In this document: positions 1-64,000 of the stretch, piece by piece
Layout: every line of letters starts with the position of its first letter
Position numbering within the stretch: position 1 is the first letter of the stretch
Source: Paraoerskovia marina DSM 21750
GTDB lineage: Bacteria > Actinomycetota > Actinomycetes > Actinomycetales > Cellulomonadaceae
Length of the DNA stretch: 64,000 bases
Reading direction: 5' to 3'
NCBI RefSeq assembly: GCF_000701465.1
Contig: NZ_JNIY01000009.1
Span: forward strand, 62,001 to 126,000
Position numbers and translations under genes: made by a program
Notes under the pieces: generated by a model
Told to the model about the DNA's origin: nothing
The model's database searches: none
What the model saw: only the letters and a program-made list of their open reading frames with translations

Positions 1-497
1 TCCTGACCTGAGTCCATCGGGTAGGCCGAGCCGGTCACGGTGACCTGCAGGATCGCCTCGCCCTCGACGTCGAGCTCGACACCGCTGCCGTCCTGGACGG
101 CGCTGTCGACGTACTCGGCGCGCCAACCCGGGGTTCCGGTACCGCCGAGGTCGAGGACGACGCGGTCGTATCCGTCGTGGACGCCGACACGGATGTCCGT
201 CACGGTGAGGGCGGCGTCACCGCTCGCGTCGCTCGTGTCGACCGCCGTCGTCGCAGGGAACGGGACGTCGGAGTCGTCGTCCTCGGTCGTCGCGTCGTCG
301 GTCGGCGCGTCCTGCTCGGTCTCGTCCGCGTCCTGGGTCGTCGGCGCGGGCTCCGTGTCCTCGGCGACCGACGACGTGGCGGTGCCCGTCGCGGTCGGTT
401 CGGGCGCGGCCTGGTCGTCGGAGCATCCCGAGGCCGCCAGCACGGCACCGGTCAGGGCGACGGCGGCGGCGAGTCGGGCCGTTCGTCGGTGGTGCAC
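1..497 (-). CDS. AMIN-like domain lipoprotein (C-terminus beyond window)
   Basis: The minus-strand frame opens with GTG at 497 and stays open to the window edge, so the 3' end is missing. The product begins with an arginine-containing n-region, a hydrophobic stretch and the lipobox ASGC at about residues 22-25, so it should be a membrane-anchored lipoprotein. A linker rich in Thr, Asp and Glu follows (about residues 28-80), typical of a cell-wall-spanning spacer. The last visible part, including YDRVVLDLGGTGTPGW and AYPMDSG, resembles the AMIN-like domain found in actinobacterial secreted proteins. The cargo or ligand is unknown. It lies 95 bp downstream of the PLP-enzyme gene on the same strand. 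Confidence 0.75.
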   Translation of the reverse strand, partial: MHHRRTARLAAAVALTGAVLAASGCSDDQAAPEPTATGTATSSVAEDTEPAPTTQDADETEQDAPTDDATTEDDDSDVPFPATTAVDTSDASGDAALTVTDIRVGVHDGYDRVVLDLGGTGTPGWRAEYVDSAVQDGSGVELDVEGEAILQVTVTGSAYPMDSGQ

Positions 498-592
498 GGG
501 TGTCCCTTCGCGGCAGTTTGTCGGGATCGGTCTGCCGGCAGGGTCCCAGCATGCCCGGCTTCTCGATGTTCTGCCTGTCGCTCGTCGCCCAG

Positions 593-1768
593 TCAGGCGG
601 GCGCCCCGTCTGACGACTCCAGGGGAACCCGGTCCAGGGCCCGACGCAGGTCGGCCCAGAGATCCTCGACGTCCTCGATGCCGACGCTCATCCGGATCAG
701 GTCGTCGGGCACGGTCGTCGACTCCGTGGGGAACCGACGTCTGCGCTCCAGGCATGACTCGACCCCGCCGAGGCTCGTCGCGGGGACCCAGAGGCGTACG
801 GCGTCGACGAGAGCGTCCGCGACCTCCCGGCCGCCCCGGGGCCGCAGGCCGATGATCGACCCGAACCCGTGCATGTCCCGCGCGGCGCGGGCATGGCCGG
901 GGTCCGACTCGAGGCCGGGGTGGCGCACCTCGAGCACGGCCGGATGCTTCTCGAGACGTCGTGCCAGCTCCAGGGCTGTCGTCTGGGAGCGCTCGACGCG
1001 CAGCGCCAGCGTGCGTACACCGCGCAGGGCGAGCCAGACCTCCCAGGGCCCGGGGATGGCTCCGTGCAGCGTCCGGTAGGCACGGACCCGGCGGGCGAGC
1101 TCCGGGTTGTCCGTCACGACCGCACCGAGGACGACGTCGGAGTGCCCGGCGAGGTACTTCGTCACCGAGTGCACGACGAGGTCGGCGCCGAGGGCCAGCG
1201 GCTGCTGGCCGAGCGGCGTCGCGAACGTGTTGTCGACCGCCGTCAGCACGCCGCGCTGCCGCGCCGCGTCGAGAAGAGCCGGGAGGTCTGCGACCTCCAG
1301 CATCGGGTTGGTCGGCGACTCGAGGATCGCGAGGTCGGCGCCGTCGAGGGCGGCCACCACCTGGTCGGTGTCCGCGACGTCGACCCGGCGGACCGTGACG
1401 TCGGCGCGGGCAGCGAGGTCGTCGGCGAACCCGAGGGTCACCTGGTACGCGTGGCGCGGGACGACGACGACGCCCCCGACGGGGACGAACGAGAAGACCG
1501 ACGCGATGGCGGCCATGCCCGACGCGAAGACGACTCCCGGCTCGCTCGCGCGTTCGAGCGCCGCGATCGTCTCCTCGAAGGGGTGCCACGTCTCGGTGTC
1601 CATCCGGGTGTAGAGCGGCTCACCGGGCTGCGGGACGCCGTGCGACACGTAGGTCGAGGAGAGGACGACCGGCGGGTTCACGGGACTGCCCTGCTCACGT
1701 GGCGGTCGGCCGCCGCTGACGGCGACCGTGGCGGCGGTGTACGAGGACTCGTCGGGGTGCGTCGGCAT
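593..1768 (-). CDS. trans-sulfuration PLP-dependent enzyme (cystathionine gamma-synthase/lyase family)
   Basis: The 391-residue length is normal for the Cys/Met-metabolism PLP family. The PLP lysine lies in HSVTKYLAGHSD, ESPTNP and AVDNTFATP are the family's cofactor-pocket motifs, and TSLGGVES lies near the C-terminus. Members form or cleave cystathionine, homocysteine or methionine thioether bonds in the cytoplasm, and sequence alone does not separate synthase from lyase. The start at 1768 is chosen because the conserved protein begins right after MPTHPDESS; the open frame extends further but overlaps the divergent ddl promoter region. Only 82 bp separate it from ddl, so the two share a divergent promoter region. 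Confidence 0.88.
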   Translation of the reverse strand: MPTHPDESSYTAATVAVSGGRPPREQGSPVNPPVVLSSTYVSHGVPQPGEPLYTRMDTETWHPFEETIAALERASEPGVVFASGMAAIASVFSFVPVGGVVVVPRHAYQVTLGFADDLAARADVTVRRVDVADTDQVVAALDGADLAILESPTNPMLEVADLPALLDAARQRGVLTAVDNTFATPLGQQPLALGADLVVHSVTKYLAGHSDVVLGAVVTDNPELARRVRAYRTLHGAIPGPWEVWLALRGVRTLALRVERSQTTALELARRLEKHPAVLEVRHPGLESDPGHARAARDMHGFGSIIGLRPRGGREVADALVDAVRLWVPATSLGGVESCLERRRRFPTESTTVPDDLIRMSVGIEDVEDLWADLRRALDRVPLESSDGAPA

Positions 1769-1850
1769 GGAGCCAGGGTACGACCGCAGAGGCGCCGGAG
1801 GACATCTCGTGTCTCGGCAGGACGGTTCCGGTCGGGTAGTCTCGGCCCCG

Positions 1851-2981
1851 ATGTCCAGCCACTCTGAGCCCCCGCGCAAGCCCCGAGTCCTCGTCCTCTT
1901 CGGAGGGCGTTCGGGCGAGCATGCCATCTCCTGCGCCACCGCGGCCGGAGTCCTCCAGGCGATCGACCGCGACCGCTACGAGGTGCTCCCCGTGGGGATC
2001 ACCCGCGCGGGCAAGTGGGTCCGGGCGGTGGACGATCCTGACGCGTGGAAGCTCGGCGAAGGCCGGCTGCCCGAGGTGCTCGACGCCGCCGAGGAGATCT
2101 CGATCCCGCTGGCGGCGGGCGACGACGTCGTGCGCCTCGCCGACGGCGAGACGCCGCCCCAGCAGCTCGGTGCCGTCGACGTGGTCTTTCCCCTGCTCCA
2201 CGGCCCCTTCGGCGAGGACGGCACGGTCCAGGGCCTGCTCGAGCTGGCCGACCTCCGCTACGTCGGCGCCGGCGTGCTCGCGTCGGCGGTCGGGATGGAC
2301 AAGCACTTCATGAAGCTCGTCCTTGCGGGCTCCGACCTGCCCGTCGGGCCGTACGTCGTCATCCGGCCGGGGGAGTGGGAGCGGTCGCCGCAGACGTGGA
2401 CGGACACCGTCGCGGGCCTCGGCCTCCCCGTCTTCGTGAAGCCGGCGCGCGCCGGGTCGAGTCTCGGGATCAGTCGGGTGGACGACCTGGCACAGCTCCC
2501 GGCCGCCGTCGCCGCCGCGCAGGAGCACGACCCGAAGGTGATCGTCGAGGCCGGGATCGTCGGACGGGAGATCGAGTGCGCCGTCCTCGGTGCCCGTCCC
2601 GGAGAACGCCCGCGTGCGTCCCTGCCGGGGGAGATCGTCGTGACCTCCGACGAGCACAGCTTCTACGACTTCGAGTCGAAGTACCTCGACGAGTCGGGCG
2701 TCACGCTGGCATGCCCGGCGGACCTGCCCGAGCACGTGACCGCCGAGATCAGGGAGCTGGCAGTGCGGACCTTCGAGGCGGTCGGTGCCGAGGGCCTCTC
2801 CCGGGTCGACGTCTTCGTGACCCCGGACGAGCGCGTGATCGTGAACGAGATCAACACGATGCCGGGCTTCACGCCGTTCTCGATGTACCCGCGCATGTGG
2901 GAGCGGACGGGGATCTCCTACCCCGAGCTCGTCGACGAGCTGCTCACGCTCGCCCTGGAACGCCCGACCGGTCTGCGCTGA
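1851..2981 (+). CDS. ddl: D-alanine--D-alanine ligase
   Basis: The 376-residue protein has the ATP-grasp ligase layout. FGGRSGEHAISCATA near the N-terminus and PLLHGPFGEDGTVQGLLE near residue 115 belong to the D-Ala binding domain. KPARAGSSLGISRV near residue 200 is the ATP-binding loop. VNEINTMPGFTPFSMYP near residue 335 supplies the metal ligands. It joins two D-alanines with ATP in the cytoplasm to make the dipeptide end of the peptidoglycan stem. The start MSSHSEPPRK matches the point where family similarity begins. It is divergent from the PLP enzyme and convergent with the DUF3515 gene. Confidence 0.95.
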   Translation: MSSHSEPPRKPRVLVLFGGRSGEHAISCATAAGVLQAIDRDRYEVLPVGITRAGKWVRAVDDPDAWKLGEGRLPEVLDAAEEISIPLAAGDDVVRLADGETPPQQLGAVDVVFPLLHGPFGEDGTVQGLLELADLRYVGAGVLASAVGMDKHFMKLVLAGSDLPVGPYVVIRPGEWERSPQTWTDTVAGLGLPVFVKPARAGSSLGISRVDDLAQLPAAVAAAQEHDPKVIVEAGIVGREIECAVLGARPGERPRASLPGEIVVTSDEHSFYDFESKYLDESGVTLACPADLPEHVTAEIRELAVRTFEAVGAEGLSRVDVFVTPDERVIVNEINTMPGFTPFSMYPRMWERTGISYPELVDELLTLALERPTGLR

Positions 2982-2995
2982 CGCGCTCGCCGGGG

Positions 2996-3538
2996 CTACT
3001 CCTCGGCGTCGGGGGCAGCGGTCTGGACGTCCTCGAGACCGACGCACGTCCGCGTGGCCGGCGCCTCGGAGACGGCGCGGTTCAGGTCGGCGACGAACGA
3101 GGTCGACCGGTCCTCGGTGATCGCCGGCGGTACCTGGACCTCGACCGCCGGGTCACGGCCGTAGGTCACGAAGGTCCACGTGCCCTCGTCGTCCGGGGCG
3201 GCGAGCCAGTCGACGTCTCCGGAGGAGCTCTCGACCGTCAGGCACGGGGCTTCCGCCGTCGGTCCGGGGGGCTCCACGCCGCAGCGGAGCGTGATGGCCG
3301 CTCCGGGCTCGCCCCAGGCCGTCGTCGCCTGGCTGTTGGTGGGCACCTGGGGAAGGCCGGCGAGCTCGTCCGGGACGGAGAGCACGATGCTGGCGCAGAC
3401 CGGGTCGGTGGCGTCCTCCGCCGCGGGGACACCGATCGTGGGCGCGCATCCGGTGAGGACGACGCCGCTCGTCGCGACGAGCAGGACGGCGGCGGCCGAG
3501 CGTCGCGACGGACGGGCGACGGTGTGGTGGGCGTGCAC
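2996..3538 (-). CDS. DUF3515 family lipoprotein
   Basis: A 180-residue predicted lipoprotein: basic N-terminus, hydrophobic core and lipobox VLTGC near residues 27-31. The remainder carries the actinobacterial DUF3515 pattern, with paired cysteines (VCASIVLSVP, LRCGVEPP, CLTVES, TCVGLED) and a conserved ATTAWGEP segment. DUF3515 has no established function. It is often found next to ddl and thiL in actinobacteria, as here, which hints at a cell-envelope role but proves nothing. The GTG start at 3538 begins directly with the signal peptide. It converges on ddl with only 14 bp between stops. Confidence 0.85.
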   Translation of the reverse strand: MHAHHTVARPSRRSAAAVLLVATSGVVLTGCAPTIGVPAAEDATDPVCASIVLSVPDELAGLPQVPTNSQATTAWGEPGAAITLRCGVEPPGPTAEAPCLTVESSSGDVDWLAAPDDEGTWTFVTYGRDPAVEVQVPPAITEDRSTSFVADLNRAVSEAPATRTCVGLEDVQTAAPDAEE

Positions 3539-3585
3539 GGCTCCACCGTATCCGCCCGGAAGCGTCGACCCGTACGCGGACTAGG

Positions 3586-4623
3586 GTGACGTGCGTGACG
3601 GGAGAGCGAGCGGACCAGACGCAGACGGTGGCCCAGACGTCGGAGGAGGAGCTGCTCCGCCAGATCTTCCCGCTGCTGCCGCCGGGGCGGGCGACGATCG
3701 TCCCGCCGGGCGACGATGCCGCGGTCGTCGCTGCGCCGGACGGACGGTTCGTGGTCAGCACGGACGTCCTGGTCGAGGACAGGCACTTCCGTCGACGCTG
3801 GTCGAGCGGCGAGGACGTCGGACGGCGCGCCGCGGCCCAGAACCTCGCCGACGTCGCGGCGATGGGAGCCCGCCCGACGGCGTTGGTCGTCTCCTTGGTG
3901 ACGCCCGCCGACCTGCCGGTGGAGTGGGTGCTGGGCGTCGCGCGCGGCCTGGCTGCCGGGTGTGGCCCCGTGGGTGCGGCCGTGGTCGGCGGCGACCTCT
4001 CGTCCGGGCCGGTCGTGGTCGTGTCCGTGACCGTGCACGGCACGCTCGAGGGCCGCGCACCGGTGCTGCGCTCGGGCGCCCGGGCGGGCGACGTCCTCGC
4101 GTACGCGGGCGTCCGCGGCCGCTCTGCCGCGGGCCTCGCGCTCCTGGAGGCGGGCGTCGTCGGCCCCGGCGACGCCCGGACCGCCGGATACCTGCGTCCC
4201 GAGCCGCCCCTTGCGGCGGGTCCGGTCGCCGCGGACGCCGGTGCGACGGCGATGCTCGACGTCTCGGACGGGCTGCTGCGCGACGCCGCGCGGATCGCGC
4301 GTGCCAGTGACGTGGCGATCGACCTGCGGTACGGGGCGTTCGACGCGGACGTGGCGGCGTTGCAGCCCGCTGCACGTGACCTCACCCTGATCGCCCAGAC
4401 GGACGCGGACGCGGCCGGGGTCGCGTCGCGGACGGATGCTCTGGTGCGGGACTGGATCCTGGCGGGCGGAGAGGACCACGGACTGCTCGCGACGTTCCCC
4501 GAGGGCGCTGTCCCCGCACCGTTCGTCGAGGTCGGACGGGTCACGGCGGGCGAGGGGGTGACCGTGGACGGTCTTCCGCCCGGGGGGTCGGCGACAGGCT
4601 GGGACCACTACGGCGGCCGCTGA
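3586..4623 (+). CDS. thiL: thiamine-monophosphate kinase
   Basis: The product phosphorylates thiamine monophosphate to thiamine diphosphate, the final step of cofactor synthesis in the cytoplasm. At 345 residues it is normal for ThiL (AIR-synthase fold). Visible motifs are PPGDDAAVV with the metal-binding aspartates, STDVLVEDRHF, NLADVAAMGA, VVGGDLSSG, and in the C-terminal half MLDVSDGLLRD and AGGEDHGLLATF. GTG codons at 3586 and 3595 are both possible starts and no strong ribosome site separates them. It is divergent from the DUF3515 gene and nearly abuts the convergent GNAT gene. Confidence 0.92.
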   Translation: MTCVTGERADQTQTVAQTSEEELLRQIFPLLPPGRATIVPPGDDAAVVAAPDGRFVVSTDVLVEDRHFRRRWSSGEDVGRRAAAQNLADVAAMGARPTALVVSLVTPADLPVEWVLGVARGLAAGCGPVGAAVVGGDLSSGPVVVVSVTVHGTLEGRAPVLRSGARAGDVLAYAGVRGRSAAGLALLEAGVVGPGDARTAGYLRPEPPLAAGPVAADAGATAMLDVSDGLLRDAARIARASDVAIDLRYGAFDADVAALQPAARDLTLIAQTDADAAGVASRTDALVRDWILAGGEDHGLLATFPEGAVPAPFVEVGRVTAGEGVTVDGLPPGGSATGWDHYGGR

Positions 4624-4635
4624 GCGACCCCGGGG

Positions 4636-5151
4636 TCAGTTGCGACGGAAGCGCAGCTGGGTGAGGTCCTTGCCGCCGATCTCCTCGCGCTTCTCGACGC
4701 CGTCCGGTGCGAAGCCGTGGCGTCGGTAGAAGTGCTGGGCGCGGTCGTTGTCCGCGATCGTCCAGAGCGTCACCGTGGCGTCGGCGTCGACGTCGGAGAG
4801 AACGGTGCGCATGAGGTCCCTGGCCACGCCGCGGCCCCAGGCCTCCGGGTCGAGGTAGATCGCATAGATCTCCTGGTCACGGGGCTCGGCGTCCTCGTCC
4901 CGGCCGGGACCGACGACGACGAAGCCCAGCGTCCGGCCGTCCGCGAGAGCGACCCAGGTGCGGCTCGGGTGGTCCTCGCCCAGGTAGCGGGCGAAGAACT
5001 CGGTGCGGTGGTCGACGTCGAGCGAGGCGAGGTAGTCGTCCGCGACGATCCCGGCGTAGGCGTACCGCCAGGAGGTCACGTTCACCGTCGCGATCTCCGC
5101 AGCGTCGTCCGGCTGGGCACGGCGGATCTTGACCTCGCTGATGTCGTTCAT
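4636..5151 (-). CDS. GNAT family N-acetyltransferase
   Basis: The 171-residue single-domain protein has the GNAT core. The acetyl-CoA-binding signature is EAWGRGVARDLM (Q/RxxGxA type) and the C-terminal DNDRAQHFYRRHGF is a classic motif B. The strand IYAIYLDP precedes the signature. The acceptor substrate cannot be predicted. The ATG at 5151 (MNDISEVKIRRA) is chosen because the fold starts there; the frame extends 20 codons further upstream without similarity. It converges with thiL (12 bp apart). Confidence 0.85.
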   Translation of the reverse strand: MNDISEVKIRRAQPDDAAEIATVNVTSWRYAYAGIVADDYLASLDVDHRTEFFARYLGEDHPSRTWVALADGRTLGFVVVGPGRDEDAEPRDQEIYAIYLDPEAWGRGVARDLMRTVLSDVDADATVTLWTIADNDRAQHFYRRHGFAPDGVEKREEIGGKDLTQLRFRRN

Positions 5152-5231
5152 ACGGCCGATTATCCCACCTGGGAGGCGGCCTGGCCATGCCACCGACGGC
5201 GAGCGGTGCACGAACCTCGCCGGGACGACAA

Positions 5232-5260
5232 AAGCCCGCCGGGAGATCCCGACGGGCCTT
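5232..5260 (-). terminator. rho-independent-type terminator of rpmB
   Basis: A GC-rich inverted repeat (AAGCCCG...CGGGCCTT with inner CGGGA/TCCCG pairing, trinucleotide loop) lies 18 bp beyond the rpmB stop. Read on the minus strand it is a compact hairpin suited to ending the monocistronic rpmB message. Confidence 0.7.
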
Positions 5261-5277
5261 GTGCTGTGCGGTGGGCG

Positions 5278-5469
5278 TCAGACGCGACGCGTCACCTTGC
5301 CGGCCTTGAGGCACGACGTGCACACGTTGACACGCTTGGGGGCACCGGCCACCACGGCGCGGACGCGCTGGATGTTCGGGTTCCAACGGCGCTTCGTGCG
5401 GATGTGCGAGTGCGAGATGCTGTGCCCGAAGCTCGGGCCCTTGCCGCAGACGTCGCAGTTGGCAGCCAC
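5278..5469 (-). CDS. rpmB: 50S ribosomal protein L28
   Basis: L28 is a small protein of the large ribosomal subunit. The 63-residue product has the family signature CDVCGKGPSFGHSISHSH, then RTKRRWNPNIQ and CTSCLKAGKV. Both CxxC pairs of the zinc-binding (C+) form are present, unlike the cysteine-free paralogue induced under zinc starvation in some actinobacteria. The GTG at 5469 is preferred: an AGGAG element lies just upstream and the protein then begins with the usual AANCDVCGK. The gene stands alone and is divergent from the DAK2-recG operon. Confidence 0.95.
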   Translation of the reverse strand: MAANCDVCGKGPSFGHSISHSHIRTKRRWNPNIQRVRAVVAGAPKRVNVCTSCLKAGKVTRRV

Positions 5470-5675
5470 GGTTACTCCTGATCGTCGTGCACGTGCCGCG
5501 GCTCGAGGCAGCGACAACGTCCTTCAAATGGTCTGGGGGAGGCCCGGCGCAGGCCAGGCAACCTGCTTAGAGTAGCCGACCGGGGCCGAGGACTCAAGTC
5601 CGGCTCGTGCGCGATGAGCGCACTAACCTGACACAGGCAATGCAGTGCGGTGCAACGATACGGGAGATCCGACGG

Positions 5676-7187
5676 ATGGATGACGCCCCCTGGACAGATC
5701 AGGGCGCAGGCACGGTGGACGTCGCCCTCGTGGACGCGTGGGTCCGTCTGTCGGTCGAGGAGCTGACCGCGGTCCGTCCACGCCTGGACGCGCTGAACGT
5801 GTTCCCGGTCGCCGACGCCGACACCGGGACGAACATGCTGCTCACGATGCGCGCGGGCAGCGACGCGTCGCACGGTGCGGATCTGTCGACCGTCCTCACG
5901 ACGCTCGCCCGGGGCGCGCTGCTCGGGGCCCGGGGGAACTCCGGTGTGATCTTGGCCGCATACCTGGGCGGGATCGCCCGGCACCTCGGCTCGGCAGGGG
6001 GAGCGAGCGCGACAGACCTCGCCGACGCGCTCGCCGCCGGGGCCGTCGCCGCCCGGGACGCCGTGGCCGACCCCGTGCCCGGGACCGCGCTGACCGCCGC
6101 CGACGCTGCCGCCTCCGCGGCAAGGGCGTGCGCCGGCGAGGTCGACAGGGCCCCGACCGTCCGCAGCGTCGCCACGGTCGCCGCCGACGCGGCCGACCGC
6201 GCCGTCGAGGAGTCGAGCTCGCTCCTCGCGGTCCTGCGGGACGCCGACGTTCCCGACGCGGGCGCCGCGGGCATCGCCGCCGTCCTCGGAGCGCTCGCGC
6301 GGGCGGCCGGCGCCTCTCGGCCCCGGGCCGAGACGGAGCTCCCCCACCACGAGGTCGACCGACCGAGCGGTGGCCCGGAGTTCGAGGTGATGTTCGTCGT
6401 GCGGGCCGCGCCGGAGGCCCCGCCCGAGGTCGACGTCGCCGCAGGGCTGCGGCAGGCCCTGACCGAGTGCGGCGACTCCGTGGCGGTCGTCGCCGGTCCG
6501 GGGCACTGGCAGGGTCACGTGCACACCGACCGCCCGCTCCGTGCGCTCGCCGCCGGTCAGGAGGTGGCGGATTCCGCCGGCGCCGAAATGCGCCAGATGT
6601 GCGTCCACTCGCTCGACCTGCCCGGTCATCACGCGGGTGCGCCCTCCGGACCGGCGGTTCCGGGAAGCCTGGGCGTCGTCGTCGTCACCGCCTCCCCGGG
6701 CCTGGTCACGGACTACGCCCGGGCGGGCGCCGTCGTGCTCGTCAGTCCCGGAGACCTGGAGCAGAGCGAGCTCGACCGGGCTCTGGCAGAGGCCGGCGGC
6801 ACGACGACGGTCGTGCTCCCGGCCGTCGCCGCCGGGCCGAACCTCGACGTCCGCGGAGCGACGGTCGTGCCCGCGCCCACGGACCTGCACGCCGTCGCAG
6901 CCCTCGCCGCCGTCCAGGTCGCGGACGGCCCTGTCCTCGACGCAATGGCGCACGCCGCCGCGTCGGTGCGGGCGACCCGGGTCGAGCCCGGGGGCGACGT
7001 CACCGTGACTGTCGGAGGGGTGATGCACCCTGGGATCGGGGTCCTGACCCTGCTGCACGCCGACGGATGCACACCCGCGGACCTGCGTGCCGTGACCGAC
7101 GTGGTCGAGGCCGCCAGCCCGGGTGTCGAAATCGTCGTCCTCGCCTCCGGGAGGCCCGGACGAACGATCGAGGTGGGAGTCGAGTGA
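5676..7187 (+). CDS. DAK2 (DhaL-like) domain protein, FakA/YloV-like
   Basis: A 503-residue protein. The N-terminal DhaL-like kinase domain (about residues 10-200) carries NVFPVADADTGTNML, which supplies the metal-binding aspartates, and LGARGNSGVILA for the nucleotide. A long C-terminal region follows, with the conserved HVHTD and GHWQGHVHTDRP segments. The family is represented by FakA, the ATP-binding subunit of fatty acid kinase. No fatty-acid-binding FakB gene is next to it, so function is by family only. The ATG at 5676 has GGGAG upstream. The stop overlaps the recG GTG start (GTGA), a conserved actinobacterial and firmicute coupling. Confidence 0.85.
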   Translation: MDDAPWTDQGAGTVDVALVDAWVRLSVEELTAVRPRLDALNVFPVADADTGTNMLLTMRAGSDASHGADLSTVLTTLARGALLGARGNSGVILAAYLGGIARHLGSAGGASATDLADALAAGAVAARDAVADPVPGTALTAADAAASAARACAGEVDRAPTVRSVATVAADAADRAVEESSSLLAVLRDADVPDAGAAGIAAVLGALARAAGASRPRAETELPHHEVDRPSGGPEFEVMFVVRAAPEAPPEVDVAAGLRQALTECGDSVAVVAGPGHWQGHVHTDRPLRALAAGQEVADSAGAEMRQMCVHSLDLPGHHAGAPSGPAVPGSLGVVVVTASPGLVTDYARAGAVVLVSPGDLEQSELDRALAEAGGTTTVVLPAVAAGPNLDVRGATVVPAPTDLHAVAALAAVQVADGPVLDAMAHAAASVRATRVEPGGDVTVTVGGVMHPGIGVLTLLHADGCTPADLRAVTDVVEAASPGVEIVVLASGRPGRTIEVGVE

Positions 7188-9424
7188 CCGACCGACTGAC
7201 AGAACCCCTGTCCGCCGTCCTGGGAGCACGCAGTGCCGCCCCGCTGGCGAAGATGGGCATCGAGACGGTCTCCGACCTGCTCGGGCACTATCCGCGGCGC
7301 TACGGCGACCCGGGGCGGGTCAGCGACCTCGCAGCGCTCGCGATCGGCGAGCACGTCACGGTGATGGCCCGGGTCGCGCGGGCCACGGTGCGCCAGATGC
7401 GGTCTCGCGGAGGCGCGATGCTCCAGGCGGTCGTCACGGACGGCACGCACAACCTCTCGCTGACGTTCTTCGCGAAGCGCGCGGGAGTCCTGCGGCACCA
7501 CGAGGACCGGCTCCGGCCCGGCCGGATGGGGCTGTTCACGGGCGTCGTCGGCGACTACCGGGGGGAGCGGCAGCTCACGCACCCGGACTACCTCATCGTC
7601 GGGGTCGACGCCGACGACGAGGAGTCCGCGCTCGTCGAGGCGACCAGACCGATCCCGATCTACCCGGCGAGCGCGAGCGCCCCGAGCTGGCGCATCCAGC
7701 GCGCGGTGCGCACCGTCCTGGACCCGCTCACGGAGGACGACGTCCCGGACCCCGTCCCGCAGGGCGTGCGGCACGGGCACGGCTGGGGCAGCAGGCTCGA
7801 GGCGCTGCGCGACGTCCACGAGCCGTACGACGAGAGGCAGTGGCGCCGCGGTCGGGATCGTCTGCGGCACGAGGAGGCCTTCGTCCTGCAGGCGGCGCTC
7901 GCACAGCGCCGCGCCGCCACGGCGGCGGAGGAGGCGACGTCGCGGCCTCCGCGCGGCGGCGAGGCGCCCGGCCTCCTGGCGGCCTTCGACGCCGCGCTCC
8001 CGTTCGTCCTCACCGCCGGGCAGCAGGAGGTCGGGGCCCAGATCGCGGAGGATCTCGCGCGGCACCGACCCATGCAGCGGCTCCTGCAGGGCGAGGTGGG
8101 GTCCGGCAAGACCGTCGTCGCGCTGCGCGCGATGCTCCAGGTCGTCGACGCCGGCGGTCAGGCCGCACTTCTGGCCCCGACCGAGGTCCTCGCCGCTCAG
8201 CACGCCCGGACCCTGCGGGGGCTGCTCGGACCGCTCGCCGAGGCAGGCATGCTCGGCGGCGCCGAGAGCTCGACCCGGGTGGCGCTGCTGACCGGGTCGC
8301 TCGGTGCGGCGGCCCGCAAGGAGGCGCTGCTGGACGCCGCGAGCGGTGCGGCCGGGATCGTCGTCGGCACCCACGCACTCCTCGGCGACCAGGTCCGGTT
8401 CGCGGACCTCGGCCTCGTCATCGTCGACGAGCAGCACCGGTTCGGTGTCGAGCAGAGGGACGCGCTGCGTGCGAAGGCCCGCACGACTCCGCACCTGCTC
8501 GTCATGACGGCGACGCCGATCCCGCGCACGGTCGCGATGACGGTCTTCGGCGACCTCGAGACGTCCATTCTGTCCGAGGTCCCGGCCGGCAGGTCACCCG
8601 TCACGACGGTCGTCGTCCCCGCCGCGAACGAGACGTGGACCGCGCGGATGTGGGGTCGGATCCGTGAGGAGGTCGAGGCCGGGCGTCGCGCGTACGTGGT
8701 GTGTGCGCGCATCGACCCGGACGAGTCCGCCGACGTCACGGCCGAGCCCGAGGGGGACGTCGATCTCGTGGACCTCCTGGAGGCGGGCGACCCGGGCGCG
8801 AGCGCGGCCCCGCTCCGGGCGGTGGTCGAGGTCGCAGCGGAGCTGGAGCACGTGCCCGCGCTGGCGGGCGTCGGGGTCGGGATGCTGCACGGGCGGATGT
8901 CGCCTGCCGAGAAGGACCGCGCGATGGCCGACTTCGCGTCAGGGGCAGTTCCCGTCCTGGTCTCGACGACGGTGGTCGAGGTCGGCGTGGACGTCCCCGC
9001 GGCCACGGTGATGGTCGTGTTCGACGCCGACCGGTTCGGTCTCTCGCAGCTGCACCAGCTCCGAGGGCGCGTCGGCCGAGGGTCCGACCCCGGCCTGTGC
9101 CTGCTCGTCTCGACGGCGCGGCCGGGGACTCCCGCAGCCGTCCGCGTCGAAACGATGGCGGAGACGACGGACGGGTTCCGCCTGGCCTCGGTCGACCTCG
9201 AGCTGCGCAGCGAGGGCGACGTTCTCGGCGCCGCGCAGTCCGGGCGGGGGAGCTCCCTCAAGCTGCTCCGCGTGGTCAAGGACGCACCGGTGATCGAGCA
9301 GGCGCGTCGCGACGCCAGCGCCGTCGTCGAGGAGGACCCCACGCTGGCCCGGCACCCCGGCCTTGCCGCGGCGATCGCGCAGCAGCTGGACCCGCAGCGC
9401 GAGGAGTTCCTCGATCGCGCGTAG
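7184..9424 (+). CDS. recG: ATP-dependent DNA helicase RecG
   Basis: RecG remodels stalled forks and branched recombination intermediates. The 746-residue product has an N-terminal wedge/OB region (DLLGHYPRRYGDPG, then LTFFAKRAG). Helicase motif I is GEVGSGKTVVA, Ia is ALLAPTEVLAAQHA, II is VDEQHRFGVEQR (DEQH box), III is MTATPIPRT, V is STTVVEVGVDVP and VI is QLRGRVGRG. The C-terminal TRG region (FRLASVDLELRSEGD) is intact. GTG at 7184 overlaps the previous stop by GTGA, indicating translational coupling. The N-terminus is slightly shorter than in E. coli RecG, as is usual in actinobacteria. Confidence 0.95.
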   Translation: MTDRLTEPLSAVLGARSAAPLAKMGIETVSDLLGHYPRRYGDPGRVSDLAALAIGEHVTVMARVARATVRQMRSRGGAMLQAVVTDGTHNLSLTFFAKRAGVLRHHEDRLRPGRMGLFTGVVGDYRGERQLTHPDYLIVGVDADDEESALVEATRPIPIYPASASAPSWRIQRAVRTVLDPLTEDDVPDPVPQGVRHGHGWGSRLEALRDVHEPYDERQWRRGRDRLRHEEAFVLQAALAQRRAATAAEEATSRPPRGGEAPGLLAAFDAALPFVLTAGQQEVGAQIAEDLARHRPMQRLLQGEVGSGKTVVALRAMLQVVDAGGQAALLAPTEVLAAQHARTLRGLLGPLAEAGMLGGAESSTRVALLTGSLGAAARKEALLDAASGAAGIVVGTHALLGDQVRFADLGLVIVDEQHRFGVEQRDALRAKARTTPHLLVMTATPIPRTVAMTVFGDLETSILSEVPAGRSPVTTVVVPAANETWTARMWGRIREEVEAGRRAYVVCARIDPDESADVTAEPEGDVDLVDLLEAGDPGASAAPLRAVVEVAAELEHVPALAGVGVGMLHGRMSPAEKDRAMADFASGAVPVLVSTTVVEVGVDVPAATVMVVFDADRFGLSQLHQLRGRVGRGSDPGLCLLVSTARPGTPAAVRVETMAETTDGFRLASVDLELRSEGDVLGAAQSGRGSSLKLLRVVKDAPVIEQARRDASAVVEEDPTLARHPGLAAAIAQQLDPQREEFLDRA

Positions 9425-9477
9425 CCGCTGTCCGGCCCGGTGCGCCGGGCTCGTCGGCCGGTCGATACGCTCGGGGC

Positions 9478-10047
9478 ATGACGAGGATCGTTGCCGGTGA
9501 ATTTGGTGGCCGCACACTGCACGTCCCACCGCGGGGGACCCGCCCGACGAGCGACCGGGTGCGCGAGGCGATCTTCTCGCGGCTCGAGCACCACGGCGTC
9601 CTGGCCGAAGCCCGGGTGCTCGACCTCTACTCGGGCTCGGGCGCCCTCGGTCTCGAGGCGGTCAGCCGCGGCGCCGCGCACGCCACGCTCGTGGACGCCG
9701 CGCGTTCCGCCGTGGAGATGGGCCGTCGCAACGCCCAGGAGCTCGGCGCGACCGCAGTCGTGGCCGTGCACGAGAAGGCCGAACGATTCGTCGCCACCGC
9801 GCCCGCCGAGCCGTGGGACGTCGTCTTCTGCGACCCGCCCTACGACGTGCGCGGCGAGACGGTCGACGCCCTGCTCGCGGCCCTGGACGAGACCGGTGCG
9901 CTCACCGACGACACGCTCGTCGTGGTCGAGCGCTCGAGCCGGAGCGCCGCGCCGGCATGGCCCGCGGGGTGGGAGGCCGACGTGAGCAAGGCGTACGGCG
10001 AGACGACCGTGCACTACGCGTTCGCCGGGCCGGCGAGGGACGCCTAG
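9478..10047 (+). CDS. rsmD: 16S rRNA (guanine966-N2)-methyltransferase
   Basis: A 189-residue Rossmann methyltransferase. It begins MTRIVAGEFGGRTL, which matches the RsmD start, and then has RPTSDRVREAIFSRL. The S-adenosylmethionine motif is VLDLYSGSGALGLEA and the catalytic motif is FCDPPYD. The enzyme methylates G966 of 16S rRNA in the assembling small subunit. It sits between recG and coaD, the usual rsmD-coaD pairing, 53 bp after recG and 50 bp before coaD. Confidence 0.93.
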   Translation: MTRIVAGEFGGRTLHVPPRGTRPTSDRVREAIFSRLEHHGVLAEARVLDLYSGSGALGLEAVSRGAAHATLVDAARSAVEMGRRNAQELGATAVVAVHEKAERFVATAPAEPWDVVFCDPPYDVRGETVDALLAALDETGALTDDTLVVVERSSRSAAPAWPAGWEADVSKAYGETTVHYAFAGPARDA

Positions 10048-10097
10048 ACACGCCTTCGCAGGCCTCACCGCAGCGCCCGGTGTACTAGCGTGGAGCC

Positions 10098-10592
10098 GTG
10101 ACCACCGCCGTCTGCCCCGGGTCGTTCGACCCCTTCACCCTCGGACACCTCGACGTCGTCCGGCGTGCCCGCTCCGTGGTCGACGACGTCGTCGTCGCAG
10201 TGGCCCGGAACGCCTCGAAGTCGGCGCTGCTCGACGCCGAGACCCGCCTGGAGATCGTGCGGAACGCACTGTCAGAGGCCGGGCTGGACGACGTGCGCGC
10301 GGCGCTCGTCCCCGGTCTGCTCGTGGACTTCTGCACCGAGATCGGTGCGACCGTCGTCGTCAAGGGTCTGCGCGGCGGCGCGGACCTCGACGCCGAGCTG
10401 CCGATGTCGCACATGAACCGTCACCTCGCGGGCGTCGAGACCGTGTTCGTCACGGCCGACCCCGCCCTCGCGCACGTCTCGTCCTCGTTGGTCAAGGACG
10501 TCGCACGATTCGACGGACCCATCGACGACCTCGTCCCCGCCGGGGTCGGCACCGTCGTCCGGGCCGCACTGCAGTCATCCAAGGGAGCATGA
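10098..10592 (+). CDS. coaD: pantetheine-phosphate adenylyltransferase
   Basis: The product transfers AMP to 4'-phosphopantetheine, the penultimate step of coenzyme A synthesis. At 164 residues it is normal length. GSFDPFTLGHLDVV holds the TxGH nucleotidyltransferase motif. VKGLRGGADLDAE is the conserved substrate loop and HVSSSLVKDVARF is the C-terminal ISSTxV-like motif. The GTG start at 10098 gives TTAVCPGSFDP, directly at the fold. Its TGA overlaps the next gene's ATG. Confidence 0.95.
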   Translation: MTTAVCPGSFDPFTLGHLDVVRRARSVVDDVVVAVARNASKSALLDAETRLEIVRNALSEAGLDDVRAALVPGLLVDFCTEIGATVVVKGLRGGADLDAELPMSHMNRHLAGVETVFVTADPALAHVSSSLVKDVARFDGPIDDLVPAGVGTVVRAALQSSKGA

Positions 10593-11098
10593 CCATGTCT
10601 GAGCAACCGACCGACCGCCGGCACCAGGGCGCCGAGATCCCACCTGGCGTCGGGGCGCTCCTCGACGAGCTCGTGACGATGGTCGAGAACGCGCGGACCA
10701 TGCCGATGTCGTCCTCCGTCCTCGTCCACCGGGGCGAGGCCCTGGGCCTGATCGACGAGATCCGCGACGGGCTCCCGGACGAGATCGAGCGGGCGGACGA
10801 GACTCTCAAGGAGGCCGAGCAGGCGCTCGCGGACGCGAACCGGGACGCCGAGGACATCGTGCGGACGGCCCGGGCCCGGGCGATCGAACTGGTGCAGGCC
10901 GAGCAGGTCGTCGTGCAGGCGCGCTCGCAGGCCCACGAGATCGTCGAGGAGGCGGAGGCGACCGCCGCGGAGCTGCGCGCGGACGCGGACGACTACTGCG
11001 ACCGGCGACTGGCGGACTTCGAGATCGACCTGGGCAAGATCCTGTCCCAGGTCCAGGCGGGTCGGGCTCGGTTGGCGCAGCGGCGCGACGACGTGTGA
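10589..11098 (+). CDS. DivIVA-like coiled-coil protein (coaD-adjacent family)
   Basis: A 169-residue mostly helical protein. After about 20 polar residues, positions 25-165 are almost continuous heptad-rich helix full of Glu, Ala and Arg (for example ADETLKEAEQALADANRDAE). No membrane segment or enzyme motif is visible. It resembles the conserved actinobacterial coiled-coil protein found between coaD and the DUF177 gene, sometimes mis-annotated as ATP synthase subunit B because of its composition. A role in polar growth or division scaffolding is an inference from DivIVA-like helices. The start overlaps the coaD stop as ATGA; a second ATG two codons later is possible. Confidence 0.7.
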   Translation: MTMSEQPTDRRHQGAEIPPGVGALLDELVTMVENARTMPMSSSVLVHRGEALGLIDEIRDGLPDEIERADETLKEAEQALADANRDAEDIVRTARARAIELVQAEQVVVQARSQAHEIVEEAEATAAELRADADDYCDRRLADFEIDLGKILSQVQAGRARLAQRRDDV

Positions 11099-11220
11099 CG
11101 CCTCTCTCGTCGCACCCGGCGTCGACGATGGCGTAGGATTGTGCGTTGGCCCGGTGTACTCGCCTGGGTCAGGCGCCCCGCGGCGCCGAACTCCCACCCT
11201 TGAGAGACCAGGACTTCACT

Positions 11221-11808
11221 GTGGACCGCCACCCGACGCTCGACCCTCGGTCGCCGTTCGTGCTCGACATGCACGATCTCGCGCGCCGTCCCGGGTCCAT
11301 GCTGACGGTCGAGCGCGCCCTGGAGGCCCCGGCCGATCTGGGTTCTGCGCTCGTCGGGGTCCCCGAGGGATCTCCTGTGGCACTTGACGTGCGCATGGAA
11401 GCCGTGATGGAGGGTGTCCTGGTCTCCGGGACCGCCCGCACCATGATGGTCGGCGAGTGCGGGCGATGCCTGGATCAGTTCAGCCGCGAGATCGTCGCGG
11501 ACATTCAAGAGTTGTTCGTCTACCCGGACCGCGCCAACGTGGCGGAGGAGACCGGGGACGACGACGAAGACCTGCGCGAGCTCGACGGTGATCTTGCCGA
11601 CATCGAGCCCGTGCTTCGGGATGCTGTGGTCACTGCACTACCATTCCAACCGTTGTGCTCGCCGGACTGTGCCGGCCTCTGCTCCGAGTGCGGGGCGCGG
11701 CTTGAGGACGATCCGGACCACGCGCACGAGATACTCGACCCCCGGTGGTCGGCACTTCAGAGCATGTTCGAGGACTCGAACGTGTCCGACAAGACGAAAG
11801 AGAGCTAG
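11221..11808 (+). CDS. YceD/DUF177 family protein
   Basis: A 195-residue DUF177 protein from the GTG at 11221. It carries the central [13 protein letters not shown] motif and the C-terminal [13 protein letters not shown] cluster, which looks like a metal-binding knuckle, followed by [10 protein letters not shown]. The family sits upstream of rpmF almost everywhere and has been linked to 23S rRNA maturation in plants and bacteria; the molecular role is not settled. The frame is open further upstream, but similarity starts at this GTG ([17 protein letters not shown]). rpmF follows after 2 bp, so they are one transcript. Confidence 0.85.
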
Positions 11809-11810
11809 CC

Positions 11811-12005
11811 GTGGCTGTTCCGAAGCGCAAGATGTCGCGCAGCAACACCCGTGCGCGCCGTTCGCAGTGGAAGACGTCCGCCGCGACCCTCGCCACCTGC
11901 CCGCAGTGCAAGGGCAACAAGCTGTCGCACGCAGCCTGCCCGACCTGTGGCTCGTACAAGGGTCGCCAGTACGCCGAGGCGCTGCGCACCGAGCACGCGG
12001 GCTGA
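11811..12005 (+). CDS. rpmF: 50S ribosomal protein L32
   Basis: L32 is a small large-subunit protein. The 64-residue product begins [20 protein letters not shown], the standard L32 start, and carries the zinc ribbon CPQCKGN...CPTCGSYKG with all four cysteines. GTG start at 11811. It is tightly packed between DUF177 (2 bp) and rnc (5 bp), consistent with one DUF177-rpmF-rnc-mutM transcript. Confidence 0.96.
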
Positions 12006-12010
12006 CGCCT

Positions 12011-12715
12011 GTGGCGCCGGCTGCGACCGGTCTTCTCGAGAAGCTCGGGGTCCATCTGGACCCCGAGCTTCTCGTGCTTGCCTTGACCCACCGGTCCTTC
12101 GCATTCGAGAACGGCGGCATCCCCACCAACGAGCGCCTGGAGTTCCTGGGCGACTCTGTCCTGGGAATCGTCGTCACCGAGGAGCTGTACCGCGCTCACC
12201 CCGACCTGCCGGAGGGTGACCTGGCCAAGATGCGTGCCGCGACGGTCTCGCAGAAGTCGCTGGCTGCCGTCGCGCGTGAGCTGGAGCTGGGGCAGTACAT
12301 CCTGCTCGGCATCGGCGAGCGCCGGACGCGGGGCTTCGACAAGGACTCGATCCTCTCGGACACCGTCGAGGCGCTCCTCGGGGCGGTGTACCTCACCCAC
12401 GGCATCGAGGCCTCTCGTGAGCTCGTGCTCCGCCTGGTGCGCGGAACGCTGGACCGTGCCGCCGACCTGGGCGCGGGCCTGGACTGGAAGACGTCGCTGC
12501 AGGAGGCCGCCGCACTCCGGGGCCGGAGCGCACCGGTCTACGAGATCGAGGCCGAGGGGCCCGACCACGCGCGGGTGTTCACGGCCTCGGTGCTGCTCGA
12601 CGGGGAGGTCCGCGGGACCGGCACGGGCACCGCGAAGAAGCATGCCGAGCAGGGTGCTGCCGAGGCCGCGTACCGCGCGCTGACGGCGGACGAGCCGCTC
12701 GGCAACGACCGGTAG
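12011..12715 (+). CDS. rnc: ribonuclease III
   Basis: RNase III cuts double-stranded RNA, including rRNA precursors. The 234-residue protein has the catalytic signature [13 protein letters not shown] near residue 39, a second acidic site in [12 protein letters not shown] near residue 117, and a C-terminal dsRNA-binding domain ([14 protein letters not shown] ... [21 protein letters not shown]). GTG start at 12011, five bases after the rpmF stop. Codons about 9-21 form a perfect long hairpin in the message, described separately, which could be a substrate for the enzyme itself. Confidence 0.95.
12037..12074 (+). promoter_or_regulatory. perfect 17-bp hairpin inside the rnc 5' coding region
   Basis: Left arm CGAGAAGCTCGGGGTCC, loop ATCT and right arm GGACCCCGAGCTTCTCG pair over 17 bases without mismatch, starting 26 nt into the rnc reading frame. 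Such a long perfect stem in coding sequence is unusual. RNase III autoregulation by cleaving its own message at a hairpin is known in E. coli (leader) and Streptomyces (absB), so this is a plausible self-cleavage site. That role is inferred. Confidence 0.55.
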
Positions 12716-12730
12716 CCGGAGCGCTGCCCG

Positions 12731-13663
12731 ATGCCTGAGCTCCCCGAGGTCGAGACCGTCCGCGACGGCCTTGCGCGGCACGTCCTCGGCCGCACCGTGG
12801 CCGCGGTCGAGGTGCTGCGCGACTACAGCGTCCGCCGTCACGACGGCGGACCCACCGGCTTTGCCGACCAGCTCGTCGGGTCACGGCTCGACGCCGCGGT
12901 CCGGCGCGGCAAGTACCTGTGGGTGCTGCTGGGCGACCCCGCCGGCGCGCCGCGCGCCGACGACGGCCCTGCCGCCGCGCTGACCGCGCACCTCGGGATG
13001 TCCGGGCAGCTCCTCGTCCGCTCCGGGGACGCGGTCGCCGACCGTGCACCTCATCTGCGGGTCCGGCTCGTCCTCGACGACGGCAGCGCGCTCGACTTCG
13101 TGGACCAGCGCACGTTCGGGCACCTGGCGGTGACCGATCTGGTCCCGACCGTCGACGGACTGCCCGCCGGCCTCGGGTCGGCCGTCACCGCACTTCCCGC
13201 TCCCGTCGCGCACATCGCCCGCGACCTGCTCGACCCCGCGCTCGACCGGGCCGAGACCGCTCGAGCGATCCGGCGCCGTCGGACCGGCGTCAAACGCGCG
13301 ATCCTCGACCAGACCGTCGTCTCGGGCGTCGGCAACATCTACGCCGACGAGGCGCTCTGGCGCGCGGGACTGCACTACGCGCGCGCCACGGACCGGCTCC
13401 GTCAGACCGACGCCCTGCGGCTCCTCGACGCGGCGGACGAGGTCATGCGCGAGGCGCTGGCTCAGGGTGGCACCAGCTTCGACGCGCTGTACGTGAACGT
13501 GAACGGCGCGTCCGGGTACTTCGACCGCTCGCTCGCGGTCTACGGGCAGGAGGGGCGGCCGTGCCCACGGTGCGGGGACCTCGTCCGTCGCAACTCGTTC
13601 ATGAACCGGTCGGCGTTCACGTGCCCGACCTGCCAGCGCCGACCCCGCGCCGGACGCTGGTAG
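12731..13663 (+). CDS. mutM: formamidopyrimidine-DNA glycosylase
   Basis: MutM removes 8-oxoguanine and formamidopyrimidines in base-excision repair. The 310-residue protein begins [14 protein letters not shown] with the catalytic Pro2 and Glu3. It has the conserved lysine in [11 protein letters not shown], the helix-two-turn-helix [18 protein letters not shown], and a C-terminal zinc finger [10 protein letters not shown]...CPTCQR. The start is fixed by the catalytic N-terminus. It follows rnc by 15 bp, as in many actinobacteria, and converges with cydC (10 bp between stops). Confidence 0.95.
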
Positions 13664-13673
13664 TGCCGAGGCT

Positions 13674-15443
13674 CTACCGGGCCGACTCCTGGGCGAGCGC
13701 CCACGCATAGTCCGCGTTCGACGCGGCGACCGCTGCCTGCGTCCCCCGCGCGGCGACGTATGCCGGGCCGGTCGGGTCGGCGCGCAGCGCGATCACCTCG
13801 TCGGCCTGCTCCAGCCCGGTCAGCCGGTGCGTGGCCACGACGATCCCGCGATCGCCGCGGTGCGACTCGTCGACGAGGACGCGAAGCAGCGCGTCGGCGG
13901 TGGCAGGGTCGAGGTGCTCGGCGGGCTCGTCGACGAGGAGGTACCGCGCGGGGGACAGGAGCGCACGGGCGATCAGGAGGCGGCGACGCTCTCCGCCCGA
14001 GACGGTCGCCCCGTCCGGGCCGAGGAGCGTGTCGAGCCCCCGGGGCAGAGCGTCGACCCATTCCGTCAGACCCACGCGGTCCAGGACGGCGTGGGCGTCG
14101 GCCTCGGTGACGTCGCCCCGTGCGACCCGGAGGTTCTCGAGGATGGTCGTGGCGAAGACGTGGCCGTCCTCGGCGACCATGAGAACTTCTGGGTGTCGTC
14201 CGGCGAGGTCGAGCCCGTCGACGCCCACGGTGCCGTCCACGGGCGGGATCAACCCGGCGAGGGTGGCCAGCAGTGTCGACTTGCCGACGCCGGAGGGCCC
14301 GACCAGGCCAACCGTGCGCCCGGGCGCGAGCGTGAGGTCCGCCGTGACGACGGGGTGTCCGTCCCAGCCGGCGACGAGCGCCGTCGTGCGGACGCCCTCG
14401 TCAGTGGAGTCGGTGGAGTCGGTGGCCTCGGTCACTGACCGCGACTCGGACGGACGCGCCTCCTCGGTCTCGTCGAGCAGTTCCAGGAGCCGGGACGCGG
14501 CCTTCCGCGAGCGCCGTACCTGGACCGCGGCGGCCGGCAGGAGCCCGACCCCCTCGAACGCGGCGAGCGGCGTCAGGACGACGACGGCGAGCTCCACCGG
14601 TGCGAGCGTCCCGGCGGCGACCGCGGGGATGCCGAGTGCCAGTGCGCCGACGACGGCGAGACCCACGGCGATCGTCTGCAGGGCGGCGGCGACCGCTGCG
14701 GTGCGCGCGCCCTCGTCGGCAGCGGCGGTGAGGTCGCGATCGGTCCGGGCGAGGCCACGCATCCGTGGTTCGAGGCTCCCGTCGACCTGTGCGGGACCGG
14801 CGTTCTCGAGCAGCTCGACGGTTCGGGCGGCCATCTCCGCGCGGGCGGTGGAGGAGCGCTCCTCGGTGATCGCGGCCGCGCGGGCCGAGAGCCAGGGCGC
14901 GAGCCCGCCGGCCAGCAGGAGGCAGAGGAGGAGGATGACGCCGGCGGACGGGAGGAACACCCCGACGATCCCGACCGCGAGCAGCGAGACGCACGCGGCG
15001 ACGCCGGCGGGGATGACGGCGCGCACGACGACGTCACCGACGTCGTCGACGTCGGTGCCCACGCGGGCGAGCAGGTCACCGCGTCGCACCTGGGCGAGCG
15101 CGACCCCGGGGCCCTCGGCCAGGTTCTCGTAGAGCCGCGCCCGCAGTGACGTCATGCCGCGCAGGGCCACGTCGTGGGAGGCGAGCCGTTCGAGGTAGCG
15201 GGCGACGCCCCGGCCGATGCCGAAGGTCCGCACGGCGACCGTGGCGACCGACAGCTCGAGCACGGGCGGCATCTGCGAGGCGCGGGCGATCAGCCAGGCG
15301 GCGACGGCGGCGAGGCCCACCGCGCTCCCGAGGGCCAGGAAGCCCCAGGCGACGGCGACCGCGACCCGGAGCTTGCGGACCTCGAGCAGGGGAGCGATCC
15401 GGACGAGCGGGTCGGCGGCGATCTGGGCGCGCAGCGATGTCAT
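13674..15443 (-). CDS. cydC: thiol reductant ABC exporter subunit CydC
   Basis: CydC pairs with CydD as an inner-membrane ABC exporter needed for cytochrome bd assembly. The 589-residue product has an N-terminal six-helix membrane region (about residues 20-300) and a C-terminal ATPase. Walker A is GPSGVGKSTLLA, the signature is VSGGERRRLLIARALL and Walker B is YLLVDEPAEHLD. A short run of Thr/Ser/Asp repeats (TDSTDST) links the halves. The ATG at 15443 overlaps the cydD stop (ATGA). It is last in the cydABDC order. Confidence 0.92.
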   Translation of the reverse strand: MTSLRAQIAADPLVRIAPLLEVRKLRVAVAVAWGFLALGSAVGLAAVAAWLIARASQMPPVLELSVATVAVRTFGIGRGVARYLERLASHDVALRGMTSLRARLYENLAEGPGVALAQVRRGDLLARVGTDVDDVGDVVVRAVIPAGVAACVSLLAVGIVGVFLPSAGVILLLCLLLAGGLAPWLSARAAAITEERSSTARAEMAARTVELLENAGPAQVDGSLEPRMRGLARTDRDLTAAADEGARTAAVAAALQTIAVGLAVVGALALGIPAVAAGTLAPVELAVVVLTPLAAFEGVGLLPAAAVQVRRSRKAASRLLELLDETEEARPSESRSVTEATDSTDSTDEGVRTTALVAGWDGHPVVTADLTLAPGRTVGLVGPSGVGKSTLLATLAGLIPPVDGTVGVDGLDLAGRHPEVLMVAEDGHVFATTILENLRVARGDVTEADAHAVLDRVGLTEWVDALPRGLDTLLGPDGATVSGGERRRLLIARALLSPARYLLVDEPAEHLDPATADALLRVLVDESHRGDRGIVVATHRLTGLEQADEVIALRADPTGPAYVAARGTQAAVAASNADYAWALAQESAR

Positions 15444-17119
15444 GCGTGAGCCTTCGCGGAGACGTGCACGACGTCGTCGGCGAGCGCGACGACGGCCGTG
15501 CGGTGGGCGATGACGACGACGGTGCGGCCCTGCTCGCGAAGCGTGGCCAGCGCGGCCAGCACACCTTCCTCGCCGCGTGCGTCGAGGTGGGCGGTTGGTT
15601 CGTCCAGCACCACGAGCGGGGTGCTGCGGTCGAGGAGCGCGGCGGTGAGGGCGAGTCGTTGCCGCTGGCCGACGCTCAGGCCTGCCCCGGCCCGTCCGAC
15701 GGCGGAGGTCCAGCCGTCGGGGAGGTCGCGGACCACCGCGTCCAGACCGGTGGCACAGGCCGCCTCGGCCACGTCGTCGTCGGACGCGTCGGTGGCGCCG
15801 CGGGCGATGTCGAGAATCGTGCCCGGACCGACGAGCGGGCGCTGCGGCAGCCAGGTGATCTGCCGCCACCACGACTCCGGCTCCAGGTCTGACACGTCGA
15901 CCGGCCCGTCGGAGCCGGCTCCCGTCACGGTGACCGCGCCGGCGTCGGCCGGAAGCAGCCCCAGCATCGTGAGCGCCGTCGTCGACTTGCCCGAGCCGCT
16001 CGGCCCGACCAGGGCGACGACACGTCCGTCGCACGTCACCTGCGCGTCGAGACCCGCCGGAGCGTCCGTCGCACGGTCGCCGGCGCGGACCGTCAGCCCG
16101 TCGAACCGGATGATCGCCCCCCGCAGGTCGGGCGCCGGCGTGGTCCCTCTGGGGGGGACGGGCTCGTCGAGGACGGCGAAGGCGCGGTCGGCAGCGGCGA
16201 GGCCGTCGGTGGACGCGTGGAACTGGGCGCCGACCTGCCGGAGCGGGAGGTAGACCTCGGGGGCGAGGATCAGGACGGCGAGCCCCGCCTCCAGGGTGAT
16301 CCCGTCGCCGTGGACGAGTCGTAGACCGATGCCGACGGCGACGAGGGCGACCGCGAGCGTGGTCAGCAGCTCGAGCACCATGCCGGACAGGAACGCGATC
16401 CGCAGGGTGCCCATCGTGGCCCGGCGGTTCGCGTCGCCGAGGGCCCGGACACGTGCTCGCGGTCCGCGCTCGCGGCCGTAGGCACGCAGGGTCGGCAGTC
16501 CGGTCAGCAGGTCGAGCACCTGGTTGCCGAGCTGCTGGACGACGACGAGACGCCGTTCGGACGTTCCCGCGGTCATCTGCCCCACGAGGATCATGAAGAT
16601 CGGGACCAACGGGATCGTCCCGGCGATGACGGCGGCCGAGACCCAGTCGAGCCCCAGGACGACGAGCAGTGTCGCCGGGGTCACCGTGACGGCGAGCAGG
16701 AGCTGGGGCAGGTACCGCACGAAGTACGGCTCGAGCGCGTCGAGCCCCCGCGTCGTCAGGGTGGCGACATCGGCGCCCTCGCCACCCGCGAGCCGCCGCG
16801 GTCCGAGCCGCACGGCGTGGGCGACCACCGACTCGCGCAGCTCGGCGATCGTCCGCGCCGCGGCCCGCACCGCGAAGCGCTCCTGGGCCCAGCTTGCCGC
16901 CGAGCGCAGCGCGACGACGAGGACCAGCAGCCCGACGGACGTCCCGGCGGCGCCCAGGGTCGTCAGGTCGCCCTGGATCGCGGGTGCGAGGACCGCGGCG
17001 ATCAGCAGTGCCTGGGCGACCACGAGGGCCGCCGTCAGGACACCGAACACGGCCGTCAGGACGACGTACCCGCGTGCCGCACGGGCGTGCCGCAGCAGGC
17101 GTGGGTCGAGCGGCTTCAC
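15440..17119 (-). CDS. cydD: thiol reductant ABC exporter subunit CydD
   Basis: A 559-residue half-transporter: membrane domain in about the first 310 residues (PYFVRYLPQLLLAVTVTPAT is the typical CydD stretch), then the ATPase with Walker A GPSGSGKSTTALTML, signature LSVGQRQRLALTAALL and Walker B LVVLDEPTAHLD. With CydC it is thought to export reduced thiols or heme-linked compounds so that cytochrome bd can assemble. The GTG at 17119 overlaps the cydB stop by GTGA. cydC follows with another overlap. Confidence 0.92.
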   Translation of the reverse strand: MKPLDPRLLRHARAARGYVVLTAVFGVLTAALVVAQALLIAAVLAPAIQGDLTTLGAAGTSVGLLVLVVALRSAASWAQERFAVRAAARTIAELRESVVAHAVRLGPRRLAGGEGADVATLTTRGLDALEPYFVRYLPQLLLAVTVTPATLLVVLGLDWVSAAVIAGTIPLVPIFMILVGQMTAGTSERRLVVVQQLGNQVLDLLTGLPTLRAYGRERGPRARVRALGDANRRATMGTLRIAFLSGMVLELLTTLAVALVAVGIGLRLVHGDGITLEAGLAVLILAPEVYLPLRQVGAQFHASTDGLAAADRAFAVLDEPVPPRGTTPAPDLRGAIIRFDGLTVRAGDRATDAPAGLDAQVTCDGRVVALVGPSGSGKSTTALTMLGLLPADAGAVTVTGAGSDGPVDVSDLEPESWWRQITWLPQRPLVGPGTILDIARGATDASDDDVAEAACATGLDAVVRDLPDGWTSAVGRAGAGLSVGQRQRLALTAALLDRSTPLVVLDEPTAHLDARGEEGVLAALATLREQGRTVVVIAHRTAVVALADDVVHVSAKAHA

Positions 17120-18216
17120 CCGCGCGACGCCTCGTCGTCGTCGGCGGGGGAGAGGTCGACCTTCGTGCCGCCGGAGTCAGGGCCGAAGGCGTTCGCCTTC
17201 ACCTTGTCCCACGTCAGCCCCACGGGCTCGGGGATGTCCGCGGTCGAGAGGCGGCGGCGGAAGACCCAGTAGGTCCACGCCTGATAGGCGACGATGACCG
17301 GCACCGTGATCAGGGCGACCCACGACATGACCATCAGCGTGTAGTCGCTCGAGGACGCGTTGTCGATGGTGAGCGAGTTCGCCGGGTCCGTCGCGGGCAT
17401 GACGTCGGGGAACATCGAGCCGAAGATCAGCACGACGGCGCAGACGATCGCGCCGGCGGAGAGGGTGAAGGCCCAGCCCTCGCGTCCTCGGGCGTTCATG
17501 AGGACGACGCCGATCAGGCACGCCGCCGCGACGACGACGACGGCCCAGGTCCAGGGCACCGAATAGGCGATCTGTGCCCAGACGGCCCAGACGGCGGTGA
17601 GGACCGTTGCCGCGATCGAGGAGTACGTCGCGGCCGCCCGCGCCTTGGTCCGGATCTCACCGTCGGTCTTGAGCGCCAGGTAGACCGCACCGTGCATCAG
17701 GAAGAGGCTCGCGGTCACGAGGCCTCCCAGCAGGGCGAACGGCGAGAGCAGGGAGAAGAAGCCCCCGGTGAACTGGTGGTCGGCGTCGAGCTCGACGCCG
17801 CGCACGAGGTTGGCGAAAGCCACGCCCCACAGGACGGCCGGCACCCAGGAGCCGACGATGATCGCGCGGTCCGCGGTGCGGGCCCAGCCGGCGCTCGCGA
17901 TCTTGCCTCGCCACTCGAAGGCGACGACGCGGACGATCAGGGCGAGCAGGATGATCAGGAGCGGGATGTAGAACCCGGAGAACAGGGTGGCGTACCACTC
18001 CGGGAACGCCGCGAACGTCGCGCCGCCGGCGGTGAGCAGCCAGACCTCGTTGCCGTCCCAGACGGGTCCGATGGTGTTGATGAGGACTCGGCGCTCCTTG
18101 TCCTTGCGCCCGAGGATCGGCAGGAGCATGCCGACGCCGAAGTCGAAGCCCTCCAGGACGAGGTAGCCCGTCCAGAGCACTGCGATGAGGAGGAACCAGA
18201 GTGTGGGGAGGTCCAT
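17116..18216 (-). CDS. cydB: cytochrome bd ubiquinol/menaquinol oxidase subunit II
   Basis: CydB is the non-heme-liganding partner of CydA in the high-affinity terminal oxidase. The 366-residue product has eight to nine hydrophobic segments. It starts MDLPTLWFLLIAVLWTGYLV, the family's signature N-terminus, with GFDFGVGML following. DGNEVWLLTAGGATFAAFP is a conserved loop. It is separated from cydA by 24 bp and has an ATG start at 18216. Confidence 0.95.
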   Translation of the reverse strand: MDLPTLWFLLIAVLWTGYLVLEGFDFGVGMLLPILGRKDKERRVLINTIGPVWDGNEVWLLTAGGATFAAFPEWYATLFSGFYIPLLIILLALIVRVVAFEWRGKIASAGWARTADRAIIVGSWVPAVLWGVAFANLVRGVELDADHQFTGGFFSLLSPFALLGGLVTASLFLMHGAVYLALKTDGEIRTKARAAATYSSIAATVLTAVWAVWAQIAYSVPWTWAVVVVAAACLIGVVLMNARGREGWAFTLSAGAIVCAVVLIFGSMFPDVMPATDPANSLTIDNASSSDYTLMVMSWVALITVPVIVAYQAWTYWVFRRRLSTADIPEPVGLTWDKVKANAFGPDSGGTKVDLSPADDDEASRG

Positions 18217-18240
18217 GATGTCGTCTCCTTCGTGGCCGCG

Positions 18241-19737
18241 TCAGTACGCGAAGGACAGGGGGCGGTCGGCGTCGTCGTCCTGCGCCTCGGGCGACTCGTC
18301 CCGCACCGTGTCGGGGACGCCTTCGAGGGCGTAGCGCCGCATGAGGCGGAACCACACGACGGCGAGCACGGCGTACAGGAGCGTGAAGGCGACCATCGAC
18401 GCGATCACCATGCCGGGGCTGACGACGGTGGACACACCGCGCTCGGTCAGCAGCCGGACGGCGTCGATCCCCGTCGGGTTCGGCGCGACCACCCAGGGCT
18501 GGCGTCCCATCTCGGTGAAGATCCAGCCGAACGACGCGGCGAGGAAGGGTGCCGGGATGGCGACCATCGCGAGCCGGGAGAACCACACCTTGTCGGTGAC
18601 ACGTCCCTTGCGCGTGAGCCACAGGGCGCTGAGCGCCAGCGCGACCGAGAACACGGCGAGCCCGATCATGAGGCGGAAGCTCCAGTAGGTGACGAAGAGG
18701 TTCGGGGTGTACTCGACCGGCTCGCCGTCGAGGGTGGTGTCCCCGTAGCGCTCCGTCATCTGCTCCTGGACGTCGTTGACGCCCGGCAGGTAGCTGTCGG
18801 GGCCCGTGAAGCTCCCCGTCCCGAGGTAGCTCGCGAGGTAGGGGACCTTCAGCTCGTGGACGACTCCCTCACAGGAGTTGGAGAGGTCACCGATGGTGAT
18901 GAGCGAGAAGCCCGCTCCTTCTTCACCGTCGCACAGGGCCTCGGCCGAGGACATCTTTCCGGGCTGCTGCTCGTACATGATCTTGCCCTGGATGTCACCG
19001 GAGATTCCGACGCCGATGCCGGCCACGAGCATCGTGATCACGCCGAGCGTCATGCCCGGACGGTAGATGTCGCGGGCGAGCTCGACGTTCTCCGGCCGCC
19101 GGGTGCGCACGAGCCGGACCATCCACCAGGCGCAGATGGCGGTGACGAACCCGCCGGCGGTCAGGAAGGCTGCCGTCACGGTGTGCGGGAAGGCCGCGAG
19201 GAGCGTGTTGTTGGAGAGGACGGCCCAGATGTCGACGAGCTCGGCGCGTCCGGTCTCCTCGTTGTAGATCGTCCCGACAGGGTGCTGCATCCACGAGTTC
19301 GCCGCGAGGATGAAGTAGGCGGAGAGGTTGACCGCGATGGCGACCGCCCAGATGCACGCCAGGTGGACCTTCTTGTTGAGCCGGTCCCACCCGAAGATCC
19401 AGAGTCCGAGGAACGTGGACTCCACGAAGAACGCGGCGAGCGCCTCCATTGCGAGGGGGGCGCCGAAGACGTCACCGACGAACCGGGAGTACTCGGACCA
19501 GTTCATCCCGAACTGGAACTCCTGGACGATGCCCGTCGCCACGCCGATCGCGAAGTTGATCAGGAGGAGCTTGCCGAAGAACTTCGTCAGGCGCAGCCAG
19601 CGGTCGTTGCCGGTGCGCACCCAGGCCGTCTGCATGATCGCGACGAGGGGCGCGAGACCGATCGTGAGCGGCACGAAGATGAAGTGGTACACGGTCACGA
19701 TGCCGAACTGCCATCGTGCGAGGTCCAGCGCTTCCAT
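18241..19737 (-). CDS. cydA: cytochrome bd oxidase subunit I
   Basis: CydA carries hemes b558, b595 and d and oxidises quinol while reducing oxygen to water. The 498-residue protein has the expected membrane helices and conserved blocks: WQFGIVTVYHFIFVPLTIG near the N-terminus (with the heme-ligand His), GMNWSEYSRFVGDVFGAPLA, FFVESTFLGLWIFGWDRL and NSWMQHPVG. The Q-loop is short compared with E. coli, as in most actinobacteria. It starts at 19737, first gene of cydABDC. A Rex-like operator lies about 90 bp upstream. Confidence 0.95.
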   Translation of the reverse strand: MEALDLARWQFGIVTVYHFIFVPLTIGLAPLVAIMQTAWVRTGNDRWLRLTKFFGKLLLINFAIGVATGIVQEFQFGMNWSEYSRFVGDVFGAPLAMEALAAFFVESTFLGLWIFGWDRLNKKVHLACIWAVAIAVNLSAYFILAANSWMQHPVGTIYNEETGRAELVDIWAVLSNNTLLAAFPHTVTAAFLTAGGFVTAICAWWMVRLVRTRRPENVELARDIYRPGMTLGVITMLVAGIGVGISGDIQGKIMYEQQPGKMSSAEALCDGEEGAGFSLITIGDLSNSCEGVVHELKVPYLASYLGTGSFTGPDSYLPGVNDVQEQMTERYGDTTLDGEPVEYTPNLFVTYWSFRLMIGLAVFSVALALSALWLTRKGRVTDKVWFSRLAMVAIPAPFLAASFGWIFTEMGRQPWVVAPNPTGIDAVRLLTERGVSTVVSPGMVIASMVAFTLLYAVLAVVWFRLMRRYALEGVPDTVRDESPEAQDDDADRPLSFAY

Positions 19738-19822
19738 GGGTGCTCCAGGTGTGTCGGTGTAGTGAAGACGCTATGGGCACTCTGCACGTCTGTCTCGGGA
19801 TAGGAAACGTCGCCGGGGGGTT

Positions 19823-19840
19823 TCGTGAAGGACTTCACAA
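19823..19840. promoter_or_regulatory. Rex-like redox operator upstream of cydA
   Basis: TCGTGAAGGACTTCACAA matches the Rex consensus TTGTGAA-N4-TTCACAA with one mismatch, and GTGAA/TTCAC is a perfect palindrome. Rex is an NADH-sensing repressor that controls cydABCD in Streptomyces. The site is 86-103 bp upstream of the cydA start, a suitable operator position. No rex gene is in this window. Confidence 0.65.
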
Positions 19841-19853
19841 GTAATCGGCGCTT

Positions 19854-19884
19854 GACATGACATCGACGCCGCACGTGTCATGTC
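19854..19884. promoter_or_regulatory. 9-bp inverted repeat between cydA and rne
   Basis: GACATGACA and TGTCATGTC are perfect inverted copies separated by 13 bases. They lie just beyond the Rex-like site in the 426-bp gap between the divergent cydA and rne genes. The arm spacing suits a dimeric regulator, but which one is unknown. The rest of this gap (19885-20163) shows no gene. Confidence 0.4.
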
Positions 19885-20163
19885 CGCCCGGGGCGTGTGT
19901 CCTGTGCGATACTTCGAAGTGGACTGGGGCACCCACATCGCCCCGTGACCACGTGATCGTCTGCGCCACCGCGACGGTTGCGCCGCTGCACGAGATGAAT
20001 GGCTCGAGTGGCTGGGCGCGCCCGCAGGAACGGTGACGACGACCGCCGCCAACGACTTCCGTTGCCGGGCACCGCGCTTCGTCGCGCGACCCGAGCAGCG
20101 ACTGACCGCCTGATGGGTGTACGAGATGTGGGGTACACCGAGAGGGCCTACAGGAGCACCCGC

Positions 20164-23100
20164 GTGACGCTCGAGAACAGCGAATCCACTCCCGAATCAA
20201 CGCCGGCAAAGCGCCCGCGTCGTCGTGTGACGCGCGAGGCAGGCACCCCGGTCGCCGGGAAGCCGGTGGATCTCTCCGCCGCGTCGGCCCCGACCGCGAC
20301 GCCGCCGGCGACCGCTCCGACCGTGACCACCGAGGTGGCCGACACCACCCCGACCGCCGCGCCGCGCCGCCGTCGTGCCGCCACCCGCACCGCCGGAAGC
20401 CCGACGGCCTCCGCGAGCATCGAGTCCTCGGTGAACGTCGACGACGCGAGCGCGTCGACGACCGCCGACGCCGCCTCGACCGAGGCGCCCGCCGCCAAGG
20501 CCCCGGCCAAGAAGGCCCCCGCAAAGAAGTCAGCGGCCGGCAAGGCGCCGGCCAAGAAGGCGCCTGCGAAGAGGACTGCGGCCAAGAAGACCGACGAGCC
20601 TGCCGAGACGCCGGAGCCCGACGCCGACGCGCCCGCGGCTGAGCCGAAGAAGGCCACGGCCCGGAAGGCTCCTGCGAAGAAGGCGCCGGCCAAGAAGGCC
20701 CCCGCGAAGAAGTCCGCGGACGACGGGTCCGCGAGCTCGAAGTCGGCGGAGGCCGAGAGTGCACCGACCACAGCCCCGGCAGCTCCGCGCCTCGCCGGGA
20801 CGGCACTGCTGTTCCAGGCACCCGAACCGACGCGCCGACCGCGCCGCGTGACCAAGACCGCCCCGACGGCGACGCCCGCCGCGCCGGAGTTCGCCGGGCC
20901 GACGGCGACGTCGACGACGTCGGACGCGCCAGAGAAGTCCTCCGCGCCGACCAAGGCCACGGCTCGTCGGGGCAACGCTTCCACGCCCACGACGTCCGGG
21001 TCGACGGATGCGCCCGAGACGTCGGCACCGTCCGGGTCTGACACGACCGAGGCCGCGTCGACCCAGAGGTCCGAGAAGCCGGCCAAGCGGGGCACGCGCA
21101 AGCGTGCCGCGAGCCGACCCGCAGGGAGCCCGACGGCGGATACGGCTTCCGAGAAGGCCGCGGGTACGCCTGAGACGAGGGTCGACGCCGACGCCGGTGC
21201 GCCGGTGGTGGAGGCCGAGGCAGCGCCGTCGACCGGGACCGACGAGGCGCCGGTCGAGCTCAGCCGCGACGAGGCTGCGGCGGTGGCCGAGGTCGAGACG
21301 ATCGAGGCCGAGCTCGTCGCCGAGGGGATCGAGGTGCCGTCCGAGGAGTTCGAGCCCGAGGTTGAGGACGAGGAGCTCGTCGAGCGGCCCCGTCGTCGTC
21401 GCCGCCGCGGTGGTCGCGGTCGTCGACGTGGCCCCGGAGGCGACGCCGACGGCTCCGGCGACAAGGAGTCGGACGACGACACGTCGCAGGAGCGGACCGA
21501 CGAGGACGCCGACGCCACGTCGGGCGGTTCCTCGAAGACCCGTGGGTCCGGCTCGCGTGCCTCCGACGGCGCCACGGCGTCGGATGACTCGTCCACCGAC
21601 GCCGAGGCGAGCACGGACGAGGACGACGACTCGTCGAACGACGACGGCTCCGGTGAGGGCTCGCGCCGTCGGCGCCGTCGCCGCCGCGGCGGAAGCGGCC
21701 GCAGCTCGGACTCCGGGTCACGGTCCGCACGGTCGACGAGCAGCGACGAGGTCACGGCGCTGAAGGGTTCGACGCGCCTCGAGGCCAAGCGTCAGCGACG
21801 TCGTGACGGTCGCGACGCCGGCCGCCGCCGCCAGATCATCACCGAGGCCGAGTTCCTGGCGCGCCGGGAGTCCGTCGAGCGGTCGATGATCGTGCGTGAG
21901 GTCGACGGCCGGACCCAGATCGCGGTCATCGAGGACGACATCCTGGTCGAGCACTACGTCTCCCAGCAGTCGCAGGCCTCGATGGTCGGCAACGTGTACG
22001 TCGGCCGCGTGCAGAACGTGCTGCCCAGCATGGAGGCGGCGTTCATCGACGTCGGCAAGGGGCGCAACGCGGTCCTCTACGCCGGTGAGGTCAACTGGGA
22101 CGCCGCGGGGCTCGACGGGCAGCCGCGTCGGATCGAGCAGGCTCTCAAGTCGGGCGACTCCGTCCGGGTCCAGGTGACCAAGGACCCCATCGGTCACAAG
22201 GGTGCCCGGCTCACCTCGCAGGTGACGCTCGCGGGCCGCTACCTCGTCTTCGTCCCCGGTGGCGGGATGACCGGGATCAGCCGCAAGCTTCCGGACACGG
22301 AGCGTGCACGTCTGAAGAAGATCCTCAAGGAGGTCGTCCCCGAGGGCTCGGGCGTGATCGTCCGCACCGCCGCCGAGGGTGCCTCCGAGGCCGAGCTCCG
22401 CGCCGACGTCGAGCGCCTGCAGAAGCAGTGGGAGCGGATCGAGAAGAAGACGAAGACCGCCTCCGCGCCGGCCCTCCTGCAGGGCGAGCCGGACATGGCG
22501 ATCCGCGTGGTGCGCGACATCTTCAACGACGACTTCTCCCGCCTCGTCGTCTCGGGCGACTCGGCCTGGGACGAGATCTCGAACTACGTCGCCGAGCTCG
22601 CCCCGGACCTGCGGGACCGCGTCGAGTCGTGGACCTCCGAGCAGGACGTCTTCTCGGTCTACCGTGTCGACGAGCAGCTCGCGAAGGGCATGGACCGCAA
22701 GGTCTGGCTCCCGTCGGGCGGGTCGCTCGTGATCGACCGCACCGAGGCGATGACCGTCATCGACGTCAACACGGGCAAGTTCACGGGTGCCGGTGGCACG
22801 CTCGAGGAGACGGTGACGCGCAACAACCTCGAGGCCGCGGAGGAGATCGTCCGCCAGCTCCGGCTGCGCGACATCGGCGGGATCATCGTCGTCGACTTCA
22901 TCGACATGGTCCTCGAGTCCAACCGAGACCTGGTGCTCCGGCGCCTCGTCGAGTGCCTCGGCCGTGACCGGACCCGTCACCAGGTCGCCGAGGTGACGTC
23001 GCTCGGACTCGTCCAGATGACCCGCAAGCGCGTGGGCCAGGGCCTGGTCGAGGCGTTCTCGGAGACCTGCGAGCACTGCCACGGTCGCGGGTTCATCGTC

Positions 23101-23754
23101 CACGACCAGCCGATCGAGAAGTCCGGCGGCTCGGACCACGACCACGGCCGCAAGGACCACAAGGACCACGGCAAGCAGGGGCGCAAGGGCGACGACGAGT
23201 CGCGCGGGCGTTCGCGACGGCGACGCTCGGGCAGCTCGGACGGGGCCGGGGACGAGTCGACGTCCGACGCTCCGACGGAGACCGTCCCGGTCCTGCCGGA
23301 GGACAGCGCACGGGCCGCGGTGAAGGCCACGCTGGCGACGATCGCCGCAGCCGCGGCGCACGCCCACGAGCACGAGAACGAGGCCGAGTCCGCGTCGGAA
23401 CCGACGCGCGCGCAGGCGCCGGAGCCCGTGTCCGAGCCGGCCGCCGCCGGCGAAGACGCCGCACCGGCCGGTGCCGAGGGCGCCTCCTCGGGCGAGCCCG
23501 TGGCAGCACCTGCGGAGGACGAGCCGGCCGCGACCAGGCCCGCCCTCGACCTGCCCCGGGCGAGCGCGCCTGCGGAGCGCGAGCCCGCGGCAGACCTCAG
23601 CGGAGACTTCGGGATCGTCCTGCCGGACCGCTCGAGCGGCACCGCTCCGCGCAAAGGAGCCGAGGCCCGTGCGGCCTCGAAGCCTGTGGCAGAGGCTGAC
23701 GGGTCGGCGGGAGAAGTAGACGGCTCCCCTGCGGGGCCGTCCTCGGACGACTGA
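20164..23754 (+). CDS. rne: ribonuclease E/G
   Basis: RNase E is the main single-strand endoribonuclease for mRNA decay and rRNA/tRNA processing. The 1196-residue product has a long disordered N-terminal third with lysine/alanine/proline repeats (AKKAPAKK and variants, about residues 110-185) and arginine-rich patches ([13 protein letters not shown]). The catalytic core follows: S1 domain with [20 protein letters not shown] near residue 615, the DNase-I-like domain with [11 protein letters not shown] and VVDFIDMV, and the zinc-link CEHCHGRG. A low-complexity His/Asp and Ala/Glu-rich tail ends it. GTG at 20164 follows AGGAG by a suitable gap; the frame is open further upstream without support. 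Actinobacterial RNase E places its disordered region at the N-terminus, as here. Confidence 0.93.
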
Positions 23755-23771
23755 CGCTGCAGACCTGAGGA

Positions 23772-23799
23772 CCCCGGAACCGCGATGGCGGTTCCGGGG
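23772..23799. terminator. bidirectional hairpin after rne
   Basis: A perfect 12-bp stem (CCCCGGAACCGC / GCGGTTCCGGGG) with a GATG loop lies 17 bp beyond the rne stop and 10 bp beyond the stop of the convergent oxidoreductase gene. It can end transcription from both sides. Confidence 0.75.
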
Positions 23800-23809
23800 C
23801 CCTCGTGCA

Positions 23810-24460
23810 TCAGGACGCGGTCGGAGCCTCGGTGAGGCGGCTCGGCGTCGCGGTGCGTGCGACCGACGGCCGGCCGGGTGTCGCACCGAAGAGTCGTTCG
23901 GCGCGACCGAGCCAGGCGGCTCGCCGGGCGTCACCGACGCCGCGCGGGCGGCCGTGACGGAGATGTCGGACGTGTCGCACGCCGAGCTGCCGGAACGTGC
24001 CGCGCCCGAGCATGCGGCCCACGGGGTCTCCGTACCACCACCGGAAGACCGGCACCGGCGTGGTCATGGTGGTCATCACCGTCACACCGCGCAGATGCCC
24101 GAGGCGGCCGACGAGCGTGTCGAGCGGCCCGTCGTCGTACGCGAACCCGGGCACCAGCACCTTGTCGAGGAACCCCTTGAGCCGTGCGGGCAGCGAAGCC
24201 CACCACACGGGACTCACGACGACGAGGTGGTCGGCCTCGAGAATGCGGCGCTGGTAGTCCACGACGCGCGGGTCCGCGGTGGCCTGCCCGCGCCACGCCG
24301 CGAGATCCGCCAGACGCATGACGGGGTCGAAGTCGTCGGCGTCGAGGTCGATCACGTCGACGTCGTGCCCGTGCGCGTCGGCTCCCCGGGCGACGGCGTC
24401 GGTCAGGGCGCGGGTGAGGCTTCCGGGGTAGGGGTGGTCAACGACGAGAAGAATCTTCAC
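23810..24460 (-). CDS. NAD(P)H oxidoreductase, flavodoxin-like fold
   Basis: A 216-residue member of the quinone reductase/KefF flavodoxin-like family. It begins MKILLVVDHPYPGSLTRAL, the FMN/FAD phosphate loop, and has VVVSPVWWASLPARLKGFLD, the conserved WW(S/A)xPA block followed by the catalytic-domain helix. The last 30 residues are basic and Pro/Thr rich and are not conserved. Substrate is likely a quinone or azo compound. The divergent TetR gene and the operator between them suggest it is induced by its substrate. Confidence 0.83.
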   Translation of the reverse strand: MKILLVVDHPYPGSLTRALTDAVARGADAHGHDVDVIDLDADDFDPVMRLADLAAWRGQATADPRVVDYQRRILEADHLVVVSPVWWASLPARLKGFLDKVLVPGFAYDDGPLDTLVGRLGHLRGVTVMTTMTTPVPVFRWWYGDPVGRMLGRGTFRQLGVRHVRHLRHGRPRGVGDARRAAWLGRAERLFGATPGRPSVARTATPSRLTEAPTAS

Positions 24461-24477
24461 AGCGGCTCCTTAACAAC

Positions 24478-24498
24478 GTTCAACTGAACAGTGTTCAG
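24478..24498. promoter_or_regulatory. palindromic operator between oxidoreductase and TetR genes
   Basis: CTGAACA-G-TGTTCAG is a perfect 15-bp palindrome at 24484-24498. It overlaps GTTCA-AC-TGAAC at 24478-24489. The position is 18-38 bp upstream of the oxidoreductase ATG and within the divergent promoter region, as expected for the adjacent TetR repressor. Confidence 0.65.
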
Positions 24499-24587
24499 GC
24501 TCCTTGATCGTTGCTAGGATGTCAACTGTCCCGATCAGGCGTCCGGCAGGCGCCCACCCGGCACCAGGCAGGCAGCAGAGGAGGGTC

Positions 24588-25139
24588 ATGGCCGAGAGGC
24601 TCGACCGCTCCCGGGTCGCGCGTCGCGCGCTTGAGCTGCTCGACGACGGTGGTCTCGACGCCCTCACCCTGCGGCGACTCGCGGCGGACCTGGGCGTCAA
24701 GGCTCCGGCCCTGCTGTGGCACTTCCGGGACAAGGGCGACCTGCTCGACGAGATGGCCGCCATGATGCTGGCCGACCTCGTGGAGGCAGCGGACTGGACC
24801 GACGTCGGCGCGGGCTGGGAGGCCTGCATGCGGGAGTCTGCCGAGACCATGCGGGGCGAGATCGCCCGGCGGCCGGACGGTGCTCGGCTCTTCGCCCGGA
24901 CCTTTGCCAACCAGGAACTCGGGCGTGCCGCGATCACGCAGCCCGTGCAGCTTCTCGTCGAGGCCGGGTTCGCCGTCGAGGACTCGGTCCGGGCCTGGCG
25001 GACTCTCCTCGGGTTCGTGCTGGGGTTCGTGGTCCAGGAGCAGGCCGGGGGCTCGGCGGACGCCGACGCGCAGTTCGCCTTCGGTGTCGACGTCGTGGTG
25101 GACGGTGTGGCTGCCAGGGTCGACCTCGCCGGCATTTGA
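24588..25139 (+). CDS. TetR family transcriptional regulator
   Basis: A 183-residue repressor. The N-terminal helix-turn-helix is ARRALELLDDGGLDALTLRR, with LGVKAPALLWHFRDKGDLLD as the recognition part, resembling classical TetR itself. The C-terminal ligand domain matches the TetR_C family. ATG at 24588 is preceded by GAGGAGGG, which decides the start over the longer open frame. It is transcribed away from the flavodoxin-fold oxidoreductase with a palindrome in between, so it most likely represses that gene and itself until a ligand binds. Confidence 0.85.
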   Translation: MAERLDRSRVARRALELLDDGGLDALTLRRLAADLGVKAPALLWHFRDKGDLLDEMAAMMLADLVEAADWTDVGAGWEACMRESAETMRGEIARRPDGARLFARTFANQELGRAAITQPVQLLVEAGFAVEDSVRAWRTLLGFVLGFVVQEQAGGSADADAQFAFGVDVVVDGVAARVDLAGI

Positions 25140-25290
25140 CCCTGGGGAGTCTGAACCGTAGTCTTGAACGTCGGTGCGTCACGTGCGCGCCGTTCCAGTG
25201 TGCCCACGTCTGGTACCGCACTCACATGCCGCGGCATGCACGAGTCGACAAGCCGGTCCGTCGTGGTGAGCACGCCGCAGATCTAGAGAG

Positions 25291-25611
25291 ATGAGCAGCA
25301 ACGTGGTGTACGCAGTCGTCAAGGCCGGTGGCCGTCAGGAAAAGGTGTCCGTCGGGGACATCGTCGTCGTCGATCGCCTGAAGGCGTCCGAGGGCGAGTC
25401 GGTCGACCTGCCCGCGCTCCTGCTCGTCGACGGGGAGAAGGTGACCACCGACGCCGAGAAGCTCGCGAAGGTCAAGGTCACCGCCGAGGTCGTTCAGGAC
25501 GAGAAGGGCCCGAAGATCACGATCCTCCGGTACAAGAACAAGACGGGCTACCGCCGTCGCCAGGGTCACCGTCAGCAGCTCACCCGCCTGAAGGTCACTG
25601 GCATCAAGTGA
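25291..25611 (+). CDS. rplU: 50S ribosomal protein L21
   Basis: L21 binds 23S rRNA in the large subunit. The product (106 residues from the ATG) contains [20 protein letters not shown] and the C-terminal [15 protein letters not shown]...LKVTGI, both diagnostic. The GTG at 25303 would give the more usual N-terminus, so the start is uncertain by four codons. rpmA follows 56 bp later and obgE after that, the near-universal order. The 150-bp leader holds a perfect CATGCCG/CGGCATG palindrome at 25225-25238 of unknown meaning. Confidence 0.95.
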
Positions 25612-25667
25612 TCCGGCCCGGGTTCTCCCGGTAGACCGACTCCTCGTACTGAAAGCAGGTATCTCAG

Positions 25668-25925
25668 ATGGCACACAAGAAGGGCGCGAGCTCCTCGCGC
25701 AACGGTCGTGACTCGAACGCTCAGCGTCTGGGCGTCAAGCGCTTCGGCGGCCAGGTCGTTGGAACGGGCGAGATCATCGTCCGCCAGCGCGGCACGCACT
25801 TCCACCCGGGCAACAACGTCGGCCGCGGTGGCGACGACACCCTCTTCGCTCTCGCCGACGGCGCCGTGCAGTTCGGCACCCGTCGCGGTCGCAAGGTCGT
25901 CGACATCGTCGCAGTCGAGGGCTGA
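25668..25925 (+). CDS. rpmA: 50S ribosomal protein L27
   Basis: L27 reaches the peptidyl-transferase centre through its N-terminal tail. The 85-residue product begins [20 protein letters not shown], the uncleaved form without the firmicute leader, and contains [20 protein letters not shown]. It has an ATG start at 25668 in the rplU-rpmA-obgE order. A very strong hairpin follows the stop. Confidence 0.96.
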
Positions 25926-25952
25926 TCAGCCCTCAGGCTGAGAAACACCTCT

Positions 25953-25987
25953 CGGGAGGGGCGCACCTGACGGGTGCGCCCCTCCCG
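25953..25987 (+). terminator. strong terminator between rpmA and obgE
   Basis: A perfect 15-bp stem CGGGAGGGGCGCACC / GGTGCGCCCCTCCCG with a short loop, followed by GTGTTTCGT, lies 28 bp after the rpmA stop. It should limit ribosomal-protein transcription into obgE. Confidence 0.78.
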
Positions 25988-26038
25988 TGTTTCGTCTCAC
26001 CACTTCCTGGGTCCGCGCGACCCTGAGAGGATCTCCTC

Positions 26039-27562
26039 ATGGCAGCATCATTCGTCGACCGTGTCGTCCTGCATGCCGCGGGCGGTGACGGAGGCAATGG
26101 CTGCGCCTCGATCCGCCGCGAGAAGTTCAAGCCGCTGGCGGGCCCCGACGGCGGCAACGGTGGTGACGGCGGAACGGTCCGTCTCGTCGTCGACCCGCAG
26201 GTCACGACCCTCCTCGACTACCACCACGCCCCGCACCGCGACGCTCCGAGCGGCTCCCAGGGGATGGGAGACAACCGGCACGGTGCGGCCGGCGGCGACC
26301 TCGTGCTCCCGGTCCCGGACGGCACCGTCGTCAAGGACACCGACGGGACCGTGCTCGCCGACCTCGTCGGAGCGGGCACCGAGTTCATCGTCGCCGAGGG
26401 TGGGCGTGGTGGTCTCGGGAACGCGGCCCTCTCGTCGCAGCGGCGCAAGGCACCGGGTTTCGCCCTGCTGGGCGAGCCGGGTGACGCCGCGGACATCGTG
26501 CTCGAGCTCAAGTCGCTCGCCGACGTCGCGCTCGTGGGCTACCCGAGTGCCGGCAAGTCCTCGCTCGTGGCGGCGATCTCGGCCGCACGGCCCAAGATCG
26601 CCGACTACCCCTTCACCACCCTGGTGCCGAACCTCGGTGTGGTGCAGGCCGGGGAGACCCGCTTCACCGTCGCGGACGTCCCCGGACTGATCCCCGGTGC
26701 GAGCCAGGGCAAGGGTCTGGGTCTCGAGTTCCTCCGGCACATCGAGCGCACCGCCGTGATCGTCCACGTGCTCGACTGCGCGACGCTCGAGCCCGGGCGT
26801 GACCCGGTGAGCGACCTCGACACGCTCGAGGAGGAGCTCGCCACCTACGCGCAGGACCTGGAGATCGAGGGCGGGCGCGTGCCCATCGCGGACCGGCCCC
26901 GCCTCGTCGTCCTGAACAAGATCGACGTGCCCGAGGCGCGTGAGCTCGCCGACCTCGTCCGCCCGGACCTCGAGGCGCGAGGTCTGCGCGTCCTCGAGAT
27001 CTCGACGGCGAGCCACGAAGGGCTGCGTCAGCTGACCTTCGACCTGGCCAAGGTGGTCCGCCATGCCCGCGCCTCCGCCCCGGCACCGGAGGCGACACGC
27101 ACGGTGATCCGGCCGAAGGCGGTCGACGAGTCCGGGTTCACCGTCAAGCGGATGGAGCAGGCGGGGGAGCCGTACTTCTGGGTCCGCGGGCGCAAGGTCG
27201 AGCGCTGGGTCCGCCAGACGGACTTCTCGAACGACGAGGCCGTGGGCTACCTCGCGGACAGGCTCGACCGCGCGGGGGTCGAGGACGGTCTGTTCAAGGC
27301 CGGCGCGGTCGCCGGCGACGAGGTCCGGATCGGACCCGAGCAGAACCAGGTGATCTTCGACTGGGAGCCGACCATGCACGCGGGGGCCGAGCTGCTGACG
27401 GGCCCGCGCGGCACGGACCTGCGGATCGACGAGTCAAACCGCCCCACGCGCAAGGACAAGCGCCGCGAGTACACCGAGCGGATGGACGCGAAGACCGAGG
27501 CTCGGCAGGAGCTCTGGACCGAGCGCGAGGCCGGCCAGTGGACGGATCCGAACGAGGACTGA
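26039..27562 (+). CDS. obgE: GTPase ObgE/CgtA
   Basis: Obg is an essential GTPase linked to 50S assembly and stress control. The 507-residue product has the glycine-rich Obg domain (residues 1-158, [16 protein letters not shown]). The G domain follows, with P-loop [11 protein letters not shown]3 [10 protein letters not shown] and G4 NKID. The C-terminal OCT domain is about residues 345-430 ([14 protein letters not shown]), and an acidic/basic tail ends it. All expected motifs are intact. The start at 26039 follows GAGAGGAT. Confidence 0.95.
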
Positions 27563-27575
27563 GCACCGGTGCCGT

Positions 27576-27617
27576 CGCGCCGGGCAGCCGTGAGTATCCT
27601 CACGTCTGCCCGGCGCG
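27576..27617 (+). terminator. obgE terminator hairpin
   Basis: CGCGCCGGGCAG pairs with CTGCCCGGCGCG, and after one mismatch CGTGAG pairs with CTCACG around a TATC loop. That is 18 paired bases just 13 bp after the obgE stop. Confidence 0.75.
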
Positions 27618-27686
27618 TCGCGCTCTCGGCGTGTCACGTCGTGAAATCTGACAGGTCTGAGGGCGACTTGGGTGGATGATGGTGCG

Positions 27687-28817
27687 GTGACTCTCGCAGA
27701 CAGATCCCACATGCCCGACGCCGAGCGCGTCGTGATCAAGATCGGCTCGTCGTCGCTCACCGGCCCCGACGGCCGGCTCGACGTCCAGGCGGTGAGAGCT
27801 CTCGTCGACGTCATCGCGGCCCGACACCTTGCAGGTGGTCAGGTCGTGCTCGTCACGTCAGGCTCCGTCGCCGCTGGCATCGACCCGCTCGGCCTTGCAT
27901 CCCGACCACGCGACCTCGCGACCGCCCAGGCGGCCGCCTCCGTGGGGCAGGGAATGCTCATCGCCCGCTACTCCGAGGCGTTCGCGGCCCACGGCCTGCG
28001 TTCGGCGCAGGTGCTTCTCACCGCAGAAGACACGGTGCGCCGTGGCCACTACCGCAACGCCCAACGTTCGCTCGAGCGCCTGCTCGAGCTCGGCGTCGTC
28101 CCGATCGTGAACGAGAACGACGCCGTGGCCACCAACGAGATCCGGTTCGGGGACAACGACCGGCTCGCCGCGCTCGTCTCTCACCTGGTCCGCGCCGACG
28201 CCATGATCCTGCTCACCGACGTCGACGGACTCTACGACGGCCCTCCCGACCGCCCCGGCACGTCGCAGATCAGCGTCGTGAACTCTCCCCAGGAGATCGA
28301 GCACATCGACATCGGGGGCACCGGAAGTGCCGTCGGCACCGGTGGCATGGTGACGAAGATCGCCGCCATGTCGATCGCCACGACCTCGGGAATCCCGACC
28401 ATCCTGACGAAGGCGACGAACGTCGCCGGCGCGCTGGCCGGTGAGCAGGTCGGCACGTGGTTCGCCGTGACCGGCAAGCGCACCACCCGTCGGCGTCTCT
28501 GGCTGGGGCACGCCGCACGCGTGCGCGGTCGCCTCGTCCTCGACGACGGCGCGGTCCAGGCGATCAAGCGCGGGGGAGCGTCGCTCCTTCCCGCCGGGAT
28601 CACCGACGTGAAGGGCGAGTTCGACGCGGGGGACCCGGTCGAGCTCGTGGACCCCGCCGGTGGCGTGGTGGCGCGCGGACTGGTCGCCTTCGACTCGACA
28701 GAGCTGCCCGAGCTGATCGGCCGTTCGACGCACTGGCTGCGTGAGCGCCTCGGTGAGGGGTACGACCGCGAGGTGGTCCACCGAGACGACCTCGTGCTTG
28801 CGCGCGTCCGCCTCTGA
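27687..28817 (+). CDS. proB: glutamate 5-kinase
   Basis: ProB phosphorylates glutamate in the first step of proline synthesis. The product (about 376 residues) has the amino-acid kinase domain with VVIKIGSSSLTGPDG, VTSGSVAAGI and VPIVNENDAVATNEIRFGDN, plus GTGGMVTKIAAM. The C-terminal PUA domain (about residues 280-365) is present. GTG codons at 27672 and 27687 and ATG at 27711 are all possible starts; 27687 is a compromise. proA follows after a small hairpin. Confidence 0.92.
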   Translation: MTLADRSHMPDAERVVIKIGSSSLTGPDGRLDVQAVRALVDVIAARHLAGGQVVLVTSGSVAAGIDPLGLASRPRDLATAQAAASVGQGMLIARYSEAFAAHGLRSAQVLLTAEDTVRRGHYRNAQRSLERLLELGVVPIVNENDAVATNEIRFGDNDRLAALVSHLVRADAMILLTDVDGLYDGPPDRPGTSQISVVNSPQEIEHIDIGGTGSAVGTGGMVTKIAAMSIATTSGIPTILTKATNVAGALAGEQVGTWFAVTGKRTTRRRLWLGHAARVRGRLVLDDGAVQAIKRGGASLLPAGITDVKGEFDAGDPVELVDPAGGVVARGLVAFDSTELPELIGRSTHWLRERLGEGYDREVVHRDDLVLARVRL

Positions 28818-28843
28818 CGGCGTTCCGACCGACGGAACGCCGT
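28817..28843 (+). terminator. hairpin between proB and proA
   Basis: ACGGCGTTCCG and CGGAACGCCGT form a perfect 11-bp stem starting at the last base of the proB stop codon. It could be a terminator or an attenuating processing hairpin between proB and proA. Confidence 0.5.
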
Positions 28844-28877
28844 GACGTCGGCGGGGTGGGGCACGTACCCTCGAAGC

Positions 28878-30218
28878 ATGACTTCGTTGGACACGACCGC
28901 CCGCCCCGCCGACAGCACCACCGCCCAGGCCCCCGGCCAGGGTGCTGTGCCACAGGATGTCCGCGCCGGCGTCGAGGCCATCGCCCGACGCGCGCAGGTC
29001 GCCTCTCGCTCGCTCGCGACCGCGACCCGAGCCACGAAGGACTCCGCACTCCTCGCCCTCGCGGATGCGCTCGACGCGTCCGCCGAGCGGATCGTCGAGG
29101 CGAACGCCGAGGACCTGGAGCGTGGCCGCTCCAACAACATGAGCGAAGGTCTGCTGGACCGGCTCGCCCTGACGACCGAGCGTGTCGGCGCCATTGCCTC
29201 CGCCCTGCGCGACCTCGCCGCGCTGCCCGACCCCGTGGGCGAGATCGTCCGCGGCTCCACCCTCCCGAACGGCCTGCGCCTTCGCCAGGTCCGCGTCCCG
29301 ATGGGCGTCGTCGGCATGATCTACGAGGCACGGCCGAACGTGACCGTGGACGCCGCCGGCCTCGCGCTGAAGTCGGGCAACGCCGTCATCCTGCGCGGAG
29401 GCTCGGCCGCCGCCAGCTCGAACGCCGTGATCGTCGAGGTCCTCGGCGAGGCGCTGGAGGCGCAGGGCCTGCCCGCCGACCTCGTCCAGTCGATCGACGC
29501 GTACGGCCGTCCCGGGGGCGTCGCGTTGATGCACGCGCGCGGTCTCGTGGACGTCCTCGTGCCCCGCGGCGGCGCGAGCCTGATCCAGACCGTTGTGACC
29601 GAGTCGACCGTGCCCGTCATCGAGACCGGCGTGGGCAACTGCCACGTCTTCGTCGACGAGTCGGCCGACGTCGCGACGGCCCTGCCGATCGTCCTCAACT
29701 CCAAGACGCACCGCGTCGGTGTCTGCAACGCCGCGGAGACGCTCCTCGTCCACGCGGGTGCCGCGGAGGACTTCCTGCCCGCCGCTCTCGACGCCCTCGA
29801 CGCGTCCGGCGTGGTGATCCACGGCGACGCACGCGTGCAGGAGCTGGCGCCTGACGAGGTCACCGTCATCCCGGCGACCGACGAGGACTGGGGCAAGGAG
29901 TACCTCGCCCTCGAGATGGCGGTGCGGGTCGTCGACGACATCGACGCCGCGATCGAGCACGTCCGCACCTGGACGTCCGGACACACCGAGGCGATCGTCA
30001 CGCGCGACGTGACGTCGTCGGAGCGTTTCATCGCCGACGTCGACGCCGCCGCCGTGATCGTCAACGCGAGCACGCGGTTCACCGACGGTGCCGAGTTCGG
30101 ACTCGGTGCCGAGATCGGCATCTCGACGCAGAAGCTCCACGCGCGAGGACCCATGGGGCTCGCGGAGCTCACGACCACCAAGTGGATCGTGACGGGGGAC
30201 GGCCACGTCCGTCCGTAG
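28878..30218 (+). CDS. proA: gamma-glutamyl phosphate reductase
   Basis: ProA reduces glutamyl phosphate to glutamate semialdehyde with NADPH, second step of proline synthesis. The 446-residue protein has [27 protein letters not shown], and the catalytic cysteine in [35 protein letters not shown] near the C-terminus is the family signature. ATG at 28878 ([10 protein letters not shown]) follows a short non-conserved in-frame extension. A 20-residue Ala/Thr/Pro-rich N-terminus precedes the conserved part. Confidence 0.95.
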
Positions 30219-30311
30219 GCCGGGGTCTCTCACGACGACCGTCGTGAGAGACTAAAGTCCCTCCGGGCCCGATCGGGTCCGGTACAGATCGAACACTCCA
30301 TGGAGGACACC

Positions 30312-30467
30312 GTGGTTGCTGCCGCTCTCGTCATTGCCCAGGAAGGCGCAGAGGCCGTCAACGAGCTCCCGATCTCGCCGATCATGTTCGGTGTGCTCGG
30401 GTTCACCGCGCTCGTCTCGCTGCTGCTGGTGACGTACGCGTTCCGCAGCGTCGGCACACGCCACTGA
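30312..30467 (+). CDS. small membrane protein upstream of nadD
   Basis: A 51-residue protein starting at GTG 30312, five bases after GGAGG; a start at ATG 30300 would add four residues but has no comparable ribosome site. The N-terminal part has [15 protein letters not shown]. One hydrophobic span ([19 protein letters not shown]) then ends in a basic tail FRSVGTRH, so it is a single-pass membrane protein. Similar short proteins sit between proA and nadD in other actinobacteria. No function is known. It is 14 bp from nadD and probably co-transcribed. Confidence 0.7.
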
Positions 30468-30481
30468 CCTTCCCGGCCCCC

Positions 30482-31084
30482 ATGGAGCGCAGGCCACGCA
30501 TCGGTGTCATGGGTGGGACGTTCGACCCGATCCACCACGGTCACCTGGTCGCGGCGAGCGAGGCCGCTGCGCACTTCGACCTCGACGAGGTCGTGTTCGT
30601 GCCGACCGGCAGTCCGACGTTCAAGCAGGACCGTGACGTCACGGACGCCGAGCACCGGTATCTGATGACGGTGATCGCGACGGCGTCGAACCCCCGGTTC
30701 ACGGTCAGTCGGGTCGACGTCGATCGGCAGGGCTTGACGTACACCGTGGACACGCTGCGTGATCTGCGTGCGCTGCGTCCCGATGCGGAGTTCTTCTTCA
30801 TCACGGGCGCGGACGCCGTCGCACAGATCCTGGCCTGGAAGGATGCGTCCGAGCTCTGGGGGATGGCACACTTCGTGGCTGTGACCCGTCCGGGGCATCC
30901 TCTCGACCTCGAGGGGATCCCCGCGGACGTCGTCACGAGCGTCGAGGTTCCGGCACTGTCCATCTCGTCGACGGACTGCCGCGAGCGTGTCGCTGCGGGT
31001 CACCCCGTGTGGTATCTCGTCCCCGACGGGGTCGTCCAGTACATCGCGAAATATGGCTTGTATCGAGGTTTGAACGATGAATGA
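30482..31084 (+). CDS. nadD: nicotinate-nucleotide adenylyltransferase
   Basis: NadD adenylates nicotinate mononucleotide in NAD synthesis. The 200-residue product begins with [15 protein letters not shown], holding the GxFDPxHxGH nucleotidyltransferase motif. It also has [22 protein letters not shown] and the C-terminal [12 protein letters not shown] (ISSTxIR-like). ATG at 30482. The stop region overlaps the next gene by 8 bp, and rsfS follows after that gene, the common nadD-x-rsfS arrangement. Confidence 0.95.
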
Positions 31085-32210
31085 TCGGCCCGGAGAGCCG
31101 GTGCGTCCGCTGACGCGCCGCGAGATCCGCGAACGGGAGCGCGCTGCTGCGGCTGCCGCAGAGGGTGCTGCGCCCGCCCCGAGCTCGACGCCGTCGCGCG
31201 GGCCGACCCCCGTCGGCCCGCAGCCCGTGGCCCCGCGTGAGTCCCGGGCGACCCCGCCCGCAGCGTCGAGCACCTACTCGGCACCGTCCCGGCGCTCGTT
31301 GCGCGAGCCGGAGTCCGCGGCGACGCCCGCTCCGTCGCGCGGGGTTCGCCCCCCGGCCTCGACGGCCGGCACACGTCGCCTCGACGAGAGGGGGCACCTG
31401 ACGCCCGTGCAGGCGACCGGTGAGCAGGTTGTCCGTCCGCAGCCGACCGGCGCGACCCGTGCGCCCGCGTCATGGGACTCCACACCGGCCCCACGACCGT
31501 CGTCCTCGACGCGACCGGCCTGGCAGTCCGTCCCGACCCCGCCGCCCTCCGCGCAGTCGGCGCCGGCCGCGCCGCCGAGCGCCCCGTCGGCACCGGCACC
31601 CACGCCCTCACCGGCACCGCAGTCCGTGCCCCAGTCCGCGCCCGGGAGGCGTGCCTCGACGGGCGTCCGGCCCGGCGCTGCCGTGCAGAGCGACGCGACG
31701 GCCTATCAGCAGCCCGTGGGGTCGACGCAGGTCTTCGGGGCAACGCCGCCGGCACCGGCATCGACCCCCGCGGAGCCTTCCGCCGGGCAGGCACCCGCGG
31801 CCCCCGCGCCCTCCCTGCCCTGGGGTTCCGGCGCTCCGGCGAGCTCGCCGACGCAGGGTGCTGCGGCCCCCTCGCTGCCGACTGCTCCGCCGTCCGTCGC
31901 CCCGCCCGCCGACGACTCCGACCTGCCGTGGGCGACGACCTCGACGGAGGCGAGCGCTCCGGCCTCGATCCCCGCGTCCCACCGCCCCGCCCCGGCACGC
32001 GACCTCGACGACGAGGACGACTGGGACGAGGACGAGCCCCAGTACTCGTACACGTGGCTTCACTACCTCATCCTCGTCGCCGTCGCCTTCGTGCTCGGGC
32101 TCCTCATCTGGGAGCTGGTGCTTCGTCCCGACGAGCCCGCGGCGGCCCTGAACGCCGGAGATCTCCTCCGGACCCTGGCGACCGGCGCCGTCGGCCCGCC
32201 ATCCGCCTGA
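31077..32210 (+). CDS. Pro/Ala-rich single-pass membrane protein
   Basis: A 377-residue protein that is mostly low-complexity Pro, Ala, Ser and Arg (residues 20-300). An acidic [14 protein letters not shown] patch precedes one hydrophobic helix ([20 protein letters not shown], about residues 325-345). No catalytic domain is visible. The charge pattern suggests a long cytoplasmic disordered tail tethered to the membrane. Many Micrococcales have a comparable protein between nadD and rsfS, possibly a LytR-adjacent or divisome-linked factor, but its function is unknown. It overlaps nadD by 8 bp and precedes rsfS by 16 bp. Confidence 0.7.
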
Positions 32211-32226
32211 CTGAGAGGAAGCCGCC

Positions 32227-32661
32227 GTGACTGCAACCGATCGCGCTGTCGAGCTCGCCATCATCGCCGCACGTGCGGCGTCCGACCGCAAGGCCGCCGA
32301 GATCATCGCCCTGGACGTGAGCGACCAGCTCGTCCTGACCGACGTGTTCCTGATCGCCTCGGGATCGAGCGAGCGACAGGTCTCCGGCATCGTCGACGCC
32401 GTCGAGGAGGCCCTCTTCGCCGTCGGCGCCAAGCCGATCCGCCGCGAGGGCAAGAGTGCGGCACGGTGGGTGCTCATCGACTTCGGCGACATCGTCGTCC
32501 ACGTCCAGCACGCTGAGGACCGCGTCTACTACGCGCTCGAGAAGCTCTGGAAGGACTGCCCGGCGATCGAGCTGCCCGAGGACGCTCGTGGCGGGGACGG
32601 CGTCGTGCCTGACGACGACGAGGACGAGGACGCCTGGTTCACCGGAGCAGCGTCCGAATGA
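32227..32661 (+). CDS. rsfS: ribosome silencing factor RsfS
   Basis: RsfS binds L14 and blocks subunit joining when nutrients are short. The 144-residue protein has the Iojap domain with ALDVSDQLVLTDVFLIASG and the diagnostic SAARWVLIDFGDIVVHV followed by YYALEKLW. An acidic tail (DDDEDEDAW) ends it. GTG start at 32227. It overlaps the phosphatase gene by ATGA. Confidence 0.94.
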   Translation: MTATDRAVELAIIAARAASDRKAAEIIALDVSDQLVLTDVFLIASGSSERQVSGIVDAVEEALFAVGAKPIRREGKSAARWVLIDFGDIVVHVQHAEDRVYYALEKLWKDCPAIELPEDARGGDGVVPDDDEDEDAWFTGAASE

Positions 32662-33344
32662 CCGCGGGCACGATCGTCCTGCTCCGCCACGGACGCACCG
32701 CCTACAACGCCGCGATGCGTCTGCAAGGGCAGGTCGACATCGAGCTCGACGAGGTGGGTCGGTGGCAGGCGGAGCAGGGCGCGCGTGCGCTCTCGTCCGC
32801 GCACCGCGCGACCACCGTCGTCGCGTCCGACCTCTCCCGGGCGGCAGCGACGGCGCAGGCATACGCCGCGCAGCTCGGGGTGGAGCTCGTTCTCGATCCC
32901 CGGGTCCGCGAGCGGAGCTTCGGCGACTGGGAAGGGCTGACCGGCCCTGAGATCCGCGAAGTATGGCCCGAGGAGTACGCCGCGTGGCGTCGCGGCGACG
33001 ACCCGCTGAGCGTGGGCGCCGAGGCGAAGGTCGACGTGGCCGCACGTTTCCGCGAGGCCGTCCTCGAGCACGCCGACGCCTTGGACGAGGGCGACACGCT
33101 CGCCGTCGTCTCGCACGGTGCTGCGATCACGCTCGGCATCACGGCACTCCTGGGACTCGACGCCGGGCACTGGCGCGGTGTCGCGGGCCTTCACAACGTG
33201 CACTGGTCGCACCTGCACCGCTCCGGGCCGGGCGTGACGCCGGACTGGCGCCTCGTGGCCCACAACGTCGGCGCCGGCTACCCGCTCGACGAGTGGAACG
33301 CGGGGCCGGACTGGAATTTGGAGCCTGGGCAAGAACCTGCGTAG
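32658..33344 (+). CDS. histidine phosphatase family protein
   Basis: A 228-residue phosphoglycerate-mutase-like phosphatase. The catalytic LLRHGRT (phosphohistidine) is at residues 8-14, with SDLSRAAATAQ, RSFGDWEGL and the second catalytic histidine in VVSHGAAITLGI. Substrate is unknown; the position after rsfS is common for a putative phosphoglycerate mutase gene. It starts inside the rsfS stop (ATGA). Confidence 0.88.
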   Translation: MTAGTIVLLRHGRTAYNAAMRLQGQVDIELDEVGRWQAEQGARALSSAHRATTVVASDLSRAAATAQAYAAQLGVELVLDPRVRERSFGDWEGLTGPEIREVWPEEYAAWRRGDDPLSVGAEAKVDVAARFREAVLEHADALDEGDTLAVVSHGAAITLGITALLGLDAGHWRGVAGLHNVHWSHLHRSGPGVTPDWRLVAHNVGAGYPLDEWNAGPDWNLEPGQEPA

Positions 33345-33411
33345 ACTAGCGGTGCTCGGGACGAGGGATTCTTCGAAACCTGAGTGCCAATCATCTGGTT
33401 TCCAGGTGTTC

Positions 33412-33484
33412 GGGGCTGTGGCGCAGCTGGTAGCGCACCTGCATGGCATGCAGGGGGTCAGGGGTTCGAGTCCCCTCAGCTCCA
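33412..33484 (+). tRNA. tRNA-Ala(GGC)
   Basis: The sequence folds as a complete cloverleaf. The acceptor stem GGGGCTG pairs with CAGCTCC, the D-loop holds GCTGGTAGCGC, and the anticodon stem CCTGC/GCAGG flanks loop ATGGCAT with anticodon GGC at 33445-33447. The T-loop is GGTTCGAGTCC. The discriminator is A at 33484; CCA is not encoded. Confidence 0.95.
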
Positions 33485-33489
33485 CCGAA

Positions 33490-33530
33490 GACAAAGACGC
33501 GGGACCTCGCCGAGGTCCCGCGTCTTTGTC
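33490..33530 (+). terminator. tRNA-Ala terminator
   Basis: A perfect 19-bp stem (GACAAAGACGCGGGACCTC and its complement) with a GCC loop starts six bases after the tRNA and ends in CTTTGTC. It is the strongest hairpin in this part of the window. Confidence 0.85.
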
Positions 33531-33613
33531 GTCTGCTCGCGTCTGCGATTGCCGGATCTCAACGTCGAGGCAGGATGAACCCGAGGGGAGGGGCCCGACG
33601 TCGGGCTCGAGGG

Positions 33614-34231
33614 ATGACAGAGACGGTGGACTTCAAGAAGGGCGACGATCTACGGGCGCCCCGCGGCGACTTCCGTCTGCTCGACGTGCCACCGACGCGA
33701 TACCTGATGATCGACGGGGACGGTGACCCGAACACGTCGAGCCGGTACGCGGACGCTCTCGCCACGCTCTACCCGGTCGGCTACGCCCTCAAGTTCGCGA
33801 GCAAGGACGAGCTGGGACGGAACTACGTCGTGCCACCCCTGGAGGGGCTCTGGTGGGCGGACGACATGACGACGTTCACGACGGCGCGGGACAAGTCTCG
33901 ATGGCGGTGGACGATGATGCTCCTCGTTCCTCGGTGGGTCCCCGACGGGATGATCACGAATGTCGTACAGCGGGTGCGCGATCGCAAGGCGCCCCCGCGG
34001 ATCGACGAGCTCCGCTGGGACACGCTCGCCGAGGGCAGGGTCGTCCAGACGCTCCACGTCGGTCCGTTCGACGACGAAGGCCCCGTGCTGGCGCGGATGC
34101 ACGACGAGTTCATGCCCGGGCACGGCCTGCGGCCCCGGGGACGGCACCACGAGATCTACCTCGGGGACCCGCGTCGGGTGGCTCCGGAACGGATGCGCAC
34201 GGTTCTGCGGCAACCTGTCGAGCCGGTCTGA
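33614..34231 (+). CDS. GyrI-like domain protein
   Basis: A 205-residue protein of the GyrI-like small-molecule-binding type. It starts MTETVDFKKGDDLRAP and has PTRYLMIDGDGDPNTS, YPVGYALKFASK, PLEGLWWADD, TLHVGPFDDEGPVL and HHEIYLGDPRRV, the normal order for the stand-alone GyrI-like family. A role in binding or degrading small toxic molecules is inferred from the fold. Upstream ATG codons in frame exist, but similarity begins here. The last codons and stop lie in the first copy of the adjacent repeat. Confidence 0.8.
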   Translation: MTETVDFKKGDDLRAPRGDFRLLDVPPTRYLMIDGDGDPNTSSRYADALATLYPVGYALKFASKDELGRNYVVPPLEGLWWADDMTTFTTARDKSRWRWTMMLLVPRWVPDGMITNVVQRVRDRKAPPRIDELRWDTLAEGRVVQTLHVGPFDDEGPVLARMHDEFMPGHGLRPRGRHHEIYLGDPRRVAPERMRTVLRQPVEPV

Positions 34232-34440
34232 CGCCGGTTTCGACAAGCTCAACCGGCGTTGGTCGGACTCAACTGGCGTTGGTCGAGCCTGTCGAGACCC
34301 GGTTTCGACAAGCTCAACCGGCGTGGGTCGGGCCTGTCGAGACCCGGTTTCGACAAGCTCAACCGGCGTGGGTCGGGCCTGTCGAGACCCGGTTTCGACA
34401 AGCTCAACCGGCGTGGGACGGGCTCAACCGGCGTGAGTCG
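34210..34440. repeat. 45-bp tandem palindromic repeats
   Basis: The motif GGTTTCGACAAGCTCAACCG occurs at 34236, 34301, 34346 and 34391; the last three are spaced exactly 45 bp apart. Each unit also contains CCTGTCGAGACC, which is nearly the reverse complement of GGTTTCGACAAG, so every unit folds as a hairpin. This is a REP-like intergenic repeat between the GyrI-like and YdeI-like genes. It begins inside the 3' end of the first gene and ends about 38 bp before the second. Confidence 0.85.
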
Positions 34441-34477
34441 GGCTCCGTCGGCGCGGGGCTGCGGCTACCGTGCCCCT

Positions 34478-35062
34478 ATGGTGACGACGGATGTGCCCGA
34501 GCTGCTCGTGGACGATGTGGCGGCATGGCGAGGATGGCTCGACGTGAACGAAGACTCGCACGACGGTGTCTGGCTCGTCCTGGCGAAGAAGGGCACGGTC
34601 GACCCCACGCGCCTGACCTACGCCGAGGCGCTCGACGAGGCACTGTGCAGCGGGTGGATCGACGGGCAGAAGCGGAGCCGGGACGCGGCGACGTTCCTTC
34701 AGCGGTTCACCCCGCGACGTCGGGCGAGCATGTGGTCGGCGCGCAACGTCGAGCACGTCGCGCGGCTCGTCTCCGAGGGGCGGATGCGCGCCCGGGGGAC
34801 CGGCGAGGTGGACCGGGCGCGTGCGGACGGCCGGTGGGATCGTGCCTACCCGGGTTCGGCGACGATCGAGGTGCCCGCCGATCTCGCGGCGGCACTGAAG
34901 GACTCGCCCGGTGCGGCAGCTGCGTTCGGGCGGCTCAATCGGCAGGAGCGCTACAGCGTGCTGCACCCCGTGGTGTCGGCGTCGACGGACGACCTGCGCG
35001 CGGCGAGGATCCGTGTGCAGGTGGCGCGACTGGCAGAGCGGGCGCAGCAGCCGGACGCGTGA
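34478..35062 (+). CDS. YdeI/OmpD-associated family protein
   Basis: A 194-residue YdeI-family protein. It has the characteristic LLVDDVAAWRGWLDVN, GVWLVLAKKG, LTYAEALDEALCSGWIDGQK and RFTPRRRASMWSARN blocks. Biochemical function is not established; relatives are linked to peptide or stress resistance. ATG at 34478 gives the family N-terminus. The longer open frame extends back through the 45-bp repeats (a multiple of three) and is not real coding sequence. Confidence 0.85.
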   Translation: MVTTDVPELLVDDVAAWRGWLDVNEDSHDGVWLVLAKKGTVDPTRLTYAEALDEALCSGWIDGQKRSRDAATFLQRFTPRRRASMWSARNVEHVARLVSEGRMRARGTGEVDRARADGRWDRAYPGSATIEVPADLAAALKDSPGAAAAFGRLNRQERYSVLHPVVSASTDDLRAARIRVQVARLAERAQQPDA

Positions 35063-35110
35063 CATGTCTCACGTGTGCGTTCCGAGGTGGATTTGTGAGT
35101 GAGGCGTGCC

Positions 35111-35127
35111 TTACCTTGGCAAGGTAA
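35111..35127. promoter_or_regulatory. iron-box-like palindrome before the siderophore operon
   Basis: TTACCTTG-G-CAAGGTAA is a perfect 17-bp palindrome 58 bp before the binding-protein gene. It is flanked by TGAGGCGTGCC and ACCTCACCT, giving a run of AGGT/ACCT half-sites. IdeR/DtxR sites are built of such half-sites, so iron-dependent repression is likely; the exact regulator is inferred. Confidence 0.6.
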
Positions 35128-35184
35128 ACCTCACCTGAGGGGGCGTGCACCTGCTGCGCGCCGTCCGTCACCCGGAAGGACCCC

Positions 35185-36213
35185 ATGTCCCGCATCTCCC
35201 GGCTCGCCGCCGTCCCGGTCGCCGCTCTTCTCTCCCTGGGCCTCGCCTCGTGCGCCTCCGACGAGCCCGCGGGCGAGACCGAGGCCGCCTCGAACACGTG
35301 GGAGCCGGTGACGGTCGAGCACGCCTTCGGGACGACGACGATCGAGACCGAACCCGAGCGCGTCGCCACCGTGGCCTGGGCCAACCACGAGGTGCCGCTC
35401 GCCCTCGGTGTCGTGCCGGTCGGCATGGCGGCCTCGACGTTCGGTGACGACGACGCGAACGGGGTGCACCCGTGGGCCGAGGAGGCGCTCGCCGACCTCG
35501 ACGCCGAGACGCCGGTGCTCTTCGACGAGACGGACGGCATCGACTTCGAGGCCGTCGCCGACAGCCAGCCCGACGTGATCCTGGCCGCGTACTCGGGGCT
35601 GACGCAGGAGGACTACGACACGCTCTCCGAGATCGCGCCGGTCGTCGCCTACCCCGAGGCCCCCTGGTCGACGCCCTGGCGGGAGATGATCGAGGTCAAC
35701 GCCGCCGGCCTCGGCATGGCGGAGGAGGGCGACGAGCTTGTCGCGGACCTCGAGCAGCAGATCGCCGACGTCGTCGCCGAGTACCCGCAGATCGAGGGTG
35801 CGACAGGGATGTTCCTCACCCATGTCGACCCGAGCGACCTGAGCCAGGTCAGCTTCTACTCCGCGAACGACACGCGCGTCCAGTTCTTCGAGGATCTCGG
35901 CATGGAGATCCCGGCGAGCATCGAGGAGGCCTCGGCCGACACCGACTCCTACTCGGTCACCATCAGCGCCGAGCAGGCCGACATGTTCGACGACGTCGAC
36001 GTGATCGTCACCTACGGCGGCGAGGAGCTGCGGGACGCGCTCGAGTCCGACCCGCTCCTGTCCCAGATCCCCGCCGTCGAGAACGGCGCGATCGTGGACC
36101 TGCCCGGCGACCAGCCGCTCGGCACCGCCGCGAACCCGACGCCCCTGGCGATCTCCTGGGTGCTCGACGACTACGCCGGGCTGATCGCGGACGCCGTCGA
36201 CAAGGGCGAGTGA
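35185..36213 (+). CDS. iron-siderophore ABC transporter substrate-binding lipoprotein
   Basis: A 342-residue lipoprotein: signal peptide with lipobox LASC (residues 20-23), then a FecB/FhuD-type periplasmic-binding domain. FGTTTIETEPERVATVAW, VPVGMAAS and QPDVILAAYSGLTQEDYD are typical. It captures ferric siderophores outside the cell for the two permeases and ATPase encoded next. The ATG at 35185 follows GAAGGA. The stop overlaps the permease GTG (GTGA), the first of three such overlaps in this operon. Confidence 0.9.
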   Translation: MSRISRLAAVPVAALLSLGLASCASDEPAGETEAASNTWEPVTVEHAFGTTTIETEPERVATVAWANHEVPLALGVVPVGMAASTFGDDDANGVHPWAEEALADLDAETPVLFDETDGIDFEAVADSQPDVILAAYSGLTQEDYDTLSEIAPVVAYPEAPWSTPWREMIEVNAAGLGMAEEGDELVADLEQQIADVVAEYPQIEGATGMFLTHVDPSDLSQVSFYSANDTRVQFFEDLGMEIPASIEEASADTDSYSVTISAEQADMFDDVDVIVTYGGEELRDALESDPLLSQIPAVENGAIVDLPGDQPLGTAANPTPLAISWVLDDYAGLIADAVDKGE

Positions 36214-37253
36214 CCACCACCGTCCTCCAGCAGCCCTCGGGCGTCGCCGCGCTGCGACGCCCGAGGGCTCGTCGTGCTGCGGGCCTTCTCGGGCTCGGCG
36301 CGCTCGTCGTCGCCGTCGTCGTCCTCTCGGTGACGGTCGGCTCTCGCGACGTCGCGTGGCACGACGTCTGGGCGGCGCTCGGCGGGGCCAGCGACGGGTT
36401 CGACCGTGGAGCCGTCGCCAAGCGGATCCCACGCACCTTCCTCGCCGTGCTCGCCGGTGCCGCGCTCGGGGTCTCCGGCGCCGTGATGCAGGGCGTGACC
36501 CGCAACCCGTTGGCCGACCCGGGCATCCTCGGTGTCAACATGGGGGCGTCGCTGGCGGTCGTCACGGGGATCGCGTACTTCGGGCTCAGCACCGCCACCG
36601 GGTACATCTGGTGGGCGATCGCCGGGGCGTGCGTGACCGCCGTCGTCGTCTACGCCATCGGGTCCGCCGGACGCGGCGGGGCGACGCCCCTCAAGCTGGC
36701 GCTCGCCGGTGCTGCCGTCTCGGCCGCGCTCGCCTCGTTCGTCAGCGCGGTCGTCCTCGGACGCAACGACATCGCCGGGGGAGTGCGGTCGTGGCAGATC
36801 GGGGGCGTCGGGGGTGGGACCGCCGAGTCCGTCTCGACCGTCCTGCCGTTCCTCGTCGCCGGGTTCCTCCTCTGCCTGCTCAGTGCTCAGGCGCTCAACT
36901 CGTTGGCGCTCGGGGACGACCTCGCCGCAGGTCTCGGCGAACGCGTCGCCGTCGCCCGGGGATCCGCGGCGCTCGGTGCCACGGTCCTCTGCGGCGCGGC
37001 GACCGCGGTGACGGGACCGATCGGCTTCGTCGGGCTCGTCGTCCCGCACGCCTGCCGCATGCTGATCGGACCCGACCACCGATGGTTGCTGCCGTACTCC
37101 GCGCTCACCGGTGCGGTCCTGCTCACGCTCGCCGACGTCGTCGGACGGGTCGTCGCCCGCCCCGCCGAGATCGACGTCGGCATCATCACCGCACTGATCG
37201 GTGCCCCCGTGTTCATCGCGATCGTCCGCCGGCAGAAGGTGCGCGCCCTGTGA
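36210..37253 (+). CDS. iron-siderophore ABC transporter permease 1
   Basis: A 347-residue FecCD-family permease with about nine to ten hydrophobic segments. RIPRTFLAVLAGAALGVSGAV and QGVTRNPLADPGILGVN are the family signatures, and GFVGLVVPHACRMLIGPDHR is the coupling-loop region contacting the ATPase. It starts at GTG 36210 within the previous stop and ends overlapping the second permease. It forms a heterodimer with that permease in the membrane. Confidence 0.92.
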   Translation: MTTTVLQQPSGVAALRRPRARRAAGLLGLGALVVAVVVLSVTVGSRDVAWHDVWAALGGASDGFDRGAVAKRIPRTFLAVLAGAALGVSGAVMQGVTRNPLADPGILGVNMGASLAVVTGIAYFGLSTATGYIWWAIAGACVTAVVVYAIGSAGRGGATPLKLALAGAAVSAALASFVSAVVLGRNDIAGGVRSWQIGGVGGGTAESVSTVLPFLVAGFLLCLLSAQALNSLALGDDLAAGLGERVAVARGSAALGATVLCGAATAVTGPIGFVGLVVPHACRMLIGPDHRWLLPYSALTGAVLLTLADVVGRVVARPAEIDVGIITALIGAPVFIAIVRRQKVRAL

Positions 37254-38311
37254 CCACCACACTCACCGCACCGCCCACCACGGCGAGCGGCCTGGACGTC
37301 GCGCAAGGCCGGGCCCGCCGTGCCGCACGACGTCGCACGGTGCTCCTGCTGCTCGTGGCGCTGCTCGTCATCGCGTTCGCCACGACCCTCATGGTCGGCA
37401 ACACCTTCTACACGCCGTCGGAGGTCGTCCGGGTGCTCGTCGGCCAGGACGTGCCGGGTGCCTCGTTCACGGTCGGCACCCTGCGGTTGCCGCGAGCGGT
37501 GCTCGGCGTCCTGGCGGGATTCGCCTTCGGGCTCGCCGGCGTGACCTTCCAGACCATGCTCCGCAACCCCCTCGCGAGCCCGGACATCATCGGGATCAGC
37601 TCCGGCGCGTCCGCCGCCGCCGTGATCGGGATCGTCGTCCTCGGCCTCGGTTCCACGCAGGTCTCGATCCTCGCCGTCGTCGGCGGGCTCGGTGTGGCGC
37701 TCGCGGTCTACGGGCTCTCGGCCACGCGGGGAGGCGTCGCGGGCACACGCCTGATCCTCGTCGGGATCGGGGTCGCCGCCATGCTCGACTCGGTGACCTC
37801 CTACGTGCTCTCGCGCGCGTCCGAGTGGGACCTGCAGGACGCGATGCGATGGCTCGCGGGCAGCCTCAACGGTGCCCGGTGGGGTCAGATCCTCCCGCTG
37901 GTGGTCGCCCTGGCCGTGCTGGGCCCGCTCCTGCTCGCGCAGGCACGGAACCTCGCCGCGCTCCAGCTCGGGGACGACACGGCGGCCGCCCTCGGTGTTC
38001 GGGTGGGAGCCACCCGGCTCCTGCTCGTGGTCGCGGCGGTCGGACTCGTCGCCTTCGCGACGGCTGCCACCGGGCCCATCGCGTTCGTCGCCTTCTTGGC
38101 GGGGCCCATCGCGGCGCGGATCGTCGGGCCCGGCGGGTCGTTGTTGCTGCCCGCCGCGCTCGTGGGCGCACTGCTCGTCGTCGCCGCCGACCTGGTCGGT
38201 CAGTTCGCCTTCGACACCCGGTTCCCCGTCGGTGTCGTCACGGGTGTCCTCGGTGCCCCCTACCTCGTCTACCTCATCGTCCGCACCCACCGATCGGGAG
38301 GGTCGCTGTGA
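37250..38311 (+). CDS. iron-siderophore ABC transporter permease 2
   Basis: A 353-residue FecCD-family permease paralogous to the upstream gene. Signatures are RLPRAVLGVLAGFAFGLAG and MLRNPLASPDIIGISSGAS, with GPIAFVAFLAGPIAARIVG as the coupling loop. A 25-residue basic N-terminal extension precedes the first helix. GTGA overlaps at both ends show translational coupling with permease 1 and the ATPase. Confidence 0.92.
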   Translation: MTTTLTAPPTTASGLDVAQGRARRAARRRTVLLLLVALLVIAFATTLMVGNTFYTPSEVVRVLVGQDVPGASFTVGTLRLPRAVLGVLAGFAFGLAGVTFQTMLRNPLASPDIIGISSGASAAAVIGIVVLGLGSTQVSILAVVGGLGVALAVYGLSATRGGVAGTRLILVGIGVAAMLDSVTSYVLSRASEWDLQDAMRWLAGSLNGARWGQILPLVVALAVLGPLLLAQARNLAALQLGDDTAAALGVRVGATRLLLVVAAVGLVAFATAATGPIAFVAFLAGPIAARIVGPGGSLLLPAALVGALLVVAADLVGQFAFDTRFPVGVVTGVLGAPYLVYLIVRTHRSGGSL

Positions 38312-39117
38312 CCACCGACCACCAGCTCACCGTCGACCACCTCACTCTCGGCTACGGGGACCGCACCGTCGTCACCGACTTGCAGGTGGACGTCCCACCC
38401 GGCCGGATCACGGCGATCGTCGGCGCGAACGCCTGCGGCAAGTCGACGCTCCTGCGGTCGATGTCGAGACTCCTCGCCCCGCGTGCGGGCCAGGTCCTGC
38501 TCGACGGCAAGGACGTCCACCGCATGCCCGCCAAGCAGCTGGCCCGTACTCTCGGCCTCCTCCCGCAGTCGCCGGTGGCGCCCGAGGGGATCGCCGTGGC
38601 CGACCTCGTCGGTCGTGGACGGCACCCGCACCAGAGGATCCTGAGCCGGTGGTCGCACGACGACGACGTCGCGGTCGCCGCGGCGCTGGACGCCACCGGT
38701 ACCGCCGAGCTCGCCGACCGACCCGTGGACGAGCTCTCGGGCGGGCAGCGGCAACGGGTGTGGATCGCCATGGTGCTCGCCCAGCAGACGGACCTGCTCC
38801 TCCTCGACGAGCCGACGACGTTTCTCGACGTCGCCCACCAGGTCGAGGTGCTCGACCTGCTCGCCGACCTCAACGCCGCCCGAGGGACGACGGTCGTCAT
38901 GGTGCTGCACGACCTGAACCTGGCCGCCCGGTACGCCGACCACCTCATCGCGCTCGCCGACGGTCGCGTCCATGCGGCCGGCGCGCCTGGCGACGTGCTC
39001 ACCGAGGAGACCGTCCGAGCGGTCTTCGACCTCGAGAGCAGGGTGATCGTCGACCCCACGTCCGGCACACCGCTGATGCTGCCCGTCGGTCGGCATCATG
39101 CGGTCGCCAGGCTCTAG
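38308..39117 (+). CDS. iron-siderophore ABC transporter ATPase
   Basis: A 269-residue FecE/FepC-type ATPase that powers siderophore import. Walker A is GANACGKSTLLRS, the Q-loop is LLPQSPVAPEG, the signature is LSGGQRQRVWIAMVLA, Walker B is LLLLDEPTTFLD and the H-loop is VLHDLNLAARY. All are intact. It is last in the binding protein-permease-permease-ATPase operon. About 210 bp without a gene follow (39118-39331), the start of the accessory region. Confidence 0.94.
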   Translation: MTTDHQLTVDHLTLGYGDRTVVTDLQVDVPPGRITAIVGANACGKSTLLRSMSRLLAPRAGQVLLDGKDVHRMPAKQLARTLGLLPQSPVAPEGIAVADLVGRGRHPHQRILSRWSHDDDVAVAAALDATGTAELADRPVDELSGGQRQRVWIAMVLAQQTDLLLLDEPTTFLDVAHQVEVLDLLADLNAARGTTVVMVLHDLNLAARYADHLIALADGRVHAAGAPGDVLTEETVRAVFDLESRVIVDPTSGTPLMLPVGRHHAVARL

Positions 39118-39331
39118 ATTGTCCCGTTCATGACGTTTGTGATCGCTGGCTGATCGGGGGAGCCCGCCCAGGGCAGTTCCGTCGTGGGGTGTTGAACCCT
39201 GCAATCCCGGTGCATGCGCGGGCGCGCGTACGTTGTGTTGGTGAAGACCCTGGCAGTAGGCCCACTCGGTGGTCAGGGTGCGGCCTGAACCAGTCAACGC
39301 GGCGAGCCAACAGAATCCGGGCCAATCCCTC

Positions 39332-40654
39332 TCAGTCGACCCGTGGGTTGTCGCGGGTGCCCTGCCGGCGACGAGCCCGGTCGGCGAGTCCGTCGAAGAA
39401 CTTGCTTGTAGCCTCACTCGCGCGAGCGACGCTAGCAGCCCCTGCGTCGAGTGCCTTGTCCCTAAGATCTCCGGTCTTCCCGACGGCCTGTGCACTCCGC
39501 CGTCGTGCGGCGCCAATTGCGTCCTGCCCGGATTCGAACGTCTGGTCCCGGGTGTCCACCACGGCGGCGAGCCAACGACGTGCTTCGGCAGTCTCTGCCT
39601 CCGACACGAGACCGAGACTTCTTTCGAACTCGAGGACAGCACCGACCACGTCGTTGCTGGCACCCACGACCTTCGGTGACACGAACGGGTTGAAGAGGAC
39701 CTTTTGGTTGGCCCTGTTTGATGCGTCGTTCATGCGACCGACGAGCTCGCCGCAGGCACCGCCGATAACTTCCAGCCGCTTCTGTCGAGTCCTGCGTAAT
39801 CCGACACGATGCCGGTTGAGTTCCTCGGGATTTGCGTCGGCGACACGGTCGAGCTCGAGGACGTCGATCGCATCCTGTACCTGAACCGAGCGGGCAATCA
39901 CCGCGAGCCATTCCGCGACAGAGATGCGGACATGCTGCGTTGCTTTGACCAAGTGTCCGAGATCCTGTTCGGCCTCGAGACCGTCGGCCAAGCCATCGAG
40001 CTGGCGCACCGCATACGCCTGAGTGCTGGCGATAGTCGCCGCACCGCCCTGGATCTTCGACCAGGTGATCTCCGGAACCCGACCCACCTCGTCACGGATC
40101 GTGATGGCGTCATCGACCAAGAGTGACACGCCGATCATCCCGGCGAGGACGCCGTCCTTTTGCGCGCGCAAGATATCGTCGACCTTCTTGTCGATCTGCG
40201 CGAGGTAGTCGCGGAGCTCATCAATCGACCGCTGCAACTCGCGTTGTGCCATCATCGTCCCGATCGAGGCGAGGGCCGCGGGGTTCGTGACGAGCGCGAA
40301 GGGCGAGCTAACCACCTGGATCCAAGACTGCACGTCGCCCGGTTTGCCGATCATCGCGTGGCTGATCGCTGGATTGGCCTTGGTTGCCTGCAGGCCGAAC
40401 TGGCGTACCTTTGCCGCGGACTGCTCCGTCAGCTTGAGCCAGCGGCCCGATTCGGCCGCGATCTGTCCGCCAGCCTGTAGCGCCAGTCCACCGAAGCCGC
40501 TGACGCTGTGAGCTCCGTCCATGGCTACGTGGGCGAGCGACCGCGACTCCGCGCTGACTAGATCGAGGTCGAGCATGAACTGTTCGATCGCATCTTCCGC
40601 ACCGACGACAGCGAGACCGCTGCCATCACTGACCAACTCAAGTTCGGCGCTCAC
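39332..40654 (-). CDS. uncharacterised helical protein in accessory region
   Basis: A 440-residue protein not recognised as any named family. It starts at GTG 40654, five bases after AGGAGG. The N-terminus (ELVSDGSGLAVVGAEDAIEQF) is followed by an Ala-rich helical middle with a moderately hydrophobic stretch near SSPFALVTNPAALASIGTMM. A coiled-coil-like segment comes next (RELQRSIDELRDYLAQIDKKVDDIL, residues 139-163), then an Arg/Ala-rich C-terminus. No enzyme motif is visible. The middle hydrophobic patch plus coiled coil would suit a membrane-associating effector, which is speculation. It sits beside IS256 and AbiE debris, so it is probably cargo of an older insertion. Confidence 0.6.
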   Translation of the reverse strand: MSAELELVSDGSGLAVVGAEDAIEQFMLDLDLVSAESRSLAHVAMDGAHSVSGFGGLALQAGGQIAAESGRWLKLTEQSAAKVRQFGLQATKANPAISHAMIGKPGDVQSWIQVVSSPFALVTNPAALASIGTMMAQRELQRSIDELRDYLAQIDKKVDDILRAQKDGVLAGMIGVSLLVDDAITIRDEVGRVPEITWSKIQGGAATIASTQAYAVRQLDGLADGLEAEQDLGHLVKATQHVRISVAEWLAVIARSVQVQDAIDVLELDRVADANPEELNRHRVGLRRTRQKRLEVIGGACGELVGRMNDASNRANQKVLFNPFVSPKVVGASNDVVGAVLEFERSLGLVSEAETAEARRWLAAVVDTRDQTFESGQDAIGAARRRSAQAVGKTGDLRDKALDAGAASVARASEATSKFFDGLADRARRRQGTRDNPRVD

Positions 40655-40920
40655 GGGTCCTCCTGTTCGGCTGCTGCCAGAAGTCTAGAACCCTCCCGAT
40701 GTCGGCCTTGCCCGCGCGGTCCTGTTTCGACCCCCGTGGTGGGTGAATTCGGCGGCGGTATTTGCGTCAACGTTCCTAGTCGACGGGGGCGTCGACGGAC
40801 AGGCGATGTCGGTAGCGCCCGAGCAAGAACCTGATCTGCGCACCGAGTGCCCGGCTCGACTGATGTGCGAACATTGGCGCCCTCGTGTCGCCCCCGCCCG
40901 GGAGTCCTGGTCAAGTCCCA

Positions 40921-42353
40921 GGAAGTGGTGTAGGGGTCCTTCGATGAGAGGGGTCAGGCTGTCAGGGCGGGCAAGGTCTCGGTGGTCACCTCATTCACGG
41001 TGCTGGTGGTGATGGTCAGACGGCAACGGGCCAGGACGTCGAGCCCGAGGTAGCGACGTCCTTCGGCCCATTCATCGGTCTGCTCGGCCAGGACCGCACC
41101 GACGAGGCGCACGATCGCGTCGCGAGAGGGAAAGATCCCGACGGAGTCCGTGCGCCGGCGGATCTCGCGGTTCAGGCGTTCGGCGGGGTTGTTCGACCAG
41201 ATCTGGACCCAGACGTCTTTGGGGAACCCGGTGAACGCGAGGACGTCAGCGCGAGCGGCATCAAGGTGCTCGGCCACGGCGGGCAGCTTCTCACCCACGT
41301 AGTCCAGCAACCGATCGACCTGCGCGGTCACCGCCGCAGCATCAGGCTGGTCATAGACACTGTGGAGCATCGCCTTCACCGCAGGCCCCATGGACTTCGG
41401 GCAGATGCTCATCAGGTTCGCGGCGTAGTGGGTGCGGCACCGCTGCCAGGACGCTCCAGGGAGGTGCGCGGCGATTGCCTCGACCAACCCAGCATGCGCA
41501 TCGGAGGTCACCAGACGGACCCCGCCGAGACCGCGGGCGACCAGGTCAGCGAAGAAACTGCTCCATGCTGCCCCGGTCTCCGAGGTGGCGACGCGCATGC
41601 CGAGCACTTCGCGGTGACCATCGCCGCTGACGCCGGTCGCGATCAGGACGACCGCGTTGATCACCCGCCCGCCTTCACGGACTTTCATCGTCAGCGCGTC
41701 CGCGGCGACGAACGTGAACGGCCCGGCAGCGTCCAGAGGCCGGTGGCGGAACTGTTCGACGTGCTCGTCGAGATCGGCTGCCATACGGCTGACCTGCGAC
41801 TTCGAGAGCGAGTTGATGCCGAGCGTCTTGACGAGCTTGGGGGTACCGCCCGCTGCGATAGTGCGCAGCACGCAGTGGGGGAGCCATGCGGCGGGTGGAG
41901 ACCCCGGCGAGGTAGCAGTCCGCGACCACGGTGATCAGCGCGGATTCGGCGCGTTTGCGGCGCTCGAGCAGCCACTCCGGAAAGTAAGTGCCCGAACGCA
42001 GCTTGGGGACGGCGACGTCGATCGTGCCGACCCGCGTGTCGAGGTCGCGGTGGCGGTAGCCATTGCGCTGGGTCGCTCGGTCGGGGCTGGGCCGGCCGTA
42101 TTCCGCGCCGGCGACCGCGTCAGCGTCCGCGGAAAGGAGCTCGTTGATGATCCGTTGCAGCATCGTGCGCATCAGATCCGGAGAGGCGTCGGCCAGGGCT
42201 TCACCGAGCAGGCCGTGAGGGTCGACAATATGAGGAGCGGTCATCGTGATGACTCCGTTCGAGAGTGCTGTGAGAGGTTCACTCGAAGGATCACACGGTG
42301 ACCGCGTCCTCGTCAGAGACGATCACGAGGCCACCGCGCTACACCACTATCGG
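40921..42353 (-). mobile_element. IS256-family insertion sequence (degenerate)
   Basis: The element is about 1.43 kb and holds one IS256-type transposase gene. Its ends share the inverted motif AGTGGTGTAG: GGAAGTGGTGTAGG at the left and, in reverse complement, GATAGTGGTGTAGC at the right. No clear target duplication is seen, so the exact ends are uncertain. The right end joins directly onto an AbiEii-like remnant, suggesting it inserted into that gene. The 266 bp on its left (40655-40920) contain no gene. Confidence 0.75.
40954..42244 (-). pseudogene. IS256-family transposase, frameshifted
   Basis: The N-terminal part (42244 down to about 41850) has MLQRIINELLSADADAVAGA, YRHRDLDTRVGTIDVAVPKL and [15 protein letters not shown]. 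The C-terminal part (from about 41830) continues with [31 protein letters not shown], the DDE-domain block [13 protein letters not shown], and [14 protein letters not shown]. They are in different frames because about 44 extra bases lie between STRRM and KLVKTL, where family members are continuous. The insertion shifts the frame, so a full-length transposase is not made. Confidence 0.75.
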
Positions 42354-42359
42354 GGACTC

Positions 42360-42690
42360 AACCGGAGCCGCGAACGTCTCGGGCAACGTGCTCGCGCCGG
42401 CCTCGTCTTGCGCCTGCTCGGCCTGGACGTTCCGCTACACCAGACCCTTGAGGCTCATGAGGACCTGGAATTCGCGAGGTTGGCCAGCGGCTTCGCCTTG
42501 AATTTGTCTTCGTAGAGGGCCATCGTCGGTGGCCCAGGCCTTGCCATTGAGGCTCCCTAGGAGCTGCATCGGACGTGCGACGTCGCCGCGCGACGGACCG
42601 CGTGGGTGCGCTGTCCGTCGCGCGCGAGCTTGGTGCAGGAGATATCTCCGAGTGCAGTCGGCGATGCACTGCTCGATTGCAGTCGTCGCA
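42360..42690 (-). pseudogene. remnant of a second abiEi-abiEii pair
   Basis: On the minus strand from 42690, ATTAIEQCIADCTRRYLLHQ matches the C-terminal part of the intact AbiEi at 59327-59896 (ATTAIEQCTAGGTPSYLLRQ), although the frame then decays. Further along, from about 42478, REFQVLMSLKGLV-stop-RNVQAEQ matches the AbiEii segment RRFQVFVSLKGQIWRKVQVEI, with TAG (42435-42437) at the tryptophan. The N-terminal half of the toxin is missing between the two. Similarity ends at the IS256 right terminus. This is the debris of another AbiE module, lying just outside the left attachment repeat. Confidence 0.7.
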
Positions 42691-42787
42691 CCGCTGACAC
42701 GAAGAAGCCCGGCTCAGCAGCATCGCTGCAGAGCCGGGCTTCTTGGTGAGACGCGCGAGCGTCGCCAGCGATCAGAGGTTAATCATC
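42683..42787. repeat. left direct repeat: copy of lpdA 3' end and terminator (att site)
   Basis: About 100 bp aligned without gaps to 60616-60719. It includes a terminator hairpin (AAGAAGCCCGGCTC...GAGCCGGGCTTCTT), then ACGCGCGAGCGTCGCCAG and GATCAGAGGTT. Read on the minus strand the edge spells codons ATGATTAACCTCTGA, the last four residues (MINL) and stop of lpdA. A further 20 bp beyond resemble the preceding lpdA codons in decayed form. It marks the left boundary of the BREX island. Confidence 0.85.
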
Positions 42788-42904
42788 TAGGCCGGAAGGC
42801 CTGGGGCCGTTGAAAATCCGCGTTCGCTCACGTTCACACCGAGGGCCGTGCTCCCTGCGTGCCCCACTCAAACCGGCGGAAGGACGTTGAAACTGACCGG
42901 ACAG

Positions 42905-43402
42905 TTAACGCGGGTCAATGAGTGTGGCCATCCAGTCGCCGAGTTCGACGGCTATGTCAGCGAGGTCGAGCGCCTTCCTACGGTTGACGGTCTCGCTACG
43001 ACCGTGGGCGATGCGGTTCCTTCGATCGACCATGTAGGCGAGCTCTCGACCGATCCGTGAATCGTCGTCTCCCAACAGGTGTTCAAGCTGCACAGCCCAG
43101 CCCTCATCGAAATTCCTCGTCCGCTCCACCAGAACCTCGGGCGCTGGGTTGCGTCCGCGAAACAAGCCATTGACTACGTGACGTGCAATGGCGGGATGGG
43201 ACTTGGCCTCGGCGAAGTGCTTGATGCAGGTCTCGAACGTGTTCTCGATATACCCCGCCGAGCGCACAACGAGAAAGCGTGCAAGCTCCGCCGCCACTTC
43301 GGGCGGCTCCGCCGGCAACTCGTCCAGCATCTTCCGCAGATTGACCAGGCGGGTCCGACTTGTGTCCATCTCCCGCGTCGGCCACGATCCGGGCCAACTC
43401 AT
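42905..43402 (-). CDS. HEPN-domain protein, MAE_28990-like, last gene of the BREX operon
   Basis: A 165-residue all-helical protein. The C-terminal half carries R128-N-R-I-A-H133, the Rx4H motif of HEPN ribonucleases, within YMVDRRNRIAHGRSE. The region VVRSAGYIENTFETCIKHFAE is also typical of the MAE_28990/MAE_18760 HEPN-like group, usually paired with a DUF262 protein. HEPN proteins often cut RNA in abortive defence; that activity is inferred here. Its start overlaps the DUF262 stop as ATGA; a later ATG (residue 12) is possible. The 117 bp beyond it before the att repeat hold no gene. Confidence 0.75.
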   Translation of the reverse strand: MSWPGSWPTREMDTSRTRLVNLRKMLDELPAEPPEVAAELARFLVVRSAGYIENTFETCIKHFAEAKSHPAIARHVVNGLFRGRNPAPEVLVERTRNFDEGWAVQLEHLLGDDDSRIGRELAYMVDRRNRIAHGRSETVNRRKALDLADIAVELGDWMATLIDPR

Positions 43403-44517
43403 GCTGCGTCTGCGAACGCCTCGGTTGCGAGGCGGAGACGCGTCGCCATCGGCTCCTCGTTCGCCGTCGCCCGACTGGTAGAAGCCTCGAAATCGTCACT
43501 GCCCTTGAGCCCGTCAATTGCGGCAGCAGCAGCCTCCGGCGTGATTTCAGACTGAGCGAGGTGCCGCATAAGGCCGACGTAGATTGCCTCTGCTTGTGCC
43601 GCGTTCACCTGCCTGGCACCCTTCCGCAACGCTTGCGGCCCAGGGCCAGCGAGGATAGTCGCGTTTGCTCGGGCGAACAGCTTTGAGGCTGCAATGACCT
43701 GCTCGGAGGTTGCATCACGGTGCATCCCGGCGAAGTCGTTGAGGAACTTCTTTAAAGGGCTGGCGTAGCGATCAGCGCCGCAGTACAGGGCGATTATTCG
43801 AAGAATCAATTCCTGATCACGAGCACGCGATGACTTACCGCCGTAGAGAGCGCGCCAGTTGGTGTCTTGGTTGAGCCGCTCGAGCAACTCGATCAACGGC
43901 CCCGCGTAGAGCGCTACGCGAATCTCGTGCGGGGTCAGTTGAGTACCGCCAGAGTTGAGACGCTCGAAGATCTGGTACACCGCCTCCAGACTCTGCGGGG
44001 TTCCGTCGGTGTCTACGATCGTCGCCTGGATGAACGCGTTGTCCAACGTGCGCCGCAGGTCATCGGGTAGGCTCTTGTAGGTCAGCCCCTCGAACCGCTT
44101 TGAGACGTTGGCCAGAGAGAAGACTCGCGACCCATGAGTCCCTTCGTAGAAATCTCGCAAAGTAAGCAGGCGCTGTTGCCCGTCGAGCACGAGATAGCGC
44201 CGGTCACTCTGGCGCACGAAGAACACGCCGGGTATCGGATAGCCCAAGAGCAGCGACTCGATAAATCTATCCATCTGGGACTTGCGCCAGACGAATCCTC
44301 GCTGGAATCCAGCGCTCTCGATGTCTGGATCGTTGTGGCCGAACTGCGGGACGACAATGTCTCGGTTGCGTACACGACGAACTAATCCCTCGACGTCGAA
44401 GTCCTGCCCCGCGTACTGCACAGATCGCGCTTCGGGCTCCGCCGCCGTCAGGTCGACGAACTCATCTTCAGTGAGCTCGGGGAATTCTGGTCTGTCGGCT
44501 GTCTGCTCTTCAGTCAT
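43399..44517 (-). CDS. DUF262 (GmrSD N-terminal-like) protein
   Basis: A 372-residue DUF262 protein. The diagnostic motif is LVLDGQQRLLTL (DGQQR at residues 112-116), preceded by FQRGFVWRKSQMDRFIESLL and followed by FERLNSGGTQLTPHEIR. DUF262 is a ParB/sulfiredoxin-like nucleotide-binding domain and the N-terminal half of GmrSD/BrxU type IV enzymes that hydrolyse NTP to cut modified DNA. The DUF1524 HNH nuclease that normally follows in GmrSD is not seen; instead a separate HEPN gene is coupled downstream. Its ATG overlaps the brxL stop (ATGA), so it is part of the BREX transcript. Confidence 0.85.
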   Translation of the reverse strand: MTEEQTADRPEFPELTEDEFVDLTAAEPEARSVQYAGQDFDVEGLVRRVRNRDIVVPQFGHNDPDIESAGFQRGFVWRKSQMDRFIESLLLGYPIPGVFFVRQSDRRYLVLDGQQRLLTLRDFYEGTHGSRVFSLANVSKRFEGLTYKSLPDDLRRTLDNAFIQATIVDTDGTPQSLEAVYQIFERLNSGGTQLTPHEIRVALYAGPLIELLERLNQDTNWRALYGGKSSRARDQELILRIIALYCGADRYASPLKKFLNDFAGMHRDATSEQVIAASKLFARANATILAGPGPQALRKGARQVNAAQAEAIYVGLMRHLAQSEITPEAAAAAIDGLKGSDDFEASTSRATANEEPMATRLRLATEAFADAA

Positions 44518-46724
44518 GCTCCTTGCCCTTCTGTTGCTTCGCGGGAGTCGGCAGACACCCTCACGTAGTGCACGGTGAACGATGAACCGATCAGGCGGAA
44601 CTCCTGGCGGTTGCGGCCGAAGTCGAAGGGGTTGTCGCTCGGCTTCTGCCAGATGTCGAGGCCCTTGCCGAGATCGATGCGCCAGCCATGATCGGTCTCG
44701 ATGCGGCGGTCATGGATGGTGTCATCGAGTCGTACGGCAAGTCGCACTCCCACGGCGTCGGAGGCGTCCTTGACGGCCTTCAGCATGATCAGGTGCCGCT
44801 GTTTGTACGCCGGGTTTGGTTCCTCCGCGGTGACGAGCTCGACATCGATCTCGTCAGCCGGGTCCTTCGCTGCGGCAAGAAGACTCAGCAGGTCGACGAG
44901 GTTGCGGCCCTGGTGCGGCATGCGAATGTAGGGGTCCGTGATCGCGATCCTCGATGCGCCGCGAAGGTACGGCAGGAGGAGGGTCTCGTAGGACACCCCC
45001 CGCTGGCCGGCGGTGAAGTCTCGATGCCCCTCGGCCAACGCTGAGGGCTCAGGCTTCCCGGTCGCTTCTGGTGCAGTCACCGAGGTTTCGGACGACGACG
45101 CAGCGACCGGGGCCGGAATCACCCCCGTGGCCGCACCTGGGCTTGCTTCGCCGTCACCCTCGGGCCCTGCGCCCCAGTCCCGCCGATACAGCTGCGGGTG
45201 CTGGCTCTCCTCAAGCGTCGCGACCTCGTACCACGCCCCCGACGTGTCGGAGTATCGGAAGCGAACCGGGGTTTCGCGCATGGTGGCGTCGATGCGCAGG
45301 ATTGAGTCCTTGACGCGCTTGCGCCCCTCGACCGCGAACTCCAGCAGCGTGCGGATCTCGTCCTCCGTGGCCTCACCCGTCGGGTGCACGAGCTTCATCA
45401 GCCCAGAGAAGGTCTTACGGATGCCGTCCTGGTCGCGCGTGGAGATCGAGTTGTCGAGAGTGAAGTGGTCCTTGTACTTGTCCGAGAAGTCCTCGGACCG
45501 CTTCGCCCGCAGGATCTCGGCGAGGTAGTCGACGACGAACCCGTAGCCGGCGGAGAACATCTCCGAGCGGATCGGCGCGACCTCCCAACCGGGGATGTAG
45601 TGGTGGACGCGGTCGAGCCACGCTGGGTCGCGGTAGGCGTCAGGCAGCTCGTCGAACAGGTCGGAGTTCTTGAGCATGTAGGGCACGGTGTGCGTCGTGT
45701 TGCCGATGAACGCCATCGACGCCTCGGCCCCGTAGATGCTCGTGCCGCGCGAGAACGACTTGTTCGCGAGGTAGTTCTTCATGACATTGACGAGGTTCTG
45801 GTCGGTGCGACGATTGGCGGCGAACTCGTCGAAGGCGACGCAGTCCCAGTAGCCGACCAGGCCGATTCGCCCGCTGGCGTTGTTGACGAACAGCTTGGCG
45901 ACGGTGACCTCTCCGCCGGAGACGAGGATGCCGTTCGGGGAGAACTCGCTGAAGGTGTGCGACTTGCCGGTGCCCTTGGGCCCGAGTTCGACGATGTTGT
46001 AGTTGCGCTCTACGAAGGGGATGAGACGCGTCAAGGCGATGAGCTTGCCGCGCTTGTTGAACTGCTCGGGGTTGAGGCCGATCGACTGCATGAGCAGGTC
46101 GATCCACTCCTCGGTCGTGAACGCCTTGCGTGCCTCGTAGTAGTGGTCGATGTCGATGCCAGCGACCTGGATGGGCTTGAGACTGCCGAGGATCCACGGT
46201 ACGACGCGCTGATCGTCAGAGTGGAAGTACTCGATGTCGCAGATGCACCAGACGCCGCCGACGAGAAGCTTGGGGTTCTGCTTGACCGTCACGTCATCGA
46301 TGACGACGCCGCTGACCTGGAGGTTCTCAAACTCAGCCTCATGGACGTCGTTCTTCTCATTGAGCGTGACGGTGACCTTGTCGATCACACGGTGGCGCCC
46401 CTTGCGACGGATCTCCGACTTCACGAGCATGTGCTCGTTGCGGTTGACGTAGTGGGTCGCGAGGATCTGCCGCACGCTGTCGATCCCGACCTGGATCGTG
46501 GCCTCGTCGTCGGATGCGGCGTACTGGCCCAACAGGTACTCCAGTACGTACGAGGGCACGACGGCGTTGCCGCGGACCGCTTTGACGAGGTCCTTGCGGA
46601 CGACGGCGCCGGCGAAGTGCTCGTTGATCTTGTCGTTGAGCGCAGACTTCGTCGGGGCGGCGTCGGTCGTCTCCGCGGCGGCGAGGAAGTCGATCTCGCC
46701 GAGGGCGTCTTCAAGGTTGGTCAT
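44514..46724 (-). CDS. brxL: BREX system AAA+ protein BrxL with MITD1-like C-terminal domain
   Basis: A 736-residue protein. Residues 1-510 match the BrxL N-terminal and AAA+ regions: Walker A GPKGTGKSHTF (248-258), acidic CVAFDEFA (296-303) and sensor-like FIGNTTHTVPYML. After an Ala/Ser/Pro linker (about 515-565), residues 575-722 have TDPYIRMPHQGRN, IDVELVTAEE and IHDRRIETDHGWRIDLGKGL, the pattern of the MITD1 C-terminal phospholipase-D-like domain. No Lon Ser-Lys protease site is recognisable. BrxL is a ring-forming DNA-binding component needed in type 1 and 4 BREX. It lies 7 bp after pglZ. Confidence 0.9.
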   Translation of the reverse strand: MTNLEDALGEIDFLAAAETTDAAPTKSALNDKINEHFAGAVVRKDLVKAVRGNAVVPSYVLEYLLGQYAASDDEATIQVGIDSVRQILATHYVNRNEHMLVKSEIRRKGRHRVIDKVTVTLNEKNDVHEAEFENLQVSGVVIDDVTVKQNPKLLVGGVWCICDIEYFHSDDQRVVPWILGSLKPIQVAGIDIDHYYEARKAFTTEEWIDLLMQSIGLNPEQFNKRGKLIALTRLIPFVERNYNIVELGPKGTGKSHTFSEFSPNGILVSGGEVTVAKLFVNNASGRIGLVGYWDCVAFDEFAANRRTDQNLVNVMKNYLANKSFSRGTSIYGAEASMAFIGNTTHTVPYMLKNSDLFDELPDAYRDPAWLDRVHHYIPGWEVAPIRSEMFSAGYGFVVDYLAEILRAKRSEDFSDKYKDHFTLDNSISTRDQDGIRKTFSGLMKLVHPTGEATEDEIRTLLEFAVEGRKRVKDSILRIDATMRETPVRFRYSDTSGAWYEVATLEESQHPQLYRRDWGAGPEGDGEASPGAATGVIPAPVAASSSETSVTAPEATGKPEPSALAEGHRDFTAGQRGVSYETLLLPYLRGASRIAITDPYIRMPHQGRNLVDLLSLLAAAKDPADEIDVELVTAEEPNPAYKQRHLIMLKAVKDASDAVGVRLAVRLDDTIHDRRIETDHGWRIDLGKGLDIWQKPSDNPFDFGRNRQEFRLIGSSFTVHYVRVSADSREATEGQGA

Positions 46725-46731
46725 GGCTGTC

Positions 46732-49224
46732 CTAGAAGTCGAAGTCCGTCGTGAACGACCGCTTGATGGTGTAGTTCCCCTTCGAGAACGACTTCCACTG
46801 CGTCGTGTTCGGGATCGGCTCTTCGAGCCGCAGCTCGACGGACCGGTTGTTGTACTGGTCGGCGTCCTGGGTCAGGTACAGCACGGCCTTCTGATAGCGG
46901 TCGCGCTGGTCATCGGATGCGCTGTCGAAGGTAAGGACGGGCTGGTCGGAGATCAGCGTGTCGCCGACGTAGAGGCCGAGCCGCACCTGGCGCGCCTGGA
47001 TCTTGTCGGTGACCGCCTCGCGCTGAAGTAGCTTGACGGCGAGCTGCCCGGTGGTGATCTTGTCGGTCTCGGGCATGAGGTCGACACCTACCGGTCGGAT
47101 GTCGCTCTTGCGCTTCTTGTTGACCGCGATCACCGGCACGACTATCTCCTGGAGCGAAGCGCCACCGTGCACGTAGCGGGTGCCAGGGCCGGGTAGCGGG
47201 ATGCGGTGGATCGACTTGGGGATCTGGATGTCGATGTCTCCCGCGAGCCCTGCCTGGGCGGAGGTGAACGTCATGAAGGAGGGCGACGGCTTCAGCGACC
47301 GGCCGAGCACGAAGCGGCGGTTGGTCTTGGTGACCGCGTCACCATGCGGGCTCTCCGAGAGGTAGTAGGCCTGCTCCAGCGGAGTGTCTTGGAATTGGAA
47401 CCCGTGGTCGGCGGTGATGAGGATGTTCGTCGCGTTGGCGTTGGTCCACTTCTTCACCAGGAGCAGCAGCTCGCGAAGGGTCTCCTCGGCAGCCTCGAAG
47501 ACGGTCCGCTCGGTCGGGGCCTTGTCGCCCGCGGCGTCGATCCGGTCGTGATAGACGTAGAAGACCTGGTGCTTCGTGTACAGCTCGCGAAGTTCGCTCC
47601 CCGGCATGGCCAGCACCTCGGCCGCGCTCATGGCATGCCCCTTGACCGCTTGCAGGATCTTGCCGCGGTTCGCGGTGCCGTTCGTCGGCTTCCCGTCCGC
47701 GAGCACCGGGAGGCCGTCCGGGTCGAGTTCCAAGCTGGAGTGCGGCAGCAGCGACGCCATGCCAAGTTGGGTGTAGCTCGGCAGCGAGCCGAGCACAGCG
47801 GAGAGCGAGGCATCGAAGCGGTCCTCGCCGCGGATCATCGACGCGAGTTGCTCGGCGATCTCATACCGCATGCCGTCGGAGATGATCACGACCACCTTGG
47901 TGCGACCGTCCTTGACGACGGGGGCGACGTGACGGTCGAAGAACCTCGCCTGCGGCGCGAGCGTCTCAGACTTCCACTCGCTCATGGGTTCAAGGGCCTG
48001 CTGCCAGAGCCCGCCGAAGTCGTAGAGGTACTTGTTGGTGTACTGCTTGTCGACCTCGGCCTTTAGCGCTTCGAGCGGCTTGTGGAAGTCGGCGGTCTGG
48101 TGCGCGTACGTGAACCAGCGGTAGTGCTGGTCGATGCGGAACCAGTCCGACTGGTACTTTTCCAACCCAACCGTGGCTGAGGCGATGGCGTGCGGCAACG
48201 CAGCGAGAGCCGCGAGCAGCTCCGAGGCGCTCTGGATCGCGTCGTAGAGCTTGGCGTACTTGGCGCTCCACAGGCTGTGCTGACGCTGCCGAACGATGTC
48301 CGCGACCTCACGGGGCGTCACCGACTGGGTGGTGACGGCGGCAGCTAGGTCGACGATGACCTTGCGGTCGACCTCCTCGAAGATCGTGCTCTTGGCCAGT
48401 TCGCGGTAGTCGCGCTGGTCGATCTTCGAGTTCACGTCGAGCGCGTCGGCCGCACGGGACGCGAGGGTCGTCATCACGTACTGCGTGCGCACGTCGTAGC
48501 GCAGGGCGTTGAAGTCACTGCGGATGTTGCGGAACTCGTCGGGCGCGTCCGAGGCGAAGTCTTCGATGGCGCGGCCGAACATCCACAGCACGAAGTCGTC
48601 CATGGTCGGGGTCGCGCTCGGGTAACTGTAGATGCTGGCGAGCCCGTCCCAGAAGAACTGGTCGAGGCCGAAGGCGACGAGGTCGTCGAACTTGGCGCTC
48701 TTCCCGGCGGCATTCTCGACGAGGAGTTCGCGGACGATGTCGGTCAGCTTGTTCCCTGAAGCCTTGACGAGCACCTGGCACATCTTGGCGCGAAGGCGTG
48801 CGGCGTCGTCTCCGTCGGTGAGGAGCTTCTCCAGCGCCTGCTTGCGGCTGTTCGCGGCAAAGAACTTCTGGTGCCGCTCGATGACCGGCAGCAGGGCTGA
48901 GTCGTTGAGGCCAAGCTCCTGTTGCAACATCGAGGTCTTGTCGGCTGTGAAGACGCCGTACGCGAGTTCGAGGTCGAGCAGCCAGTTTCCGGTGCCGCGC
49001 GAGACGTCGCCGGCTCGGTAGACGAGGTGCTTGTTGACGTGGTCGGCGATGATCGTGTTCTTTGCGCCGAGCTCGTTGCCCTTAACGCGGATGACGTTGA
49101 CCGCGCCAAGGTCGAGCGCGTCGAGGTCGGCGGCGTACTCACCAGTGGGGTCATTCCAAAACACGACACGCTCGGACGCCAGACGGCCTCGGAGCGCCTC
49201 CTGGACGGCGGTCAGATCAGTCAC
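46732..49224 (-). CDS. pglZ: BREX-1 system phosphatase PglZ
   Basis: An 830-residue type 1 PglZ. The N-terminal part begins TDLTAVQEALRGRLASERVV with FWNDPTGEY. The alkaline-phosphatase-fold domain has VVVIISDGMRYEIAEQL (residues 444-460) with the metal-binding Asp, and ILITADHGFQF later supplies His/Asp ligands. PglZ is thought to be a nuclease/phosphatase-like partner of PglX in BREX. The GTG at 49224 is chosen because it begins the conserved sequence and overlaps the pglX stop by 8 bp; the open frame extends 24 codons further. Confidence 0.92.
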   Translation of the reverse strand: MTDLTAVQEALRGRLASERVVFWNDPTGEYAADLDALDLGAVNVIRVKGNELGAKNTIIADHVNKHLVYRAGDVSRGTGNWLLDLELAYGVFTADKTSMLQQELGLNDSALLPVIERHQKFFAANSRKQALEKLLTDGDDAARLRAKMCQVLVKASGNKLTDIVRELLVENAAGKSAKFDDLVAFGLDQFFWDGLASIYSYPSATPTMDDFVLWMFGRAIEDFASDAPDEFRNIRSDFNALRYDVRTQYVMTTLASRAADALDVNSKIDQRDYRELAKSTIFEEVDRKVIVDLAAAVTTQSVTPREVADIVRQRQHSLWSAKYAKLYDAIQSASELLAALAALPHAIASATVGLEKYQSDWFRIDQHYRWFTYAHQTADFHKPLEALKAEVDKQYTNKYLYDFGGLWQQALEPMSEWKSETLAPQARFFDRHVAPVVKDGRTKVVVIISDGMRYEIAEQLASMIRGEDRFDASLSAVLGSLPSYTQLGMASLLPHSSLELDPDGLPVLADGKPTNGTANRGKILQAVKGHAMSAAEVLAMPGSELRELYTKHQVFYVYHDRIDAAGDKAPTERTVFEAAEETLRELLLLVKKWTNANATNILITADHGFQFQDTPLEQAYYLSESPHGDAVTKTNRRFVLGRSLKPSPSFMTFTSAQAGLAGDIDIQIPKSIHRIPLPGPGTRYVHGGASLQEIVVPVIAVNKKRKSDIRPVGVDLMPETDKITTGQLAVKLLQREAVTDKIQARQVRLGLYVGDTLISDQPVLTFDSASDDQRDRYQKAVLYLTQDADQYNNRSVELRLEEPIPNTTQWKSFSKGNYTIKRSFTTDFDF

Positions 49225-52200
49225 TGGCCGCCTCCAAACCCGGAACCTTCTTGAGGGCAGCACCGAACTTCGGGTAGTTCGCTTTGACCCCGTCACCGAG
49301 TGCGATCGCCACGTTCTCGGACGCCTTAGGGTAGAGGATATCGTGCTCGTACCCCTTCAACTCGAGGAGTACCTTGCGGAGCCGGTCCGCTTCTTTGGCG
49401 TTCCCCACACGCTCAACTTGCTGCAGGGTCGACTCCAACTTGGTCACGTACTCACGCAGGTAGGACAGGACCGTCGAGACCGTCGTCGGCGAGTACCGAT
49501 GCATGTATACCAGCGCGCTAAAAGAACCGCTCGGGCTGGAAAACAACCAGTAGATCGGGCGCCGCCTATACCGCTGGACGTGGTCCTTGTAGAAGGACTT
49601 CACGAAGTAGGTGCGCAGGTTCTTCACTCCGAGCGACTCAGTCACGAACCGCAGGTTGGCCTCAAAGTACTCGTCGCCAAACGCTGCGCGGAGGAACTGC
49701 CGGAATCGATCGACGATGTCATCCTCGAACCAGTCACCGTCGACAACGGGGATGACGTTGTCAGCGTCCGGCACGAAGCTTGGCGTCGGAACCTTTTGAA
49801 GGTATTCCTGCAATGTCATCCCCTGATCCGCGACGATCAGACCGGGTTCATCGAGGCTGTACCGGCCGAACATGCAGCCAACTGCGACGGACACAAGCTC
49901 AGATGCCAACGATGCTGCTGAGGGTGTGTCAAGAGTTACCTCGTCGACGTGCACCTCTTCCTGAGCTTCACCATCCAAGCGGAAGAGTGCATTGAACTCC
50001 GCGTTGTTGGCAGTCTCAGCCGCGGCCATCGCTTTAATGTCCTGAGCTACCTGATCAACCACCGCCTGGGCGCCGGCCGCAACGGCGCCCGAAGCTGCCC
50101 TCGTGGCAGCAAGAACGTCCAATTCACGGAATCCTATCGCAGTCTCACGACGCTCCCAGTTTCGCCTCGCGATCTCGATGCAGTGTTCAGCACGCCTGGC
50201 TACTCTCAATCTCTCCGTGGGATTGCGCCATGGCAGCACCGAGACGTACCCCGTATTGGCGTGCATTCCTGGGGCCACGGCTTTGATGTAGAGGTCAGCC
50301 ACCGACGAGTTGAGGTAGGCAAGAAACGTGAGGAGGTCGTCATAATCGTCGCTAGGGCTGAAAAGGCTCATCGATACAACATCAAACATGGTGCCGGTAT
50401 CACGCAGTCGTGCGCCAAGAACGGGCTGTCCGATATCAGACCACTCTACTGCTGGCCGTCCGTAGTACCTCTGATTCTGTGGACGAGCCCGCAATTTGCC
50501 CGCAGCATCACGGTTGCTCTTGATGTCTGCGCCGTCCTGCGCCCAATCAACGACCATTTCCATGTTGCCAAACCACTTGCGGAACGGGCCGCCCTTGCTA
50601 TACGGCAACCACCGAGCCTCGTCACTGTCAGACCGACTCATCTGTGTGGTCGCGTAGGAGACCTCCCACCAATAGCGGAGAAAGCGGTCATTGTCACCAG
50701 TTTGCAGACCGACGCGAGCATCAGCTACGGAGGAAATGGGGTCATCGTGGCTGAGATGGTGAGCCTGCTTTGGAGTAAGCCAGTATGCGATCACCGAATT
50801 CGGGAAGGACTTGAACTCGGAGGATGCGATCCGCGAAAGCAGCCCCGTCTCCCGCGCCCGCCGAAACTCGCGTGACATTGCGGATTCCCCGTGTTCCTCC
50901 ATTCGGTGGAATGCGCCGACGGTCGAGCGCAAACCCCCGCGAGAGGTAATGAATGCGCACGTGTTAACGACCTCTCCGCCGAATGAATCGAAGGCACCCG
51001 TGCCGAGTCCAATCATTGCGACGAGCGTGCTTGTTTCGAGCAGTGAGGAACGGAACTTGCCGAAGGTTGTCTGGAATGTCCAGGACTGCATCGTGATCAT
51101 CGCAACGAAGCCGCGTGGAACCAGTTCGTGACAGCGCTCGATGAAAGCGGAGTATAGGTCCGACTTTGCCTCCGGGAACCTACGAGCGATGTACTCAGCC
51201 AGGGGTCCGCCCATGTTCTTGCTGCCCATGTACGGAGGATTCGCGATCGCGACTGCATACTTAGGCGTCAAGTAGGATGCTTGGCGAACTACTCGGTTGG
51301 CTCGTGCAACAATGTCCGATTGCAGGAGATCGTCGCCGGCGCCGAGTACTCCAAGGTGCCGTGCAAGCCGGTCCGCCTGCCCCGTTGGCGGATTGACCAA
51401 GGACCCGCAGGTGTCTGCCTTAGAAAACAGGTTCCAGAACGCTTCTTCTGCACCACGGTCCCCACCGAGGCTGAGAAGGAAGTCCAGTTCGTCAGCGCTG
51501 AATGAAACTGGCTCGATCACGCAGACGTGCGGCTCGACCGCGTCCTTCAAGAAGCGCTTGCGCCTCGAGGTGGCCTTCATCGTCAAAGCGAAGGCAGCCA
51601 GCGCACCGGCGCGCGGGTCGATCTCGGTGCCATAGAGGTTGTTCGTGAGGATGAGGCTAGGGATCTCGGACGGCGTGTATCCCTCCTCCTCATAGATCGC
51701 GTACAGGAGGTCGAAGGCGTACGTGAGCATGTGGCCCGACCCGCACGCCGGGTCGATCACGTTCAGCTCCTCTGGCGTGGAGATCTCCAGAATATCGGGC
51801 TCCTCGTCGACCGGAGCGATGTAGTAGTCCATCTGGTCGACGAGCCGGGACTCGGGGTGGTTGAGCATCCACAGTCGACCGAGGGAGTTCTCAACGAGGT
51901 ATCGGACGATCCAGTGTGGGGTGAACAATTGTGTGGCGGCGGGGATCTCATCGGCGCCGGCCTTCTTGTTCTTCTTGAACCCGGCGAACACCTCGTCTTT
52001 CCGCTCCGAAATGTAGAACTGGTAAAGCCAGCCAATGACCTCGACGTCCTGGCACACTTCTTCAGAGAGCACCTTGACGGACCGGCTGAGGGCGGACTCC
52101 TCGGCGAGCAGGTTCGCGGGGATTAGCAGTTCCGTGTAGCCACCCTCGCGCTCGAACATGAACGGCATCGCCTGGTTCCAGTAGCGACAGTAATCCGCGA

Positions 52201-52651
52201 GCAGCAGCGCGTATGCCTCGGTCTGGGCATCGCCCCCCGATCGCGGGGGCCGGGTGCCGTCCAGTAGCCCCGTGATGATGGCCACGTTCGCGCCCCTCAC
52301 CACATCGCCATCGATCTGGCCGCGCTTGGCCGAGGCGAGCACCTCGGGCTGGCCGACTTGATCTGCGGCCGGCGAAACAACTCCGAGGTCGGTGTAGCCG
52401 TTGGCGTCCATGAAGCGTAGGGCGATGATTCGGTTGAACCAGATGTAGGCGACCTTGTCGGTCACATAAGCCTTGCCTGAGAAATCACCGCCCTGGGCGG
52501 CGATAGCCCGCTCCAGCGCGGTCACAGCGCGGGGCTGCTCAACACGCTCAGGCGAGCCCGGTGCAAGAACTGCAGCAATGCGCGCACCAACCTCACGGAT
52601 TAGCTCCGTACGCGCCGAGATGGCGAAAGACTTCAGCGGTGCGGTATCCAT
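49217..52651 (-). CDS. pglX: BREX-1 system adenine-specific DNA methyltransferase PglX
   Basis: A 1144-residue N6-adenine methyltransferase. Motif I is DPACGSGHML (residues 300-309) and motif IV is NPPY (471-474). TQLFTPHWIVRYLVENSLGR before motif I is typical of PglX. The long C-terminal half holds the specificity and partner-binding region. PglX methylates host BREX sites so that self DNA is spared. The site recognised here is unknown. The frame is intact, with no internal stop or homopolymer switch noticed. Its ATG overlaps the brxC stop by one base (TGATG). Confidence 0.93.
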   Translation of the reverse strand: MDTAPLKSFAISARTELIREVGARIAAVLAPGSPERVEQPRAVTALERAIAAQGGDFSGKAYVTDKVAYIWFNRIIALRFMDANGYTDLGVVSPAADQVGQPEVLASAKRGQIDGDVVRGANVAIITGLLDGTRPPRSGGDAQTEAYALLLADYCRYWNQAMPFMFEREGGYTELLIPANLLAEESALSRSVKVLSEEVCQDVEVIGWLYQFYISERKDEVFAGFKKNKKAGADEIPAATQLFTPHWIVRYLVENSLGRLWMLNHPESRLVDQMDYYIAPVDEEPDILEISTPEELNVIDPACGSGHMLTYAFDLLYAIYEEEGYTPSEIPSLILTNNLYGTEIDPRAGALAAFALTMKATSRRKRFLKDAVEPHVCVIEPVSFSADELDFLLSLGGDRGAEEAFWNLFSKADTCGSLVNPPTGQADRLARHLGVLGAGDDLLQSDIVARANRVVRQASYLTPKYAVAIANPPYMGSKNMGGPLAEYIARRFPEAKSDLYSAFIERCHELVPRGFVAMITMQSWTFQTTFGKFRSSLLETSTLVAMIGLGTGAFDSFGGEVVNTCAFITSRGGLRSTVGAFHRMEEHGESAMSREFRRARETGLLSRIASSEFKSFPNSVIAYWLTPKQAHHLSHDDPISSVADARVGLQTGDNDRFLRYWWEVSYATTQMSRSDSDEARWLPYSKGGPFRKWFGNMEMVVDWAQDGADIKSNRDAAGKLRARPQNQRYYGRPAVEWSDIGQPVLGARLRDTGTMFDVVSMSLFSPSDDYDDLLTFLAYLNSSVADLYIKAVAPGMHANTGYVSVLPWRNPTERLRVARRAEHCIEIARRNWERRETAIGFRELDVLAATRAASGAVAAGAQAVVDQVAQDIKAMAAAETANNAEFNALFRLDGEAQEEVHVDEVTLDTPSAASLASELVSVAVGCMFGRYSLDEPGLIVADQGMTLQEYLQKVPTPSFVPDADNVIPVVDGDWFEDDIVDRFRQFLRAAFGDEYFEANLRFVTESLGVKNLRTYFVKSFYKDHVQRYRRRPIYWLFSSPSGSFSALVYMHRYSPTTVSTVLSYLREYVTKLESTLQQVERVGNAKEADRLRKVLLELKGYEHDILYPKASENVAIALGDGVKANYPKFGAALKKVPGLEAASD

Positions 52652-55600
52652 CAGAGCGTGATTCGCTTTCCATCGTTTAGGGTCTCGACGAGCGCGGCGC
52701 GGTACGTGGCAAGGTAGGTGTCAACGTCGGCTTCCGATTCAATGACACCCGACGCGCCAGGCACGTTGATCGACTTTATCGAGACCACGGGCTTCGGCGG
52801 CTGGCTGTCGTTGGCCCCCCGCTGCTGCGACTCGACTAGTTGGCTTAGCAGAGAGGGGTAGCCATCGTGTTCGAAGCTCGCTCCCACCTGGAGAATGAGC
52901 GGCGCTTGAATCTCGCCTTCAAGTCGTTCAAGAATGCGATCGACGTACTCGAGCACGCTAGCCCGCGTGTCAGGAGTGGCGTCGGCGTAGTAGGCACTTC
53001 CGAGGATCTCGGTCTTGCGGCCCTCGATCGCCGCGGACACGTCCGCGCGCTTGTTGGCGACAATGTTTTCAATCTGACCGCGCAAGCTGTCCGCGGCGGC
53101 TTTGAGCTGATTCATCTTGTTGCCACGGAAGGCATTGGGGTCAGTGAGCAGCGACGTAACTGTGTCGGCGCTTCCTACGGGGAGGTAGGCGATGTTTTCG
53201 GCGTTTTTGCTCAGGACGGTCTGCGCTTCATCAAAGATTCTGGCCTGCTGGCCGTTGACGAATGACTTGACGGGGTCGATCAGGTCTTCCTTGGCCTCAA
53301 GCAACTCATCAGCCTTATCGAACTCGCTCAGGTACCAGTCAGGCTGCTTGCCCACGGCCTCGTCGAGCAGCGCGACTACATCGGACAACTGGACGACAAA
53401 CGGGTACCGACTGCTACTTACGAGGCCTGCGAGCTCTTCACGCCTAGCCCTGAGCTTGTCTTTGCCGAACTGGGCAAGTTCGGCGGGGTCGTTCGGCACG
53501 GCGCCCTCGTCGAAGAAGTCTGTGCAGAACTTTTTGAACGCAGCGACTTTGACTTGGTTGTATGTCTTCTGCGGTGCGACAATAACGTATTGGTGCTTGC
53601 CCGTATTGCGGATCAGGTTTGCTGCCTCGGTGCGGGTGACCGCGTTGGAATCGACGTTCAGCGCCACCTTGCCCTGGCCGACGAGCCACCCGAGCACGAC
53701 TTCGATGGAACCGAGATCCCAACCGTAGGGCTTGGTCTCGAAGTGTTCGACAATCTTCTTGATCGTCACTTGCTCGCCCAGTCCCGTCTGAGTGATGATC
53801 CTGGCCTCCATCTCCGTGCCAGGTGAGTTCAGCGTGCTCAAGATCGCCGTGTCAACTAGACCTTGTTCGCTTCTCACGACACTCGCGACCTGCTGCTCCG
53901 AGAACACCTTTCCGCCGAGTAGGCCGAGGTTCGTGTAGGTACGGCTCACGAGCTCCTGAAACCCGTCGGCGACGCGCCCAATGGCGTCTTGCGAGCCGGA
54001 GGCAACCTCGGCAGCGTTGATGATCAGCTGTGCCTTGCCGACAGCCTGACGGAGACGCTCGATCATCTCCTTCTCGCGGTCGGCGTTGAGCACCTGCTTG
54101 GACTGAAGAATGGCCTGCATCGAGGCTGTAGCGCCAGAGTTGGTGCGTTGCTTCGTGTACTTCTCTGTCTTGAGCAGCAGGCGCAGGTCGGCGAGCAACC
54201 GCTTGTCACGACCGAGGAATACGCGCAGCTCGTCTCGGCCCATGCTCTGCGCCTTGATCTCGGCGTCGGTGTAACTGGTCTCGGAGGTGATGAAGTGGAT
54301 GGTCAAATCGCGCTGGTTCCCCTGCACGGTGTCGTCGAGTTTATAGCCGAACGCGAAGTCCTGGCCATTCTTTACGTACTTGAGTTTGTTGGTCTTGAGG
54401 ATGTCGGATGATAGGTACCGGAAGAGCTTGTTGGAGACCTCGGAGGAGTCGATGTCGACCGCCTTGATCTCCTTTTCGATCTCCTGCTCCTCGTTGGTGA
54501 GGTACTCGTAAACGTTGCCGTTGCGCTGGACGTACGACTGCGTCTCCAGCAGGTTGAGCGCCTCCTGCACCTGCTTGCCCAACCCGGTGAGGTCGAGGCC
54601 AAAGCGGTCGTAGACGAGCACGGTGAGGTTGCGTGGCGTGGCCTTGAAGGTGTCGACGTACTTGACCAGGAAGAGCGCCTTCAGGAGGCGATTGGCGAGG
54701 ACTGTAATGTCCGAGCCGTTGTCGGGGAGGTGCTTCTCGGCCTGGAGGATGGCACTCTGCGCCGCCGACTTCAGGGCAGCGCTGATGCCCGAGAACATCT
54801 GGTCGAACGTAGCCAGGTAGCCCACCTGCTCGCCGCCGATCCGCTTGGCGACCTCCTGAACCACGCCTAGCATGGAGCGCTCGCCTACCGAGCTGTTCTT
54901 GCCCTCGAACATGTTGTGGTCGGACAGGCCTTCGATCGCGGCCTGGAACATCGGGATCTGGTAGGTGACGAAGGGGTAGGTATTGATGAAGCGGCCTTCG
55001 TCCACGTAGTTGCGGTAAGTCTTCGCACCGTCGACGAAGTTAAAGATTGTCGGGAAGTTCGCCGCCTGCGTGGAGTGGATCGTCTTGAGCACGCCGGCGC
55101 CCGCATCATTCTTCTCCAGCAGACGCTTGCTGATGACCTCTTCGACGTCCTGGCTGGTTAACTTCACCTTGGCACTGAAACGAGCCTGGATCTTGGAGAA
55201 GTCATTGCCCTGCTGTCGCGTGCGGTCGCCGATGACCTTGTCCATGTCCTCCTGCGAGGTGACGAAAACCCACGAGCGTCCCTCGCTCTTGGTGTTGAGG
55301 GACTCGGCAATCGTCTGGAGGTTAAGCATCAGTTTGACGTCGTCGGCGATGAACTGGCCGACCTCGTCGACGAAGAAGTTGAGACGGAAGCCGGGCTCCT
55401 GCTTGTCGATCCATGCCTTGACAGACGTGGCGAAGTCTTCGATCGAGACCGCATAGGACTTCTGGTACTGGGCGATGATGCCGGGGTTCGCCTCGCCGTT
55501 GACCTGGGCGAACGCCCTGTCGATGTTGTGGCCCTCCAGCGCGGTCTGCTCGCGACCCTGGGACCAATCGATGCCGGCGTGCCTGGCGAATGCCTCCTTG

Positions 55601-56133
55601 AAGGACTCGTACTGGCCGCGCTTGTCGAGGTCCTCCTCGAAGCGGGCGACCGCGCCGTCGTTGCCGAAGTAGCCACGGCTCTCATCGAACACCTTGACGA
55701 ACACCTTGAGCAGGGCGTCAGTCTGGTCCTTGGCAATCAGGGTCGCCTTCTGGTCGATGTTGAACAGCAGGCTCTTGGCCGGGATCGCGGCTGCTTTCTT
55801 CAGCGACGCGACCAGGAACGCGTCGCTGGTTTTGCCGAGGAAGCTCTCGCTCACCTTCTCGCGCGGGAACGCTTGGCCCTCGACGTCGCCGAGTAGGTGG
55901 GCGAGCATCTTAAGCAGGTGGGACTTGCCAGAGCCGAAGAATCCCGAGATCCACACGCCGTTGGCGTTGGTGTAATTCGTGTACTCCTCCAGCAGCGGCG
56001 CGACACCCTTCGCGGCGTCATTGGTAAAGACGTACTCCTCGACCTCGGTGCCCACGTGGTCGACGTCGTCGGCCTTGACGACGCCCTCGATCGAGCGGGC
56101 GACGTCTTTGAGGAAGATCTCGTTGAGTTTCAT
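52651..56133 (-). CDS. brxC: BREX system P-loop protein BrxC
   Basis: A 1160-residue ATPase. Walker A is GFFGSGKSH (residues 64-72) within VWISGFFGSGKSHLLKMLAH, and Walker B-like FFVDEVGQFIADD lies near residue 265. The remainder is largely helical with several possible coiled coils. BrxC/PglY is an essential BREX ATPase of unclear mechanism, probably assembling with BrxB, PglX and PglZ. It is 4 bp after brxB and overlaps pglX by one base. No frame damage is seen. Confidence 0.93.
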   Translation of the reverse strand: MKLNEIFLKDVARSIEGVVKADDVDHVGTEVEEYVFTNDAAKGVAPLLEEYTNYTNANGVWISGFFGSGKSHLLKMLAHLLGDVEGQAFPREKVSESFLGKTSDAFLVASLKKAAAIPAKSLLFNIDQKATLIAKDQTDALLKVFVKVFDESRGYFGNDGAVARFEEDLDKRGQYESFKEAFARHAGIDWSQGREQTALEGHNIDRAFAQVNGEANPGIIAQYQKSYAVSIEDFATSVKAWIDKQEPGFRLNFFVDEVGQFIADDVKLMLNLQTIAESLNTKSEGRSWVFVTSQEDMDKVIGDRTRQQGNDFSKIQARFSAKVKLTSQDVEEVISKRLLEKNDAGAGVLKTIHSTQAANFPTIFNFVDGAKTYRNYVDEGRFINTYPFVTYQIPMFQAAIEGLSDHNMFEGKNSSVGERSMLGVVQEVAKRIGGEQVGYLATFDQMFSGISAALKSAAQSAILQAEKHLPDNGSDITVLANRLLKALFLVKYVDTFKATPRNLTVLVYDRFGLDLTGLGKQVQEALNLLETQSYVQRNGNVYEYLTNEEQEIEKEIKAVDIDSSEVSNKLFRYLSSDILKTNKLKYVKNGQDFAFGYKLDDTVQGNQRDLTIHFITSETSYTDAEIKAQSMGRDELRVFLGRDKRLLADLRLLLKTEKYTKQRTNSGATASMQAILQSKQVLNADREKEMIERLRQAVGKAQLIINAAEVASGSQDAIGRVADGFQELVSRTYTNLGLLGGKVFSEQQVASVVRSEQGLVDTAILSTLNSPGTEMEARIITQTGLGEQVTIKKIVEHFETKPYGWDLGSIEVVLGWLVGQGKVALNVDSNAVTRTEAANLIRNTGKHQYVIVAPQKTYNQVKVAAFKKFCTDFFDEGAVPNDPAELAQFGKDKLRARREELAGLVSSSRYPFVVQLSDVVALLDEAVGKQPDWYLSEFDKADELLEAKEDLIDPVKSFVNGQQARIFDEAQTVLSKNAENIAYLPVGSADTVTSLLTDPNAFRGNKMNQLKAAADSLRGQIENIVANKRADVSAAIEGRKTEILGSAYYADATPDTRASVLEYVDRILERLEGEIQAPLILQVGASFEHDGYPSLLSQLVESQQRGANDSQPPKPVVSIKSINVPGASGVIESEADVDTYLATYRAALVETLNDGKRITL

Positions 56134-56137
56134 CGGG

Positions 56138-56749
56138 TCATGCTTCCTGGTCGAGGATGCGCTTCGCGCGGTAAAATGAGTCGTCTTTGAGTTGGCCGAA
56201 TAGCACGAGCGCCGAGCCCTGCGTGGCCGACACCTCGTACCGTCCCGGGAAGAACATCAGCATCGGCGTGTCCGATACGGCGGTCTGCAGGTTGTTCAGC
56301 ACCGTGTGTGAACGCACAAACGGGAACACCTCGCCGACACCGGTGAGGAAGAGGATCTGGAAGGATTTGCCTGCGGTGCGTTCCTTGATGGCCGGGGCCA
56401 GGTGCATCTGCGGGTCGAGCATGTTCTGGAGCATCTTGAGGAAGTCGGGCTTGTCCATCGTCGGCTCGGCGGCGAGAACCCGTTCCCAGACATTGCGTGC
56501 CTTGAGCAGTTCGATACACAGGTCGTAGAGGTTGATCTCGACGACCTTGATGCCCAGCTCGGTGTCGAGCTTGGTCTTGATGCGCTTCTTCGCCTGGGCG
56601 ACGTCGAGTGCCCATGCAGGATCGTAGTCGTAGATGAAGTGAGCGACCTCGTTGCCGAGGCCCTCCATCTTCAGGAAGCGCTCGCTGCTGAGCACGTTGA
56701 ACAGGTGCGCTTCTTGCTGAGCCAGCGTGGGCTTGGGGTGCAGGGGCAT
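56138..56749 (-). CDS. brxB: BREX-1 system protein BrxB (DUF1788)
   Basis: A 203-residue DUF1788 protein. Recognisable blocks are FIYDYDPAWALDVAQAKKRI, KVVEINLYDLCIELL and ILFLTGVGEVFPFVRSHTVL followed by PMLMFFPGRY. BrxB is a small conserved BREX subunit thought to bridge PglZ and BrxC. The ATG at 56749 overlaps the brxA stop (TGATG). A larger open frame upstream is brxA read out of frame and is not used. Confidence 0.9.
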   Translation of the reverse strand: MPLHPKPTLAQQEAHLFNVLSSERFLKMEGLGNEVAHFIYDYDPAWALDVAQAKKRIKTKLDTELGIKVVEINLYDLCIELLKARNVWERVLAAEPTMDKPDFLKMLQNMLDPQMHLAPAIKERTAGKSFQILFLTGVGEVFPFVRSHTVLNNLQTAVSDTPMLMFFPGRYEVSATQGSALVLFGQLKDDSFYRAKRILDQEA

Positions 56750-57348
56750 CAGACCCCCCTCGTCGGGAAAAAGCGGATGTCGCTCGGCGTGCGCTCCGTG
56801 AGGTACTCGGCGACGCGGGCGGAGATGAGGGCGGGCTCGATTGCGCCCTTGGCCGTCAGCAGACCTGCCTCGACCATCATCCTGAAGAGCACCTGCCTGA
56901 GCTTCTTGTAGGTGGCGGCCGACGTGGCGTCGAGTTCGTCGTGCCACATCGCCTTGGCGCGGTAGAACGAGTCGTAGTCCGCGTAGGAGACCGTGCCCGC
57001 CAGGGTGAGGAACCTCTCGCGGAGGACTTCCTCGGCGAACTCCCCGATGAAGTCGTATCGACGGCAGGCGGCAGCCCACATCAAGTGACCGCGTTCCGTA
57101 GTGGTGACATCGGTGAGGATCTCAACCTCGCGATCCGTGAGTGCCGACATCCGCTTGACCGTCTCGCGTACGCGGCGGACGCCCGTGCTGCGGGTTCGAC
57201 TCTGAAGGAGATTCTGGGCGACGGCGACGTCACGGACGTTCGCCCAGTCGCGATGCTCGATGTGCACAGGGGCCAAAACCGCGGCCTCCTGCTCGAGCAG
57301 GCCGCCGGTCGTGAACGACAGCGCGTAGCGCTCACAACGATCGTTCAT
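56749..57348 (-). CDS. brxA: BREX-1 system protein BrxA (DUF1819)
   Basis: A 199-residue DUF1819 protein from the ATG at 57348. It contains RYALSFTTGGLLEQEAAVLA, LLQSRTRSTGVRRVRET and the C-terminal DIRFFP typical of the family. BrxA is a small DNA-binding type BREX subunit. An in-frame GTG at 57420 overlaps the original stop of the HTH gene (GTGA), so a 24-codon longer start coupled to that gene is possible; family similarity favours 57348. First of the six core BREX genes. Confidence 0.88.
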   Translation of the reverse strand: MNDRCERYALSFTTGGLLEQEAAVLAPVHIEHRDWANVRDVAVAQNLLQSRTRSTGVRRVRETVKRMSALTDREVEILTDVTTTERGHLMWAAACRRYDFIGEFAEEVLRERFLTLAGTVSYADYDSFYRAKAMWHDELDATSAATYKKLRQVLFRMMVEAGLLTAKGAIEPALISARVAEYLTERTPSDIRFFPTRGV

Positions 57349-57467
57349 CAAGGCGGGCCTCCGTCCAGAGTCAGGCAGGTCGAGCAATGTACTGCGGAGC
57401 ACTGACAACGGTGGTCTCACCCCTCGCCGGAGGACTCATTCCATGCTGCAGCGCTGCCGCTGCGAAT

Positions 57468-57617
57468 CTAGCCATCGATCTCACTCGTATGGACCTTCCA
57501 AAGTAGGCCCACCTTCTGGACCGGCGTGCCCCTCCCAGCGATCCACGCGTAGACGATGTCCTTCGTGACACCGAGGTGGAGGGCGACGCCGTCAGCGGAC
57601 AGCCACGGGTCGACCAT
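57468..57617 (-). CDS. small HTH (excisionase/AlpA-like) protein at head of BREX operon, C-terminally truncated
   Basis: A 49-residue protein: WLSADGVALHLGVTKDIVYA is a MerR/AlpA-type helix-turn-helix and KVGLLWKVHTSEIDG is the usual wing. It is missed by length filters. An in-frame TGA upstream fixes the ATG. The TAG stop falls where relatives have Trp (EIDxW), and the frame continues 16 further codons (IRSGSAAAWNESSGEG) to TGA at 57417-57419, so the gene probably lost its tail by a TGG-to-TAG change. It likely regulates the BREX genes; regulators often lie at this position. Confidence 0.7.
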   Translation of the reverse strand: MVDPWLSADGVALHLGVTKDIVYAWIAGRGTPVQKVGLLWKVHTSEIDG

Positions 57618-57662
57618 GGTCGATCACCCACCTACTCGGTACTGGAAAACTAGGACGGCGCA

Positions 57663-57692
57663 ACTCTACCCGGGCTGGGGGATGCTGTGACC
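57663..57692 (-). promoter_or_regulatory. possible promoter of the BREX operon
   Basis: On the minus strand GGTCAC (57687-57692) and TAGAGT (57663-57668) are separated by 18 bases and lie about 45 bp before the HTH start, fitting an actinobacterial -35/-10 pair. The match is loose. The rest of 57618-57949 shows no gene. Confidence 0.3.
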
Positions 57693-57949
57693 TGGTTTGA
57701 CTGGGTCTGATCGGCGAGAGCCGGATGTATCACCTCCGACGCGGCGAGGTCCCGGCAGACAAGCATGTCAGGCGGTTAGGGCGCCGAGCTACACGGGCGG
57801 CAGAGGTGCATCACAGCCTTTGGTGACGGCGGTCTTGGCGTCGACCTTTGCAGAACATCGCCCCGGCGGCAGTGGCCCTTGGGCTTCGATTCCGGCCCGG
57901 CCGAGTTGGACAGTGAGCGGACTGGAGCTCGATATGGGCCCGCCGTTGA

Positions 57950-58278
57950 TGACATGGATCTTCGCACGGCTTTCACGCCTTGTCGTAGGGACGAGTAGTG
58001 CGTCGCGGACCTCGTCGAGGTTTACTCGGATGGCCTGGCCGCCGCCAACGCGGTACGCCCACAGCACGTTCGCGGTGATGCGGTGCCGGAGCGTCTTGAC
58101 CGACACCCCCGATGAGTTCGGCGGCAACGACAAGCTTGACGAGTGCCTATCCGGCGGCGACCTATTGATGGTGGGCCCGGACTGCCGCCGGCCGTTTTCG
58201 TAGCTCGACGGGCCTCGCGGACCGGGCGTCGACGTGCTCGTTGACCGGCGCGGCCACGAGTGCCAGCTGTGCGTCCAT
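57950..58278 (-). pseudogene. frameshifted excisionase-like HTH gene
   Basis: Reading the minus strand, MDAQLALVAAPVNEHVDARS opens a frame at 58278 that soon stops (58162-58164). Then LVVAAELIG is followed, after a one-base shift at a run of five G (about 58110), by VSVKTLRHRITANVLWAYRV and GGGQAIRVNLDEVRDALL. Together these form the helix-turn-helix and wing of an excisionase-type protein. The stop and frameshift make it non-functional. Its place between int and the cargo suits the original xis of the element. 58279-58385 holds nothing visible. Confidence 0.55.
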
Positions 58279-58385
58279 CGGAGTCTCCCTCGGTGACAGT
58301 GATGGCCAGCGGTGGTCGCTGGTCACCAAGCACATCGCCGTGGAGACGCGATTGCCCGCGCCGATACCGGCGTGGGCCGCTTCGC

Positions 58386-59327
58386 CTACTTTGTGCTTTC
58401 GATCTGGACGATCCACTCGTTGACCGTCGCGACCGCCTCGTCCAGCGACATCGACAGCCCGGCGTCGTGGGCCGCCGCCGCGTAGTCGCGCACCCAGTGG
58501 TCGTGAGGGCTCATCAGCGGCGGCCATGAGCGCTCAGGGCGGCCGAGTTCCCGGGCATCCTGAGCGCGCGCTTCGCAGACGGCGACTGCTGCCGTACGGA
58601 TGTCGTTCAGGGTCGGTTGTCCCTCCGCCTCGATCAGCGACCGCAGCAGCACGAGGTCGACGACGTCGCGAGGGCGGTCGTTGATACTCGTCGGGGGATC
58701 ATGGGGGTCCGAGGCCGCGTGGATCTTCTGTGCGACCTGGAACCGCATCGCGATCGTGACGAGGGTGTCCGGCGTAGGCAGGCCGAAGGGTTCGAGGCGA
58801 GGCGCAGGAATCGTCTCCGGCGTGGCACCCGCGCCACCCTCGTCCGGCGCGATCTCGACCTGGACCTTGCGCCAGATCTGACCCTTGAGGCTGACGAACA
58901 CCTGGAAGCGCCGGGGCTGGATGACTCGGGTCGGCGTCTGGATGACCTCGACCTCCGACCGAGTGAGGGTCAGCGGGCCTCATTGCTCGGCGAAAGCGTC
59001 GTCGAGCGCGATGATGAAGTCGTCGATGTCACCGCGCACGAGTCCGTCGAGGTCGCTGGTGGCGCGTGCTGTATTGCCGAGCCGATGCTGAAGGTACGTC
59101 CCACCCTTGAGCAGGAAGCGGGGCGTGCCGCCGTCGCTCGCGCGTTGGAGCGCGGCGATCACGACGGTAGAGGCTACGAGCCACCCCATGCGTCCACCGG
59201 CTGCAGGCACGTCGAGCGCCTTCTCCGCGTGGGTGACCCACTGCGCCAGGATCGACGCGCTGGCCGGCGGCTTCGCCTTGGGCTTGAGGTCGGCGAGCGT
59301 CTTCTCGGCCGGACGAGACTCGGCCAT
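58386..59327 (-). pseudogene. abiEii: AbiEii-type nucleotidyltransferase toxin, interrupted by TGA
   Basis: The frame from 59327 to 58386 (314 codons) encodes an AbiEii/AbiGii nucleotidyltransferase. The active-site part FLLKGGTYLQHRLGNTARAT then SDLDGLVRGDID is present. An in-frame TGA at 58980-58982 (codon 116) follows FAEQ, where relatives have Trp before GPLTL. After it the same frame resumes with GPLTLTRSEVEVIQTPTR, FVSLKGQIWRKVQVEI and an intact C-terminal half. A single TGG-to-TGA change would explain it. AbiEii toxins transfer nucleotides to targets such as tRNA. The start overlaps the antitoxin stop (TGATG). Confidence 0.85.
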
Positions 59328-59896
59328 CAGCGATCCTCCAGAAGTTGGGTCAGGCGGGCGACGTCGTCGCGACGGACCGCGCTGGTCCGCTCTCCGCGTT
59401 CGATGGCTTGGCGCAGCAGGTAGCTCGGCGTGCCGCCGGCGGTGCACTGTTCGATCGCTGTCGTCGCGGTGACGATACGCATGAGGTTCCACCAACCGAG
59501 CTGATCTGGCTTCAGCTCGTCGACGTGGACGACGAAAGCGTCGTTGTCGGACCGCCTGATGCGCCGCGCCGTGGGAACGGTGACGTGGTACCGCGCAGGG
59601 TTGATGTCGCTGATCTCGTGGAGCGCGAGGGCCGTCTCGTGGCTCAACGCAGCGTCCGGGTCGCCGGTGCGGAGCAGCGCGACCTGGAACTGTTCGTGCT
59701 CGATGCCCGGCAGGTACGGGACGCGGTAGATCCCACGAGCCACCGGGAGCAGCCCGCCGTGGGCAACGAGATTGTCGACCGCTCCCGCCGTGAGGTCCAG
59801 ATCATGAATGGCCTGCTGGCGGGTGACGAGGCCGTTCTGACCCTCCGCGAGGGCGCGCAAGGCATCTCTCGCGAGAGTTCCACCTGGACCCGGCAT
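59327..59896 (-). CDS. abiEi: AbiEi-type antitoxin
   Basis: A 189-residue AbiEi-family antitoxin. The N-terminal winged helix is DALRALAEGQNGLVTRQQAI followed by VARGIYRVPYLP. The C-terminal domain has ALSHETALALHEISDINPAR and TTAIEQCTAGGTPSYLLRQA. AbiEi represses its own operon and neutralises AbiEii. The gene is intact although its toxin partner is broken. It starts at ATG 59896 and overlaps abiEii by one base. Confidence 0.88.
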   Translation of the reverse strand: MPGPGGTLARDALRALAEGQNGLVTRQQAIHDLDLTAGAVDNLVAHGGLLPVARGIYRVPYLPGIEHEQFQVALLRTGDPDAALSHETALALHEISDINPARYHVTVPTARRIRRSDNDAFVVHVDELKPDQLGWWNLMRIVTATTAIEQCTAGGTPSYLLRQAIERGERTSAVRRDDVARLTQLLEDR

Positions 59897-59924
59897 GTCA
59901 AAAACCTATCACTAGTGATCCACT

Positions 59925-60489
59925 TTTGACTGCCATGTATTGCTCGCCGTGTCGCATCAGCTCGGCGAGCGTCGCGCCCTCGTGAGGAGATCGCGTGAGT
60001 CCCGTGTGCTGCAGGTCGTGAAACCGGTCGCCCTCTGTCAAGCCGTCGACTGCCTTGCGGCGATCGCCCCATACCGAGTTCCAGCGCGACGCTGACGTGT
60101 GTTCCTTGCCTTTCGCGCTTGTCAGGACAATGGCTGACTTCGCACGCGCGCAGACCCGCTCGCCGAGGTGCTCCCGCAGCCGATCGAACCTCAGCGGCGG
60201 CACCGCCATCGAGCGCAGGTCCGTCTCCGACTTCGGGGCGGTGGGCCCACCCGCGGACCCGTTCTTCTGGCGGCGCACGAAGATCGTCGCCGCGGTGGGG
60301 TCGGTGTTCCACGCAATGTCCCGGCGCTGGAGCCCGAGCACCTCGACCGGGGCCGGGGGAGTCGTCCTCGGTGCGCGCTGCGTAGAGATTGCCGTCCGGT
60401 GCGGGGTACCTCGCCTGCCACCGCGTTGATGGGAGCTTGCGCAGTCGGCCCCACGCCTCGCGGCGACTCTTCGCCGTCGTCGTCTCCGC
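59925..60489 (-). pseudogene. tyrosine-type integrase, internally deleted and frameshifted
   Basis: From about 60489, AETTTAKSRREAWGRLRKLP and STRWQARYPAPDGNLYAA form the N-terminal arm-binding part of a tyrosine recombinase. The core-binding domain is missing. In another frame, EVLGLQRRDIAWN and later RFHDLQHTG-like DRFHDLQHTGLTRSPHEGAT, then LAELMRHGEQ, give the catalytic box with HxLRH changed to HDLQH and the GHxS region lost. The catalytic Tyr is not found. It lies beside the right att repeat, the usual position of an integrase gene. Confidence 0.75.
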
Positions 60490-60615
60490 CAGAGCCGTCC
60501 CCTCCTCTGGACCCTTCCCAACGCGTTCCGGCGGTGGCGCACGAAGCTCACGACACTCGGGTTCGTGCCCCCTGCGCGCCCTCGGAATGAACCTTCTGGT
60601 CCCGCGCGGGCGAGC

Positions 60616-60719
60616 TCGTCGCACGGCCGACACCAAGAAGCCCGGCTCAGCAGCGATGCTGCTGAGCCGGGCTTCTTTCTGCGACGCGCGAGCGTCGCCA
60701 GTGATCAGAGGTTGATCAT
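60616..60719. repeat. right direct repeat: lpdA 3' end and terminator (att site)
   Basis: About 100 bp matching 42683-42787. It contains the lpdA stop codon (60705-60707), the block GACGCGCGAGCGTCGCCAG (60682-60700), and the terminator. This copy keeps lpdA intact, as when an element integrates at a gene's 3' end and restores it. Confidence 0.85.
60635..60677 (-). terminator. lpdA terminator
   Basis: A perfect 20-bp stem (AAGAAGCCCGGCTCAGCAGC and its complement) with loop GAT lies 28 bp beyond the lpdA stop. The left repeat carries a slightly degraded copy (42700-42744). Confidence 0.85.
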
Positions 60720-62108
60720 GTGCCCCTCGAGGCCGTGGAAGCCCTCCTGCAGCGCCTCCGACAGCGTCGGGTGGGTGTGCACGTTGCGGGCGAGCTCGGC
60801 CGAGGTGAGGTCCCACTTCTGCGCGAGTGTCAGCTCCGGGAGCAGCTCGGAGACGTCCGGGCCGATCATGTGCCCGCCGAGGAGCTCGCCGAACTCGGCG
60901 TCGGCGATCAGCTTGACGAACCCGGTCGGCTCGCCGAGGCCGTGCGCCTTGCCGTTCGCCATGAACGGGAAGTTCGAGACCTTGATCTCGTGGCCCTCGT
61001 CCTTGGCCTGCTGCTCGGTGAGGCCGAAGCTGGCGACCTGCGGCTGGCAGAACGTGGCCCGCGGCATCATCCGGTAGTCGCCGAGCTCCTGCGTCTCCGC
61101 GCCGGCGATGGTCTCGGCGGCGACGACGCCCTGTGCCTCCGCGACGTGAGCCAGCATGAGCTTGGCGGTCACGTCGCCGATCGCGTAGACGCCGTCGACG
61201 TTGGTGCGCATGCGCTCGTCGATCTCGATGGCGCCGCGCTCGGTGAGCTGGACTCCGGTCTTTTCCAGGCCGAAGTTCTCGACGTTCGGGGCGAACCCGA
61301 CGGACATGAGGACGCGGTCGACCTCGAGGGAGGACTTCGAACCGTCCTTGGCGGTGTACTCGACGGTGACGGACGAGCCGTTGTCGGTCACGGTCTCGAC
61401 CTTGGTCGAGGTGAGGATCGGGATACCGATCTTCTTGTACTGCTTGGCGATCTCCTTGGAGACGTCCGGGTCCTCGTTCGGCAGTGCGCGGTCGAGGAAC
61501 TCGATGATCGTCACCTCGACGCCGTAGTTGCGCATGACGTAGGCGAACTCCATGCCGATGGCACCGGCACCGACGATCGCCATCTTCTTGGGCAGCTCGC
61601 GCTCGAGGATCTGCTTCTCGTAGGTCACGACGTTCTCGGAGAGTTCCACGCCGGGCAGCAGGCGGACCTTCGAGCCGGTGGCGATGATGACGTTCTCACC
61701 CGTGACGGTCTGCGTGGAGCCGTCGGAGCCCTGGACCTCGATCGTCTTCGCGTCGACGAACGTCCCGCGGCCGTCGTACTCGGTGATCTTGTTCTTCTTC
61801 ATCAGGAAGTGCACGCCCTTGACGCGCCCGTCGGCGACCTGGCGGCTGCGGTCGAAGGCTGCGCCGAAGTCGAACGTCGCCTCCCCGCTGATACCGAAGG
61901 TCTTCGCCTGGTGCGTGAAGATGTGCGCGAGCTCTGCGTTGCGCAGCAGCGCCTTCGACGGGATGCAGCCCACGTTGAGGCAGACACCGCCCCAGTACTT
62001 CTCCTCGATCACGGCCACGGAGAGTCCGAGCTGTGCGGCGCGGATCGCAGCCACATACCCGCCGGGACCGGCACCGAGGAGGACGACGTCATAGTGGTTC
62101 TCAGCCAT
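60705..62108 (-). CDS. lpdA: dihydrolipoyl dehydrogenase
   Basis: This flavoprotein reoxidises dihydrolipoamide of the 2-oxoacid dehydrogenase complexes. The 467-residue product has FAD motif [20 protein letters not shown], redox pair [19 protein letters not shown] motif [37 protein letters not shown] and the dimer-interface HTHPTLSEA with catalytic His/Glu. All intact. The ATG at 62108 ([11 protein letters not shown]) is the family start. Its 3' end and terminator serve as the attachment site of the BREX island. It is divergent from pxpA with 85 bp between. Confidence 0.96.
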
Positions 62109-62193
62109 GTCCACCACCTTAGTTGCCCCGAGGCGGTCGGCGCGCCCCCGGGCGCACGACGTGAGCAGACGAACACCCGGTACGTTGGGGTCG

Positions 62194-62967
62194 ATGGCTG
62201 TGACGACGACGATGGACCTCAACGCCGACCTCGCCGAGGGGTTCGGCCGGTGGACCCTGACCGACGACGCCGCGCTGCTGGACGTGGTGACGAGCGCGAA
62301 CGTCGCCTGCGGCTTCCACGCAGGTGACGCCCCGACGATGCGGCGGGTCTGCGACCTCGCCGTCGAGCGCGGGGTGAGCATCGGGGCGCACGTGGCGTAC
62401 CGGGACCTGGCGGGGTTCGGTCGCCGGGCGATGGATGTCCCGGCGGGCGACCTCGCGGCGGAGGTCGCCTACCAGATCGGGGCGCTCGACGTCTTCGCGC
62501 GCGCCGCCGGTGCGCGCGTCGCCTACGTCAAGCCGCACGGCGCGCTCTACAACCGGGCGGCGTGGGACGTCGAGCAGGCGGTGGCCGTCGTCGAGGGCGT
62601 GGGCCTGGCGGGCAGCGGAGGACCGCTCCCGGTTCTTGGCCAGCCCGGGTCGGCCCTGCTGGTGGCGGCCGAACGGGCCGGGCACGAGCCCGTGGCCGAG
62701 GGGTTCACCGACCGCGGCTACCGCGCCGACGGCACGCTGGTCCCGCGCTCGGAGCCGGGAGCTCTGCTCACCGACGAGAAGATGATCGTCGCCCGGACCG
62801 TCGCGTTGGCCACGGGGCAGCCCGTCCCCGCCGCGGACGGGACTCCCGTCCGCGTGGATGCCCGGTCGCTCTGCGTGCACGGGGACTCGCCGGGGGCCGT
62901 CGAGCGTGCCGTCCGGCTGCGCGAGGCACTCGAGGCGGACGGCGTCGCGCTGCGAGCCTTCGCGTGA
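62194..62967 (+). CDS. pxpA: 5-oxoprolinase subunit A (LamB/YcsF)
   Basis: PxpA works with PxpB and PxpC to open 5-oxoproline to glutamate with ATP. The 257-residue product begins with [19 protein letters not shown] and has [23 protein letters not shown]-like [18 protein letters not shown] and VKPHGALYN, then [11 protein letters not shown] near the end. ATG codons at 62194 and 62212 are both possible. pxpB follows after 37 bp. Confidence 0.92.
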
Positions 62968-63004
62968 CCGGTCTTCGGTCCCTGCGCGAGCGGAAGGCCT
63001 GACC

Positions 63005-63619
63005 GTGCACGTGCACCGGGTCGGGACCGACGCGCTCCTCGTCGAGGTCGACACCGTCGCGCAGGCCGAGGCCCTGCACGCCGAGGTCCTGCGCCGGGTC
63101 GAGGCCGGCCGTCTGACGGCCGTGGACGTCGTCCCGGCTGCACGGACCGTGCTCCTCGACGAGCTCGCCGATCGAGAGCGGCACGCACGGGAGATTCCCA
63201 CGTGGTCGGTCCCGGAGGTCGGGGAGGCGTCCGGTCCCGTCGTCGAGATTCCGGTGCGCTACGACGGGCCGGACGTCGGCGACGTCGCGGCGGCCTGGGG
63301 CGTCGACGTCGCGGACGTCGCGCGGCTCCATCAGGAACCGACCTATCGCGTCGCCTTCGGGGGGTTCGCGCCGGGGTTCGGCTATCTGACCGGCCTTCCC
63401 CCGGACCGCTCGGTCCCGCGCCGGGCCTCGCCACGGACCGAGGTGCCGGCGGGGTCGGTGGCCCTGGCGGGCGAGTTCACGGGGGTCTACCCGCGGGCGT
63501 CGCCGGGCGGGTGGCAGATCGTCGGCACCGCGGTCGACGTCACGCTCTGGGACGTCGCCCGGACGCCCCCGGCGCTGCTGGTCCCCGGAGCACGGGTCAG
63601 GTTCCGGGAGGTCCGATGA
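63005..63619 (+). CDS. pxpB: 5-oxoprolinase subunit B
   Basis: A 204-residue allophanate-hydrolase subunit 1-like (KipI) protein. It has VVEIPVRYDGPDVGDVAAAW, AFGGFAPGFGYLTGLP and the C-terminal GWQIVGTAVDVTLWD. The start is a GTG at 63005. Its TGA overlaps the pxpC ATG (ATGA), so the two are translated together. Confidence 0.9.
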   Translation: MHVHRVGTDALLVEVDTVAQAEALHAEVLRRVEAGRLTAVDVVPAARTVLLDELADRERHAREIPTWSVPEVGEASGPVVEIPVRYDGPDVGDVAAAWGVDVADVARLHQEPTYRVAFGGFAPGFGYLTGLPPDRSVPRRASPRTEVPAGSVALAGEFTGVYPRASPGGWQIVGTAVDVTLWDVARTPPALLVPGARVRFREVR

Positions 63620-64000
63620 GCTTCGTCGTCGTGCGGGCCGGTGCGCTGACGACCGTGCAGGACCGCGGACGCCCGGGGTACGCCAACCTCGGGATCGCGC
63701 GATCGGGGGCGCTCGACCTCGACGCGCTGACTCTCGCGAACCGCGCAGTGGGCAACGACGACGGCGCGGCCGTCCTGGAGACGACCCTGAGCGGGGTGGG
63801 ACTGCGGGCGGTCGAACCGATGGTCGTGGCGGTCGCCGGCGCGCACTGCGCCGTGCGTGTCGACGGGCATCCCGTCGCCTGGGGTGCACCGGTGCTCGTC
63901 CGTGCGGGGCAGGTGCTCGACGTGGGGCCCGCGGCCCGCGGCGTGCGGAGCTACGTGGCCGTGCGCGGGGGAGTCGACGCGGCGCCCGCGTTGGGATCGC
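63616..64000 (+). CDS. pxpC: 5-oxoprolinase subunit C, N-terminal part (cut by window)
   Basis: The first 128 codons of an allophanate-hydrolase subunit 2-like (KipA) protein. VRAGALTTVQDRGRPGYANL, IARSGALDLDALTLANRAVG and YVAVRGGVD are the family's N-terminal motifs. It starts inside the pxpB stop. The rest lies beyond position 64000. Confidence 0.9.
   Translation, partial: MSFVVVRAGALTTVQDRGRPGYANLGIARSGALDLDALTLANRAVGNDDGAAVLETTLSGVGLRAVEPMVVAVAGAHCAVRVDGHPVAWGAPVLVRAGQVLDVGPAARGVRSYVAVRGGVDAAPALGS

Follow-up and report, generated by a model that had tools for sequence, protein, structure and literature searches.

The 64,000-nucleotide stretch of Paraoerskovia marina DSM 21750 analysed here (the window) holds the end of lpdA, a dihydrolipoamide dehydrogenase gene, twice and in the same orientation, with a set of anti-phage genes in between. 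This leads us to question how the second copy arose, and whether the 3' end of this gene serves as an attachment site for mobile elements. The answer we favour, with a probability of roughly 93%, is that a BREX element was integrated by tyrosine-integrase recombination at the 3' end of lpdA, onto an older element of the same family, and has since lost its integrase. The coordinates of all features are collected in Table 1.

Table 1. Positions in the window of the lpdA-site island, its borders and the older element beside it.
Feature	Position	Strand	Basis
Older element: 440-aa gene (gene 39332)	39332..40654	-	
Older element: IS256/Mutator-type transposase, two frames	40954..42244	-	
Older element: truncated pieces of AbiEi/AbiEii, adjoining the left repeat	42375..42689	-	
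Left copy of the 104-bp repeat	42683..42786	+	BLAST, hairpin folding
Distal core copy (TAGATGATTAACCTCTGA), inner boundary to the older element	42772..42789	-	
Putative integrase arm site GGCACGCAGGGAGCACG, far end of the element	42847..42863	-	sequence motif
HEPN-domain gene	42905..43402	-	
DUF262/GmrSD_N-type gene	43399..44517	-	
brxL	44514..46724	-	
pglZ (BREX-1 type A)	46732..49215	-	NCBIfam
pglX (BREX-1 adenine methyltransferase)	49217..52651	-	NCBIfam
brxC	52651..56133	-	
brxB	56138..56716	-	
brxA (internal ATG taken as start)	56749..57348	-	
abiEii (toxin-like), in-frame stop at 58980-58982	58386..59327	-	
abiEi (antitoxin-like)	59327..59896	-	
Integrase remnant, catalytic-domain piece (~residues 255-387 of the G017 homologue)	59946..60344	-	
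Integrase remnant, N-terminal piece (~residues 5-48 of the G017 homologue)	60355..60486	-	
Putative integrase arm site GGCGCGCAGGGGGCACG, integrase side	60564..60580	-	sequence motif
Right copy of the 104-bp repeat (lpdA end and terminator arm)	60616..60719	+	BLAST, hairpin folding
Proximal core (CACATGATCAACCTCTGA): restored target end, made up of the final five lpdA codons and the stop	60705..60722	-	
lpdA, target gene	60705..62129	-	

The direct repeats described in the sequence-only reading are real: BLAST aligns the two copies with 92/104 identities (E 7e-34), and in each the end of lpdA is accompanied by the ACGCGCGAGCGTCGCCAG block and by a hairpin that folds strongly (MFE of -60.9 and -50.7 kcal/mol, with z of -8.6 and -7.0, for the two copies). 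When the right copy is compared without gaps to every position of the window, on either strand, it scores 92 at the left copy and no more than 60 at any other place; across the 2.95-Mb assembly (11 contigs) it finds a single diverged second copy, all other matches being to the two hairpins on the reverse strand. The site common to both borders comprises the last five codons and the stop of lpdA (CACATGATCAACYTCTGA), so that the end of the target gene is present at either side, as in islands at gene 3' ends; the distal core differs from the proximal one at 3 of 18 positions, a point that counts against integration.

Just inside each core lies an element-end motif, GGCACGCAGGGGGCACG, which occurs exactly twice in the window where 0.07 occurrences are expected, an expectation that is not blind because this 17-mer was picked after viewing the window's own ends; for a degenerate form, fitted to the window, the expectation is 0.72. 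A looser pattern, GGCACG-N5-GGCACG with two mismatches, gave 19 + 14 matches in the window, was uninformative and was replaced by the 17-mer. The exact 17-mer is also present in the integrase-side arms of three further genomes (G017, G500, G449) and at the far ends of the elements in Antribacter and in the congener G003. Across genomes, the distal cores share a common text just inside, including GGCACGCAGGGGGCACG or near variants some 70-85 bp off, while on the integrase side the motif lies ~140-175 bp from the core; in addition, distal repeat copies in other genomes begin at the identical base of the core. Conserved motifs inside both ends are thus candidate arm-type integrase sites, and taken together cores and end motifs indicate that the unit is bordered by the two cores, which lie ~17.9 kb from each other.

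Reading leftwards from lpdA along the minus strand, the cargo consists of a broken integrase, abiEi, abiEii, brxA-brxB-brxC-pglX-pglZ-brxL, a DUF262-type gene and a HEPN gene. The complete BREX operon and the AbiE pair reported earlier are therefore both in place. All six genes of a BREX type 1 set lie in a single operon, the type assignment resting on the NCBIfam PglX and PglZ models, and the operon is predicted to be active. The C-terminal part of BrxL contains an MIT_C (phospholipase D-like) domain, which falls inside the 698-residue PADLOC BrxL model and hence marks a known variant. The AbiE pair is not intact, owing to the in-frame stop in abiEii; the abiEii homologue of G449, a genome of another genus, is one uninterrupted frame. 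The frame at 57792-58322, initially taken for a xis-like gene, has no Pfam or NCBIfam match, and that assignment stays unconfirmed. GC content is ~59-64% across most of the island, against 67-75% outside.

The presumed integrase remnants also proved to be what they seemed. Two pieces of a tyrosine integrase, split over two frames (59946-60486), adjoin the lpdA-side border, and by comparison with the 436-residue homologue of G017 they lack ~206 internal residues as well as the C-terminal end that carries the catalytic tyrosine. The island is consequently unable to move by itself, a matter of autonomous mobility that has no bearing on its status as an integrated island. The remnant is closest to members of the lpdA clade of integrases, its pieces being 88.6% and 78.2% identical to one of them (L179).

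Related integrases at the 3' end of lpdA, which the sequence-only reading had suggested looking for, were indeed found in other genera. An integrase of this clade, or its remnant, occurs in 19 of the 222 genomes of the family, and in 15 of the 19 it sits directly at lpdA behind CACATGATCAAC. These 15 genomes represent seven genera, including that of the window, and an integrase fragment directly behind lpdA in Cellulosimicrobium arenosum brings the number to about eight. In other genera, intact members are located ~200 bp downstream of lpdA; the integrase is found directly behind the gene in G017, in four Promicromonospora genomes and, with one in-frame stop, in Isoptericola variabilis. Second copies of the core occur at a distance in several of these genomes: 10.8 kb away in G017, in a 186-bp repeat of 89% identity followed by a scrap of an integrase C-terminus, 46 kb away with an integrase remnant behind it in G003, and 54 kb away in P. 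iranensis, while Antribacter soli has four cores. Integrases of 33-44% identity sit elsewhere, several of them adjoining tRNA-Ser genes.

These occurrences bear on one alternative, a duplication of the lpdA end and its terminator without any integrase. Similarly shaped hairpins after lpdA in many integrase-free genera could be cited for it, but other genera show this layout together with intact integrases, and this, the shared end motifs and the common starting base of the distal copies make it the least credible of all the explanations.

Comparison with congeners shows what the locus looks like when unoccupied. The nearest named relative, Paraoerskovia sediminicola, has an lpdA 92% identical to that of the window. 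In the congener G001 a DUF3817 gene follows the lpdA stop immediately, which represents an empty site, and in G002 the same two points are 1.94 kb apart, the interval being filled by AbiE and a terminator, with the breakpoint at the lpdA stop. The empty site is thus observed at the level of congeners and not within the same species, and of the DUF3817 gene that neighbours lpdA in both congeners the P. marina genome contains only a weak paralogue elsewhere. An empty site in which a single terminator copy follows lpdA had been predicted; it was not found among the congeners G001, G002 and G003, G001 having the lpdA end alone. G001 has no terminator block, and the hairpin of G002 and G003 is a different one. 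Because the 104-bp repeat is not shared with G001, and the terminator differs in G002 and G003, the common core amounts to only ~18 bp. On comparison of these sequences we regard ~18 bp as the probable functional core and the bulk of the repeat as probably an arm brought by the element, although the terminator of this lineage could conceivably be of host origin.

Synteny with G001 and G002 ends at or just past a tRNA-Ala gene (33412-33486), and one could propose that the element entered there, with lpdA merely a far neighbour. The tRNA gene lies 9 kb outside the repeats, the intervening 33.5-39.3 kb contain genes of iron-uptake type and not element genes, and the cores and end motifs are at lpdA; on the core and repeat scans we do not favour the tRNA as the entry point, an explanation that is very improbable, if marginally less so than the duplication.

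What lies between those iron-uptake genes and the left repeat changes the view of the left border. A second, diverged AbiEi/AbiEii fragment, overlooked in the first reading, adjoins the outer side of the left repeat, its two parts (42375-42470 and 42481-42689) sharing 74% and 72% identity with the AbiE inside the island. Further out are a transposase and gene 39332, which at the nucleotide level is 83% identical to a gene that G003 has next to AbiE remnants in its own lpdA-site element. There an integrase scrap comes first, then the AbiE remnants, then the gene 39332 orthologue, an order matching the outer stretch of the window, which is accordingly best read as the leftover of an older element, although no outer edge of it was found. 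The left repeat, formerly regarded as the fec-side outer edge of the island, is then an inner boundary, and the locus is best described as a tandem array of the island and a decayed older element of the same kind. The outer AbiEi ends at TCGTCGC, a string also present at the start of the repeat, and if the sequence between these short matches had been deleted, the absence of an integrase from the older element would be accounted for.

The AbiE end of the island also has a close counterpart outside Paraoerskovia. Identity between the window and the lpdA-site element of G449 is 92.6% for AbiE and 86% for the integrase remnant, as compared with 82% for lpdA itself, and this excess suggests that transfer between genera took place recently. 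A search of phage records for integrases above 60% identity found none, the best reaching 39%.

The same observations can be turned to another account, in which an element was resident at lpdA first and BREX was swapped in later, through homologous recombination between related elements and not through the integrase. The homology of the inner and outer AbiE fragments would suit such an exchange, as would the G449 element, which has the same integrase-AbiE end at lpdA without BREX. Cores and arm motifs on both sides of the island fit one integrated element, however, and we hold this account to be unlikely, even though it is the strongest of the alternatives and an exchange of cargo before or after integration is compatible with them.

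Integration onto an older element, the reading we prefer, would have proceeded as follows. A tyrosine integrase would recombine the attachment site of the element with the last codons of lpdA, rebuilding the end of the gene and bringing along a terminator-bearing arm. Where the target was already occupied by an older element of the same family, as was probably the case here, the outcome would be a tandem array, and the 104-bp repeat would represent the arm and core common to both elements. Later loss of the middle of the integrase and of its catalytic tyrosine would leave the island fixed, unless a related integrase were to act in trans.

The likely role of such an arrangement is to lodge anti-phage systems just past an essential gene, where they do no harm. 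Defence models were run on three hand-picked elements at other lpdA sites, which illustrate the cargo and yield no estimate of its frequency: that of G003 (L104, L105, L198) has a BREX type 2-like set (PglW, PglX, BrxC/PglY, PglZ, BrxH) and ZacABC, that of G017 a CBASS set (cyclase, E1-E2, JAB), and that of P. iranensis a type IIG-like enzyme alongside a Wadjet set (JetA, JetB and JetD being the components tested). G003 and P. marina, which belong to the same genus, thus have different BREX types at their lpdA sites.

A sister clade of integrases, 53-57% identical to the reference of the lpdA clade, is found behind the 3' end of nrdF (L110, L183, L184, L186, L187, L162), each of the two clades forming a single branch (support 100/99). 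The layout is that seen at lpdA, namely stop codon, hairpin, GGCACG repeats and integrase; the target differs, being the gene for the beta-subunit of ribonucleotide reductase, as we read the 326-aa protein, which ends in DDDWDF, in the light of class I enzymes. We would tentatively suggest, at somewhat less than even odds, that the lpdA and nrdF clades form a lineage whose targets are the 3' ends of metabolic genes that are essential, and whose attachment arm includes a terminator, so that each insertion renews both the target end and the terminator, and successive insertions build defence arrays whose older copies lose their integrase and decay.

Integration into coding genes is not in itself exceptional. 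Among 1.76 million mapped islands, 43.4% lie in coding sequences and 33.8% in tRNA or tmRNA genes (PMC12424338), so that a coding-gene site as such is ordinary, and the view that the lpdA end is an uncommon site needs to be narrowed: it does not hold for coding genes in aggregate, but does apply to lpdA itself, since our searches of the open-access literature returned no report of lpdA, or of a dihydrolipoamide or dihydrolipoyl dehydrogenase gene, as an integration site. This is therefore a known kind of element with an apparently unreported target. Its nearest described parallel is the dusA-targeting islands (PMC4482086), which likewise have an integrase family tied to one coding-gene site, imperfect direct repeats as attL and attR, element sequence replacing the end of the target gene, and very varied cargo. 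They differ in using the 5' end of their target, while the elements described here use the 3' end of lpdA, have a terminator arm and occur in actinobacteria; excision has been demonstrated for the dusA islands (PMC4482086). Islands at guaA (PMC12016501) and, in the case of SGI1, at trmE (PMC8409611) likewise occupy the 3' end of a coding gene with a housekeeping role, and differ in target gene, host group and cargo; tandem integration is mentioned for SGI1 (PMC2297512). As at the defence hotspots of E. coli (PMC10121019) and P. aeruginosa (PMC10250203), varying anti-phage systems occupy one chromosomal position; unlike these species-level hotspots, the lpdA position is tied to one integrase clade over several genera.

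An 18-bp address at the end of a core gene makes it possible to locate integrated elements family-wide, several of them with complete anti-phage systems, and the intact relatives are candidate tools for site-specific integration in actinobacteria. Tandem arrays constitute a layered record of the order in which elements arrived, and the nrdF clade offers a natural experiment on how an integrase switches its target gene.

Three minor observations concern individual genomes. In P. umidemergens (L151), two integrase C-terminal scraps (G314 C15:49755-50006, 52141-52347) lie 22-25 kb behind the intact integrase, with no core detected, and are likely more decayed tandem elements. In Antribacter soli a distant tyrosine integrase (L163:7979-9268, 26% identical) closes the stretch beside lpdA, the lpdA terminator recurring at a distal core, and is perhaps a second integrase type at this site. 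Finally, two Promicromonospora genomes have an integrase and core at the end of a 637-aa gene (L200:19267, L202:18484), on a contig other than that of lpdA, which is probably a secondary attachment site.

Follow-up and report, generated by a model that had tools for sequence, protein, structure and literature searches.

The window analyzed here, a 64,000-nucleotide stretch of the genome of Paraoerskovia marina DSM 21750, carries a BREX-1 operon followed at its 3' end by a gene for a DUF262 protein and a gene for a HEPN protein. The initial annotation took this pair to stand in place of BrxU, a BREX-associated DUF262 protein, and to act with BREX as its backup. The locus thus raises the question of whether the two genes are a part of BREX, or whether they form a system of their own that has come to reside in a BREX operon.

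Organization of the locus

The complete BREX-1 gene set is present in order on the minus strand, and comprises brxA (56749-57432; PF08849, 2.3e-49), an intact brxB (56138-56749; PF08747, 5.4e-40), brxC (52651-56133), the BREX-1 methyltransferase gene pglX (49217-52651; NF033452, E=0), pglZ of BREX-1 type A (46732-49296; TIGR02687, 4.6e-206), and brxL (44514-46724; PF13337, PF20442, and PF16565). The assignment of brxC is based on its position, its size, and its similarity to the genes found at the BrxC position of related BREX loci, and an annotated brxC occupies the equivalent position in plasmid BREX-1 loci. The brxL product ends in a C-terminal phospholipase-D-like (HKD/MIT_C) domain, a type of BrxL tail already catalogued in type-1 BREX (PMC12839542).

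On the same strand, brxL is followed by the DUF262 gene (43399-44517), encoding a 372-aa GmrSD_N protein of the ParB/Srx type that is a putative sensor or regulator, and by the HEPN gene (42905-43402), encoding a 165-aa protein of the RiboL-PSP type that is a putative RNase effector; the initial annotation had placed both genes at exactly these positions. Each of the two genes starts in an ATGA stop/start overlap, as had also been claimed: the first joins brxL to the DUF262 gene (44514-44517, minus strand; junction AAGGAGCATGACTG, with AAGGAG preceding it) and the second joins the DUF262 gene to the HEPN gene (43399-43402, minus strand; junction GCAGCATGAGTTGG). The pair is thus translationally coupled to the BREX-1 operon, but it is not "fused" to it, a wording that has to be abandoned. 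The overlaps further suggest that the pair is co-transcribed with BREX; scans for promoters and terminators gave no signal above chance. The GC content at third codon positions (GC3) was considered as a mark of recent capture, with values of 0.71-0.74 for the pair against 0.88-0.89 for brxL and pglZ, and was rejected because pglX (0.73) resembles the pair in this respect.

Upstream of brxA there are an AbiEi-like antitoxin gene (59327-59896) and a match to AbiEii (58386-58901) that is restricted to the C-terminal portion of the profile, which makes the region look like a defense island. About 1 kb past the HEPN gene there is a Mutator-family transposase (40954-41871), probably truncated, as its match is likewise confined to the C-terminal portion of the profile.

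The DUF262 and HEPN proteins

The DUF262 protein matches Pfam PF03235 (GmrSD_N/DUF262) with an E-value of 1.1e-27 and carries the DGQQR motif at residues 112-116, where D112, G113, Q115, and R116 are invariant in a 52-row alignment. No HNH or DUF1524 domain was matched in Pfam searches of the protein, in agreement with the first description of the gene as lacking the HNH half. Its AlphaFold2 model (pLDDT 89.4) has a helical C-terminal half, and a fold search with this model places BrxU (7p9k) and SspE (6jiv) nearest, followed by ParB and sulfiredoxin (Srx). In GmrSD, BrxU, and SspE the DUF262 domain is described as a nucleotide-binding fold, and the modeled structure is consistent with the NTPase-like sensor type that had been proposed for this protein.

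The HEPN protein is recognized by Pfam PF18735 (RiboL-PSP-HEPN) at 3.2e-10, above the cut-off, and its active-site motif RNRIAH (R128-N-R-I-A-H133) fits the Rx4-6H pattern and contains the Rx4H reported initially. Across a 52-row HEPN alignment H133 is invariant, and R128 and E53 are nearly so, these positions being kept although identity to the window protein is mostly 11-30%. The AlphaFold2 model is all-helical (pLDDT 94.5), and in the fold search MntA-HepT and other HEPN proteins rank first, with weak matches (best E 0.24). With its catalytic motif intact, the protein is predicted to be of the RNase type, as had been suggested. The PADLOC models for PD-T4-2_B gave no match to it at E<=10, and among the 52 HEPN relatives one of these models matches seven proteins and the other only one; by these sequence criteria the window HEPN is a diverged member of its kind.

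Distribution of DUF262-HEPN pairs

A single-protein HEPN scan of the genome contigs found nothing, and the DUF262 alignment served as the query in its place. Plasmid searches recovered pairs in Arthrobacter, Kocuria, Rhodococcus, Hymenobacter, Phaeobacter, Salmonella, and E. coli, none of them with BREX genes in the annotated flanks, and scans of genomes and viral contigs added 160 further loci, which are spread over many phyla and include one from an archaeon. Altogether 124 adjacent DUF262-HEPN pairs were found, of which 105 are non-redundant (below 80% identity), all of them outside the window's genome. Gene order and strand are identical throughout these 105 pairs, which are found on plasmids, prophages, chromosomes, and viral contigs, and the commonest spacings between stop and start are -4, seen in 28 pairs, and -1, seen in 15. 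The DUF262 partner carries DGQQR in 86 of the 105, with DGxQR in most others, and Rx4H is present in 103 of the 105 HEPN partners; PF18735 matches 51 of 52 HEPN rows and GmrSD_N all 52 DUF262 partners. Since so many other adjacent pairs exist with conserved motifs, the arrangement in the window is not a chance neighborhood.

The distance matrices of the two proteins are correlated over 65 pairs (r = 0.68, a value to which shared species history contributes), with a permutation maximum of 0.15 and none of 2000 permutations reaching the observed value. This comparison of sequences supports the co-inheritance of the two genes as a two-protein unit, as the initial annotation had envisaged. A regulator gene that precedes and is coupled to a HEPN gene, and that occurs on plasmids and viral contigs, would also be found in an ordinary toxin-antitoxin addiction pair, in which a HEPN toxin and a DUF262 antitoxin stabilize the island without any phage-specific sensor. 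We hold this to be quite improbable, as the DUF262 protein has a nucleotide-binding fold with a conserved nucleotide motif, and the related system PD-T4-2 is a proven phage defense that its authors did not count among the toxin-antitoxin-like systems.

Some loci depart from the common arrangement. Five DUF262 genes score highly and are followed by ample sequence, yet gave no HEPN match, and none of the three forward frames after them holds an intact HEPN gene. One DUF262 gene without a HEPN match, on the A. baumannii plasmid pAB1 (L017:3677-4807), is followed in the next frame by the start of a helical-looking protein and, in another frame, by RTTLAH, so that a frame-shifted or different HEPN partner is possible there. 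In a second group of pairs, coming mostly from viral contigs (L144, L150, L158, and L162), DGQQR is replaced by DGVQR or DGLQR and the HEPN protein is longer (about 215-235 aa).

The same survey bears on the origin of the DUF262 protein. It is tempting to regard it as a type IV restriction enzyme of the BrxU type in which a recruited HEPN protein has taken over from a lost HNH domain, given that the DUF262 fold is common to both and that BrxU is BREX-associated. However, the relatives closest to the window protein, with 51-62% identity, belong to stand-alone DUF262-HEPN pairs, its similarity to BrxU spans about 54 residues (4e-13), and none of the 52 members of the family has an HNH or DUF1524 domain. 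Descent from BrxU was rejected on these grounds and is, in our opinion, extremely unlikely; the claim that the pair replaces BrxU is not supported, the pair belonging to a separate and widespread family.

Association with BREX

The pair loci were searched with the BREX proteins of the window and then with profiles built from BREX loci. In both searches BrxL, PglZ, and BrxC found no match in any of the 105 pair loci outside the window's genome, of which 76 extend 3 kb or more upstream of the pair and 61 do so on both sides; as a control, the BrxL profile matches 42 of 42 BREX loci. PglX-profile matches in six pair loci are weak (30-45 bits) and were read as ordinary methyltransferases. Among 397 genomes of the phylum, the DUF262 family is present in 13 (counted at E<=1e-25, true pairs being only a part of these) and BrxL in 24, and among 222 genomes of the family in three and nine, respectively; in both sets the two occur together only in the window's genome, small counts that are compatible with a weak association. 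Conversely, the pair was found in none of about 30 other BREX loci inspected, several of which end at contig ends.

These results weigh against the proposal of a dedicated BREX-1 accessory, according to which the pair would serve as a backup effector, recognize modified DNA or anti-BREX proteins, and function only together with BREX or on account of it. The translational coupling to brxL of an intact BREX-1 operon is in its favor, as are the recurrence of HEPN and other nuclease backup effectors beside BREX cores (PMC12839542) and the precedent of BrxU, also a DUF262 protein, which complements BREX against modified phages. Nevertheless, BREX is found at no other pair locus even where the upstream sequence is at hand, the DUF262 family and BrxL meet in a single genome of each set, and the related PD-T4-2 works alone (PMC9519451), which makes a dedicated accessory unlikely. 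The outcome that the initial annotation had named as refuting, a pair that lives mostly outside BREX and does not co-occur with it, was thus obtained as far as the link to BREX is concerned.

Because widespread pairs exist without BREX and no other BREX locus inspected has the pair, the latter is neither a BrxU derivative nor a BREX component. Judged by its relatives, the pair is autonomous, a module that one BREX operon happens to carry; the genes themselves are ordinary, and only their place is unusual. Thus, rather than a BrxU whose nuclease was swapped for an RNase, the simpler account is that a widespread DUF262-HEPN module rode into a BREX operon.

Genes next to brxL in related operons

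Other modules are found at or near the same spot in related BREX-1 operons. In G007 (L208:4005-7470, minus strand), a SIR2 and a HerA gene follow straight after brxL, with an ATGA overlap at both junctions; the BREX survey of 2026 (PMC12839542) makes no mention of SIR2 in its main text. A protein kinase (PD-T4-6/mad6-like) lies 1 nt after brxL in G596 (L207:6993-8231, minus strand), a GNAT acetyltransferase 7 nt after it in G605 (L214:11853-12359), and a 575-aa protein of unknown type, with no Pfam match, 12 nt after it in G041 (L234:11023-12750), while in G031 (L210:6376-9423, plus strand) a UG5-nitrilase-type reverse transcriptase (PADLOC 1.3e-265) is inserted between pglZ and brxL. The BREX-1 operons of G007, G596, and G031 come from the same family as that of the window, and that of G041 from the same order. 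Most of the remaining brxL genes, four plasmid-borne ones among them, have no coupled gene downstream.

In view of these modules, the brxL end looks like a swappable accessory slot, which is the best reading of the sister operons. A more far-reaching proposal, which we put forward as a tentative and rather doubtful one, is that brxL of this actinobacterial BREX-1 lineage offers a plug-in site at its 3' end, where unrelated anti-phage modules such as DUF262-HEPN, SIR2-HerA, or a kinase are acquired in translational coupling, so that BREX and a suicide module would be co-dosed, the latter answering phages that defeat BREX. The sister operons suggest in this way a testable rule for how BREX operons gain backup systems.

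Proposed mechanism

Altogether, we consider it likely that the pair is an autonomous anti-phage DUF262-HEPN module of the PD-T4-2 kind, and that a BREX-1 operon has acquired it at its 3' end, where it is translated along with the BREX genes; the DUF262 protein would act as the sensor that controls a HEPN RNase. According to this model, the DUF262 protein, with its predicted ParB/Srx-type NTP-binding fold and with C-terminal helices replacing the HNH nuclease, would bind the HEPN protein and keep it silent. A phage-borne cue would then alter the nucleotide state or the shape of the DUF262 protein, and the HEPN dimer, thereby freed or activated, would cut RNA, leading to abortive infection or to a direct block. 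The NTPase step is proposed from the conserved motif and by analogy with BrxU and SspE, and modified DNA or anti-BREX proteins are guesses as triggers. The place at the end of the operon would give the pair the BREX promoter and a fixed dose, but not necessarily a mechanism in common; BREX probably supplies expression more than mechanism. The DUF262-HEPN module is widespread and largely uncharacterized; with 105 pairs of fixed order and conserved motifs at hand, the sensor-RNase mechanism is easily testable.

Comparison with known systems

By PADLOC, the DUF262 protein scores best with NsnA (3.5e-55, residues 27-369), one of the Nsn models (NsnABC) that we take to represent Menshen. Membership in this system, considered on account of that score, was rejected: the operon neighbors of the window protein are BREX and HEPN genes, with the HEPN gene in place of NsnB and NsnC, and NsnC is absent from the whole genome. 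With BrxU the window protein shares the DUF262 fold, the DGQQR motif, and the tie to a BREX-1 operon; unlike this GmrSD-family type IV protein, it is without the HNH half, has a separate HEPN protein, and belongs to another DUF262 lineage.

The system that the pair resembles in kind is PD-T4-2, listed with DUF262 and HEPN PF18735 components (PMC10952713), which protects E. coli ECOR65 from T4 and whose deletion restores T4 plaquing (Vassallo et al. 2022, PMC9519451). Like PD-T4-2, the window pair has two components, a DUF262 protein whose homology to PD-T4-2_A extends through most of the sequence (3.8e-44; residues 70-368 of 372 aligned with 57-361 of 363) and an adjoining PF18735 HEPN protein. 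It differs in its place within an actinobacterial BREX-1 operon and in its HEPN protein, which is too diverged to be detected by the PD-T4-2_B models; the pair is therefore filed as being of the PD-T4-2 kind and not as PD-T4-2 proper. The RiboL-PSP-HEPN family was also listed as "in operon with ParB" by Anantharaman et al. (2013, PMC3710099), an entry that agrees with the window pair in HEPN Pfam family and in type of partner, DUF262 being classed there as ParB; the available text of that work describes the operon association only, and not a BREX context. The combination of DUF262 and HEPN was thus already known. HEPN RNases are catalogued beside BREX cores in the 2026 NAR survey (PMC12839542), and the DUF262-HEPN pair is not described in its main text. 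Since the pair is of a known kind and not specific to BREX, most of the novelty claimed for it is gone, and the interest that remains lies in its coupled position and in the suggestion that the end of brxL may be a swappable slot.
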